In this document: piece by piece, positions 1-64,000 of the stretch
Numbering within the stretch: position 1 is the first letter of the stretch
How the letters are laid out: every line of letters begins with the position of its first letter
DNA from: Diplocarpon mali
Lineage: Eukaryota > Ascomycota > Leotiomycetes > Helotiales > Drepanopezizaceae
NCBI GenBank assembly: GCA_024741835.1
Contig: JAENRP010000149.1
Coordinates: forward strand, 40,347-104,346
Length of the DNA stretch: 64,000 nucleotides
Direction: 5' to 3'
Translations under genes and position numbers: made by a program
Notes under the pieces: generated by a model
What the model was told of the DNA's origin: nothing
Database searches by the model: none
Seen by the model: only the letters and a program-made list of their open reading frames with translations

Positions 1-154
1 CGCCTGGGAGAGGATAGCAGCATCGTGATGGGCCGAAACGACGCCCGTCAGATAGCAGCATGATGGCTGATGCCGGAGCACCAGCCGAGATTTCGTCGCA
101 GACGGCCCCGTCGTCAGCGAGACGCGCGACGCGAGTTTGAAAGGGGCGGAGACC

Positions 155-213
155 GTGGTGGTGGTGGTGGTTGTGTGGTGGTTGTGTGGTGGTGGTGGTG
201 ATAGTTGTGGTTG
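155..213. repeat. GTG/GTT-rich microsatellite
   Basis: An imperfect run of GTG triplets broken by TTGTGTG. It lies upstream of the first gene, probably in its promoter or leader. Reading it as coding gives a poly-Val/Gly-Trp tract, which argues against a start codon upstream of it. Confidence 0.8.
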
Positions 214-523
214 TCAAGGGCGGCTGACCGAGTTTTCTTCACTGCCCGTCCAGTCCAGTCGATTCTCCTGGTCGAGCAGCTGGAATCAGTCGGTTGGGCG
301 GAGAGGCCACAGCCTCCTCGCCCATGTTTGGAGTGTCTGCGCCGTATGCTCGAGAATGGGAGGCGGCAAGCAACATCTCCTGGGCATCTCTCTTGTAACT
401 CTGTTAAAAGCTGGCTGCATCGACTGCGGGAACCATCATCCAGGAATCCTCGTGCGAAGGTCCCGAATCCCCACCAAGTTGCCATCCCGGTCTGAGATCT
501 CTCTCCCGGTGCTGAGGGTCAAG

Positions 524-2216
524 ATGTCTTCCGAGACCAGAGCCTCGACGGCCGGCTGTCTCTCTCCAGCACCGACGGCGTCTGAGCCTCGCACCTCGCC
601 GTCGATTCTGCGAATACTTGCGCGAGACACCGTCCGCCGCCTCGCTGTCTGCTCCCGACTCGCCGTGGCAATCCCCATCGCCATCCTCCACCGAGTCCCC
701 CAGGTCCGCGCAGTCCCCCAGTACTCCGACGGCGAGCGACTATCCCTCTACAACACCACCGCCCCCGACGCCGACTCGCAGCGTGAGCGCAAATCGCAAG
801 GCAGCGGCCTCTCGTTCAGCGTCGCGCAGTGGGATGCCCGAGGGACGACCATCCGCGCCGGCGGCACCATCGAATTCTGCCTGGGAAACCTGAGTATGGC
901 CATCGACCAGTTGACCCGAGTCAATGCTGCCGAGTACAACGGCGCCGCCGGCGCTCTGAGTCTGCTCCCGACAGCCGGGGCGTTGATCGGGGCGCCCACC
1001 AAGGAGCTCTGGGTGGTGACGAAACTCATGCCGCTGGCCGGCATCCTGTCCATGTTGCTGAGCTTGGGCGGCTCCATGGTCCCGTCGACGGCGAGCGAGT
1101 ACAACCCCTCGGACACGTATACCTACGAGGGCATGATGTCGACGGCGTCGGTCACCAACAAGCACGTCAACATCACCGAGCAGGAGGTCCACGCCGGCCT
1201 GGCCGCGGCCGAGTCTCGAAATGCGCTGCGAGACGAGGTTCTCCAGAGGGTGCAGACCTTTTCCGAGGGAGGCGGCTCCTACCTGAACGTATGGATCGGC
1301 CTGGCCTTTCAACTGGTCTTCGTCGCAGCTCTGATCCTGACCTTGTGGTATGCGCAGCTGGGGGCAGTGATTCCGTGGTGGTGCCAGGTAAAACCTCCCT
1401 TCCACGAGCATTTCTACGGCCTCGACAGCCTCGACAGCCTCGACAGCCTCGACGGCCGCGACAGCCCCGACTAACACCTCCCAGGCCCGCGAATGGATGT
1501 ACTACTGGTATCTCATCGTCGCCATCAGCTCCCTCCTCGAGAATTTCTCCGGCGTCCCCTTCACATACCAGACCACCCTCCGCATCTCCAAGGCCCCCGC
1601 CGGCCTCGAGCTCCCGCGCAACCTGACGAGGATAACGCCCACGGCGCACGAACTGTCCAGCAACCCCTCCCTCTCGACCATCGGCAAGCTGCGCCACGAC
1701 CGGATGAACACGCGCTCCGTCATCACCCTGCCCGGCTCCTACGCCTGGAACCGCAACTGCTTCTACGTCGTCCTCTCCGTCGAGCAGATCAAGACGTGGC
1801 ACGCCTCCCTGCGCGTCTTCTCCAAGGCCTTCAGCGTGGGCGTGTACGCGGTCGGCACGGCGCTCTTCGCGTCGGCGCAGTTCGTCAGCATCACCATCGC
1901 CCTGATGACGCTGTGCATGGTGCTCGGCACCGCCGTCCTGGGCCGGGTGCTGTCCCTCTGGATGGCCCGGTCGCTCATGAGCAACGACCCCATCATCCAC
2001 AAGATCGTGCGCGACGACGCCGCCGCGAGCCGCGAGCTGGACATGATCTTCGCCATCGAGGGCCTGCAGGTCGAGGTCTTGGGCCACATCGTGGTCGACG
2101 GGTACTCGGTCACGCGCCGCTACGAGTGGCTGACGATCAGCAAGTACATTGGCGTCTGCGCGGGCCCGTATGATCTGCGGAGGCTGCAGGCGAAGACTCG
2201 GACGAAGTGGTTTTGA
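524..2216 (+). CDS. Multipass membrane protein of unknown function, two exons
   Basis: Exon 1 is 524-1387 and exon 2 is 1485-2216. They join in phase 0 across a GT-AG intron and give about 531 residues. Hydrophobic stretches that look like membrane segments lie near residues 143-157 and 169-186, strongly at 256-277, at about 294-306, and as a pair at about 403-446. Between them are polar loops with possible N-glycosylation sites (NTT near 77, NIT near 216). The C-terminal ~90 residues are soluble and mixed in charge. Codon use is GC-rich with no RIP damage, unlike everything right of 5597, so the gene is probably functional. The start is uncertain: the frame stays open back to 137, but the upstream stretch is low-complexity, so I chose the Met at 524. 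A further upstream exon is possible. I do not recognise the family; a plasma- or endomembrane protein is inferred from hydrophobicity alone. Confidence 0.75.
1388..1484 (+). other. Intron of the membrane-protein gene
   Basis: 97 bp, GTAAAA donor, CTAAC branch point at 1471-1475 and CCAG acceptor at 1481-1484. The intron carries about four tandem copies of CCTCGACAG. Splicing keeps phase 0 and links two segments whose frames are otherwise incompatible. Confidence 0.85.
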
Positions 2217-2237
2217 GTTGTGGCGGGGTGAGCGCTT

Positions 2238-2305
2238 GCTTGGGTCAAGCTGGTTCGCTTGGATCAGGCTGGTTCGCTTGGATCAGGCTGGTTCGCTTGG
2301 ATCAG
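2238..2305. repeat. 19-bp tandem repeat, about 3.6 copies
   Basis: Units begin at 2238, 2257, 2276 and 2295 with core GCTTGGATCAGGCTGGTTC. It lies just downstream of the stop codon of the membrane-protein gene, so it is probably in the 3' UTR. Confidence 0.85.
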
Positions 2306-2730
2306 TGTACACATGTAAACAACAAACATTCAATCGCAGCAGTAACGAGTCACGAACGGAACGCAAAGTAATCGTAGGAACAAGAACACGAATCATTAAT
2401 CAATCAATCTTTTTTTTTTTCTTCTTCCTTTTCTCTCTTTTCCCATAAACAAAAGAACTCGAGAAAATGACCAAAATAAAAAAATCCCATTCCTACCACA
2501 GCGCGGAAACGTCACCCAAGTCGCCTCCACCTCAACATATTGCTCAGCTTACAGCCTCATCCACAGTCACATCTGCCTCCCCATTACTCATCTACCTAAC
2601 AATAACCCAATCACCCCATCGCTTATCAAGCGCGACACCAACTCCATCCACCGAGCCACTCCTTGGGGATCTAGCGCTGGCTTTTTCTATTTTCAAGGGT
2701 TGATATGACGGTATAAGATGGTAGCGCTAG
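2306..2730. other. Intergenic, no gene recognised
   Basis: It contains a T-rich tract at about 2410-2450. Short open frames here lack codon bias or any recognisable motif. Confidence 0.6.
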
Positions 2731-3048
2731 GGAAGCGCTGGCTACGAGGGGAGTGGAAAATTGGGTTTCTTTGTTTCTTGACTTGTTTGTTTTTATAGAC
2801 AATCTACCCTGGATTGCCTCTGATCTTGAGCTAGAGGGAAGCGCTGGCTATAAAGGGAGTAGAAAATCGGGTTTTTTTTGTTTCTTGACTTGTTTGTTTT
2901 TATAGACAATCTACCCTGGATTGCCTCTGATCTTGAGCTAGAGGGAAGCGCTGGCTATAAAGGGAGTAGAAAAACGGGTTTCTTTGTTTCTTGACTTGTT
3001 TGTTTTTATAGACAATCTACCCTGGATTGCCTCTGATCTTGAGCTGGC
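2731..3048. repeat. 106-107-bp tandem repeat, three copies
   Basis: Units start at 2731, 2837 and 2944, each beginning GGAAGCGCTGGCT and ending near TCTTGAGCT. The copies differ by only a few bases and a T-run length change. They are not RIP-mutated although they are a local duplication. Units this short are below the length usually quoted as needed to trigger RIP. Confidence 0.9.
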
Positions 3049-3479
3049 TCCAGAGAAGCTGAGCCGCCCAGGTTGAGCTTTTGACACAGCGTGCCGCCAA
3101 GTAGCACTGGCTGGTGTCTTTAGCGACTATTGGAAGATTTTATGGCCTGTTCAAACCGAGATTCCGAGGGATAATCCAATCCTGATACTCGAAAACCATG
3201 GCGTTTGTATACCTTGGATATCGCGCTTAAGGCTGTTGGTAGAGTCAACACAAGGTATAAATCTTTACTTTGGTTTCTAAATACTACCTTGGTACCACCA
3301 AGAACAAGAGAAACAGCGCTCTGCACGCAGTCATACAGCATCCTACGCAGTGTAACAAAGGCCACTCTATTATCCGTCAGAACTCTGCCCGCAAATTGCC
3401 CAACTTCGCTCACTTGCTCACTTGCTCACGCTCAACTACGCCCTCCATCTGCGTGGATACACCTTTCCATGTTTCGGCC
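3049..3479. other. Intergenic, no gene recognised
   Basis: This is the upstream region of the P450 pseudogene. The frame running into the P450 is open back to an ATG at 3270, but its residues do not resemble a P450 N-terminus, so the true start exon is not identified. Confidence 0.5.
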
Positions 3480-4852
3480 TCTTCAGTAGTCCGTCTACTG
3501 ATCGGAGCATGGCTCCTCTTCCACTTCGCCCAAGCTATCTATCGGCTATACTTCAGCCCTATTGCGAGGCTTCCAGGACCGAAGCTGGCGGTGCTGAGCC
3601 TCTGGTATGGGATGATGGCCATTCGAAAAAACAAAATGACGGACTGACGATAATCCAGGTACGAGTTCTACGCCGATGTGATACTCGGAGGACAGTATAC
3701 GTTCAAAATCGCTCGAACGCATGCAAGATACGGTCCCATCATCCGCATCAACCCTTTCGAGCTGCATGTGTCGACCGCCGACTTGTATGCGAAGCTGTAT
3801 TCAGGTCCGGGCAAGCGCCGCCGCTGATGGAACTGGTTCACGGCCCAGTTCGGGCTACCCGGGTCAATGGTCGGTACAGACGATCATGATTCTCACCGCA
3901 TCAGCCGCGCAGCTCTCCACCCCTTCTTCTCCAACACAGCAGCAAGATAACTACAGCGATAATCGACGACCGGGCTGCGGCATTGCTACGTCGTTTTGAA
4001 GAGTTCCAGGTGTCCAGGCCGCCGATGAACCTGACTTATGTATCTTCTGCCTTGACGAATGGTACGTGCCGCCGATGCTTGGACTGGCCAGACCTCTGAC
4101 CCGACTCCAGACATCGCTCCAGAATATGCGTTTGCGCGGTCCGATCATCGAGTCGAGCACCCTGACTTGGAGCGGACGTTTCACGATGCTGAGTTGCAGG
4201 AAGTACCTCAAGTGCCGTGATCAAGCGGTGGCCCTGGATCTTGCCTCTGATGCAGTCGCTGCCCGATTCCTGCATGACCTGGCTCGACCCAAACATGAAA
4301 TCATATTTTGCGCTTCAACAAGATACATCCTTCTGGCGAGCTGCTAATCCGCCCACGAGCTGCCCTATCTAACTGGCTGCGTGAAAGAATCGATCAGGCT
4401 GAGCTACGGTCTCCACGAGACTTCAGCGGATCGCACCCGATGAGACGCGCATTCTCAACGACGGCCAGAAGAACTGGCACATACCTCCAGGAATACCCGT
4501 TGGCATGACCAGCGTTCTCGTTCACCACGACGAGTCCGTATTTCCAGATTCGAGAAGTTTTCTCCCAGAAAGATGGATCGGCCATCCCCACCTTGATAGG
4601 GACCTAGTGTCGTTCTCGAGAGGGTCGAGAATGTGTATTGGCGTCCATCTCGCGCACGCAGAGCTCTATATCACCATGGCAAGAATATTTCAGGCGTATG
4701 GAAGCAAGGATATGCGGCTCGATAGCGATCAGGGCTATCTTGAGTTGTTTGAGACAACTCGTGATGATGTGGAGCTCAGAAGAGATGCTTTCATTCCTGT
4801 GGCAAAGGCTGGGTCGGAGGGGGTGCGAATCAATGTCAAAAAGGGGGTATAG
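3480..4852 (+). pseudogene. Cytochrome P450 pseudogene, I-helix deleted
   Basis: A microsomal P450 in pieces. An N-terminal membrane anchor is followed by the proline-rich hinge LPGPK (near 3567). Intron 1 is 3605-3658, and splicing it gives LWYEFYADV. Then come YGPIIRINPFELHV, GPGKRR and an in-frame TGA at 3825-3827 directly before WNWFTAQFG. Intron 2 is 4062-4110, and splicing it gives TNDIAPEYAFARS. The K-helix ExxR motif is ESIR (4387-4398), PERW is near 4565-4576, and the heme loop FSRGSRMCIG with its Cys ligand is at 4613-4642. The frame shifts near 3935, 4218 and 4408. Near 4345 the sequence jumps from the region before the I-helix to LPYL just before the K-helix, so the oxygen-activating AGxxT helix (roughly 110 residues) is missing. 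Motifs resemble the trichodiene-oxygenase-like fungal P450 group, which is an inference. The damage is indels rather than RIP. It cannot encode an active enzyme. Confidence 0.85.
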
Positions 4853-5596
4853 CGCGGTCCTGAGCGAATATTTCCTCACTCTGTAGGAAAGCCTCTGGTC
4901 AAGATGCTCAGTCCACAGGACAAGAATCCAACGGGCAGGTATCATGACTACAACGTAAGTTACCATGAGCAGTTCCTCAATATCAGGCGAGTTGCGTCTA
5001 GAAAACGCCTGATATAACTCCACCGAGAAAGTATCATAACCTCTCAAGCCTTGAGGAATGGCAAGCAAGAAACGAATTGCGAAACTGATAGAGCTCGGGC
5101 TAGGCTCGAAAGCGGATATTTATAACTGTAAAGGTTACACATATGAAACCATTTCAAAGAGAAAATAAAAAGTAGAATTGTTTCGTAGTCTGAAATACAA
5201 CCTTAACAACGATAAAGCGCTGGCGCGCTGTTCGTCTCTGGCAGGATTCCAAATACCACTTCGCTTAGGCTCTAGCTTGTTGACACAGGCCCGGCGGGTA
5301 GATACTACAGCCTATCAACAGGCTCAGAGGGGATCGGGGTGGGTGAAGGAAGAGGACGACGCCTAGCTTAAGTCGGCAATATGTCGAGAAACTGACGAAG
5401 CACAGTGATTCCCCCATAGTTCATGCTTGGTCCTCCGCCAATGTGTCGAGAGTATATCGTCTGAGCTTTTCGGTGGACCCGACGAAGCTCTTGCTCCCGC
5501 TCCTCAGCGAGAAGGCAAATCCGCTCTACATCTGTTGGATTCACAAGGTGTGCACACTAAGAGGGAGGGATAATTGATTCTGTTGTTGGTTGTATT
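4853..5596. other. Unique DNA between P450 pseudogene and the retroelement nest
   Basis: Base composition is still balanced. No gene is recognised; short frames here (for example 5178-5366) show no motif. The stretch ends abruptly at the LTR of Copia-A. Confidence 0.6.
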
Positions 5597-5820
5597 TGTA
5601 GCAAGGAGGTTCTCTGATAGTGAACTTGATAGTAAACTAGAAGAGAGGGCACGAAGAAGTATGAGGTGCAAACGACGATATTAGGTGTCTTGATTTATAA
5701 GAGCTCTCTAACTACGAGCTATTTAATAAGGGCTACTACTAAGTCATATAGCAAGTCATATGATATATTATATATATAGTGTATTATATGATAGATTATA
5801 TAACAAATATATAACGGGCA
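5597..5820 (-). repeat. LTR of Copia-A (3' LTR)
   Basis: Begins TGTAGCAAGGAGG and ends ATAACGGGCA on the plus strand. The outer end is secure: the same terminal sequence recurs at 55685, where it directly abuts the primer-binding site. The inner end at 5820 is inferred from a CA terminus and is less certain, because no clear polypurine tract adjoins it. Confidence 0.65.
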
Positions 5821-6120
5821 TTCCTGCAATATACCTCTTTAGGGAGACCTTTAAAGGTACTTGCTAGTAATACATATGATATTATAACTTTTATTATAAT
5901 CTACAATTTCGTATAAAAAATCAACCTGCAGATATAGGAAATAGAGTAGAGTTCGCTAGTGCGCTCTACTCTAGAGTAGGAAATCCACCCTTTAGTAAAT
6001 CAAAATCAACTCGCGGGCCTGGCCTAGGAGTAAAAAAAATCACCCTTTAATAGAAGTGTAAAAAAAAAATCACCTTATAATAGAGGTATAAAAAAAATCA
6101 CCCCTTAATTGAGGTACAGA
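5821..6120 (-). other. Copia-A 3' non-coding region with short A-rich repeats
   Basis: Between the LTR and RNase H. It has near-tandem units of a run of A followed by ATCACC and TAATAGA (about 6029-6115), and one 24-bp palindrome at 6009. Confidence 0.6.
6009..6032. repeat. 24-bp palindromic repeat, Copia-A 3' region
   Basis: Least mutated example of the type: left arm ACTCGCGGGCC and right arm GGCCTAGGAGT around one central base. The arms can pair with a few mismatches. Confidence 0.85.
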
Positions 6121-7914
6121 ACCTTTATATTTAACAATTTAATAAAGGCAGCGTAGTTGGAGCTATTTAAGCTCTTAGTAAGTCTATCGGCGGTATTATC
6201 TTTAGTATTAGTATACCAAAGGTTTAAATAGCCTTTCTAAAGCTCTTGCCGAATATAATAGAACTTGATATTAATATGCTTTATTTTCTAATAATATTTA
6301 AGGTTTTTAATAAGATAAAGGGCTCCTTAGTTATTATAGATTATCTCGACTTTAGTAGCATTATCGCTAGTATAGCCTATTTCCTTAAGTACCTAGCGTA
6401 TTTAAGAGGCCTCTTATGCGAATTTGCATATAGCGATATACTCTACTTCTATAGATAAGAGAGCGATAATAGTCTATCGCTTAAAGGAGGTAGTAATTAT
6501 ACTATTATTAAGGAAGAAGACGGCCCTAGAATAGGAGGCTCTAGTTCTTCTATTACCTGCTTAGTTAGAATCGCAGTAGCTATGCAATTTCTAAAGCTTT
6601 AGGTCAGTTCTTTTGCTTCTAAAGGTAGTATAATAGAATCGCGTTTCCTATAAGTACTATAAAACTCGTTTTAAAGCTATTATATATTATAGTAAAGGGT
6701 TAGTAAGGAATTTGCTAAGAATAGAGCAGTAGTATAGTATATCCTAACGCGTATAGTGCGCAAGGTACTATAGAGAACTATAGATCTCTTAGTATAGCTT
6801 TACTTCTTATAGAGTGGCTTAGCCTTCAAATTTGATTATATGAACTTTATAACTATTAGCAAAAGGCGTTAGTACGCTCTTACAATTAATTATATAAAAA
6901 CGTTTAAGAACCTTATTAATATAGGCGTTTTAATAAAGCGAGATCGTTCTATTTTATCGATCTTTAACTATATATACTCTTAAGAAGTAGTTAGCCAGTT
7001 CGCTACTTATAATCTTAAAGAGGTTGCGAAGATCTCTCTTAAACTTATTATATATATCACCTTTCTTAGCTACTATAAGGAAGTCGTTAATGTAGGTAAT
7101 AATAAGAATCCGAGAGGCGCGGTTGATATATATGTAATTGTTAGTATTAAAAGGTTAAAAATCGAGCTTTTGCAGCTCGGACCGTAGCTTTTCTTACTAT
7201 AGTCGTAGAGATTGCTTTAAGCTATATAAGGCCTTAAGAAGCTTAAGATAGTATTCTTAAGGTAAAAGAATAACCTTATCTTAAGTATATTTAAAAGGTA
7301 ACTTGATATAGATATTAGAGTTAGCTTTTAAATTAAGGAAAGCTATCTTAATATCGAACTAATTTAACTTAAAGTTATAAAGAGCTGCGAGTGCAATTGC
7401 AATCTTTTAAATGGCAGATTTGCAGACGCTAGCGAAGGTTTGGTTATAATCTTGACCTTATTATTATATATAGCCTTATATAACGAATCTGACCTTCTAT
7501 TAAGAGATTTCCCTATTTTAGTCTCTTTTTATTTTAAAAATAAGCCTTGATCTAAGTACTCTATTATCTTTAGAGAGTTTTAAGCGTTTTACTACCATTT
7601 ATATATTCTTATAAGCGAGGGAATTATACTTAGAGTTGATCGCAGATTACTATTTATTAGCATTAGCGTAAGAGAGGGCTTATTCGACTGTTTTCAGGTC
7701 ATTTGGGTAAGGAGAGTCGAGTAAGGCTATATAGAAGGCGCCTAAATAGGCTTTCTTATTATTAGAATTGTTAGCTTTGAATCTAAGAGCAGTAGAGCGA
7801 GTAGCTCTCTTCTTAAAAGGCTAAGGGTAAGCCTTGTTCTTTAAACTAGGAGGTCTTCCTCTCTTTCTTAGAGTTAGAAGGTCAGCTTTATTAGCTTCTC
7901 TTAAATCAGAATTG

Positions 7915-8040
7915 ACTCCTAGTCCTGGCTTAAGAGTGAAATCATTGTAAGAGTCAGTATTGACTTGCGGTCCCGGCCTAGGAGTAAAATCATTATTATC
8001 GTAAGAGTCAGAATTGACTTACGGTCCTGGCCTAAGAGTG
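7915..8040. repeat. Three 24-bp palindromes in Copia-A pol
   Basis: Starts at 7915, 7963 and 8017; spacings 48 and 54, both multiples of three. They lie between integrase and reverse transcriptase. Confidence 0.85.
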
Positions 8041-9429
8041 AAATCACCTCTTAATTACGGCTTTATAATTAGGCCATCTTTATCGAATCGAATGTAAGAT
8101 AATTGAATAATCTTTTCACCTATTTGCGATAGTATATAGATTTAATAGATACTTTTACTATCAAATCCGATAAGAGTACTTACCTTTGCTTTTAAAGCGA
8201 GTTTATTGCTTTAAGTTCGCCTTTCTTTCTTAATTAGTATATAGACGCGATAGCTTAGTACTCGAAGATGCTTAACTAAGGGAGTATAAGGCTTATTAGG
8301 CTCGATATTATCCTAAAAGACCTTATATAAAGTCTTGCCGCTAAGAATATTAGAGGTAGTAAGATTAGTAATATATATTATCAAAAGAAGGAGGTAAGGC
8401 TAGAGAAAGAAGGGGATATTTTAATTAATTATAGTTATTTATAACTTTTCTATTAGTATGCAAATTAATCATTTTAATCTGCTATCTTATTCTAATATAT
8501 ATAAAGTAGATTCTTCTAAAATCATACTAAGGTTTTCTACAAGTATTCGCATCTATATAAGAGAGTACTCTTTGCCTCTATCAGTTCTCTACCGCTTGAT
8601 TATACGATTATATTAAGTTTATAAAAGGCTGATTATCTTCTTATTTGCCTTAAAGGCATTAGATTTATTTATATAAGTCTATTCCTACTTAGCTATTATA
8701 GCTGCGCAAGTGAAGATAGAAGCGTATTTATAGCTATTAAGGCTAGTTGGCTTTAAATGAACCACATTAATATATAGCTTATCAAATGCCTTCGTAGGTC
8801 GAGGGCGAGCTAAACGTTTATTAATATATTAAAGAGGTCTGCCTTTCTTATAAGGAGCGCAAATTCGCATCTTCCTTAATTTCGTTTCCTTAATCTATAT
8901 ATTAATAATAGCAGATTAGGTCTTTCTAACCGTTTATAGGCTAGCGTGGCTTAATCGACGGTACTAGAGCTTAATATTAAAAGGTCTATTCTCAATAGCA
9001 GCTAAGAGAGCATATCCACTTATATAATTAAAGGAGTTAGTAAAAGGCTATTCCTTATTAATATATATATTATTATCGATAGTGCAAATTTCCTTCTTAT
9101 TAAATAGGAATAGCTTGCCATTTCGATAGAAGCCTTTGATTTTATTAAGTTTACTACCTAAGTATAGGCAGATAGGTAATTAAGGTATATAAAGAGTATT
9201 AATTAACTTAAGAATATATACCTTTCTATTAGATTTAAGTGCATTGACTTTGCAAGTACTAATGCTAAGAGGTTGAACAGATCTATTAACTATACTTAAG
9301 GAGGGTAGATTATCTTAAGCAGTATAGGAAGTAAACTTAAAGAGATTATTAGAAACGTGCTTACTAATACCTATATTATATAGCTAATAATTCCTCAATT
9401 TTAATAAGAAGTAGAAGGTAGAAGAATTG

Positions 9430-9507
9430 AGTCCTAGGCCCAGCCTGCGAGTGGAAATTGGCCCTAGGGAGGAGTCTGAATTAAGTCCTAGGCCCGGCTC
9501 GCGAATG
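9430..9507. repeat. Two 24-bp palindromes in Copia-A gag region
   Basis: Starts at 9430 and 9484, 54 bases apart, in the opposite orientation to the 7915 group. Each is followed by a second shared motif, ATTGGCCCTAGGG. Confidence 0.8.
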
Positions 9508-9799
9508 AGAATTGGCCCTAGGGTTAATAATAGCATAGTATGCTTAAAGAGGTCATTATCTAACTCTTTATCTTCCTTTTAAATCTTCTTAAAAGGCTTC
9601 TTGCCTTTTGGTAATAATAGCAAGGACTTATCGTCCTTGCCTTTAAGGTGATAGAATATATACTTCTTTCCTAAATCCTTCTCTTAGGCCTCTCTTTTCG
9701 ATTTATTAATTATAAAGCAATCTTCTGCCTTATGGTATGGCTCTAGTTGCTTACAATAAGGATAAGGGGAGTTAGGGAAGTTAGGGGAGTTAGTAGTAT

Positions 9800-10076
9800 T
9801 ATTACGACTTGCTCTCGAGCGTATAGAAGGCGAGAATCGAATGACGCTGACTGTATTACCTCAAGAGGTACGCTATGTAATTGAGAAGAAAAGATAAAGA
9901 AGAAGAGAGAGTCTTTAGTAGAGCTCCTCTAGAATAAGTACAAGTGCTTCACTAGCGCGCATATAATCTAGCTACCTCGCTACTTTAGCGTATACTTGAC
10001 TTTGATATATAATAGATATATAATATAACTATACATAACTATACACATAAACTATGCATATGATGCGGCTATAATA
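9800..10076 (-). repeat. Gypsy-1 3' LTR
   Basis: 277 bp, termini TATTAC and TAATA, consistent with RIP-altered TG...CA. It matches 54233-54509 over its whole length, with differences that are mainly transitions. This copy has lost all four CACGTG palindromes still present in the other LTR. Confidence 0.9.
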
Positions 10077-10095
10077 TTACCCTCCCCCTTTGAAA
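10077..10095 (-). other. Polypurine tract of Gypsy-1
   Basis: On the minus strand reads AAAGGGGGAGGG directly before the LTR. This is the expected second-strand primer and fixes the orientation of the element. Confidence 0.8.
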
Positions 10096-11733
10096 AACTG
10101 CGCCTACGCAGTTGTATCTATAGGCCTATTGTCCTCTAGGTCCTTATAATCGTTAACTCTATTATTATATAACCTAAGCTAGCTTAATAGCGCCCTTAGT
10201 AGCCCCTTAGCTTAAGGGTTCTTTAGATGGAAATCTCAAATAGTATACAGCGCTATTATAGCATTAGAGTACAGGTACTATTTAAAGTCTTTATTAGCTC
10301 CTTTCCACTTAATCTAATATTCAAGCTTCTTAACTTAAATATAAGATCCAATTATTTCTTCTATCTCTTATTCCTCTTATTTTAGTAATACTTTAATTAA
10401 AGCAGGAGGTTCCTAAGCTTAGCCTAGTAGAGGGTTGGGAATGTATTTTCGCAATAAGTAGGAGTGGAATATAAGGTAGATCGAATAAAGCGAATTAGGC
10501 AATTATAGCCTTTAGCTTTCTCTTAGCTTTTCTAGTACTTTTACTAGGCTATACCACTTATTAGAGAGCTTTCGGCTCGGCCGGTCTAATTTCCAATTTT
10601 TAGTACTAATTAGCATATTATCTCCTATTATTTAATTAACTAGCCGGCGGTACAGATCTATAAGCCGTTTTATTTTAACTTATTATACTTAAAGAGATAA
10701 TTAAGCAAATTAGACTACTTTTTAAGCTTTAGTAGCTATATAAAGCGCTATTTTACAATTTACTCTTTTAATTGCTATCTATAGAGGCTTTAAGTTGATT
10801 AAATTCCAAAAGGAGCAAGCCTTATAACTGTTTAACACTTAGAAAGGGGAAATTTACCCTAAGGATTTATAAGGTAAGGTTAATTAGGCAATATCTATCA
10901 AAGGCAAGAGACGATTCTAATTATCTTAATAGTATAAATAGAACGGTTTAAGGTATTGTTTTAAGTACTAATTTATAATCTTAGTTTAGCTATCGATATT
11001 AAGGTTATAGGCTATAATTAGCTTAACCTTTATATTTAGTATCTAATAGAGCTCTTTCTAAAAGGTAGAGACGAATTAGGCGCCTTTATCTAATAGAATC
11101 GAGTCGGGCATACTAAAATAGTATATCTAGTAAACTAAGAATAACTCTGCAAGGCCTTTTGCATCAACCGAATTATAGCATAGAACCGAAACTGCCTTCT
11201 TTAATAACCTATCGATAATTATAAGAGCGAAATTATAACCGAGTTCATTAAGCAAAAGCTTTATAAAATCTATTATTAAGTATTAATAAGCTTATTCAGG
11301 AATTGGCAAAGGTTATAAGAAACCGGGGGTCTTATTATAATAAGCTTTCATTCTCGAATACTAATAGTTCTAAATATAAGTGCTAATATTACTACTAAGG
11401 CTTTTCTAATAGTATTTTCTTCCTATTAGAAGCCTTGTTTTCCTAATTCTAGCATATATAACGCAAGGTTACTTATATATATAACGAATCAAGGCTATTT
11501 GCAATTCGGGAGGTTAGGATAGTATAATAAGTTTACCTTAAAAGAAGAGTTTACCTTAGCTAAGTTTATAATTAAGGCTATAGCTTTATACCTTATCTTA
11601 AAACTTCTATAGCTTAAGGGAGGTCTTATTAGCTTAAATAACTTTATTAATAATATAGTAATTTGCTATATTATACTCGACCCTAGATATTAAGTCAGCA
11701 GGTACCTCTATTAGCACGATTAGCACAATTGTT

Positions 11734-11802
11734 ACTTATAAGCTAGGCTTAAAAGTAGAATCGATCTACGCTAAAGTTACTTATAGGCCGGACTTAAGAG
11801 TA
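11734..11802. repeat. Two 24-bp palindromes in Gypsy-1 pol
   Basis: Starts at 11734 and 11779 (45 bases apart). Both are followed by AATCG. Confidence 0.8.
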
Positions 11803-13665
11803 GAATCGCCTTTAGTAGCAAGTACTTCTATAAAGAGCTTATCATTAAGTAAGAGCTACTAGTAGCGTAAAGCTCATTTCCTAGCCTTAAGAGGGGTTAG
11901 CTCCTAGTCTTAATATAAGAGTGTATTAGCTAGCGTATTCGTTATACTTATTCAATATATAATAAGGAAGTTGAAATCAGTAAAGAACTCCGCTTAGCAA
12001 GCCTACTAGGCTATTAAATCCTTAATTATTATAAAGTACTTAAGGGCTTTATAATCTATATATATATATACTATTTTCTAAGCCTTAAGTAGCTCTACTT
12101 TATACTAATAGAATGATCTAAAAATCGCTAAGAGCTCCTTATTATAAATAGGGTAATTCAGCTTAGCGTTATTTATAGTTTTCAAGAAGTACCCGATTAG
12201 GTAGTAGTTATTATCTTCCTAAAGCTAGGAGAGTACGCCGGCGACTATTCTATTAGAGGCGTTAGTCTTAAGCCTTATCTACTTTTAAAGGTAATAGTAG
12301 TATAAGATTAAGGTCATTTAAAGGCTTAAGCGCAAAGCTTCTTAAGCTTCTTTATAAGTATTATTAAAATCAAAAGGAACGTTTCTTATAAGAGCTATTA
12401 AAGGTCGGCAAATATAGCTATAGCTTTGAATAAACCTTTAGTAGAAATTACAGAACCTTAAGAAGCTTTATATACTGCGTATATTCTTAATATATTTCTA
12501 CTCCTAAATGATTAAAACCTTATTAAGGTCTACCTTAATTCTATGAACTTTAATAATAAACCTTAAGAACCTAATCTTAATAACCTTAAACTCGCTTTTC
12601 TTAATATCTACTTATAGGCTATAGCATTAGAGAATTCCTAAGATCTTCTTAATATAAATCTTATAATTAAGAGAGTTTTTTAAATAGATTAGAATATTAT
12701 TTAAGTAGGTAGAGTAGAAATCGTTAAAGTAATTAAGGAGAATATTATTAATAAACTTCTAAAAGGTAGTAGGCCTATTTGTTAGCCCGAATGGCAAAAC
12801 CTTATATTTATAAGTCTTATAACGCGTGCGAAAGGTAGTTAGGTCCTCTACGTTAGCTAATATACAGATATAATAAAAGGCTTATTATATATCGATTTTT
12901 ATAAAAACACAAGCTTTTAATATATATACTATTATCTTATTAATAAGTGGAATCAAATAGGGGTCTTTCTTTATTAAAGCGTTTAGTTTCTAGTAATCGA
13001 TATATAAACGTAAAGAGCTATTAGCTTTTCTAATAAAGAGGATTAGGACTACTTAAAGAGAACTTAAAGCTTTAATAAATCCTTTATATAGGTTCTTAAG
13101 AATATAGCTCTTAACCTTTAAAAGCTATTCGTTAATAAGGCAGTAAAGGGGTTTAATTATTAAGTTATTCTTACTTATTAGCTCGATTTTATAATCTACC
13201 CTTAATCTAGGTTCTGGTAGCTAATCAAAGGCCTAGCGGCTAAAGATGTTCTTAAACTTAATATACTAAGGTAGGAGCTTTTGATTTATTAACTTATTAT
13301 TACTCTTATACTTAATTTATAGCGCTAAACTAAGGCTAAGGGAGCTAATTTCAGCTTGCCTAACCAATTCTTAGCAATTGATTTCTTAATTTAAATTATA
13401 AATAAAGCTTATAAATATAAACTCTTTAAGCGCTAGTTCTTAAATTTATATAGCTTATCTTACCTTAGTTATAAAGCAGTAGTAGAGGGCGCCAATTACT
13501 AAGGCTAAGATTAGGCTAATTTAATAAGCTATCTTTAAAAGAGCGGTTCTCTTTACTAAAAGAGAGAGCAAAGGGTCTAATACTCTTAGCAAAGCCTTCT
13601 TTATATAGTTTAAATCTCTTTTTAAGTTTCTAAAGAAACTGCTATCCTTAAGTCTATAAGAGGCC

Positions 13666-13779
13666 ACTTATAGGCTAAGACTAAGAGTGGAATTCAAGTT
13701 TGCAGTTTTTACTCGCAAGCTAGGACTAGGAGTAGGATTCGAGTTCGCAGATTTTACTCGCAAGCCAGGACTAGGAGTA
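13666..13779. repeat. Three 24-bp palindromes in Gypsy-1
   Basis: Starts at 13666, 13711 and 13756, exactly 45 bases apart. They lie between gag and reverse transcriptase. Confidence 0.85.
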
Positions 13780-15542
13780 GAATTCGAGTTATTACTTGCT
13801 AATACTAAGAGCTAGGCTTAGGCTATTTTTAAGTCTTTATCCTTAGTATCTATTATAGCTGCTTAACGATCGCTATCTTATTAGGCTATTAAAGGTCTTA
13901 TTAGCTATAAGAGATCGATTAGTACGCATCGATTAAAGTAGAGGATAATAGGTATATCCTTAGGCTAAGAGATACTGTTTTTCCCTTTTCTATAGGACTA
14001 TTTAAAGTCATAATGCTCTAGGAACTTCCTACTAATTAAAATATCGGTTGCTCTTAAGCTTATAATTAAGAAAGGGAAGTTAATTCGTTGCCTATCAATT
14101 ATAAAGGTAAGTAAAATAGCGAATCGAATAGTTTCTCCCTTAAGGCCATTATAGCTAATAGGAGTAATCGATTTAAGCAGTTTAATAAACTTTACCTTAA
14201 GTCTTTAAGAGAGCTAATATACTAAAGATATCTTAATAATACTAAAAATATTAGCTCTACTATTAATATAAGTAACTATTTTAATAAATAATCTATTTTA
14301 AGCTAGTTCTATAGAAATTAAGAACTAGCGGCCGCCTATTAATAAGTAGGAATCAAAATCTAAGTCTTTTTATAAATTATAACTTATACTATAGTAGGAG
14401 TCTTTACTATAGCTTAATAGTTTCCTAATAGCAAGTCGTTTTCTATCTTAACTTTAGCTACTATAAACTTGCCTTACTTCTTTAGCTTAAGGCAGTCTAT
14501 TATATAATAACCAAGGGCTTTGCAATTATAATAGAGATTAAACAACGGCTTTAAGCTAGCAGACCTTTCTTAATAGGCTGCTAGCAAAGGGAAATAAGTG
14601 CAAGGAGCTAGGGAGGTAGCTATAGTAGTAGGTCTTTATAACTCCCTTTTTAATATATTAAGGACGCGGTCCTTCGAAAGGGAGAATGCAATAGCAAAGG
14701 CAACTTATTAAGCGTTATAAGCCTCTTCTTACTTAATATTATAAGCCTTACGGTCTATAATAGCTAAGAACTTATCTAAAGTAGTATAATTATTATTCAT
14801 TTTATACTTCTCTACTTAAAGGTCGTTCTTTAAAGCTAAGGAGACCTTTTTATAAATATTATTAAATTAATAAGACTAATCGATCTTACTAGCTATAGCA
14901 AAGGTAATAAACTTAAATTAGAACTTATTATATAATATTAAACTTATAATTAGCCTGCTATATTTAAGCTTAGCAGATTAAATATAGTTATAATTAAAGA
15001 ACCTTTAATTTAAAACCTTAAGGATATTAGTAGTATATATGAACTTATTAGTAAAGATAAGATTTATATATTATAAGATTAAGTTCTAAGCTTTACCTAT
15101 TATATACTTAAAGTAAGCGGTGATCTAATCCTCTTTTAAAGTAAAGTTGCTTAAGTACTTTTAAATAAATACCTTTATAGCTATCTTTTAAGTATTATAA
15201 GTGATTTCGCCTTAATAGTTACTAAAATGGGTTTAAAGGTACTTAATTTGATAAAGGTCGATGGCTAAGATTAAAGGTCGGATAATTAAAAGGTAATAGT
15301 CTAAGGAAGGCAGCAAGTTAGCGGTAAGGGACCGAGTGTTTTAAGGGCTAGCACTTAAGGAAGAAGGGGTAGTAGCATTATTTTAAAGAGCGGCAGCTAT
15401 AGCAGCATTAATAAGGTTTGCGATTTCGGCCTATTAAGCAGCTAAAAAGAGAGGGGCTAATATAATAAAGGTAGACGTTATTAGGGAAAGTATATCTTCT
15501 TCCTTAACTTTAATCGATAGTAATAGGGTATTTCGAGAATCT

Positions 15543-15566
15543 ACTTATAGGCTAGGCTTAAGAGTG
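15543..15566. repeat. 24-bp palindrome in Gypsy-1 gag
   Basis: In frame with the gag reading from Met 15712, giving DFTLKPSLQV-type residues. Confidence 0.8.
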
Positions 15567-15712
15567 AAATCTATACTAAGGGAGGGAGCTTCTTAAGTGG
15601 GCTTAAGAAGGGGAATGTCTCTAGGAGCGGGGTTGGCAATAAGGCCTAGAGAACTAGTGGCAGTAAGGCCTAGTAGAGGTACAATTAACCTTTCACTTCT
15701 CCTAAGTGGCAT

Positions 15713-16384
15713 AAGATTGGAGGTCATAAGTACTAACTCTCTTTATATTATCTAATTTAGTCTAAAGGGACCTAATGCTAAATAATAACCTATTTAAAAG
15801 GGGGAAAATTAGTATAGGCAAAGCTATATACATTCTTAAAGCCTTCTAATAGAGTATATATTAAGGTATTATAGGTTTATAGATCTTAAGAAAGAAGGTT
15901 TTACTTTAGGATTATATCTCTTTACTAATCAAGAGTCGCAATAAGGTTGCCTAAAGGTATAGTACAAATCCGGGGAAGTAGGGTCTGAGGATCTAAAGCT
16001 TATCACTCTACTAAAGTTGACCTAATCTCTAACAGTATGGTATAACCTATTAAAGCTGACTAAGTCTCTATATATATATATATATAGGTCCCCTAGTTTC
16101 GTACCCGAGAGCTTTGAAGAGTATAAGAGGAGTTGTTAATAAGTATAGGTCGACGAAGATAAGTATAGAGAAGGTCGATGACTTATTCGTAAGGAGGGTT
16201 TTTCGAAGAGTCGAGTTGTATTTAAGGGTTTCGAAGGAAAGAGGGAGGAGCTTCGAAGAGTATAAGGAAGAGTTATCGATAAGTATAATAAGAGTTATCG
16301 AAGAGTATAAGGTCAATAAAAAGAGTGATATAAAGTATTTATAAGAGAAGGAGAGAGTCAAAAAGAGAAGAGTTATTATACTAC
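15713..16384 (-). other. Gypsy-1 leader region, no gene recognised
   Basis: Assigned to the 5' untranslated part of Gypsy-1 by position. It continues at 24416-24611 and 54103-54232. A purine-rich stretch at 16114-16344 is open for 76 codons on the plus strand and has repeated GAAGAGTATAAGG, but shows no known motif. Confidence 0.4.
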
Positions 16385-16683
16385 TATAGGTTCTATACTA
16401 GTAATTGATATTCATATGAATATAGTTAAGTACTTATTATCAAAAAGAATCTATTATAATATCTATTTATCTCTATATAACTAAGATAGTACCTTTATAC
16501 CTTTGAATATCCTCCCTCTTATATTCCCTCCTAATTGTATATAAATATCCTTCTAAGGTCCTCCGGCTGAATAGCCGTCCGAAATATATACAAAACCCCT
16601 TATATCGCATATAGTATAGCTATATAAGATGACCCTAAGAATAAGGATAGCTTGCCTCTTATATAGGAATCTGTATACTAATA
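16385..16683 (-). repeat. Copia-D 3' LTR
   Basis: 299 bp, direct repeat of 24112-24410. More strongly RIP-mutated than its partner. Confidence 0.9.
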
Positions 16684-17200
16684 CTAGCAGTACTTTCTTT
16701 TAAAAAGACCTTTTCAACTTGTATAAGGAAGTATATAGAATAGGTGTATAAAGGAGGCAAATTAGTAGCAAATAATCAAATAGTAATAAAGAATAGAATA
16801 GCAAAGACAAATAGCTTAATAGCAAAGGCAGATATAATAGGTAATAAGGATAGTATATATATAAAGTAGAATAGCAAAGATAAAGGCAAATAGTAAAGAT
16901 AAAATAGCAAAAAGGGAAAGGAAAGGTATCTAAGTAATAAAAGCAATCTAAGGTCTTTATTCAAGCCTTATAGTAGTGCAATTATAGTCCGGTTGCGTTC
17001 TAGTAGGTTCAAGACTCTTTATTAAAGAGTCATCTGGAGTTATAATCTACTATAGCTATAAATTATAATAATCTATAAAAGGGAAAAGAAGGGCCTTTAA
17101 GAAAGTATATATATTAAGCTTCCCTCCTCCCTTAATCTCTCAACTCTAACTTCCACTTCTTATAAATAGGTCGATTCCCCTTCTTACTTCTAAGTTGATT
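16684..17200 (-). other. Copia-D 3' region with AATAGCAAAG-type simple repeats
   Basis: A-rich, with many short AATAGCAAAGA/TAAAGGCAAA units at about 16765-16930. No coding signal seen. Confidence 0.5.
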
Positions 17201-18290
17201 AACCCTTTAATAGATCTTATCCTATATTATCTTATTACTAATATTATTATTATTAGTAAGTGCCCCGATAGTTGGCCGACCCCCTTTAATATATATATCG
17301 CTAACTTAGATAGTGCTTAAATATAACCTAGAAGATCTGCCCAAGGCCTTTCGAGTGCTATATATATATTATACGTATATAATATTAAGAAAGGAGGCTA
17401 GTAAGAATAATACTAGCCATATATACGCCTTTAATACTCTTACTTTTAAGAAGTATAACTACTATATTATACAATAGGCTAAGTGTATCCTAATAAGTGC
17501 CCTCTAATATCCTTTTACTTTAATAACCTTTAATAGATATCCGTTTTAAATACTTATCTAGGCTTAGGATAAGTATATTATCCTTTAAGATGCTTAAGTT
17601 AGCGGCAATATTAAAGTAATTTAAGAGGCAGCCCGAATCCTATCTAAGGAGACTTAGATATAAATCTTTATAATCCTAAAGACTTAGGATGCCCTTTAGC
17701 TGACTTAGCTAAACGAAGCTTATGCTCTTTACTATAGTATCAACCTCGCAAATACCTAGTAAGCTATATATACCTTTAAATCTATCCGATATTAATAACT
17801 GACTATTCGCAAGATCTATTGCATACCATTTAAGGCAGTAATACTACCCTTAGGCATTTTAAAACTCAAAGCACTAAGGTGCTCGGCTCCCTTTAGCATA
17901 TAAAAGGGCTATCTAGCTTAGCTAGGGGCCGCTCTTAAGCTCCCTTTAATAATATCCGCTGCTAAAAAGGCAAAGGTAGATAAGTGCCTTCTAAGGGCTC
18001 TTTAAAGGGTAAGGATCTGGATCTTAATAATCTAAATAAGCTGAATCTAAAGGAGATCGCAGCCGCTCTTACTTAAATGCAAGCTTAAAAGGAGTAGGCC
18101 AACTTAGCTACTGCTTTAGGTAGTAAGGCTTCTAGGCCTTAGGAGTTTAGGGATCTACGCCTTAGAAATCCTAGTGCTTAGGATAGGTGCTTATTAGGGG
18201 TAGAATCGTTAGTAGATCATTATCTTTAGTAATATAATAATCGCTGCTTTACTATAACCTCCTTCTCTAATACTACTCAAGTGATAAAAA
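17200..18290 (+). pseudogene. Coding-like region antisense to Copia-D pol
   Basis: On the strand opposite to Copia-D pol, several open stretches are broken mainly by TAG/TAA, as expected for a RIP-degraded ORF. The clearest is at about 18000-18290, hydrophilic and Asn/Leu/Gln-rich (GKDLDLNNLNKLNLKE, then LATALGSKASRP). It is gag-like in flavour, but I cannot name it. It could be a remnant of another element or a true antisense ORF. Frames shift between pieces, so the coordinates are approximate. Confidence 0.35.
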
Positions 18291-18399
18291 AAATATAAGT
18301 ACGCATAAGTAAGTAAGAAAAGATAAAAAGAAGGTAGTAATAGCAAGTATAGGAATATATCTTATAGTAAAATAAAAAATAAATAAAAAAAATTACTAA

Positions 18400-21300
18400 T
18401 AGCTCGCAATTAAAAATATTAAATATTATTAATCTAGGACCTTTTTAAGTCTAGTTATGCCCTAATAGGCCTTTGTACCTATCCCTCCTTCCTAATAGTT
18501 ATCGAATTGGTATCTACCAGTTGTTAAAGGGCTTGATTTAGATTGGCTTTTATTATAGCATTAGCAGGGTTGCTAGCGCCATCGATCTAATATATTTCTA
18601 TAAGCTCCTTATTCTTATACAATTATCGAATAGCTATTATATCGATTATCAATCGCTTCTCCTTTATAATGCCCAATTTGACGATATACTTATATAAAGA
18701 GAGAGAATCTATATATACAATAGTAGGGAGGCGGGGTAGACTTAGCTTAGCTATTACTATATCGATCGTTATAGCTATAGAAACTAGCATATTAATACCC
18801 GCCACTATAGCATATAGTTTAAAGGCTAGTACAGCTCTTGTCACTCTCTTACACTTCGTTGAGCTATAGTATAAAATATTGCCTTTTAAAGTAAACTGCG
18901 ATTCTCCTTCCTCTTTAATAGCTAGTATAATAATATAGCTAATCTGCAAGCTTAAATCCTTATTATTAGTAAAAGATCTATCGACAAATGCAAATAGTTT
19001 AGCGTTCTGCAAATTGATAGTAAGGTAGGTTAGGCCTCTTTTAAGGTTATTTCAGATCCACTTAAGTCGCTTATTTAGATTCTCTATATCTTAAACTATT
19101 AGATCCTAGTATTAAGCTGCAGCTAACAAATCGAAGGAAGCTTCTAGCTAGTAGATCATAGCTAAATAAGCTCCTCTTACTCTCTACTCTAGGTATTATT
19201 ACTTATAGCCCTTTTAAGAAGTGTCGACTAGTTCCAGCCTTTAGCCCTAGCCCTTTTATCGCATATATACTATATCCCCTTCCTAGGAAATAATACACCT
19301 ATTAAAAGCTAGTGATTCAGTGCTTAATAAGTATTATATTAGCTTTATAAAGAATCCTACCCTTTTAATCTTATCCTCCTCCTTTTTCAAAAAGTCTGCT
19401 TCTCTAAGTATTAAAGTATTATCTATTTATATTCCTACTATACTAAAAAAGGGAGAAGTGCTTAAAGTTAATAATAGATAAGGATTATAAGTTGAGTTAG
19501 CCATACTAAGATTGCTACAATAGTGCTTATAGTAGGTATTAAACTAGTGATTTCCTAATTTAGGAATGCTATAAAGCAGCAGCACCACTTTAAAGACTAT
19601 ACCTATAGGGAATAGCTTAGCAATATCTTATAAGGGAAATACAAATATATCATATAGTAGCTTTAAAGCTACTTAAATATACGCTTATATAATATCCTAT
19701 AGGCTAAGAATGCCCTTCTTACCCTATTCTTTAAAGTATTCCCAGATTAATGCTAAAAGTGATACTAAAAGGCGTTAGCTTGCTTATTAAATAGTTAGGG
19801 ATTAAGTGATTATACCTTCCTCCTTCTTACTAGTATTATTCTAGGCCTATACAACTAAGCATGATTTCTCAAATAGGTGATCTATCTCCTTCCCCTTTAT
19901 CTTATTAACCATTCTCAATTTAAAGATCCTCTTACCTTTTATAGCAGGGTCATTTTTATTTATCAGTACAAATACCCTCTTATTTATTAGCCCTTAGTAC
20001 TCCTTTAAGCGAGATTGCTAGAAAGGGCGCCTAGGAGTGGTAATCTTGCCTTCTGCCTATAGCTTTTGCGACAGTTCCTAGTCCCTATTCTCCTTCTCTA
20101 TTAGGAATACTTCCAATTTAGCCATATATAACTTATCATCTGCTTTAAAGGATATCTATATCTTAGTATTATAATTATTATTAATTATAGGAAGGCCGGA
20201 AATAGGCTTAATAAAGGGAACCTCTACTCTTGGCGATTGCTTATAGCTATTAAGTTGCGCCTTAGCTAAGTAAAAGGGCTCTACTTCTTTATTAACATCA
20301 GTTGCATTCTACTCCCTTTTAATAGTCGTTCGATCCTTAAGTTCAATTCCTTTAGTTTCCTTTAAGCAGTTTTCTTTATTATTGATTTTAAATAGATATA
20401 TGCTTATTAATCTAAAGTGCCTTATTCTACCGCCGATATCAATTATATAGGTTTTATTCTCTAAGCCTAAGAACTCGAATAGGCCTATCTATCCTCCTTT
20501 CTCCTAATATACTAATACTAGGTCTTTCAGCCTCAAATCGTAGATATAAGTAGTTCTAAGGCCATTTCTTATACCTAAAGCATTATTGACCTTACGAGTA
20601 GCGTAGATCTTCCTTACTTCCTTTATAGCCTTCTTAATTATTACTGCCCTCTATTTTACTAATAGATTTAGTAGATCCAGTTCAATTAGCCTTAGATATG
20701 CCCTAAAAACAAGCAAGGTAGGAATCATTCTATTAGGCCCTGCTATATTATTAACTACTTTAATAGCCATTTGCAGCCTCTTATTATCGCTCAATCGAGG
20801 GTATTCAGCTATTATTATCTCAAAGGCACATCTTAAAGGGTAATAATACTATTCAACCTTACTAATAGAGTGGTATGCCTCTATAGGAACCAGTTTAAGG
20901 GTTGTTCCTATAGATCTTAAAGAGCTTCTGAACTCTGCCGAGTTAAAGTTAGTACTATAGTTGTATACTATAAAATCAGAAGGTCTAATATATGTATCTA
21001 GCTAAGCCAATTTAAGGGCTTGAAATACTGCATCAGCCGAATATGCTTCTATTCCCTTTTATAAGAACCTTGCGGCTTTAAATCCTATCGCTTCGTCAAC
21101 TATATAAAGGGCGTTCCTTCTACCAAACTAAGCAATATCAATATATATAGTATAATTAAAATCAATATTATCTTATAGCTTAAATTGGAATCTATAAAGA
21201 GCGTTAGCGTAGAGTTGATAATATTAGCATATTTCCCTTACTCTTGCCATAATACTAGAGTTGATATTATAACCGGCCTAGTTCAAAAGGTATTTAAGGC

Positions 21301-23850
21301 GTTTTACTAAAGGATATTCAAATCTTTTATATAGCCTTCGGATCTCTATTTCTATCAAGTGGTATATATTGATCGTACCCTTTAAAGTTATTAGAAGTTA
21401 CTCTATTATATCAAGTAAGAGCTATAGGTGCCTGTATTTTCTAATAATTAAGTATTTCTCCTTACTAATAATAAGCAAATTGCGCAAATTATCATATTTA
21501 GCTCCCATTTTATCAAGTTATTGCAAGCAGACCAAAAACGGTATATCTACCTCTATAATTAAGAACTCTATAGGGCCTGCTAGTATTCGAACAGTTATCT
21601 TACCAATTGCATTTTATAAACCTGCCCTAAAGGTAATTTTATACTTTTCAGCGCTAAGTAGAGCTAGAACTGCATCCTATATATTTTATAAGGCTTTAAA
21701 TTAGTTAATTCCTCCTACATTTTTATTTAAAGCGCCTATATCAATTAGGAATCCTTAGAAGAATTAATCTATCTACTATATTATAAATACCTTAAGGTCC
21801 GTTTATATCAGTTTATTAACCCTCGTTATTAAGAGGTATTTAGCCTTCTGCTTTTTAAGCTAATTAAGCACAGTTCTTAAGTCATATTCCTAGTCAAAAG
21901 CTAAGAATACTATAGTAAAGTTAATATTACTATCCTTAGGGTCGCTAATCGCTTAGTCCTCCTCTTCTAAAGACGTTTCCTACTTATCCTTATTAGTCCT
22001 ATTGCCCTTCAAATATGCTCCTTTATCTTCTTATAAAAGGTATGCCTTATATATTTTATCTATTAGCTTATACCCTTTAACTCATTGGCTTACTATATAG
22101 TAAGACTTCTAAGCGGCTCTTTCTTCTTTTAAGTGCTTGCTACTATAGCAGTCCTTTTTCTAATATATAATATACCTTATATAGCCTAGTTTTAATTAGA
22201 AGGTTATTCCTCTTTTATTACCTTAGGTAAACTTTATCTTTCTATTTGAAAAGTGCGCTATAGATTGCCCTTACTCCTTAGCTAAATAATATTAAGGTCT
22301 ATTAGTAGCCGAACTAGGGTGCTAGGGTTTAGATAGTCCATCCTAAGCAACTACTCCTACGTAAGCCTATAAGCTATCTAATAGAGCTAGGAACGTCGCT
22401 AGTAGCTTAAAAAGTGCTATTTAAAATAGCCGATTCTCGAAAACACCTTATATAAGCCTATCTTTAATTAATCGATTATTCCTTATACTAGCATATAGGC
22501 CTAATTATAAGTTCTATAGCTCTTTAGTATAGTTTTCGAATTAGGTTAGGATTAGTTTCCCTCTCTAATAGTCTTCTTATTAGAATAGGTCAAATGTCAG
22601 CCGAAACCACCTCCTTAGGAATCTGCTACTTCTCTCTTCAGTCTTATAATTAGCCCAAATAGCCTTTACTAGCTTAGTAAACTTAAAGTTCTTATTTTAC
22701 AAGTACCGATAGTAGTACATTAAGGCTAAGTCTTATAGCATAGATGGAAAGGCTTTATAATATATGCTCTAGTCTACTAAGGCTCTTTAGCATAAATCGG
22801 CGAATATAAAAAGCTTCTTATTAAGGTGATCTTTCCTACTTAAGTACTAAGTCTCTTTAGTATATATCTTACTCAAATTTATAAGGGTTTTAGCCTAATC
22901 CGAAGTCAAAGGTTCTATAATATACTAGAATAGTTAAGCATCGCTTTAGTTAAGGTCTAGAAGCGCTTTTAAACCCCTTTCTATAGTAAAGGGTAGCAAT
23001 AATCCATCTCTTAATTAGATCAGCAGCATTAGTATTAGATTTAGGATCTTTAAGTATTATAAGACTAAGGTCTATCCTAATTGGAGTTAATAAGGTATTC
23101 TTTTAAAGTTATACTATTCGATTATTTATTTTAAAATATCTACTTTATATAAGTTATCTTATAAAGTATTATTATTATATCTAAAGTATCCTTACTAAAG
23201 CGAGTCTTAGCATAGTATCTCCTATTCAGCTATAGTAACCCTTCGAGCGGATAGCTCGCTTATTCGCATAGACTTAGCAAATTCTAAAGTAGACCTTATT
23301 CTATATCTTAAAGATTATGCTATAACTGAGTTCGGTACTTCTTAGGTCTATAACTCTAGCTGGTCTTTTAGCTACTTATTTCTTTCTTAATATACTATAT
23401 TAAAAAGTGCTTAGCTAATTAAAACGCCCTTCTTACGCTAAACGTATACTCTATAGTACTAAAGGTCGTCCCTTAAGCGTTATCAAACGTCCTTATTTAG
23501 CGATTTAAAGTCATTAACTATCCAATCTTAGAATTCCTCTTAAAAGTCCTTAGCAAGGTATAGCTCTCTCTTTTTACTATCTTATAATATCTTTTAAAAG
23601 TTCTTTATATATTAATCTTTTAGTCTAAGGGCCTCTTTGCTAAGTTGATCCTCCTAAGGTCTTATATCCCTTTTAAAGTCCCTTAGTATCTAAGGTTGCC
23701 TTAGATTAAGCGGCATTAATAGTCCCCCCTTAATCATTTCCTAATATTATCCGAATATTGCTCTGCGCCTTAATAGGGTCTGAAAGAAGTCCGATATAGT
23801 TGTATTTTACGTATTATTATACTATTATCTAATTATAGTTAAGATACCAA
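18400..23850 (-). pseudogene. Copia-D gag-integrase-reverse transcriptase-RNase H, RIP-inactivated
   Basis: Read leftward. Gag-like and integrase sequence spans about 20300-23850; the integrase C-terminus includes AGPNRMIPTLLVF and MIN-strand RNGLRTT near 20380-20760. Reverse transcriptase follows (about 19050-20300), with the catalytic loop reading QIDNT near 19405-19440 in place of VDDT. RNase H is the best preserved piece: 18623-19012 is open for 129 codons with FAFVDRSFTNN, YYSSTKCKRVTRA and YIDSLSLY, the fungal Copia RNase H pattern. TAG/TAA stops and frame breaks occur throughout the rest. Boundaries between domains are approximate. Confidence 0.75.
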
Positions 23851-24111
23851 TTGTATTCCAGTTTTACCCTAATTATAATATATAATAGAACGCAGGTAAA
23901 AGAGGATAGTATCTACCTTTAAAGTAACAACTCTAGCTAGATTCGCATACCTTTCGCCTTTTCCCCTTTAATAGTAACTGATATTACTTTATATATTTAA
24001 GTTAGTATTTAAGGTAAGCTAGAAATATAATCAAGTACTCCTTAAAATCAAGAAAGAATTCTTCAGTTTAATAACCTTACTATTTATAGTAAAGGTGCTA
24101 CTATTAATTAG

Positions 24112-24410
24112 TATAGGTTCTATACTAGTAATCGATATTTATATAAATATAGTTAAGTACTTATTATTAAAAAGAATCTATTATAATATCTATCTATCTC
24201 TATATAACTAAGATAGTACCTTTATACCTCTAAATATCCTCTCTCTTATATTCCCTTTTAGCCGTATATAAATATCCTTCTAAGGTCCTCCAGTTGAATA
24301 GCCGTCCGAAATACATATGAAACCCCTTATATCGCATATGGTATAGCTATGTGGGATGACCCTAGGAACAAGGATGGCTTGCCTCTTGCATAAGAATCTG
24401 CGTACCAACA
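24112..24410 (-). repeat. Copia-D 5' LTR
   Basis: 299 bp. The last ~80 bases on the plus strand keep CpA/TpG dinucleotides that the partner LTR has lost. Confidence 0.9.
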
Positions 24411-24415
24411 ACTAC

Positions 24416-24611
24416 TCTAGGTAGCAGCCTACGCTAGCGAAGCGAAGGTATAGTAAATAATTTTTTTTTCTTTTCGAATTTGAAATTGAAGGTAAATCTC
24501 TATTTACTAAATAGAATAGGTAAGGGGTCGAAAAAACAAGCTGATCTTATATTCGAAGGTTATTGCTTAACTTTCTTTAAAAACTAAATTAGTAAGATCT
24601 AGGCGCTATAT
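24416..24611 (-). other. Gypsy-1 leader fragment between two insertions
   Basis: About 196 bp left between Copia-D and the left LTR of Gypsy-2. No coding signal. Assigned to Gypsy-1 by the nesting logic only. Confidence 0.4.
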
Positions 24612-24856
24612 TATAAAACTGAGGGGAGACAACACAAGAATAGGCCTAAGGGAAGACCTAAAAACAAGAGGAGGAAGTACCACAAGCGGGCTCTCTTAAA
24701 TAAGATATTAGGAATAAGTCCCAAGTATAGGGTATATTTAATACTATGGCGATACGCGCTATCTTTATATATAGAAGATGGCCCTTTTATCCTCCTACTG
24801 TCCTGCGCCGATCATATGATATATATTATAAGACCTATCTGTCCTAGGTCTCTATA
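24612..24856 (-). repeat. Left LTR of Gypsy-2 (3' LTR, or a solo LTR)
   Basis: 245 bp, alignable over its length with 53858-54102 and, inverted, with 59257-59503. Flanked on both sides by TATAT, which in such AT-rich DNA may be chance. Confidence 0.8.
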
Positions 24857-25042
24857 TATATCTTAAACAATAAAAGTAGTAGCCCTTACTACTATTAGCA
24901 AAGAATACAAAATAATATAGGTCAAGGCAATAGCATATCAATTACTAGTAAACCCTAAGTGTAAGAAAACTAATATATTAAAAGGCCTAAACTAGGGCTA
25001 TATTATTATCAAAGGTAAAAGAAAAAAAAGAAGGGGTTTTTT

Positions 25043-25111
25043 NNNNNNNNNNNNNNNNNNNNNNNNNNNNNNNNNNNNNNNNNNNNNNNNNNNNNNNNNN
25101 NNNNNNNNNNN
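25043..25111. other. Assembly gap (69 N)
   Basis: A run of N between an A/G-rich stretch and resumed coding-like sequence. The 3' end of the adjacent minus-strand ORF falls in or near it. Confidence 1.
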
Positions 25112-28100
25112 TACGCTTTTCACCTATAGGCCAGGCCCAGGAGTTAGAAAACGAAACTAGCAAAATAGACAAATAAGCTATAGAGTTATAAAAATAATCA
25201 AAAATAGTACTAACCCAGATGTCAATTTTCCTTAGTTCTCTTTAAGGGATAGGGAGAACTATTACTAGATAATACTCTCTTTACTAAACGACCACTTCTT
25301 CTTATAGTATTGCTATTAGTATCTAACGAGGTAGGTCTTGGTATAGCAGGAGCTTCTATACTCCTTGCGAATGCTAGTATAGTATAACGGCTTCTGCAGA
25401 TAGGAAGAGAGACTTATATTATAGCATTATTATTATCGTCGTCTTTATCATTATTATTATCCTCCAGAGAGTCACCTACTGCTAAGGGGGATGCGGTAGG
25501 GGATTCGACGGATATAAGTTCCTTATCCTTGCCCTTTTCTAGATCGAGTCGCAGGCCGGGCCCAGGAGTCATTTCTAGGGTCTTTGCTTAAGGTTTCTTA
25601 GTGCTGTATTTTTCGAGAAGAATGACTTTGTCGATCATATTATCGGCCTTGATACTATTATCTATGCCCTTAGTCTTAGCCTAAGACTTGTCTCTATATA
25701 GCTATAGCTCTAACTGTTGAATCATTTTCCAGGTGTTTATAAAATCTTCAAATAGTTCTTGCTTGTATTTCTTTAAATAAGTTATCAACTGCGTGATATC
25801 CTTTGCAAATAAGTCTTTTACTATTATTATAACTAATAGATCGTTCTATAGTCTTCTTCTTATAAGCGCCTTTGATAATAGACTACCTTTCGTTATTCTA
25901 AGTATTGTATAGAACTTTGCGGATGATTCGCCTATAATATTCTATCTCGCAGTCCAGGGTCGCTTTATATTAATGACTTCGATTAAAAAGTCCTCTAGGT
26001 CCACTCTGTTTTCAAGGGCTTTATTCCCGATAACTTTAGTATAGTTATTGCTGATTATAAGGAAGCTGCCTTTACTAGGTTCTTGTTTTAAATCTAGGTT
26101 AATGAATATTCCTTATCTTATAAACACTAAGAATAGGATAGTCTTATTAGAAACGTATTCTTTTAAGAATGTCCTTTGTTTAGTATTCAGTTCTTTTTAT
26201 TAAATAGCGCTTTATATTAAGTTTATTAAAATCTATTAAGCATTCTTAAGTCTGGTTAGTATAAGGATTAATAATTCGTAAGACTTCTCCTATATAGCAA
26301 ATTGGCCAGTCGACTGTTTGGCTGCTAGAATAATATAGTAGTTAATAGTTCTATTATTAAGAAGGCTAACCCGCGAGCCAGGCCTAGGAGTTAATCTTAT
26401 AAATCTTATATTAGTATCAATTCTAATTGCAATAATTTTTAAATAGTGGTCAACCCTAATAAACTATACAGGCTTAGGGTATATTACTAGCTTATATAAA
26501 GAATTATAATAAGTAAGCAAAGCGCTTAGATACAATCTATAGTGCATTTTCAGAGTCTATTATATCAAATTGTAAGTCATATTATAGAGGAACGCGGATA
26601 GAGGAGCTGGCTTCTTATCGGAGACTCAGAAGTAGTATTAGTACATTTCTAGTTCTTCTTATACTAATGTCAAAAATGAAGTCTTTATACGAGAACTATA
26701 ACTATATATATATATAGCACTTAGAAAGGCATAGCTAAATAGCTTAGGCATATTTAAAAAACCTTTGCTTTAGAATGATATTAATTTGTCACTAGTCAAT
26801 ATAGCATTATACTAGGCAGGAATCCAGGCGATATTATAGAATAATTTCAAAGCTTTAAGTGCTACCTTAAACTTAGCGAATCCTAATAATATATCTTTCT
26901 TGACTTAGCTTGCTATTCTATTGCTAGTGGCCACAATTGCATAATTCCTTAGGTATAGTAAAAACAACTTTAGGTCGGGTGCAGTATAAAATTTATATAT
27001 ATTAGAGGAAACTTGCTTATTAGTTAAAGATACTATTATCAGCTTATAATATTATATATATTATTATTTATATAGAGTATAAAATTTTTCGAAACTGAAG
27101 TCTTTAAATATCCTTATCACAAATTTGCTCAGTTGTATCTTTATCTCTAGTATTATTGTAATCTTGAATCTATTGCTATATTAAAGTATTATCTTAATAT
27201 TAAGGGGAACTTTATAGCACTCTATAGATATAATTATTATACTATTTTCTGGCTTTTCTTTAAGGATATAGTAGTCGCCTTTCAATTTCTTATGCTTAAT
27301 AAAGAAATGCATAATATTATCTATAGAAAATTCGTCTTATTATAGCTTTATAATTTATTTAATAGCTCTTGCTATCGCTTCCTATACTAGTAAAACTTCT
27401 CCTTAACCTTCCTTTTTCAAATGCTTTATTATTAACTTATAGAATTTCAGAACAAATTTTTATAGGTCTTTGGAAAAGGTTTACATAATATCGGCTATAT
27501 CCTTCTTAATATTGTTAAAAATTTCTATTATATTAGTAATAGGGTTGTTCTCTTCGTCTGTTAGATTATCTTCAAAGTCTATATCATTACGTATTCTAAC
27601 CCGTAGGCCGGGCTTATAAGTCAACTTCTTTGCTACTAGTATTCTAAGTGTTTAAGGCATCTCTAGGGATAGTAAATCAAACTCGTCTAAGTCTAATGAT
27701 TAGTAATTGCGATAGTTAGCTATTTGAGTTCTAAGTATCATAGGCACCTCTGGCTCGGGGACATCCTCCTTATATAGTACTTCTACCTATAGGCTAGGCC
27801 TATAAGTCAAATTTTGCTTATTAATTGAATCTTCCAAGGGTGGTAGCATTTTCTAAGCGGTAGGTATAATAAACTCTTATCTTTCCGTCTTATTATCAAA
27901 GTAGTTTATAGTATACTTAGCTAGATAGATCATCTTTTCCTTTATAATAAGTAAACTACATTATGACTATTGCAAACCGAGGGTATCTAGAACTGTTTGG
28001 TCTAGTAACGCAATATTATTATACTAAGAGGGGCTGTCCTTTATAGTCTGAATAATAGAATAGATAATAGTACTTGAGAAACCTATAAATTTTCTACCTC

Positions 28101-28620
28101 GCGCACTATTTCCTTATAGCTTTTTTATACCCTCTTAGATAGTGAAATGATTTAATACCTATATGGCCTTTGCTACTAGTTAGTATATCTTAAAAATTTT
28201 GCCAAACCCCTATAGGGCGTTATTAGCAGTAATATCAATTATAAAGTATATTTGAAAAAGTGTATTATAAGTACTACTTATAAACTGCAACAACCTTTTT
28301 ATATACTCATTTTTCTTATCTTAATTCTTCTGAAATAGATCGATTGAATTAGCATACCTCTAATATTCCTATAGGAATTTTTCATAATCGATTCCCTTTA
28401 TCTTAAGCTTATTCTTAAGAAAATCATCAAAGCCTAAAAATCCTTCTTCAACCGTAGAGATTCTATAGTTTAATACTTCAATAGATGAGTTCAGGAATAC
28501 CTATTGTTCTATTTCACCTAACGTTCTATAAGTGCTTACTATATTTTCTAATGATCTTAGTAACTTGCCCTCTTATAAAAAGCCACCCTTTAATATTAGC
28601 TTATTACTAGTAGTATTCAT
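25112..28620 (-). pseudogene. Unknown ORF 1 in Gypsy-2 (paralogue of ORF 2)
   Basis: A long minus-strand coding frame from a possible Met at 28620 to the assembly gap, broken by TAG/TAA where Gln or Trp would be expected. The N-terminal third is hydrophilic and helical in character, with LGEIEQ, then LGFDDFL, then LKIKGIDYEKFL. These segments line up with LGDIEQ, FNDFL and LRLKGISRKEFL in ORF 2. It carries five 24-bp palindromes (25122, 25547, 26369, 27599, 27785). I recognise no known domain: no protease, polymerase, integrase, envelope or chromodomain motif. Same strand and order as pol, lying on the 3' side of it. Confidence 0.5.
25122..27808. repeat. Five dispersed 24-bp palindromes in Gypsy-2 unknown ORF 1
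   Basis: Copies start at 25122, 25547, 26369, 27599 and 27785. Confidence 0.8.
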
Positions 28621-29199
28621 TGACTTGCTACCTAAGGCAACAATTGATATATTCTTCTTAGGTATGGCTTTCTTATTTAAGCTTAGTAGTACTATAATGA
28701 ATTAGTCGGCAGGAGGGGTAGCTTTAAATGAAGAGATGATTATTTAAGAAAGATTAATAATACAGGAGGCCTATACTAGAAAAGATTGATAATAGAAAGA
28801 TAATAGTAGTAGTGCTAGTATTATAGGTCTAGTAGGGTTATAGAGAAAGTAAAAAAGTAAAATCGTCGTGCGGGGAGAGGCTTATTTATAAAGTTTGGAA
28901 TCGCGCTAGTGTACAAAGGAAAAGTAGGTATAATAAGCTTAGAAGTAGGAATAAAAGTAGGGTATGACGCATATAAGGACCTATAATTAGTAAATGATAA
29001 TTCTTTAAAGGTAAGGATAATATTTCAAAGGTAAGCGTTAGAAAGTTGTATATAAAGGAAATAATCAAAGGGTAGATTATATTAAGAGTAAAGTAGAGTA
29101 AAGAATATATATAGAATAGAATAATAAATAGAAAACAAAAAGGTATAGGTATATAGAAAGTAGATAATCTTAAAAAATTCAACTTCTAATTTGCAATTT
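28621..29199 (-). other. Spacer between the two unknown ORFs
   Basis: AT-rich with no shared coding signal. The 98-codon minus frame at 28886-29182 is hydrophobic low-complexity sequence and is not supported as a gene. Confidence 0.4.
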
Positions 29200-32100
29200 C
29201 TCTAAATGATTTTTCAAAGGGGGTAGTAGACTCAATTCTTTAGATCGTTCGACTTAATTATCGGTTTTATTATCACTTTAGAGTCTTCTTCTCTTGCATT
29301 AGTTCTTGCTTCTTAGTGATTTTTCAGCTTTAGGGACCTCTTTCAAAGGATCTTCTGTTAGTACCCTTAGATTTGGTGGCCGAAGTTCATCTGAACTATC
29401 TTATAGGCTAAAGCTGGCCGAGTCCAACCTTACTCGCGGGCTGGGCTCGCGAGTCAGTCTTAGCGTCTCTAAGCTTAAGGGTAAAAACAGGGGATTAGTT
29501 CCCAAATCAGGGTCTGGCACTATGCTAGTATTATAGCTTGTCTCTTTTCCGAATTTTCTTATAATAATATCTTTATCAATTAGTATATCAGGCTCTTAGA
29601 TAGCATTTACTTTATCGCATTATCTCTAAGACTTAAGTCTATAAAGAAGCGACTTAGTATTTGTAACGTTCGTCTAGGCCTTAATAAGGGTATTGAAGAG
29701 CTTTTGATTATATTTTATAAGGTGGATTTTCAATTCGTCTTTATTAAGAAGAAATAACTCTTATACTTCGATTATAACTAATGGATCCGTCTAAGAGCGT
29801 TAATTAATAATGGCTTTAAAGAGGCTACTGCAGTTCTTAAGATAAAAAGCTGCTTTGAAAGGTATAGTGGTCCTACTTGTATTAATCTATTAAGGTACTA
29901 GAGGTTGCTTTAAAGTAGAGATTGAAAAGATAAGATCAGAGATTCAAGTCTTATTTTCTAAGGTATTCTTATTGCAAATAGCTATATAATTATTGCAAAA
30001 GGCTATAAAACCACTAGTCTTATAAGGATTGTCCGAAAGCATTTTAAGAAGGTATCCCTATTTTATTATCACTATAATTGGATTGCTATTATTAGTGATA
30101 GGTCGTAAGATCTCCTTTCGCTTCAATTTTACAGTTATTTAAGCTAATTGAGATTTTAAATTAAGTGCTTAAGAAGTCTATCGACTTATCTTCTTCGCAA
30201 ATAGAGTAAGTTTTATATTCGACTAAGAGCTGACCCACCTATTAAGGCTTCTAAAAGCTGGCCCTTATCCGATTAGTAGGATTTGATAATCTAAGACTTG
30301 CTTTCTAATAAAATTGACTCGCGGGCTAAGACTGCAAGTGAAAATCGGAATTTCTTTATTAGCAGCACTTATATCTCTCTTTATTAAAACGACTTAATTG
30401 TAAAGACTAAGGCCAATCAATTAGGGAGGTTTAAGATAGGCTATAAGCTGATAGGCTCCTTTACTTTTCGCTATTATAGCTAAGAGGTAGAGTCTATAAT
30501 ATATCCGAAGGACTTATTAAGTAAGATTAAACATTATATTATAAAGAAAATAAGAAGGTATAAAGGTTACGTTATCTATAAGGCAGAAGTGATAAAGGTA
30601 TATCTCTACTTCTTATCTTATAATAGAGAGGAATGTACTTGTAAAAGCATTATTATTAGTAGTAAAATTGTCAGTTAGGAAGCGGCATTTAAAGGGTTCA
30701 GGCATCACAATTGACCCTTCTTCCTCTATTTCCTTTTGCTATTTATTGCTTAATAATATCGAAAAGAAAGAGTTATTCTATTTAATCGGCTCTAACGCCT
30801 TTAAGGCTTTAGGATTAGCCTTGAATTTTATAGCACCTAGAGATGCCTCTATTATTAATAGGTTAGATTTGCATATCTTTGAAGAGATAAAGAACTGATT
30901 ATTAAGGTAAATTAGAAAAAGATTAATATCTTCTGCTATATAAAGAAGTTCGAGGTATTTAATAGTTTTATTAATATTAAATCCTTTATAATTAAGACTA
31001 TAGTAAATTGAAAGAGAGCGAATATAAAGGTCGCAAAGTCTTCTCCCTTCGATTCTTACGCTAGGAAGATACTATTAAAAGCGAGTCTTTATTGCAAAGG
31101 ACACTTGAATATTATATTATTCTTTAAGCTCAAGGTTGAGAATAACCGATTAAGGCATATTACTATAATTACAAATATCCTAATCAATAGATTCCTCTTC
31201 GCGTTCTCTTTCTTATAAGATAAAATAGTCCCGCTCGGCATCCGAGAGACTAGGTTCTTAACTTCTGCAATTATTAAAGAATTAAACAATATCCATAGGG
31301 GCGAACTTATCTAGGATAAGCTATTGAATTTGTCTAATAGCTCTCCTAGTTATCTCTAGAGTAGAAGGAATAGGGTCTTCCCCTATATTATCATTTTTAA
31401 ATCGGTTATATATAAATATGAAAAAGTTAAGAACTAGCTCCTTTAAGTTATTAGGAAAGGAGTCTAAGCAAGCGTATAATCCTTTGGTTTTAAATTGCAA
31501 ATTAGCTAAGGTGGCTATCGAATAATCCATCCTTTTTAAAGGTCGAGCTAAAATTGGTTATTTAGCTAGAGGAGAGTCTCTTAAAGATTCCGAAAATTCT
31601 AAAGAGGCTGCGCTAAGCGTTTAAGCAGTCTGTTTAATAGCGGTTTTTAGAATTATTTCGGCAAGAGGCAGGTTGGGTCCAGTTTTAAAATTCTTATTTC
31701 TAACTCCTAGTCTAAGACCGCGAGTCAAATTATATAGTTTAGCGCTTATCGTATCTTTAAGCTAAGAGGCGAATTTCAAAGTAGGCTTGATTATAAATAA
31801 CCAATTCTCTTCTTTATTATTAAAGAAATCTTATTCAAACTCTAGCATAAGAGTCCAGTTTTCTTTTAAAACAAGCAACCTATAAGCAGAAGCGCAGAGC
31901 CCTAGTATATTAATAATAGTGCTATTAGGTAGGGTAATATCTACAGCCTAATTTGATCTTTTTATAACTCTATTAGCTGCTATAAGTACTGCATTAGATA
32001 GGCCTACAAATCTGCGACTGCGAATTCGATTGCCTTAGAATTTTACTACTCCTTTTTAAATGATAAAGAAATTAAGAATTTGAATAGCTCTGGCTATAAG

Positions 32101-32571
32101 AGTGTTTTCCTTAAGAATTTTTAATAATACTCGCCTTTTATTATTAAAATCAATATTTGTTAAGAAATATAAATAAAATAGGAGTCCTCTTTTATTAGTG
32201 GCTAAATTATCTAATTATCGAATAGATTCTTCCCTTTTATCTTAGTCCATTTTAAAAGTATTAGCTAAGGTTATATATTAATTTGCGTTAGCTAAGAATT
32301 CCTTTCTGGAGATTCCCTTTAGTCTTAATTCTTCGGTTAGGAAGTCGTTAAATTGGAGAATTCCAGGGGCTACCTAGGTTGAAAGGTTGCTAATAGCATT
32401 CGCGTAAGCTAAAAGGAGTTTTTATTGCTCTATATCTCCTAAGGCTATGTAAGTCGATTTAAAGCTCTCTAATAATGCAATAGCTCTACCGTCTTAAGAG
32501 AAGTTTATAACTAATGCTTATTTATCCCTTATTATAGTAGATAAAACCATTTGTAAGTTCTTTAAAGGCAT
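29200..32571 (-). pseudogene. Unknown ORF 2 in Gypsy-2 (paralogue of ORF 1)
   Basis: Begins at Met 32571 (MPLKNLQMVLS) and can be followed leftward for more than 700 codons through TAG/TAA stops. Recognisable segments are LGDIEQ, LQFNDFLTEEL, LRLKGISRKEFL, DKREESIR and LYFLTNID, then an open stretch at 31321-31530 (MDYSIATLANLQFKTKG) and SIVMPEPFKCRFLTDNFT near 30670-30730. It is homologous to ORF 1 over at least the first ~130 residues. Three 24-bp palindromes (29432, 30317, 31703) lie in it; the two I translated, at 30317 and 31703, are in frame. No known domain recognised. The left end is approximate. Confidence 0.5.
29432..31726. repeat. Three dispersed 24-bp palindromes in Gypsy-2 unknown ORF 2
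   Basis: Copies start at 29432, 30317 and 31703. The one at 29432 is nearly perfect (arms ACTCGCG and CGCGAGT). Those at 30317 and 31703 are in frame with the coding reading. Confidence 0.8.
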
Positions 32572-32670
32572 ATTGCTTATAAAAGATAAGGAGTATAAAT
32601 AAGAGAGTTCAATAGGGTATAAGAATTAAAAGGAGCATATAAGCTGCAATAGGTTTGCTATATATATATC

Positions 32671-32865
32671 TATTGAGCTTAAGTGAGTCGGCGCAGTAGG
32701 TATAGGAAACTTCTAGAGGTCGATGGTTGATATATTAGTAAGAGTTAGGGAAGGAAGGTTACCCCTTTCTTCCCTACAGCTATATACGTATCAATATCCT
32801 ACTGACTAAGCAGTAGGGTCATATGATAATACATTGGAGTGATAATTGTATTACCTATCTTAATA
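32671..32865 (-). repeat. Copia-C 3' LTR
   Basis: 195 bp. Identical in length to 38574-38768, 55716-55910 and 62145-62339, the last two inverted relative to it. Confidence 0.92.
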
Positions 32866-33003
32866 CCCTTACTTAGACCTTACTCCAATTGACCTGCAGT
32901 TGGGAAAATAATAATTATCCTTTTACGCTAATCTAACTCCTAAGTATCTTTCTAAATTAAAAACAATTAATTAATAGCAACCTCTATTGAAATCACCAAT
33001 CCT

Positions 33004-33154
33004 ACTTATAGGGTAGGACCGGGAGTCAAATTTCTTAAAAGATATTCCTTTATAAGACTATATGACTTGACTCGCAGTCTAGGCCTAGGAGTCGATCTAA
33101 AAACTTTCCTTTATAAGACTACGTGACCTAACTTGCAAGGTAGGCCTAGGAGTT
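33004..33154. repeat. Three 24-bp palindromes at the 3' end of Copia-C
   Basis: Copies start at 33004, 33070 and 33131, each preceded or followed by similar TCCTTTATAAGACTA spacers. Confidence 0.85.
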
Positions 33155-36100
33155 ATCCTTAAGCCTACTAAGCCCTTACTATCTTTTGCAACCTTAGTAT
33201 ATCTTTAAACGCTTTAAACTTTGCAACTATCTCTAATAGCTTTATAAATCCATCTGCTACTATTCGATCGGTTAAGATATAGGTGATCGATAACTTATTC
33301 TTCGCAATAAGGTCGTAGATGAAGTAGTAGGTAATATCAATATGTTTCGATCGCTTATACAAGTGTAGATTCTTTATAAGTGCAATTGCCCTTATATTAT
33401 CTACTTAAAGATTAATACAGTTCCTATCTTATTTAATATACTTAGCGAAACCTATATCTTTTAAAACTTAGGCAATCTATAATCCTTGCTTGCAATTTAA
33501 CGATATTGATATATATTTAGCCTTAGTACTTGCGGTAGCTATTGATTTCTACTTCCTACTTCCCTATAATATAGGTCTACTATATAGTACTGCTACGCTT
33601 CTAGATATACTTTTCCGACCTTTTATATTTACCTAGTCGGAATCGGTATATACCTTAAGCTTTGCACTTATATATTTCGTTAGTCTATATCTTACCTTTT
33701 ATATGATTATCGATTAAAGGTACCTTCTAAGTCGCTTGACTACATTTTTATATTAAATTGTCGGATCCTTTAGGTTCTGACTAAGTTGCCTAGTAATAAA
33801 GGCAATATCTGGTCTTATATATACTATAGTATATATAATTGCTTTAATATCCTATTAGTACTTCTTCAGATCTCCTCTTTGCTTATTTTTATTAATAGGC
33901 TTTAACTTGTTATACTTTCCTTCGATTAGAGTACGCTTTGGCTTAAAGTTAGGAGTATAAGTAGAGAGTCCTATTTGGTCTAGGATCTTCTTAATATACT
34001 GCTCTTAATCTAACCAGAGTTCTTGAGTGGAGCGGTTCCTTATAACGCGGATGCTAAGGATCTTATAAATTCCCTTTAGATCCTTAGTATTAAAACGTTT
34101 CCGAATTATTATAAAGAACTAATCTAATTGAGTGGTTGTTTTTATAGTTGCAGCAATATTATCGATATATAGTAGCAACTTGATTCTACGCTTAGCATAG
34201 GTAAATAGACAAGGGTCAGCTAGGCTTTAAACGAATCCTATTTTTACTAAAGCAAAGCTATATAAGAGGTTCTAATTATAGGCTGATTATTTAAGCCTAT
34301 AGATACTGCAGAGTATATAAAGAGAGTGGCTAGCGCGTATAGGAATACTATTAGGTCGGGAGAGAAAAATCCGTTCTTTTATAGTCGCTTTAGTAAATGC
34401 ATTTTTAATATCGTACTATCTGCATTCAAGGTCCTTAGCGGCTACTATTGCTATAAATATGCAAAGGGTGTCTATGCGAACTATCGGCGCAAACGTGTCG
34501 AAATAGTCTTCTCTATACTATTAGGAGAAGCCCTTAGCTATAAGCCTTGCCTTATAACACTCTAAGGTTCCATTTACATATATCTTAATTATAAAGACCC
34601 ACTTTATTAATACTAGGTTTATATCCTTTAGCGTCGGTTCCTCTATCTATATGCTATTTGTAATAAGAGAGCTTATCTCCTTTTAAATTACCTTACTCTA
34701 TACTGCTCCATTCTCTAAGTCGTTAATAGCTTTATTATACGTCTTTAGAAGAGAGATTTTCATTATCCCTTTAGCGGCTAGGAACGCATTATCTTTATCG
34801 AAGCTCTATTGAAGTTCGAGCTTGTAGATCCTATGCGCTATTATAGCCTAGATATGCTTAGACTTACATTCATCTAAGGTATCTTCTGATTCTAAGTCTC
34901 TATTCCTCTTTAAGGACGTAGGTTCGGCTATAGGTTCCGTAGGCTTATCATTTAAGGAACCGCTTTCTAGTAGTAGAGGCTTATTATTACTTATACCTAT
35001 TTCGGGAATATCCTTTACTATAGGCGCTTTAACTGAAGGGATAACGATATTAAAGTTATTCTATACTTTAGGCAATTCGCGGACGATAGGAATAGTCTAT
35101 TCGGCCTTTAGACGACCAGCTGGTCGTCGATTAGCAAGTGCGCTTAATATGCCTAAGCTAAGAGAAAGGGGTTATTAGTTTAACTTAATAGTATTACCGT
35201 CGAGTGGTATACCTTGCGAATCTTTAAGTATGCAGAGCTTTAAGGATAGCTCCCCTCTATTTCAAGATTCGTCGAACTCAATTACTAAGGATATGATTAC
35301 TCGCCTTAGATCTAGCGCATATACTATCTATTGCTTTATTATCTATTTAATATACTTAATAAATATATACTCTCTACCTTAGTCTATTAGCTTCTTACTC
35401 TTTATACCCGCGGGCCAGGACTTCGGGCTAATGTAGGAGTAGCAGACGCTTCTAAAGACGCGGATATAGTCTAGGCTTAGTTTCTATCCGAAATATATCT
35501 TATATGGCGATATTCGGGTACTATTAACTATTAGTCTATTACCTATTCTATTTCGCAGATATACGTCTGCCTTAACCGCAAGGTCCTAGAATTCCAATAG
35601 CAGGTCAGCATCTTATAGTAAAGCGCAATAGTCAGTCTCTACTTGCTAGATGCTTCGCTTAGTAATACTATTCTAATAAGAACCTTCGTATATTACAATT
35701 GGTTTATAACGAACTCCTTATTTTGCCTATTTATTAAGCTTTACCCTAATCTCTAATGCGTTATCAGACCTAATAGCTATTAGCTTTAACTAAGTCTAGC
35801 GTTCCTCTATTACTTTCTAAGTTTCCAGCTTTTCTATAAGCTTAGATTTAGTCCTAGCGCAAATGGTCTATATCTACTAAGTGGAGTTATCTACTATTTG
35901 AGAAAACCAATTATTTCCTCTAATCAAGGTTATAAATGGTCTAGTAGTATCAATGGATATTAGTGCTAGTATCGAATCTTTCTATAGACTAAGCTCAGTT
36001 TGCGTCTGATTTCGAAGTTTTATTAGCTTGCAAATTCGGCACACTAGGCGATCCTTCGGTACTTAGATCTTCCGTTTTAGGATCAAGACCTTATATAGGC

Positions 36101-38300
36101 CCCTTAATTTCTCTAGCCTTAAATGCGCGAATCTTCTATATATTAGCTAATACCTTAATAGGCTTTCGGCTTTTAATAGCTTTAGTAGCCTATCGTCAGT
36201 CGATACTTCGTCATTAGTAGCTGGAAAGGACTAATGATAGCAGTTCGAGGTTTTGCCATTTTCTAATTGCAAGCCTGGCTTAAGAGTTGTTTTTAATAAA
36301 ATCGCAAGATCCACTTGCAGTCCTGGCTTAAGAGTCGATTTCCTAGAAATAGTAAGATCCACTCGCGGTCCTGGCTTAGGAGTCGTCTCTAACGAATTCG
36401 CGAATTTCACTTGCAGTCCTGGCTTAGGAGTCATTTCTGCGAATTTCACTTATAATCCTAGCCTAAGAGTCGTCGTTAGCGAATTTGCAGAATCTACTTG
36501 CAGTCCCAGCCTAAGAGTCATTTCTGCCAAATTCACTTATAATCCTAGCTTAGAAGTCCATCCATTCTCCTTATCCTCGCTTAATTGTATTAGGGTAAAG
36601 AGTGCACTTTCCTTAAAGGAATTCACTCGTAGGTCTGGCCTAGGAGTTAATTTCTATAATATTACCTTTAAGATAACGTAAAGTCTATCTTTGATTTTAA
36701 CCTTAAAGATCACTTTATAATTATTATTTATAAACTATATAAATTGATTATTAAAAACTCTTATATAATTTAACTCTATATAGATCTTGCGGCTAGATAA
36801 GAGATTAATACTTAAGCTAGGTATAAGGAGAACATTTTGCAAAAGGAAAGAAATGCTAGCAATATTCATCTCTACTATACCTATTGAGTTTATATATAAC
36901 CTTTTACTATCAACTTTAATAAAGCGCCTTTTTATTTTAGTAAGCGGGCCTTTAAATAGGTAGGGTTTGTCAGTTATATATACTATGCAACTAGTATTAC
37001 TATACTAATCGGATTTAAGGATCTTACAGAGATCGGCTTTTAAAACGTAAGCATCTTTATTATAATTATTATTTAAATTATCAAAAGTGGATTTAGATTT
37101 AGATGACCTACTATTATTATTAGAGGTATCTGCTAAAGTTCTGGCTAAATAGCCTTTTCCTTTGCCTTTCCTTAGTAATTGCGGCCTTTGGTAGGATAAG
37201 GGCAGTTTGCTTCTTAACTTCTGCTTTAATTGCTTTTTAATATTAAAGCTAGCGACTATATCGATTAATTGCCTTTTAACTTCACAATTAGTAATATTAT
37301 AAGTACTATTATAGAAGTAGCATCCCTAATGAGCTTAAGGGCTTGTCCTGCGCTCCTTCCTCTTCTTAGGCTTATTGTTGCCTTATAATGCGGCATTTGC
37401 CGATTCAGAGTGTCCTTTGAGGTCTTGCTTAACAGTTCGAAGGAGGTCGATCTTCTCGTAGATCTCAAGGTTAGATTAGACGAGAAGAGATTATTTCGCA
37501 ATAGCGAACTTAAGAAGGAGGCTATTAAGTAGGAAACTAAAAAGCTAAGTTTCCTTAAAAGTCATAGCTATCCCAGGATCTATAGCTCTTACTCTTCTCC
37601 TTGCTTTACGCAGTATAGACTAGGTAGAGTCTATATTTATATCTATATTCTTACTATCTTTATCTTTTCTATATTGAAATAAAGTGATCTATTATAGCAG
37701 ATGCTAGGTATTAAAGGCAGTTGTCTAAGAGTATTTTGCCTTTAAAGTATCCTATCTTATCTTCGCATTATTATAAACTTAAACAAAATCTTAGTCTTCA
37801 TTACTTAAACCTCTATTAATCTTAAGCTTGCATTTAGCTAAGGCCAGCCTATACTCCTTCTCCTTTTCTATATTTAAAATCTGCCTTTAGGATTCTCGGT
37901 TATTATCTACTAAAGCTCTTAGGCTAAGCTTGTTTAATATATCTGGCAAATCCTTAGCAGTTGTATTAGCTATTGAAGTAGAAGTAGACGAATCAGTAGA
38001 GGGAGTATAAGGGGCTATTCTTGCATATTTAATAAGTGTCTTTTAAATCGCTATTTTAATGCCTTTGCTCTTAAAGTAAAGCTCTAAATCGTCGAACCAT
38101 CGTTGCTAGTTCTTCCGAGAGAGTTGGAGGTCTCTAGGCTTAGTATTTCGATCGGAATCGGATGCTATTGCCGTTTCGAATAGAATTGCATTTAAAATCA
38201 AATAAATTAAATAGTTAAGGGCACTCCTCCTATCGAAAAGTTAAAATGATTAAATAGCAGGTATTATAGAAGTATTAAATAGGGAGGAAGTCCTCTTATC
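33150..38300 (-). pseudogene. Copia-C gag-protease-integrase-reverse transcriptase-RNase H, RIP-inactivated
   Basis: Read leftward. Gag (about 37000-38300) has a degenerate zinc-knuckle area near 37300. A linker with eight in-frame 24-bp palindromes (36265-36648) follows, then integrase (about 34800-36230) and reverse transcriptase with its catalytic loop reading YIDN at 34158-34169. The palm/connection motif IYTIVYIRPDIAFITRQLS is near 33790-33850, and an RNase H-like stretch (33168-33362, SKHIDITYYFI then ADGFIKLL) ends it. This is complete Copia domain order with numerous stops, so it is inactive. Confidence 0.8.
36265..36648. repeat. Array of eight 24-bp palindromic repeats in Copia-C
   Basis: Copies start at 36265, 36313, 36361, 36409, 36448, 36496, 36535 and 36625. 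Steps are 48, 48, 48, 39, 48, 39 and 90 bases, all multiples of three, so the protein frame is kept. On the coding strand each unit reads as a Thr-Pro-Lys/Arg-Pro-Gly-x-Gln/Arg-Val-type octapeptide. The array corresponds to the one at 57933-58313 in Copia-E. Confidence 0.9.
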
Positions 38301-38562
38301 GAAAAGGGTTTTTAGGCTATAACGCAAGGAATTATACCTCTTATAAAATACAGTAAAGCAAGGAATTACACCTCTTATAGTATTAAAGGGTTATAGAGCA
38401 AGGAATCATACCTCTTATAATACAGGTTAGCTAAATAGGGAATCATACCTCCTATTCGCCGATTGCTCGCCTCTTACTATAAGTCTTGTTCAACTTCCTA
38501 CTAATAGTTATAGCGCAAGTGCTTTCTAAAGGAAGTTAATAATCTATTATCGGTCTATCTAA

Positions 38563-38573
38563 GGCTTATAATC
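38563..38573 (-). other. Primer-binding site of Copia-C
   Basis: Minus strand reads GATTATAAGCC directly after the 5' LTR. It corresponds to GGTTATAAGCC in the related elements, with one transition. Confidence 0.65.
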
Positions 38574-38768
38574 TATTAAGCTTAAGTAAGTCGGCGCAGT
38601 AGGTATAGGAAACTTCTAAAGGTCGATAGTTGATATATTAGTAAGAGTTAGGGAAGGAAGATTACCCCTTTCTTCCTTATAGCTATATACGTGTTAATAT
38701 CCTACTGATTAAGCAGTAGGGTCATATGATAATATATTGGAGTGATAGCTGTATCACCCATCTTAATA
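38574..38768 (-). repeat. Copia-C 5' LTR
   Basis: 195 bp, partner of 32671-32865. Differences between the two are chiefly C/T and G/A. Confidence 0.92.
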
Positions 38769-38773
38769 ATATC

Positions 38774-41700
38774 AAGGAAATTGGACTTTTTTATTTATTA
38801 TTTAAAGAAAGTAATAGGAATATTATAATTAAAGGCTAATATTAAGAATGTAAAATAAGTTAGAGCAGGCAAGAATTTAAAGTAATCCTAAAAGATCTAT
38901 ATCTTAAATAATAAAGGAGGCGACCTTGCTAAAAATATAAAAATAAGGATTAGAGGAAGGTAAGACAATTGATAGGCTAGGAAATCGTTTAGTATTCCTG
39001 CTTGCGTTCTTTAGATATTTTAAAAATGATAACTTAGGGTTGCGATTAGTTAGGTATTTTAATATTCTTTACCTATAGGACTGGCTTATAGGTCAAATTG
39101 GAAAAATCTTAGTCTTTATCTAAGGGTTTAAAATTGCTTATATCGCCATTGGTTTTTATAGAAGATTCGGAGGTTATATCAATTTCTGATTTGTCTTTTA
39201 AAGGGAATAAGGTCTAGTCGTATTAATAAAAGCGCTTCAGTCGGTTGGCTGTAAAGGTTCCTTTAATATCGATTCTATTAAGTTCTTAAAGAGAATAGTA
39301 TCCCTTTTCTTCCTGCTTAGACTTAACCTTAAATAGACTAAGCTATTAATAGTTAAGTTTAATATCTGCAGATATATTAATACTTTTTGTAATATCGTAG
39401 ACTAGGATAAGATTATCTTTTTAAATAGGGTGCGTTTTAAGTACTTTAGAAGCAGCCTACGCTTCCTTAGCTTTTTCCTAATATCGTTTCTTTCGCAAAA
39501 TGATTTCCTTTATATCTATATCTTAAAGCTTAAGTTATTAGCATCTTATTATAAGTAAATCAGAACGGTTCCGAATTTGACTATAGTCGAACAATCTCTA
39601 AATAGGCTATTAGGATTTAAAAGGGAGCTATGCCTCTTTGCTATAGATAAGGAAGAATAGTATAACTCTAGTCGGTTTATAGATTATCATTTAATAAGCA
39701 AAGAGTATTTTATAAAAGCGTTTTATCTAATCCTTGAATCCTTTATAAGTAACTTTAGATAGACTATTAAGAATGTTATAATATCCTTATTCTACTACTC
39801 TATTAGCTTTTGAGTTATACGCTAAGATTTGAACCTGTTTAATACTATATTTTCGCAAGAAAGCTTTAACTACTCCTTTGTTTTTAAGGCCTTTATTAAT
39901 AGTTAATCTATTAAAAAGTCTATAGCGATAGACTATATCTTCTTAAAGGAACTTTGCAATAGATTTAAAGTTAGCAGATCTTAAAGGTTATCCTTTAGGC
40001 CATCTTAATAGGTCTTCTTTTATTAAAATAAAATATATTATCCTATTTTTAGTAGTTAGTACTTATATAACGTTAAGGCTGACTTTGTAGAAAAGGCCTA
40101 ATAGCTAGGTTAGGAATAAGGGATTTTCCTTATAACTAGGTTTTCGTTTCTAATAGGGGACATAACTCTTTACAAAAGCTTTATAGTTTTTAAAAGAGCC
40201 TTTTTAAAAGAATTTTCTTAAGAGTTAGTGGTAAGTGGACTTAGCTCCTTAGTGGCCAGTTTCCTTATAAATATCCTAGATAGCCTTAGCCCTTAGTTTT
40301 TCATTATCTAAGCAGAGTCGTATAAGGAATAAGTTATCGCTCCTTTTAAATAATCGTCTTCCTTATATTAAATAAATCAGAGCTTTAGCTTTGAATTTCT
40401 AAAAATCCTTAAGAGCAACCGTCTTTAGTCGTTTAAGCGTAATTAAAAACTTCGCAATTTCTTCAAAGTCACTTAAGTAGTTAAGTGATAAAATTCTCTT
40501 ATTTAACTCGTAGGCTAGGCTCGCGAGTCGAGTCCCTTCAAGGCAATATATCAATAGATAACCAACTTCGTTTTCTACCTACTTATTAATATCTATTTCA
40601 TCTTCTTTAATTAAATCAAAGGGGTAGGGCCGAGTTCTTCTTAAAAGGCCGTTTATAATAGTGTTTTTCATTCTTAGAATATATTTGACTTCAAAGTCTA
40701 TTAGTCTTATTTAAGCAATCCATTTTATTAGTAAGGCTTTAGGTAGGTCACTTATAGCTCTATTCAATTGTTTTACTAGCACTTTAGCATTAGTTTTAAG
40801 GATAAAGTAAATACTATAAAGGTCGCTTCTTATCTTTTTTATTGCTTTTAAGGCTCTTCTACATTCTTATTTAATAGTATTATACTTTGTCTCCGCTGGA
40901 TTCTAAAGACTACTTTCAAAGTAAGCTAGATGTCTTTTCTATTAGCTATTAGCTTATTAAAGGACAGCACCCTATCCGATTAAGCTTGCGTTAACTATTA
41001 GTATTATTAGCCTAGCGTCGGCTTTATAGTCTATTTTGATTAGATATAGCGCTTTAAGTAACGCTTGCTTCAGTTGTTTTATAACCTCTATTTAGGGTTC
41101 CTCCTATTGAAACTCAGCCCCTTTTTAAAATAAGGCGTAAATAGGCGCTGCCTTTTTAGCGAAATCCTTAATTTAAATATAATAGTATACTATAACGCTA
41201 ATAAACGCGCAAGCTTCCGCTATATTATCATACCTCTTTTATTTATCGATTTTAAGTACTTTAGCCCTTTAAGGACTTCGGCCATTGGAATTAGTAATAA
41301 AACTAACAATTTCTATTAATGGAAGATAGTATTATAACTTCGGACCAACTGTTGCTCCTATCCTTTCGAATTATATAAGCACTTAATCCAGGTTCTAAAT
41401 ATATTCTATTATAAATTGTTATATATTAAGAAGAACTTCTTTATAGTTATAGAATGATCTTGATCCTTTTACTCTTATATTATCTATATAAAGGAGCGTA
41501 ATATTAGGTATATAATCCACTAGTATCTTATAGATTACTTAGATAAATTGAGCGATCGAATTTATAGTCCCTTAAGGTAATCTTATTATCTAAAGTAGCT
41601 TAAGAGGGGTTTGAATTGCTATTATATCTTTCGATTTAATATTAAGAATAAATTAGTTATATCTAAAGAAGAAGTTAATAAGAGAGCTGCAGGTTAATCC

Positions 41701-44700
41701 TGCGAATTCATTTAAGAACTCATCTATATTCAAAGGAACGTTAGCGTCCCTAATAGTTACTTGGTTCATCTCTACTACTACTATTATTAATCTGTAAGTT
41801 CCCTTCTCTTTTTTAATAATTAGGAACCATTTGTTCTTATAAAGGCTATTATAAAACTTAAGAACTCCTTACTTCAGCCTGTCCTTTAATATTTCGATTA
41901 CCTTTTCTTAAAGAGCTTTAGGGACCTTGAATGTTTTCTCTTGCTAGGCTTTATAAGGTATTGTCTTAATCTTAATATAAGGCGTGACCTCTTCTCGAAT
42001 CTGGCTAAGTTCTATCTAGTCAAAAGCTAAGGCATCCTCTCGATTTATTAAGGTTTTATAGAGTAATTCGCATTCTTATTCTATCAAGTCATCTCTAATT
42101 TTTAGTATATTAAAATGTTCTTTTATTAGCCGATATCTAATAGGTTTATTAGAAAATCTGCCTATAATAAACTTATCGAATTTGCCACTCGGCTTCAGAG
42201 GTCGAAGCTTCTTATCTTATTCAAACCAATCGTCCAGTCCTCTAGGCTTTAAGCTATTAAAGATTCCCTAATCTATCGGTTGTACTTTATTAGCCTTGCT
42301 TTTATATATAATTCGAATATTAGCTAGTACTATACTTCTCTACTTCTTTCCTTTTTTATCAAATCTTATAAAACGGTCCGAATTTTCCTTTTTAAAAACA
42401 AATAAAAGATTTTCTAAGTCGTTAATTTAAAGTATATAAATGGAAATATCATTAGTAATTTTATTATTTTTCACTCGCGGGTCCGGCCTATAAGTAGTTT
42501 TTAGGTTTTTTAAAATAATTGGTGAATTATCGAAATTTATAAAACAAACTCTCTTTTTCACCTTATTTTTCTTTTTTCTTAATTATTAAGCTAATAAAAC
42601 GCCAATTGCACCATTTTTCAAAATTCTAGATTTGACTCTTAGTCTAAGACCGCAAGTCAAATTGCTATTATTTAAAATCGGCAAACTTACCTTTCTTTTG
42701 CTATAACTCCTCGCTAAATGCTTTCCTTTATTAGCATTAAGCTTAGCCCTTATGCTAGCTAATCGTTTCCCAAAACCTTATTTTAGAATTCGGCTATATC
42801 TCTTATAATAACCATTTGTCCTTCTAAGGATCGATCTATATTCTAAAGGCTAGCTTTTATAAGCCTATCTTTAAGATAGTTAAATATTAGCTAAGATTCT
42901 AAAATAAAGGGCATTCTTAAAAGAATATCATTTAAGGAATTCTCTATTATTAAAAAGTCAATATAATTAATAATTCCTTTAACTTTAACCTTTACATTTT
43001 TCACTTATCTATTAAAATTGTATTTCGATCTAAAGATAGTCGAATAAATAAGGAGTCGATCGCTAACGATTATCAATTAAGCTATTTCTGCCACTTTTCT
43101 AATTATTATATTAACTTCTAAACTATAATCAATTAGAGCCTTTGCTTTAACTGATTCTTCTATAAAACAAATAATAATAGGGCTTTTTATTATAACTACT
43201 AAACAATTTCAATTAATATTCTAAGATATCAAAGCTATTACTATAATATCATAGTACCTTTAGGTTCCTTTATCTTTTGCAATCTAAAGATATTTAATTA
43301 AGGCTAAGTGCTTCTTAAAGTTCTTTCGCATTACAATTTCCATTTCCTTATTATTATTCAAATCTTTAAAGGCAACTGGGATATGCTTTCCTAGCACTTT
43401 ATTAAAGCGTTTAGTCAAACCAAATAGGTCTTTAAATATAAGGTTAATTTGCTAGGCTATAACATTCTCTACAGCTTTCTCTATTGCAATTGAACTAGCG
43501 TATTTATTAATAAATTTCTCCTATTTTAACATCTATCTCTTTCGCTTAAGGTCAAAGGTCTGCGCAATAACTTCAACTTCTTAATCTTTAAGCTTAAAGC
43601 CATCTTCGTCTATTATATCTCTAATCAATTCGTCTACTATATCGGCTTCATCCTTATCTACTGCAGTTCCAGACTATTAAGTGTCTTTTAGCATTTGGAC
43701 TCTATATTAAGATTCCTAAGTTGCATACGCTAATTTCTAGACTTTAGCTAGTTTTATTAGTATTAGTAAAGTAGAAGATTTAAAAGGACGCTAAGAATTC
43801 TAAGGGTTCTTAAATATAGAAGCAGCATTAATATTAGCTAAAACATTATTATTAACCTATCTTAAGATAGAGATGCCTTTAACTTCTATAGCTATTTGAT
43901 TAAAAGCTAAGTCCTTAAGAACTCCCTTAGGTAGATTGCTAATTAGACTTATATATATATAAGTTGGAATTTTAGCATTTATATCTATAATATACTATCG
44001 TTCGACTAAATTCTTATCCTATTTCGTACTATATATTATCGTTTGAATAGTCTATAACTATAAGCGATTCTAGTGCTTTTTAATAAGGATAGCTTTTGGC
44101 CTAGGATCCCTAATGCAAAGCATCCCATACTTATTAATATATATAACCCTAGTATTAATAAAACAAAGGAAAAGAGGGCAATTATTGCAATACTTATATA
44201 AAGCGCAGTTAGGTTCTTCATTATTGCAAAAGTTGCAGGTTAGTCGTCTTCCATTGCCATTCCCTTAGTACCCTATAGTATTAATATTAGTAAAGTGCTA
44301 ATTAGGATTAATTTCTCCTTCTTTAATTAACTATTAAGTTCTTATATTAGTAGGTTATTCCAAATGATAAGAAGCAGGAGTCTGGTAATAGGAACTACTA
44401 TATTAGCTTATAGTAGCCGAGTTTTGCCTATTACCAAATTAGAAAATATGCTATTTTTCTTATAAGAGATCATTAATCCTAGTTTCCAAGCTCTAGATTT
44501 AGAGTTCTGCAAATTGGGTCTTAAGTTCCTTAATTCTAAGGTTAGATTTCACTCCTAGGTCGGGCTTGCGAGTAAAAGGTATAACCACTAGGTTCTTCTT
44601 TACCTCCTCTATGACTTCCAAAGCCTTTGAGTATTCTTGGACCAGGCTCTTAAGGTCTTTAGTATAAAAGGGAGTAGGGGCTTTTTCCTACTTTATAGTA

Positions 44701-44876
44701 TTAATAGTTCTCTTACTAAGATCTGATTTTAAAGCAAAGGCTGCGAATTCCTTAAATAAGGCAAAGGTTATAAGGTCTTACTTATCGATCTTAAAATACT
44801 TAATAATCTTATTTCGAAGTCTAATAGGTAATCTAAGTAAAAAAAGGCGGCCTCTTTTAACTTCGCTAAGTATTTT
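38774..44876 (-). pseudogene. Gypsy-2 gag (C-terminal part) - protease - reverse transcriptase - RNase H - integrase, RIP-inactivated
   Basis: Read leftward. The Cys-rich gag C-terminus (CNFCNN-type, about 44200-44240) is followed by a protease region. Reverse transcriptase spans about 41400-41900: NKWFLI, then GTYRLI, then DANVPLNIDEF, and the catalytic loop YIDN near 41476-41492. RNase H shows ILIVNASLIG near 40978-41022. The integrase region lies about 39000-40500. The RT pattern (GTYRLIxxxxEMN, DANxPxNxDEF) matches a known fungal Gypsy-type polyprotein with an insertion-rich palm. Four 24-bp palindromes lie within this block (39071, 40506, 42473, 42635), plus one at 44551. Stops throughout. 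The left 220 bp are AT-rich and may be the end of pol. Confidence 0.75.
39071..44574. repeat. Five dispersed 24-bp palindromes in Gypsy-2 gag-pol
   Basis: Copies start at 39071, 40506, 42473, 42635 and 44551. Those at 39071, 40506 and 42635 have right arms extending into GTCAAA or GTCGAG. Confidence 0.8.
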
Positions 44877-44881
44877 CTAGC

Positions 44882-45079
44882 TGTCGTGCAGAATAGGCGG
44901 AATCTCCACTTATTCTGGAGACCCTCCACGTGACTCCTGCTGAGTCATAGACTCTCCCTTTTCTTTCTGAAGTCTCCTTACCATATATACACTAGATAAT
45001 AATATAATCAATCATCTTCTCCTATATTAGCGAGCCTCTTAAGCGACCTAATAAAGGCCCTCCAGCTGACCGCACCATA
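44882..45079 (+). repeat. Copia-B 5' LTR
   Basis: 198 bp, starts TGTCGTGCAGAA and ends ACCATA (RIP-altered CA). The differences from the 3' copy that I compared are transitions. Confidence 0.95.
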
Positions 45080-45090
45080 GTTATAAGCCC
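45080..45090 (+). other. Primer-binding site of Copia-B
   Basis: GTTATAAGCCC immediately follows the LTR. It resembles the complement of the anticodon stem-loop of initiator tRNA-Met, the half-tRNA primer used by Copia and Ty5-type elements. One G-to-A change would give GTTATGAGCCC. Confidence 0.6.
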
Positions 45091-45105
45091 TGTGAGTACT
45101 TTAAT

Positions 45106-48100
45106 ATGCTTTCTCTTCGTATGCAACCGGCTGGAGGGCCCTTTGAGCTCCTGACCGACTTTTCGAGTATTTATAACAACTCAAAGGACCTTTATTTTCA
45201 ATTAACAAATCTCTATTTTCCAATCGAACCTTATTTGCAAACTTCATTTATATACCTAACCTTTTTCATTAGACTCTATTCAATATATCTGACTCTTTGA
45301 GCATCTCCGAGCCTTGCCTTAATACCTCTGCCTCTTAGGTGAAGTAATTTAGTAAATACATATTCTTCGCTAAGCTCTATAATATTACCATTTTTGCCGA
45401 TCTGAGACTCCTATTCAAGTCAATTATAGAGACTGAGCCTTAAGCTCCCTCTATATAGGAGCTTAAGGAACTGGAAACGGCTAACCTCCGCATAGTATAC
45501 GCGAGGTCGTATGAAGAGTATATAGCAACTCTATCCGAACAGATTTACGCCCACTTTCCCCTAAGAGATCCGTCAAAGGCTCCTCCTCCATAGGCTTTTT
45601 ATAAGGACATTAAGGATGAATATAAAATCCTAATAAAGGAGTACCACTTGCGCAAGGAAACTTGAAAGACCTAACGCAAATACTACAAGCTACTCTTAAA
45701 ATAGGTCTCTAAGACTATCGACGGAACGCTCCTAGCTTCCGCAATGGCTTAAGCACAAATCCAAGCTAAGAAGCTCTCCTCTTTAATACCTAATAGAGAT
45801 ACTCCTATAAGTGGAACTACTGCTAACAACCCGCATGCCAATTTGGTCAACTAGCAACTCTTACTCTAAGGCCTAGTATCCATCTTAAAGCGTGATATTA
45901 CGCCTTCTGATAAGGCTATTTAGTCTTAGATAAGGCTTCAATACCGCGATATATTATACTAAGGCAAAACTAAGAGAACTAATACTTAGCAGTGGATCCG
46001 GGAGTGGCAAGAGGCGTACCGCCTAGCAGAGCAATACAGTCTTCCTAAGATTAAAGGGAGACTGGGAGTTATTGACTTTTTAGACTCAGTTATAATGAAG
46101 ATCAATCCGAGTTGGGCGACTCGCCTAAAGGAGGAAATCATCACTAATAAGCAGATAGGAACCTTATGTAAGCATAACCTAATGCAGCTAAGCTGCGCCC
46201 TGGCGGGCATTGAATCTAATAAAGCGATCGATAATAAAGGGCTAGCAGTTTTTGCTACTTAAGAGTCTTTCTTAAATGCCGAAACCCCTTCGCAGGCTCT
46301 AGCGAGCAGCTCCCGAAATCGCTCTATAAGCTCCAGAAGGGAGATCAGGCCTAAGTGCCCTTATAAAGGCTCTAAAAATCACTATTAGAAGCCCTAGGAC
46401 TGTCGGAAACTATTATATGCTATGGATAAGCGTAAGGAAAACATGAAGGTTCTCTCCTTGCAAGAGGAGGTCCTACAAATACGAAAGGCTTTAAACGCAG
46501 GAGACCAGTTCAAGGGTCTCCGAGCATAGCTCAAGGAGAATGACATTGCGGTAATAGCGATTGACAAATTTAAGGGAAAGGCTTCAGCCTCTAGGGAGGA
46601 CGGTTTAGGCAATAAAAGGGAGAACTTACCAGTCTTTACAGTAATGGATCCCTTTGCCTTCGACACTTTTGAAGAATCGTTCAACGTCTACTACCTCTTT
46701 AAGCTGAAACGCCACCCGCTCTCTTTAAGTACGCTCCTTGATAATTGCGCGGCTACTCATATTGTTAATTCAAAGGATTTACTCGTCGCAGGCACCTTTA
46801 AGCCTTCTGGCGACTCGCAGTAATGTGTTAAAGCAGGTACCTTAAGACTCCCAATTATTAGGAGAGGTAATAGATATATGGCAGACTCTCTTCTATAGCG
46901 TAATAGCTCTCCTATAAGGATGATACTACGCAACGTTGCTATTATAGAGGAGTTTACTACTAATATTATCTTAAAGAGGCTCCTTGCGGATAAGGGTTTT
47001 TAGTACTCTAGAGTAGACCTCACTTTGCGCTCTAGGAGCATTAGAGATTCTGTAAAGCGAGCTCAATTAGAGCGTCGCCATAATCTCGTTTTCTTTAAAT
47101 ACAAGCCTATCAACTATTTAGATCTCCTAAATATACTTCAACGTGACTTCTCTGCCTTAATAGCGTTCCCTATAGCTGAGACAACGCTCTATAATAGGTT
47201 CCAGTCTAGCTATACACCTACTAGGGTGTAGGACGATAACGCGTACACTTGGCACCTTCGCGCTAGCCACCTAGGCGCAGAGGCTCTCTAAGCGCTAGTC
47301 AAGTGCGCCAGGGGAGTGAAGATTAGGGGAATACAAAGGCTAGAGTGCCCTATATACGCAGTAGCGTCTGCTAGGCAAGTTATTTCTCGCGCTACCTTTA
47401 AGAACCGATCTCCGAGGCCCTTCTTTAAGATCTCCTAGGATCTCTTTAACTTTTTAGACAACTTGTATAATAGTTGCTTGTAGGTTCTTTTAATTAAGGA
47501 CGAGTATAGCGGTATGCTCTAGACGTTCCTATTGAAATCGAAGGGCGGAGACGTAGTTATAAAAGTCCTCTAGGCCTTTGAAGCATAGGTGAAACGCTAA
47601 TATAGGCTTTCAATTTGCAAGATTAGGCAAGACAACGACACTTTAGTAATCTCCTTAAGGGAAGACTCTCTTATAAAGTACTAGAGATAGGTAAAAGAGG
47701 AGGGAATCGATTTAGAGCTTACTTTTGCCTATATATACTAACCTAATAGAGGCGCGGAGCGAGTAAGAAGGGAGTTAATTAAACGCTCTATTAAAATGAG
47801 AATCTACGCCAGGCTTCTAGCGAGCCTTTGGCCAGAGGTTATAAAGGCTGCTACGTACCTTTATAACATCTCCCTACTCGCTAGGAAGAAGATGATCTTA
47901 TTAAGCGAGGCTTTTTACAATTGGTTTAAGCAGTATTTTCGATTTTATAAGCCGCTACTTATTAAGCAGATAACGGCGAGCTTAAAGCCCGACTGGAGTC
48001 GCGTTTATGCGTATAGCGCTTGCGCATACCCTTTAATTAAGGAGAGGGAGGCGGGAAGGGACCGCCGAACCTTTAAAATTGAACTACGAGGGCACCTAGG

Positions 48101-50830
48101 TTACTTAGTTAGATATATTACCTTTAATGTTTATAGAATCTGGGTTCCTATACTCTAGCAAGTAATAACGACTTGTAATATCGAATTCGACGAGTCTCTC
48201 TTCTATAGTCTAGAAGCTAAGCGCGCAAACCCTATATCGCGCTAGGAACTTAAGATAACCCTCTAATTGATCGGAGAGGGAGAGGGAGCTTAGGACGCTG
48301 AGTTCGAAGGCATTTTCAAGGAATTAGAGCTTGTCGCAGGGCCGAACGCAATCACTGCGGAAGAAGCCGCTATATAGGAAGAGCCTGCATTATAGACCGA
48401 CGCTGCTCTATAGCCTCTAACTAATGATATAGAAGGCCTTAACTTAAATCCAAATTCTCTAAGAGACCCGCTTGGAAACTCAGGGGTAGAAGCAAGCGAA
48501 CTAGAAGCCACTTCGCCAGTCTCTAAGAAGGCAAATGGCGACTAGAGCTTAGGGGTGATAATTCCTTATAGAGGCCCTACTGAAGAAGGAACTGTAGACG
48601 ACTCTAAGGGAGTCTTTAGAGACGAGTTCTATAGGGCGATCGGCAGATCTCTAGCTACTATTCTACGCAGAAATAGAGATGGCTTAAGGGCTTTAAGACG
48701 GAGTCTTCAGTTACAAAGGCAGGCCCTAGTAAACTCTAGTAGAAGGCTAGAGGCACTACCGCTAAGATCTAGGAGGAGCTCTAACAGTCTTATAAGAAGC
48801 GACCTAGTAAGAGGAGTAGGCCCTAATAATATAATACCTCAAGTTATAATACCAGCTTAAAGACTATAGGCTTAGGAGACAGAGCTACCCAGACTCTTAA
48901 AGGAACCTCCAGTAATAATAAAAATAGAGGAGGAGACCTATAGAGAAAAGCGCAAAGAGGAACTCCCTCTTCTTAGGCAAAAGAGGATAAGACGCTTAAG
49001 CGTTAAGCAATAGGAGACTTTAAAAGTATATGCTACCGCTCTAAAGCATATGCTCTCTTAAAGCAACATTGATTTACCCTGCTCTTTACGTGCGCAGGAG
49101 TTTGTATCAACCTTTTAAGCGAACGAATAGATAAAGGAGGATAGTAAGGACCATTTGACAGTTTATGCAATTGTTAAAGCTGCAGTTGATAGTTAGGCAA
49201 AGGACGGAGCGTAGTCTCTTAACTGCCTATAGTACTAAGGCTCTCTACTAAAGCCTCCGAAAGGATGGCTAGACCTAGAGAAGCACCCTTTTAGCAAACG
49301 ATTTAAGGAAGGAGGGCGCTAAGAGATCAGGAATTTAGAATCTCAGAGTTGCTAGAGAATTGTGCAAAGGGATTACTCAAAGCCCCTGCTAATACTATTA
49401 AAATGGGTTTTTACCTATAAGGTTAATAGCTCTAGCGAGCTTCTAAAGTGCCGATCATAGCTAGTTATACAAAGGGATCTCTAAGACGAAGCTTTAATTT
49501 TCTCAACCTACGCAGCTACGCTCGCAGTAAGGTCTTTCAAAGTACTAATAGCGCTTGCCGTATACTTCGATATAAAAGTAAAGCAGTTCGACGTCGTCAA
49601 CGCATTCGTCAACGCTCCTAGAGACCTAAGGAGTGCTCTAATCACGTGCTTCCTACTAGATGGCTTTAAGCGCCCTAGTATGGTAGTAGAACTGGACCGC
49701 GCGCTCTACGGGCTAAAAGACTCTCTAGCGCTATGGTATAGGAACTTCGCAGGAACGCTCAAGGGCCTTCAACTCAAGCCACTAGGCGAGGAGCCTTGTA
49801 TTTTTATAACAAAGGATCGCATAGTCTTCGTAGCGTTTTATATTAACGATATTCAAGTGTTATATAAGGCCTCTAACCTAGATCGGGCGACTCGTCTGAT
49901 TGAAGACCTAAAGAGGGCATACGAGCTTACTATTATAGGAGATATCTCCTAGTTCCTTAGAGTAAGGATTATTTAGGATAGGAAGGCAAAGAGGATCTCC
50001 TTAGTTTATGATACTTATATTAAGAAGATCGCTCAAAAGTTCAAAGCTAATATAAGGAGAGTGCCTAGTACTCTACTGCTAAAGAAGGAGTTTATTAAAA
50101 ACTTAGGGCAAGCTTCCCCAGAAAAGGTAAAGGAGTACTAAGAGAAAATAGGCTCTATTCTCTATATAGCAATTATAATACGCCTAAACGTTACATTCGC
50201 AGCCTCCTAATTATCTTTCTTTCTGACTAATCTAAGCTTTGAGCACCTCTTAGCCGCGGACTAGACGCTTTAATACCTATATAGCACGCGCTTCTTAGGA
50301 ATTGCCTATAGCTTTAAGGCTAAGGAACACCAACTGGTCGCGTCTTCAAATGCTTCTTTCGGAGATGACCAAGAGACCCGCAGATCCTCCTAGGGATACA
50401 TCTTCTTCCTATTTAAAGGACTGATTATTTAGAAAGCGAATCGCCAAGCAACTATCACGCTCTCCTCTACTAAAGCAGAACTCTATAGCATGGTTTCTAC
50501 TATAAAAGAGATAATAGCTATAAAACGCCTCTTTAAAGAGATTCGCATAGACTCCCTCTTTAAATGGAACATATATTGCGACAACTAATAGACGATTCGG
50601 CTAATTATTATAGAGAACAAGAAGATCAAGACGAGCCTCCGACATATCGAAATCAGCAATATATAGATCCGCTAGGAGTACTAAAGAGGAAGCTTCTAGA
50701 TAATCTACCTCCCTACTAGGGAGATGTACGCAGATGGGCTTACTAAGAACCTAGACCGCCAGAAGTTTGAAAGCTTTATTCGTTTATTAAACCTCTAGAG
50801 CTTCTAAACAATCGTTTAGCAACTCGCACT
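45106..50830 (+). pseudogene. Copia-B gag-protease-integrase-reverse transcriptase-RNase H, RIP-inactivated
   Basis: Gag runs from about 45106, with a zinc-knuckle remnant (CPYKGSKNHY, then DC) near 46350-46400. The protease motif DNCAATHIVN is at 46740-46769 (DSGA-type). Integrase spans about 47220-48160, with WHLRASHLG, a CPIY metal-site remnant, DEYSG and NRGAERV (catalytic Glu). The 47796-48158 stretch is open for 120 codons. Reverse transcriptase spans about 49380-50200: QFDVVNAFVNAP near 49570-49610, ALYGLKDSLALWY, and YIND at 49839-49850. RNase H (about 50335-50810) shows ETRRSS, SSTKAELY and MYADGLTKNL. Stops are almost all TAG, i.e. former CAG or TGG. It is the best-preserved polyprotein in the window but still dead. 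Confidence 0.85.
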
Positions 50831-50989
50831 CACTAGCAAGTAGTCACTCATTACCAGGAGACTCGTACTTACAAGCTCCTACTCTCTTATAGTTATATTC
50901 ATTTGTTTTCTCTTGCAAAGCGCACCGCAGAAGCTTCTCCTTTTCTAAAAATACAGAATAGGTAACGTTCCTAAGCCGCTATTGCAAGG

Positions 50990-51960
50990 CGCGACCCTCT
51001 CTTAGATTCTCCTAGCCAGGGCCAGGAGCCGAGACGCCACAGCCAAGAGCTCCGCACGGATCTCCTCCTGAGAGAGGCCTACCGGCACTCCCTCGGCCAG
51101 AGGCCCGCCGGCGAACACACCAGCGACGGCGGGGGCGAAGGCGGGGGGTGCGGCAGGGGCAACGGGGGCGAGGGCGGCGGCGGCGAAGGCGGGAGCGGCG
51201 ACGGCAGGGGCCGGGGAGACGAAGGGAGACACAAAAGGGTCGGCGGCGGCGGCGGCGGCAGGGACAGGAGTGGCGGCGGCAGCGAGCGGAAGAAATGGAG
51301 CAGCGGAGGACAGGCCGGCAGCGAACGCGAATAGGATACCAGAAGCAGGGGAAGCAGCAGTACCACCACTCGCAAGAGTGGCAGGCCCTCCTGGCACCAG
51401 GGTCCGATCGCTCCTATCTTTTAAAATCAGCTTAGAACTTAACGAGACTTGATAAACGTACTATAGAAGCTCTAGAGCGCACCCTTCACTGTATTAAGCA
51501 ATGGTGCCACTTCCTCCTTAAAGGCGCCGCAGGCGCAGGCCGATACGACAGCCTCCTAGGAGGCGAGGAGAGGTCCGCTAGCCTGCTGGCAGCTGTTGCT
51601 CAATACTGTATAACAAACGTAACGCGCACTAAAGGTGCTATTGAAGCACCGACAATCGAGATTACCAGTGCTCTCGCATACGATACAACGCACGCACGCA
51701 TCGTCGCGCTCTATTGTAGGCTTAGGCATACAGTACGCAGTAGGGGCAGGGCTCTTAGGTGGCAGCAGCGGCAGCAGGGGCGGCAGCAGCGGCAGGGGCG
51801 ACGGCAGCGGCAGCTCGTTGCCCAGCAGGCGCTAGGACGATCGCGCCAGGGTTGCAGCTCCCGAAGGAGCGCCAGCGACCTAGCGCAAAGTCAGTATAAC
51901 GCAGGGTATAGGGACTCCAAGGGTCTTACTTTACGGGGGCGGCCGGGGCCACGACGAGCG
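50990..51960 (-). pseudogene. GC-rich antisense Ala/Pro-rich and Cys-rich coding region inside Copia-B
   Basis: A GC-rich island of about 1 kb on the strand opposite to Copia-B pol. At its left end an uninterrupted frame (51002-51397, 131 codons) is Ala/Pro/Val-rich and ends GLSQEEIRAELLAVASRLLAL. To its right a frame at about 51556-51744 is Cys-rich (ACVRCIVC, then LDCRCF), and an Ala/Pro-rich tract (VAPAAAAAPAAAAA) is encoded near 51760-51830. A few TAG stops separate them. The many CAG triplets still present show that RIP has largely spared this segment. I have the impression that similar Ala-rich plus CxxC-type predicted proteins occur in other fungal genomes, but cannot name a family. 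It could be an antisense accessory ORF of the element or a captured gene. Confidence 0.45.
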
Positions 51961-52270
51961 GGAGTTCCTTCTATATTTAAAAATTATTAGTATAAAGACG
52001 ATATTTTTAAATAATAAAGGAGAGTTGTTTTTAAAAGAAGGGAAGGAGAACCTCTGCGATAGAAATACTCTATAGGAAGCCCAATAGAGCACTAGCGTAG
52101 AATCGCAAAGATTCCTAAGCGCACTTATTGCCTATAGCGACCCTTCTCGTTCTGGAAGGAACGACCTTTAGAGGGGCAGCACGTAAAGTAGAGCCTCTTT
52201 TCCTCACAACTGCCATTCTTTCTTTTATTTTAACTATATAGCTAAGCGATTCTAGGAGCATCGCCCAACT
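51961..52270 (+). other. Copia-B 3' untranslated region
   Basis: AT-rich again after the GC island, leading to the polypurine tract. No gene recognised. Confidence 0.5.
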
Positions 52271-52278
52271 AAGGGGTG
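52271..52278 (+). other. Polypurine tract of Copia-B
   Basis: AAGGGGTG immediately before the 3' LTR. Supports the plus orientation. Confidence 0.7.
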
Positions 52279-52476
52279 TGTTATGCAGAATGGGCGGAAT
52301 CTCCACTTATTCTAGAGACCCTCTACGTAACTCCTGCTGAGTCATAGACTCTCCCTTTTCTTTCCGAAGTCTCCTTACTATATATATACTAGATAATAAT
52401 ACAATCAATCATCTTCTCCCATATCAGCGAGCCTCCTAAGCGACCCAATGAAGGCCCTCCAGCCGACCGCACCATA
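52279..52476 (+). repeat. Copia-B 3' LTR
   Basis: 198 bp, starts TGTTATGCAGAA and ends ACCATA, partner of 44882-45079. Confidence 0.95.
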
Positions 52477-52481
52477 CTAGC

Positions 52482-53400
52482 TAATTAAGGTATTTAATAT
52501 ATAAGTAAAAGTCTAATAGTAATTCTTAAGTTCCTTAGAAGTATAAGTAACTAGAATAAATTCCTTTAAGAAAGCCAGGGTATTGCGAATCTACTATCTG
52601 TCAAATTTGCAAAATTCAGATTTAAAGGCCTTAATAAGGAGTTCCTATAAACTATGAGTTTTCTATTTAAAAAGGGACTTGATAATATCCTTACTTATAT
52701 AATCATAGTAGCAAGGAAGTTAAGAAATCATATCCTCTTATATAATATTAAAATCGTAATAAGTTTCCTTATATTGCTTAAGGAAATTAGTAATATTAGC
52801 ACCTATAAAGTAAGGAGCGCTAGGGGAACTAGGAAGGGGAAAGTGATTAGTAATAGCCCTAAATGCAGCTATTATTATTTTATATTAACCGTTTAAGTTG
52901 ATAGAATCTATAGAAGGCAAAGGGAAAGCTTTAATATTATAAGATTGATTGCTAAAAGGAGTACTTCGAAATTCAAAAGGGCTTAAAGAACGTTTAGAAT
53001 CCGAGTCAATCTTAGAGTGACTAGGACGAGTTTGAAAAGATTTAAATAAAGGATTAGTGAAAAGTTTAAAATTGTTATTATTTTTAGTATTTTCTAATAT
53101 TAATATTAAAAAAGTAAGTAGTAGTCCTAAGTTATTTAAGGATGTCTTTTTATCCTCCTACTTATAGGCTAGGCTTAAGAGTAGAATTCCAGATTCTATT
53201 AAAAGTTTAATCCGAGTTTGCTAAGAGATTCTAAGTAAGTGCTAAATAGCTAATAGGAGCGTTGCAACTAATTGTAATAAGATAAGGTTTACTTAATTAA
53301 GGACTAATTTCTAAAATAAGATTTATATTTAAGATTCTTCTTAGCCTTTAGGCCAATTCCTATTAGTCCTTAGAATAAAGGGATCTCTAGAGACGATTCT
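52482..53400 (-). pseudogene. Gypsy-2 gag, N-terminal part, RIP-inactivated
   Basis: The minus-strand gag portion upstream of the Copia-B insertion. It is homologous to the plus-strand copy at about 60300-60950, which carries the same segments (AYFTSANITDFFK-like, NHISKDIIKSLF, SEFYEF). The plus-strand open frame at 52654-52896 is its shadow. Function as a nucleocapsid precursor is inferred from position before the protease and RT. Confidence 0.65.
53160..53183. repeat. 24-bp palindrome in Gypsy-2 gag leader
   Basis: Equivalent, inverted, to the copy at 60180 in the second Gypsy-2 element. Confidence 0.8.
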
Positions 53401-53857
53401 AAGGCAATTTTTAGAGTTTTATTAAGCCGAGGCGGCTGAATTATCGGATTCGGATTTCTAAAGATTCTAAAGAGGCACTTCCAATTGGAGTTTGCGCTTA
53501 GTATTACTTAAGTACTTGAAACTACTACTATTTGAGATTGCTATTATAGGGTTTGCCAAACTTTTCATATTAGGAAGCCGAAAATTCCGAAAATCTCAAA
53601 GTTAAGGAAGAAAATAGGGGTTTTCAAAGCAAAGCCGAAAAGGGAAAATCTAAGGTTATTAATAGTTGCTAAACGAAAATCGATAGTTCTAAGTAATTAG
53701 GCGATTAAGGATAAGGGTTTTAAAGTCGATCAAAATACTATAAGTGTTTTAAAGACGTATTCTTTAAAAGGCCAGTCTTTTATCTGCAAACTAAGAGATT
53801 AATAAGGTTATATAAGGACGGAAATCTTAAGAAATCGGTCCCTATATAGGTCACTAA
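53401..53857 (-). other. Gypsy-2 leader region
   Basis: Between gag and the 5' LTR. It matches the inverted copy at about 59504-59960. No independent gene seen. Confidence 0.5.
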
Positions 53858-54102
53858 TATAAAACTAAAGGGAGATAATATAAGAATAGGCCTAAGGGAA
53901 GACCTAAAAACAAAAGGAGGAAGTACCACAAGCGGGCTCTCTTAGACAAGATATTAGAAACAAGTCCTAAGTATAGGATATATTTAGTACTATAGCGACA
54001 CACGCTGTCTCTATATATAAAAGATGGCCCTTTTATCCTCCCACTATCCTGCGCCGATTATATGATATATATCATAAGACCTATCCGTCCTAGGTCTCTA
54101 CA
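53858..54102 (-). repeat. Gypsy-2 5' LTR
   Basis: 245 bp, starting TATAAAAC (RIP-altered TG) and ending CTCTACA on the plus strand. Confidence 0.85.
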
Positions 54103-54232
54103 ATATATAAGTTGCTTAAGGCAGTTCGTAATAGGAGAATTAAAATCGAGTTGCTTAAGGCAGTTCGAAGTAACGATTCTAAAGGGGGTTAATATCAAGC
54201 TTTTTAGCAGAGGTTAAGTTGATCTTTTCTTA
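54103..54232 (-). other. Start of Gypsy-1 leader, next to its 5' LTR
   Basis: 130 bp between the Gypsy-2 insertion and the Gypsy-1 5' LTR. It contains two copies of GTTGCTTAAGGCAGTTCG. No recognised primer-binding site. Confidence 0.5.
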
Positions 54233-54509
54233 TATTACGACTTGCTCTCAAGTGTATAAAAGGCGAGAATCGAATAACGCTGACTATATTACCTTAAGAG
54301 GTACGCTATATAATTGAGAAGAAAAGATAAAGAAGAAGAGAGAGTCTCTAGTAGAGCTCCTTTAGAATAAGTACAGGTGCTTTACTAGCGCGCATATAAT
54401 CTAGCCACCTTACTACCTTAGCGTGCACCTGACTTCGACACGTGATGGACACGTGATATAATCGTGCACAACCGTGCACGTGAACTGTGCACGTGATGCG
54501 GCCGTAATA
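54233..54509 (-). repeat. Gypsy-1 5' LTR
   Basis: 277 bp. Its right ~90 bp (54419-54509) still hold four CACGTG palindromes that have become TA-rich in the partner LTR. Confidence 0.92.
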
Positions 54510-55670
54510 AGTATTCCTAAAGGTGCTCTTCTTTAAGTCTTTGAAACCTCTCTTGTTTTCTGACTTCTTATAGTTAGAGGAATGCGGCTTGCCAGCTGAT
54601 TTATTACTATATAAGACGGTTCTATTTATCTTTAAACTCTATAAGGCTTAAGCTTTGTTAGTAATATCTTTAATAAGAGCTTTAAGCGTGATCTTTGATT
54701 TTCGTCCAGCTGCTATAGTTAAGCGAAGGTTAGAGCGTTATCGATCTGCCTAAATAGGCCATCTATTGGAACAGCTAGTAATAAATATAATAGGGTGCTA
54801 GTAAGAGGGAGGGGCAGAGTCGAGAGCTTCCAATTTAGTAATTAAAAGCCTAAAGGCGACGACGTAAGCTTTAAGTGAATTGAAGTCGTTATATTTAATA
54901 GTGATATAGGTCTATATAGTATTATATTTAAGCACTATTCTAGATCCTTCGTATTATTTTTAAAGAGCTTCCTATATATCTAAGGTAGATTTATCGCCTT
55001 TTATATAAGCTAGTAGGCCTGGTTTGCAATTAAGTATAATAGCAAGCTTTATCTGAGATTCCTTAGCTTCTTATCTAATCCAATTGTCCCTTTCCTTAAG
55101 AGTGATAGAACGGTCTTATAAATCAACCTTAGGTGGAGTATATATTCTAGCTTTTATATAGAGATATATAGTCAAAGCGTTTGACTTTGCAAAGTTCAAA
55201 ACCTTATTCCTCTACTAACTATAGTCCTCTGCGCCTTTAAGCTTTTGAGACTTAAGGAGGCTAAGGGCAGCTGAAGATAATGACGATATCTTATTTATAT
55301 ATTTGTATATAGAGTTATCGAAAGGAGAAGGTGGAGAAGGAGAAGGAGGAGGAGATAAACTATTGAATTCGAGTTTAGGGTACTATATATTAGTCCCTTT
55401 AAAATTAGGTGATTTAGGCAGTAGAGTACTTTTAGCAATTAAGCTGGTAATCTTAGCTATTAGTCCTGATAATTCAGCTATAATAACGAATCTTACATGA
55501 GCTTGGATTATTGCGTAGTGCTTTAGAAGGGGAGTAGCTACTATTTTATTATTAAAATAACGCTTTTTTATATGTCGTTAGTTAAGTAAAACTTAAAATA
55601 TCGATCAGCCTTTTCGTTTATAAGGGAGACTCTAATCGATAGAATTTGTCGAATGCTATTTATAGGCATA

Positions 55671-55684
55671 CGGGGCTTATAACC
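55671..55684 (-). other. Primer-binding site of Copia-A
   Basis: Minus strand reads GGTTATAAGCCCCG directly after the LTR end. Same site as in Copia-B, C, E and F. Confidence 0.7.
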
Positions 55685-55715
55685 TATAGCAAGGAGGTTC
55701 TCTAATAGTGAACTT
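55685..55715 (-). repeat. Remnant of Copia-A 5' LTR
   Basis: Matches the first 31 bases of 5597-5820, starting TATAGCAAGGAGG. The last five bases, AACTT, would be the target duplication of Copia-E. Confidence 0.8.
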
Positions 55716-55910
55716 TGTTAAGATAGGTGATACAGCTATCACTCCGATGTATTGTTATATGACCCTACTGCTTAATTAGTAGGATATTGATATATATATA
55801 GCTATAGGGAAGAAAGGGGTAACCTTCCTTCCTTAACTCTTATTAATATATCGACTATCGACCTTTAGAAGCCTCTTTTACCTACTGCGCCGACTTACTT
55901 AAGCTTAATA
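55716..55910 (+). repeat. Copia-E 5' LTR
   Basis: 195 bp, starts with an unmutated TG (TGTTAAGATAGG) and ends CTTAATA. Followed at once by GGTTATAAGCC, the primer-binding site (55911-55921). Confidence 0.9.
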
Positions 55911-56299
55911 GGTTATAAGCCTTAGATAGATCGATAATAGATTATTAACTTCCCTTAGAAAGCACTTATGCTATAACTATTAATAGGAAGTTGAATGAGA
56001 CTTATAGTAAGAGGCGAGCAATTGGTGAATAAGAGGTATGATTCCTTATTTAGCCAACTTATATTATAAGAGGTGTGATTCCTTGCTCTATAACCCCTTT
56101 AGTACTGCAAGAGGTATAATTCCTTGCTTTACTATATTTTATAGGAGGTGTGATTCCCTGCGTTATAGTCTAAAAACCCTTTTCAATAAGAGGACTTCCT
56201 CCCTATTTAATACTTCTATAATACCTGCTATTTAATTATTTCAACCTTTCGATAGGAGGAGTGCCTTTAACTATTTAATTTATTTGATTTTAATACAAT

Positions 56300-59256
56300 T
56301 CTATTCGAAATGGCAATAGCTTCCGATTCTAATTGAAACACTAGACCTAGAGACCTCTAACTCTCTTAAAAGAACTAGCAATAATAGTTCGATAATTTAA
56401 AGCTTTACTTTAAGAGCAAAGGCATTGAAATAGCGATTTAAAAGATACTTATTAAATACGCAAGAATAGCCCCTTATACTCCTTCTACTAATTTATCTAC
56501 TTTTACTTTAATAGCTAATATAATTGCTAAGGATTTGCTAGATATATTAAATAAGCTTAGCCTAAGAGCTTTAGTAGATAATAACTAAGAATTTTAAAGG
56601 CAGATTTTAAATATAGAAAAGGAGAAGGAGTATAGGCTAGCCTTAGCTAAATGCAAGCTTAAGATCAATAGAGGTTTAAGCGATAAAGATTAAGATTTTA
56701 TTTAAGTTTATAATAATATAAAGATAAGATAAGATACTTTAAAGGTAAAATACTCTTAAATAACTGCCTTTAATACCTAGTATCTATTATAGTAGATCAC
56801 TTTATTTTAATATAGAAAAGATAAAGATAGTAAGGATATAGATATAAATATAGACTTTACTTAGTCTATACTACGTAAAGTAAAAAGGAGAATAAGAGCT
56901 ATAGATCCTAGGATAGCTATAACTTTTAAAGAAACTCAGCTTTTTAGTTTCCTATTTAATAGCCTCCCTTTTAAGTTTGCTATTGCGAAATAATCTCTTC
57001 TTATTTAACCTAACCTTAAGATCTATAAGAAGATCGACCTCCTTCGAACTATCGAGTAAGACCTTAAAGGACGCTCTAAATCGGCAAATGCCGTATTATA
57101 AGGCAACGATAAGCTTAAGAAGAGGAAGGAGCGCAGGATAAGCCCTTAAGCTTATTAGGGATACTACTTCTATAATAGTACTTATAATATTACTAATTAT
57201 AAAGTTAAAAGGCAATTGATCGATATAATCGCTAGCTTTAATATTAAGAAGCAATCGAAGTAGAAGTTAAGAAGTAAATTGCCCTTATCTTACTAAAGGC
57301 CGCAACTATTAAGGAAAGGCAAAGGCAAAGGAAAAGGCTATTTAGCCAAAACTTTAGCAGATACCTTTAATAATAATAGTAGGTTATTTAAACCTAAATC
57401 CACTTCTAATAATTTAAATGATAATTATAATAAAGATGCTTATATTTTAAAAGCCGATCTTTATAAGATCCTTGAATCCGATTAGTATAATAATACTAAT
57501 TATATAGCATATATGATTAATAAACCTTACCTATTTAAAGGCCCACTTATTAAAATAAAAAGGCGCTCTATTAAGGTTAATAGTAGAAGGTTATATATAG
57601 ATTTAATAGGTATAGTAGAAATGAATATTACTAGCGTTTCTTTCCTTTTATAAAATATTCTCCTTATACCTAGCTTAAGTATTAATCTTTTATCTAATTA
57701 TAAGATTTATATAAAATTGAATTATATAAGAGTTTTTAATAATCAATTTATATAATTTATAAATAATAGCTATAAAGTGATCTTTAAAGTTAAAATCAAA
57801 GATAGACTTTATATTATCTTAAAGGTAATATTATAGAAATTAACTCTTAGGCCAGACCTATAAGTGGATTCCTTTAAAGAAAGTGCACTCTTTGCCTTAA
57901 TATAATTAAGCGAGGATAAGGAGAATAGATAGACTCTTAAGCTAGGATTATAAGTAAAATTCATAAAAATGACTCTTAAGCTAAGATTATAAGTAGATTA
58001 TAAGGTATCTTTAAAAGTGACTCTTAAGCTAGGATTATAAGTGAATTTAATAGAAATGACTCTTAAGCTAAGACTATAAGTAGATTTTATAGATTTATTA
58101 ATAATAACTCTTAAGCTAGGATTGCAAGTGAAATTCGCAGAAATAACTCTTAGGCTAAGATTGCAAGTGAAATTCGCGAATTCGTTAGAGATAACTCTTA
58201 AGCTAAGACCGCAAGTAGATCTTGCCATTTCTAGGAAATCGACTCCTAAGCTAAAACTGTAAGTAGATCTTGCGATTTTATTAAAAACGACTCTTAAGCT
58301 AGGCTTATAATTAGAAAATGGTAAAACCTTAAACTGCTATTACTAGTCCTTTTTAGCTACTAATAATAAAGTATCGACTAACGATAGGCTACTAAAGCTA
58401 TTAAAAGCCGAAAGCCTATTAAGGTATTAGCTAATATATAAAAGATTTATATATCTAAGGCTAGAGAAATTAAAGGGCTTATATAAGGTCTTGATCTTAA
58501 AATAGAAGATCTAAGTATTAAAGGATTGCTTAATATACCGAATTTGCAAGCTGATAAAACTTTAAAATTAGACGCGAACTAAGCTTAGTCTATAGAAAGA
58601 TTCGATACTAGCGCTAATATCTATTAATACTGCTAGACTATTTATAACTTTAATTAAAAGAAATAATTGGTTTTTTCAAATAGTAAATAACTCCACTTAA
58701 TAGATATAGACCATTTATACTAAGACCAAATCTAAGCTTATAAAAAAGCTAGAAACTTGAAAAGTAATAAAAGAACATTAGACTTAATTAAAGCTAATAG
58801 CTATTAGGTCTAATAACGCATTAAAGATTAGGGTAAAGCTTAATAAATAGGCAAAATAAGGAGTTTGCTATAAACTAACTATAATATACAAAGGTTCTTA
58901 TTAAAATAGTATTACTAAGCGAAGCATTTAATAAGTAGAGACTGACTATTGCGCTTTATTGCAAGATGCTGACCTATTACTGGAATTCTAGGACCTTGCA
59001 GTTAAGGCAGACGCATACCTGCGAAATAGAATAGGTAGTAGACTAATAGTTAATAGTACCTAAATATCGCTATATAAGGCATATTTCAAATAGAAACTAA
59101 GCCTGGACTATATCTGCATCTTTAAAAGCGTCTGCTACTCCTATATTAGCCCAAAGTCCTAGCCTATAGGTATAAAAAGCAAGAAGCTAATAGACTAAGG
59201 TAGAGAATGTATATTTGTTAAGTATATTAAATAAATAATAAAGCAATAGATAGTAT
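56300..59256 (+). pseudogene. Copia-E gag-protease-integrase fragment, RIP-inactivated
   Basis: Gag (about 56300-57300) is followed by a protease-region stretch with MINKPYLFKGPLIK near 57510-57560 and SLSINLLSNYKI near 57670-57720. Then comes the linker with repeated LKLGL/LKLRL plus V units, and integrase N-terminal sequence from about 58380, broken at 59256. No reverse transcriptase is present in this fragment. Many stops. Confidence 0.7.
57843..58313. repeat. Array of 24-bp palindromes in Copia-E
   Basis: One copy at 57843, then nine at 57933, 57972, 58020, 58059, 58107, 58146, 58194, 58242 and 58290. Steps are 39 or 48 bases, all multiples of three. Coding-strand reading is Thr-Leu/Pro-Lys/Arg-Leu-x-Leu-Gln/stop-Val. 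It mirrors the Copia-C array. Confidence 0.9.
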
Positions 59257-59503
59257 TATAGAGACTTGAGATAGATAGGTCTTGTGATATATATCACATA
59301 ATCGGCGCAGGATAATAGGAGGATAAAAGGGCCATCTTCTATATATAGAGATAGCGCGTATCGCTATAAGTACTAAATATACCTTATACTTAGGACTTAT
59401 TCCTAACATCTTGTCTAAGAGAGCCTACTTATAGTACTTCCTCCTCTTGTTTTTAGGTCTTCCCTTAGGCCTATTCTTGTATTATCTCCCCTTCTATTTT
59501 ATA
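59257..59503 (+). repeat. 5' LTR of the second Gypsy-2 copy
   Basis: About 247 bp, inverted match of 53858-54102 with small indels. Confidence 0.85.
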
Positions 59504-60179
59504 TTAGTGACCTACATAAGGACCGATTTCTTAAGATTTCTATCCTTATATAACCTTATCAATCTCTTAGTTCGCAGATAAAAGACTAGCCTTTTTAAAA
59601 AATACATCTTTAAAATACTTATAGCATTTTAATCAACTTTAAAAACCTTATCCTTAATTGCCTAGTTACTTAAAACTATCGATTTTCATTTAGTAATTAT
59701 TAATAACCTTAGATTTTCCCTTTTCGGCTCTGCTTTAAAAACCCCTATTTTCTTCCTTAACTTTGAGATTTTCAGAATTTTCGGCTTTCTAATATGAAAA
59801 GTTTAGCAAACCTTATAATAGCAATCTTAAATAATAGTAGTTTCGAGTACTTAAGTAATACTAAGCGCAAACTCTAATTGGAAGTGCCTCCTTAGAATCT
59901 TTAGAAATCCGAATCTGATAATTCAACCGCCTTAGCTTAATAGAACTTTAAAAATTGCCTTAGAATTATCTTTAAAGACCCCTTTATTCTAAGGACTAAT
60001 GGGAATTAGCTTAAAGGCTAAGAAGAATCTTAAATATAAACCTTATTTTAGAAATTAGTCTTAGATTAAGTAAACCTTATCTTATTATAATTAGTTGCAA
60101 CGCTCTTATTAGCTATTTAGTACTTACTTAAAATCTCTTAGCAAACTTGGATTAAACTTTTAATAGAATTTGGAATTCT

Positions 60180-61212
60180 ACTTCTAGGCTTAGCCTATAA
60201 GTAAAAGGATAAAAAGATATCTTTAAATAACTTAAGACTACTATTTACTTTTTTAATATTAATATTAGAAAATACTAAAAATAATAATAATTTTAAACTT
60301 TTTATTAACCCTTTATTTAAATCTTTTCAAATTCGTCTTAATTACTTTAAGATTGACTTGGATTTTAAACGTTCTTTAAGCCCTTTTGAATTTTAAAGTA
60401 CTCCTCTTAGCAATCAATCTTATAATATTAAAGCTTTCCCTTTATCCCTTATAGATTCTATCAACTTAGACGGTTAATATAAAACAATAATAGCCGCAGT
60501 TAAGGCTATTACTAATCACTTTCCCCTTCTTAGTTCTCCTAGCGCTCCTTACTTTACAAGCGCTAATATCACTGATTTCTTTAAGTAATATAAGGAAACT
60601 TATTATAATTTTAATATTATATAAAAGGATATGATTTCTTAACTTCCTTACTACTATAATCATATAAGTAAGGATATTATTAAGTCCCTTTTTAAATGGA
60701 AAACTCATAGTTTATAAAAACTCCTTATTAAGGCCCTTAAATCTGAATTCTACGAATTTGATAAATAGTAGATTTATAATACCCTGGCTTTTTTAAAGGA
60801 ATTTATTTTAATCACTTATATTCCTAAGGAACTTAAGAACTATTATCGGACTTTTACTTATATATCGAATACCTTAATCAGCTAGAAAATACTTAGCGAA
60901 GTTGAAAGAGGCCGCCTTTTCTTACTCGGATTACCTACTAGCCTTTAAAATAAGATTATTAAATATTTTAAAATCGATAAGTAAGACCTTATAACCTTTG
61001 CCTTATTTAAGGAATTTTCGGCCTTTACTTTAAAATCAGATCTTAATAAGAGAACTATTGATATTATAGAGTAGGAAAAAGCCTTTACTCCCTTTTATAC
61101 TAAAGACCTTAAGAGCCTGGTCCAAGAATACTCGAAAGCTTTGGAAGTTATAGAAGAGGTAAAGAAGAACCTAATAGTTATACCTTTTACTCGCAGGCCT
61201 AACTTAAGAGTA
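60180..61212. repeat. Two 24-bp palindromes in the second Gypsy-2 copy
   Basis: Copies start at 60180 and 61189. They sit at the same places as 53160 and 44551 in the inverted Gypsy-2, so they were present before the two elements diverged. Confidence 0.8.
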
Positions 61213-62140
61213 AGATCTAACCTTAGAATTAAGGAACTTAAGACCTAATTTATAGAACTTTGAATCTAAAGCTTAAAAACTAAAATTAATAATCTTTTAT
61301 AAGAAAAATAGCATATTCCCTAGTTTGGTAATAGATAAAACTCGGCTACTATAAGCTAACTTAGTAGTTCCTATTACTAGACTCCTGCTTCTTATTATTT
61401 AGAATAACCAGCTAATATAAGAACGCAATAGCTAGCTAAAGAAGGAGGAATTGATCTTAATTAGTATTCTATTAATATTAATACTATAGGGTATTAAGGA
61501 AACGGCAATAGAAGACGATTAACCTGCAACTTTTGCAATAATAAAGAACTTAATTGCGCTTTATATAAGTATTGCAACAATTGCCCTCTTTTCCTTTGTT
61601 TTATTAATACTAGGGTTATATATATTAATAAGTATAAGATGCTTTGCATTAGAGATCCTAAGCTAGACGCTATCTTTATTAAAAAATACTAGAATCGTTT
61701 ATAACTATAGACTATTTAAATAATAATATATAATATAAAGTAAGATAAGGATTTGGCTAAACGGAAGCATATTATTAAAATCAATTCCAAAGTCCTAACT
61801 TATATATATATAGGTCTAGCTAGCAATCTACTTAAGGGAGTACTTATTAATTAAACTTCGAATTAGATTACTATTAAAGTCAGAGGTATTTCTATTTTAA
61901 AGTAGGTTAATAATAATATATTTATTAATATTAATGCTGCTTCTATATCTAAAAACCCTTGGAATACTTAGCGTCCTTTTAGATCTATAACTCCTTTAAT
62001 ATTAATAAAACTAGCTAAAGTCTAGAAATTAATGCGTACAACTTAGGAATCTTAATATAGAGTCTAAATACTAAAAGATACTTAATAATTTAGAACTATA
62101 ATAGATAAGGATAAAGCCGATATAGCAGATGAATTGATTA
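60300..62140 (+). pseudogene. Gag of the second Gypsy-2 copy, RIP-inactivated
   Basis: Segments in order: SPSAPYFTSANITDFFK (about 60535-60585), NHISKDIIKSLFKW, ALKSEFYEFDK, EVERGRLFLLGLPTSL (about 60900-60945), FTRRPNLRVRS (palindrome at 61189, in frame), a Cys-rich stretch CNFCNNKELNCALYKYC (about 61520-61570) and then a hydrophobic stretch FSFVLLILGLYILI. A Cys-rich cluster followed by a membrane-like segment is unusual for gag, and the same pair occurs in Gypsy-2 (44036-44240). TAG/TAA stops prevent expression. Confidence 0.65.
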
Positions 62141-62144
62141 AAGA

Positions 62145-62339
62145 TATTGAGATAGGTGATACAGCTATTACTCTGATGTATTATTATATGATCCTACTGC
62201 TTAGTTAATAGGATATTAATACGTATATAGCTATAAGGAAGAAAGGGGTAACCTTCCTTCCTTAACTCTTACTAATATATCGACTATCGACCTTTAGAAG
62301 TTTCTTATACCTACTACGCCGACTCACTTAAGCTTAATA
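62145..62339 (+). repeat. Copia-F 5' LTR
   Basis: 195 bp, starts TATTGAGATAGG and ends CTTAATA, followed by GGTTATAAGCC at 62340. Confidence 0.9.
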
Positions 62340-62739
62340 GGTTATAAGCCTTAGATAGACTGATAATAGATTATTAACTTCCTTTAGAAAGCACTTGCGC
62401 TATAACTATTAGTAGGAAGTTGAATAAGATTTATAATAAGAGGCGAGCAATCGGCAAATAGGAGGTGTAATTCCCTATTTAGCCAACCTATATTATAAGA
62501 GGTGTGATTCCTTGCTCTATAACCCCTTTGGTACTGCAAGAGGTATAATTCCTTACTTTACTATATTTTATAAGAGGTATGATTCCTTGCGTTATAGCCT
62601 AAAAAAACCCTTTTCGATAAGAGGACTTCCTCCCTATTTAATACTTTTATAATACTTGCTATTTAATCATTTTAACTTTTCAATAGAAGGAATGCCCTTA
62701 ACTATTTAATTTATTTGATTTTAAACACAATTCTATTTA

Positions 62740-64000
62740 AAATGGTAATAGCTTCTGATTCTGATCGAAATACTAGGCCTAAAGACCTCTAATTCTCTTA
62801 AAAGAACTAGCAATAATAGTTCGACGATTTAGAGCTTTACTTTAAGAGCAAAGGTATTAAAATAGCGATTCAAAAGACACTTATTAAATACGCGAGAATA
62901 GCCTCCTATACTCCTTCTACTAATTCGTCTACTTCTACTTTAATAGCTAATACAACTACTAAAGATTTGCCAAATATATTAAATAAGCTTAGCCTAAGAG
63001 CCTTAGTAGATAATAACTAAGATTCCTAAAGGTAAATTTTAAATATAGAAAAGAAGAAGGAGTATAGGCTAGCCTTAGCTAAATGCAAGCTTAAGATTAA
63101 TAGAGGTTTAAGTGATAAAGATAGAGATTTTATTTAAGTTTATAATAATGCAAAGATAAGATAGAATACTTTAAAAGTAAAATACTCTTAGACAATTGCC
63201 TTTAATATTTAATATTTACTATAGTAGATTACTTTATTTTAGTATAGAAAAGATAAAGATAGTAAAGATATAGATATAAATATAGACTCTACTTAGTCTA
63301 TATTATATAAAGTAAGGAGGAGAGTAAGAGCCGCAGATCCTAGGATAGCTATGACTTTTAAGGAAACTTAGCTTTTTAATTTCCTACTTAATAGCCTCTC
63401 TCTTAAGTTCGCTATTATAAAACAATCTCTTTTTATCTAATCTAACCTTAAGATCTATAAGAAGATCGACCTCCTTCGAACTGTTGAGTAAGACCTTAAA
63501 GGACGCTTTAAATCGGCAAATATCGCATTATAAGGTAATAATAAGCTTAAGAAGAGGAAGGAGCGCAGGATAAGCCCTTAAGCTTATTAGGGATACTACT
63601 TTTATAATAGTACTTATAATATTACTAATTGTAAAGTTAGAAGGCAATTGATTAATATAGTCGCTAGCTTTAATATTAAGAAGTAATTAAAGCAAAAGTT
63701 AAGAAGTAAATTACTCTTATCCTATTAAAGGCCGCAACTACTAAGGAAAGGCAAAGGAAAAGGCTATTTAATTAGAACTTTAGCAGATACCTTTAATAAT
63801 AATAGTAGGTTATTTGAATTTAAATCTACTTTTGATAATTCAAATGATAATTATAATAAAGATACCTATATCTTAAAAGCCGATCTCTATAAGATCTTTA
63901 AATCTAATTAGTATAGTAATACTAATTATATAGTATATATAATTAATAAATCCTACCTATTTAAAGGCCCGCTTACTAAAATAAAAAGGCGCTTTATTAA
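62740..64000 (+). pseudogene. Copia-F gag, partial, RIP-inactivated
   Basis: Colinear with 56320-57590 in Copia-E, with mostly transition differences and stops in similar places. Truncated by the window edge. Confidence 0.65.

Follow-up and report, generated by a model that had tools for sequence, protein, structure and literature searches.

A 23-bp near-palindromic repeat found mostly in frame in unrelated Copia and Gypsy retrotransposons of Diplocarpon mali

The window analysed here, a 64,000-nucleotide stretch of a Diplocarpon mali contig (JAENRP010000149.1), raises the question of how one short palindromic sequence came to lie in frame in unrelated retrotransposons, and whether it is a mobile unit or an ancestral protein linker. 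The initial annotation had counted about 49 copies; a composition-free profile finds 49 positions above a score of 15 (50 above 12), and the copies reported at 6009, 15543, 30317, 31703, 57933-58312 and 61189 were each recovered by profile. The main profile, which was trained on the window's own copies and is therefore not independent of them, finds 53 positions scoring >11 and 52 scoring >13, where the mean of 20 first-order Markov simulations is 1.1 and 0.4, respectively. Weak sites at 10409, 11900, 25666, 35406, 55009 and 59149 were excluded, and from the copy at 15543 to the next at 25122, as from that at 44551 to that at 53160, no intervening score exceeds 9. The copies belong to four LTR families, two Copia (Copia-B and Copia-E) and two Gypsy (Gypsy-C and Gypsy-FD), in which they occupy about 20 positions in interdomain linkers, an extra ORF and 3' UTRs. 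They are present in both orientations, and their positions are mostly unrelated between the four families. The claim that a single palindromic unit is common to unrelated Copia and Gypsy families is thereby upheld, as is the reported lack of copies in the window's two remaining Copia elements, where the profile detects none. The proposed tie to coding sequence does not hold, given the 3' UTR copies.

Genome counts, which are independent of the profile training, bear out the abundance of the repeat. Sites with at most three mismatches from one repeat form number 721 on the forward and 684 on the reverse strand (0 and 0 for the reversed-pattern control), and across the whole genome (49.4 Mb) a pattern tolerant of RIP matches at 8,391 sites, its reversed control at 3. 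In 20 random genome stretches, 15 sites fall in 61,949 bases of AT-rich DNA and none in 131,463 bases of richer DNA. A degenerate form of the un-RIPed word has no match in prokaryote genome contigs; among viral contigs it has a single chance match, in a contig of 70% GC.

Table 1. Copies of the repeat and associated features in the window.
Feature	Position	Strand	Remarks
Copia-B 3' UTR (spot A)	6009..6031	-	element coded on -; adjoins 28-bp tandem repeats; all three surrounding frames closed
Copia-B linker array, 3 copies	7915..8039	-	phase 0; TPRPGPQV and relatives; precedes RKRGRPP (integrase/reverse transcriptase linker, read by eye)
Copia-B ORF, two copies	9430..9506	-	opposite orientation (TRRPGLGV-like in L010), same phase
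Gypsy-C two-unit array	11734..11801	-	45-bp step; one unit in L028
Gypsy-C three-unit array	13666..13778	-	45-bp step; other copies have fewer units
Gypsy-C single copy	15543..15565	-	phase 0; DFTPGPGLRVDS in L028
Gypsy-FD 3' UTR	25122..25144	-	downstream of last stop of extra ORF, large Gypsy-FD
Gypsy-FD extra ORF, second half	25547..25569	-	phase 0
Gypsy-FD extra ORF, second half	26369..26391	-	phase 0; aligns with first-half copy 30317
Gypsy-FD extra ORF, second half	27599..27621	-	7-residue gap opposite in first half (approximate empty site)
Gypsy-FD extra ORF, second half	27785..27807	-	two residues off 31703 in alignment of halves
Gypsy-FD extra ORF, first half	29432..29454	-	collinear in 39/39 other scored copies
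Gypsy-FD extra ORF, first half	30317..30339	-	phase 0
Gypsy-FD extra ORF, first half	31703..31725	-	opposite orientation (TRGLRLGV), phase 0
Copia-E nested in Gypsy-FD	32668..38768	-	LTRs partly represented, on our reading, by direct repeats 32668-32865 and 38571-38768
Copia-E 3' UTR (by eye), three copies	33004..33153	-	after stop ending RNase H-like piece; spacings 66 and 61
Copia-E array, 8 copies	36265..36647	-	phase 0; follows Pol_BBD-like piece; steps of 39, 48 and 90, each divisible by 3
Gypsy-FD divergent copy	39071..39093	-	downstream of integrase-like piece
Gypsy-FD copy	40506..40528	-	phase 1, in contrast to the other copies; flanked by RNase H-like and integrase-like pieces
Gypsy-FD copy	42473..42495	-	between protease-like and RT-like pieces; phase 0
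Gypsy-FD copy	42635..42657	-	between protease-like and RT-like pieces; phase 0
Gypsy-FD gag-like piece	44551..44573	-	TRKPDLGV, phase 0
Gypsy-FD fragment, 5' spot	53160..53182	+	also at 60180-60202
Second Copia-E copy, same array, 10 copies	57843..58312	+	profile
Gypsy-FD fragment, gag spot	61189..61211	+	TRRPNLRV

Most domain names in Table 1 were assigned by eye, because a Pfam search of ten stop-free pieces gave a single family above the cut-off (RVT_2 at 49485-49949); Pol_BBD and a second RVT_2 lay below it, two further matches were chance-like, and no domain was named at the Copia-E piece near 33004..33153. In line with the nesting of Copia-E, the spots that flank it are closer together on contig C1, by 6,106 and 6,105 bases.

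The core of the repeat is a 23-bp near-palindrome with one free central base (position 12, the freest of all), rather than 24 bp with two variable central bases as first described. Un-RIPed copies read ACTCSCGGGCCNGGCCCGSGAGT, a word with 22 sites in the genome. Most of the triplets that the initial annotation treated as variable represent CpG in its various RIP states, which does not apply to the choice of C or G at position 5 or to the changes at positions 9 and 15. A weak symmetry continues into the flanks (RAWTYN...NRAWTY): in 34 tabulated copies, which include array neighbours or homologues, the base next to the core is free, whereas 98% of flanks have C or T as the second base out. With its flanks the unit measures about 35 bp, beyond which unrelated elements have little in common. 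Special mutation of the motif was not seen in 22 aligned pairs, from which those with L002 and L004-L009, chosen for the exact motif, were left out: transversions affect 6/506 motif and 79/10,090 flank sites, and transitions 17% and 11%, respectively.

The claim that the copies are in frame stands for 19 of the 20 phased coding copies, which lie in one codon phase (phase 0), and fails for the copy at 40506, in another phase, and for those at 6009, 25122 and 33004-33153, outside ORFs. Phase 0 reads T-x-x-P-G-x-x-V in either orientation, the two directions giving different peptides (TPRPGPRV or TRGPGLGV). Openness alone would place a proportion of 0.58 in this phase (P ~2.5e-4 if the copies are independent); the bias exceeds that expectation and so leaves room for selection on the peptide. 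Spacings between coding copies are divisible by three in 24 of 24 cases, nine of which come from the second copy of one array (15 of 15 without those), and in one of two cases in a 3' UTR.

Comparison of related copies shows how stable these positions are. Since all rows compared (39 + 39 + 39) at three spots are collinear with the query within 9 bases, no clean empty site was found among these 117, which come from the best 40 of 657, 240 and 257 candidates compared by length with the row sequences unread; thus no recent jump is seen. One of the three spots is the Copia-E array at 36265..36647. The repeat is inherited at fixed places inside a family. Array unit number does differ between copies, in steps of three in ORFs, and presence and absence is thinly attested, by two cases. 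One spot is missing from a paralogous half of the Gypsy-FD extra ORF, and a 31-bp stretch containing spot A of the Copia-B 3' UTR is missing from the relative L033. A loss of sequence between the ACT / GATTTT repeats on either side would explain the latter just as well, and no target duplication could be defined from this single pair.

Subtypes cluster by element, with a G-type left arm at 10 of the 13 tabulated Gypsy-FD spots and at 2 of 13 elsewhere (P 0.005). A general test of within-element similarity is weak, P moving from 0.018, with D, F and G separate, to 0.084 when D is merged with F and G is dropped. The Copia-B coding linker (L010) and the Copia-B 3' UTR have in common a 16-nt left flank plus the motif, a match scoring 32, while the best of 2,000 random 40-mers scored 30.

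The unit is thus a dispersed short palindromic repeat residing inside LTR retrotransposons. With regard to the alternative originally posed, the 117 rows without an empty site come close, inside families, to what would refute a mobile unit, while the unrelated positions across families, the two reading directions and the untranslated copies argue against an ancestral linker; a polyprotein linker would be translated only and have one conserved peptide, whereas copies lie in 3' UTRs and in both orientations. The repeat is therefore more than a linker passed on by descent and less than a demonstrated mobile element.

The explanation we favour, at close to even chances, is that the repeat was copied within and between retrotransposons during reverse transcription and was then filtered by reading frame. 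Reverse transcriptase may stall at the hairpin-forming palindrome and switch template, resuming either elsewhere on the same RNA, so that arrays and subtypes peculiar to one element would result, or on an RNA from a different family packaged alongside it. A copy that shut the frame or struck a domain would get lost, for which reason linkers, the extra ORF and UTRs would retain theirs; survivors would lie mostly in the phase that is open in both orientations of the unit. The element families would each have multiplied carrying their own set, and RIP would then have decayed the copies. We count for this explanation the copy number, the confinement to AT-rich DNA, the presence in four families of two superfamilies at mostly unrelated positions, the untranslated copies of the same sequence, the phase bias and spacings divisible by three, the clustering of the G-type subtype, the change in unit number, the 31-bp presence/absence and the Copia-B flank match. 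Against it we count the lack of an empty site, the alternative reading as a deletion, the weak within-element test, the lack of a target duplication and a phase bias beyond what openness explains, which selection on the peptide could account for. The bolder proposition, that this palindrome of 23-35 bp is a selfish micro-element that spreads in a single fungal lineage by template switching of reverse transcriptase, both inside LTR elements and from one to another unrelated one, is kept mostly in a single codon phase open both ways, and would rank with the shortest mobile DNAs known to sit in frame in eukaryotes, is offered tentatively, and we would sooner doubt than affirm it.

The main rival, which we regard as rather unlikely, is a cis-acting palindromic box under selection, acquired and multiplied by different retrotransposons because it is helpful, perhaps as a DNA site for a host factor or as an RNA hairpin for packaging or dimerisation. 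Its CGG-N7-CCG core resembles the sequences to which fungal Zn2Cys6 regulators bind. Those 3' UTR copies that were read match the coding ones in how well they are formed, and at two paired places of the extra-ORF halves, which are paralogous and share 30% identity, 21 and 20 of the motif's 23 purine/pyrimidine states are preserved (flanks 57-72%); both observations speak for a box, as do the palindromic boxes of Sireviruses, most of which have a CGG-CCG core (PMC2829016). Folding of six units is divided: two surpass their shuffled versions by far (z -4.0 and -3.8), and four are within 1.5 standard deviations of theirs. The arms lack covariation over 28 spots (238/308 cells pair, arm-shuffled mean 241, P 0.80), with positions 5 and 19 pairing in only 5/28 and covariation of positions 9 and 15 not supported (P 0.14). 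Furthermore, the copies are spread over ORFs and not close to a promoter, and two neighbouring Copia elements do without them.

That T-x-x-P-G-x-x-V was kept for a protein role, as a disordered spacer or a protease site between polyprotein domains, seems improbable. The phase bias in either orientation, the many copies between domain-like pieces and the fact that position 12 is the silent third base of Pro agree with such a role, which as the whole story is contradicted by the untranslated copies of the 3' UTRs. The phase of 40506 and the different peptides of the two orientations are also at odds with it, as is the constraint on positions 3 and 21, third codon bases in phase 0 (T in 32/33 and A in 28/33), and Copia and Gypsy are unlikely to owe a match at the nucleotide level to common descent. 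Quite improbable, finally, is ordinary tandem-repeat turnover, by which an array born in one element passed on pieces by recombination with nothing special about the palindrome. Arrays are common and variable in unit number, and 8 of 1,362 between-element flank comparisons, which are not independent, reach at least 16 of 18 purine/pyrimidine matches where 1.1 are expected; seven of the eight involve a Copia-E unit, two being one Copia-E/Gypsy-C match. However, many spots are single, flank similarity between elements is otherwise limited to about six bases outside the core, and the travelling part is centred on the palindrome.

If the repeat is mobile, LTR retrotransposons would themselves seem open to parasitism by DNA no longer than a primer, and its copies in both great LTR superfamilies would preserve in nature the traces of template switches from one element to another unrelated one; a shared cis-acting box would instead point to some host factor or RNA function that Copia and Gypsy have in common. 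In both cases, thousands of RIP-marked copies are available in the genome for testing. A protein search for relatives matched two Diplocarpon coronariae proteins, one of which reads as a complete unit of the Gypsy-C array plus half of another; other protein searches gave no match. A literature search returned no recognised description of such a repeat, and the word "palindrome" is absent from the portions of text covered in two Diplocarpon/Marssonina genome papers.

MITEs are short inverted-repeat DNAs present in many copies; the fungal repeat is far shorter, was not seen outside AT-rich DNA in the random stretches, and showed no target duplication. It resembles, as a short high-copy palindrome, the bacterial REP and REPIN repeats with their RAYT (TnpA-REP), palindromes of 20-40 bp in high copy (PMC3733652). 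Those are extragenic, whereas here, in a fungus, most of the copies phased in the window lie within genes. Plant Sireviruses have up to 32 boxes per element, which stay while the remainder of the element diverges (PMC2829016). The palindromic CGG-CCG core and the many copies per LTR retrotransposon (13 spots in Gypsy-FD) are alike; the boxes of these plant Ty1/copia elements lie in LTRs and mostly upstream of env, near the promoter, with a consensus that varies between elements, unlike the fungal repeat, which is one word common to Copia and Gypsy and lies mostly in ORFs or in 3' UTRs.

In-frame palindromic inserts are known best from Rickettsia, where genes without the insert are also known. 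The Rickettsia palindromic elements are described as palindromic repeats of ~150 bp, in frame in unrelated ORFs of bacterial metabolic genes (PMC10969869). The fungal repeat differs in its length (a 23-bp core, ~35 bp with flanks), its residence in retrotransposons and its presence also in UTRs, and its gain by any element is putative; it is like them in lying in frame in ORFs of unrelated genes, in 19 of 20 cases and across four element families.

The repeated unit is a 23-bp near-palindrome, ACT...AGT, with a single free centre base. In copies unaffected by RIP the word reads ACTC-S-CGGGCC-N-GGCCCG-S-GAGT, since transitions account for the differences among eight copies from a single 3' UTR spot (loci L034-L041, elsewhere in the genome), and RIP is evident in aligned element copies. 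In the latter, taken from the AT-rich part of the window together with L002, L010, L020, L023 and L028, C to T changes affect 45% of CpA, 33% of CpG, 12% of CpT and 7% of CpC; RIP strength on CpG is thus close to that on CpA in this genome. Trinucleotides such as CTA, GTA, TTA and ATA at motif positions 5-7 are RIP products. The initial annotation, which described a 24-bp in-frame palindrome with two variable central bases spread through unrelated retrotransposons, stands with corrections, among them the 23-bp core and its single free centre.

A profile trained on the window's own copies gives 52 window positions with scores above 13, compared with 0.4 in Markov simulations, and with a second profile 50 positions exceed 12 and 49 exceed 15. 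In the whole genome (49.37 Mb in 676 contigs, the window being C149:40347-104346) the exact un-RIPed word occurs at 22 sites (44 rows, counting both strands) and, with up to two mismatches, at 382 (control, 0), while a RIP-tolerant pattern finds 8,391 sites (control, 3). As this pattern recovers 37 window sites where the profile gives 49 to 50, the true number of copies is likely to be above 8,391. On C1, another contig, the sites listed form islands separated by as much as 288 kb. Across 20 random 10-kb stretches, the blocks with less than 44% GC (61,949 bases together) hold 15 sites, and the GC-richer blocks (131,463 bases) hold none. The window also has a 62% GC island with short tandem repeats at 51001-52000, flanked by AT-rich retrotransposons, and a three-copy 107-bp tandem repeat at its GC-richer end (2729-3045).

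LTR retrotransposon families carrying the motif, with window coordinates
Family	Main location	Other copies or fragments	Remarks
Copia-B	about 5.9-10.6 kb		borders approximate
Gypsy-C	about 10.6-16 kb		borders approximate
Gypsy-FD (large)	about 25.1-45.2 kb	fragments 52.5-53.8 and 59.6-62.1 kb	borders approximate
Copia-E	32,668-38,768	copies 55.7-59.3 and 62.1-64 kb	borders approximate; nested in Gypsy-FD

In the window the motif occurs in four LTR families. The interruption of Gypsy-FD by Copia-E follows from differing spot distances: spots 40506 and 31703 (named by start position) are 8,803 apart in the window, and presumably the same pair, matched by the series of spot spacings, 2,697 and 2,698 apart in two uninterrupted C1 runs, giving an insertion of about 6,106. 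In the elements that the initial annotation called Copia-B and Copia-D (18.6-21.1 and 45.9-50.6 kb), the window profile scores nowhere above 9. The Copia element at 45.9-50.6 kb has a Pfam RVT_2 match (E 7e-13); other domain names were read by eye from stop-free pieces. For a Gypsy piece, the only relatives found are a pair of Diplocarpon coronariae proteins (Leotiomycetes, Helotiales), the better one 84% identical across 55% of the query, which makes this fungus or a close relative the probable host. Assemblies of the species measure 50-54 Mb, Copia elements making up about 20% and Ty3 elements about 6% (PMC11527701), in keeping with that assignment.

Nineteen of 20 coding copies lie in the phase beginning with ACT as a codon (phase 0), as judged by eye from stops in the three coding-strand frames; L010:2980, tied between frames, was assigned from its window counterpart 9484. 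Spot 40506 and its L023 counterpart are in the next phase, yet in the same pol frame as neighbouring copies. The count leaves aside untranslated copies (6009, 25122, 33004-33153), additional units from arrays already represented, and copies of uncertain frame (39071, 53160/60180, 35406 and L017:771). The actual unit sequences (n=20) are open in 19, 6 and 8 cases for phases 0, 1 and 2, and against the 58% expected by chance for phase 0, 19 of 20 has P about 2.5e-4 on the assumption of independent copies, which may fail within one ORF or array. Seven Gypsy-FD spots, 25547 to 31703, have one frame in common. Neighbouring units in coding arrays and close pairs always stand a multiple of 3 apart (24/24 spacings, or 15/15 without the second Copia-E array copy), compared with one of the two spacings in the Copia-E 3' UTR (66, 61). 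Both orientations are read, the C-type arm coming first in 19 and the G-type in 14 of 33 tabulated coding-strand units, several from one array.

Empty sites were sought at three spots by comparing lengths and not letters, in each case for the 40 top-ranked rows out of 657, 240 and 257 candidates. No row without the unit was seen among the 39 others at the Copia-E array (38 collinear, one 9 bases longer), at 29432 (all 39 collinear) or at 40506 (38 collinear, one 1 base shorter). In the Gypsy-C array the stretch between flanks measures 66 to 156 bases in all 40 pairs of pieces (L028 included), and since a unit-free length would be about 20 bases there is no empty site among them. Whole units number three in L028, one each in L042 and L043 and two in L044-L047. 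The last is whole in the window and L044-L047 and 15 bp short in L028, L042 and L043, an in-frame difference that makes it a half unit; one D. coronariae protein reads as a whole unit plus one such half unit.

The Copia-B 3' UTR, queried with the motif taken out, returned 40 rows, of which nine were fetched; eight carry the motif. The exception, L033, lacks a 31-bp stretch consisting of the motif plus TGATTTTG, with its junction at TTTTACTTACT, and may be an empty site or may have lost the stretch by deletion between the ACT and GATTTT repeats that flank it. Fourteen further rows carry the motif (known from loci L006, L007 or pattern lists), and three of the remaining 17 show a small net loss resembling L034-L039, where the motif is present with one 28-bp unit fewer. 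These 28-bp tandem units (AAGGGGTGATTTTTTTT...; window 6031-6116, L002, L033-L041) vary in number from one element copy to another, and a 17-bp segment just downstream is present in some and absent in others.

The long extra ORF downstream of pol in Gypsy-FD (25225-32661, minus strand) consists of two diverged tandem halves with 30% identity over 941 aligned positions (score 885, against at most 69 in 30 shuffles); two pieces of the ORF matched no Pfam family. The motif is aligned across the halves at 30317/26369 and offset by two residues at 31703/27785, keeping 21 and 20 of 23 purine/pyrimidine states where the flanks keep 57-72%. The motif is therefore old in this ORF and has been preserved better than the sequence around it, as either constraint or continual re-copying would allow. 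Spot 27599 faces a gap of 7 residues in the other half, only approximately an empty site because a 15-residue gap lies close by. Subtypes specific to an element point to local copying: the G-type left arm occurs at 10/13 Gypsy-FD spots and 2/13 elsewhere (P 0.005), though a general test of within-element similarity gives P 0.018 when D, F and G are kept separate and 0.084 once D and F are merged. In Copia-B, 16 further bases on one side are common to the L010 linker copy and the L002 3' UTR copy.

Copying during reverse transcription, filtered by frame, is ranked first among the explanations, as a tentative preference. A linker inherited by descent was rejected, because the copies read in untranslated DNA are no less well formed than those in translated DNA and similarity between spots of different elements mostly stops about six bases beyond the core; flank comparisons reach further in 8/1,362 cases (1.1 expected), seven involving a Copia-E unit. 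A cis-acting box, by analogy with the CGG-CCG boxes of Sireviruses, would be a rather unlikely second choice, and a peptide function of the motif, ranked third, is improbable. A plain hairpin was also rejected: arm covariation was not found (238/308 cells paired, shuffled mean 241), and of six units folded, two do much better than their shuffles and four do not.

The likeness to the palindromic elements of Rickettsia, drawn in the initial annotation, does not extend to membership, as the two are unlike in length and host and gain of the present unit is putative; it holds for appearance, both being palindromic and in frame in unrelated ORFs.
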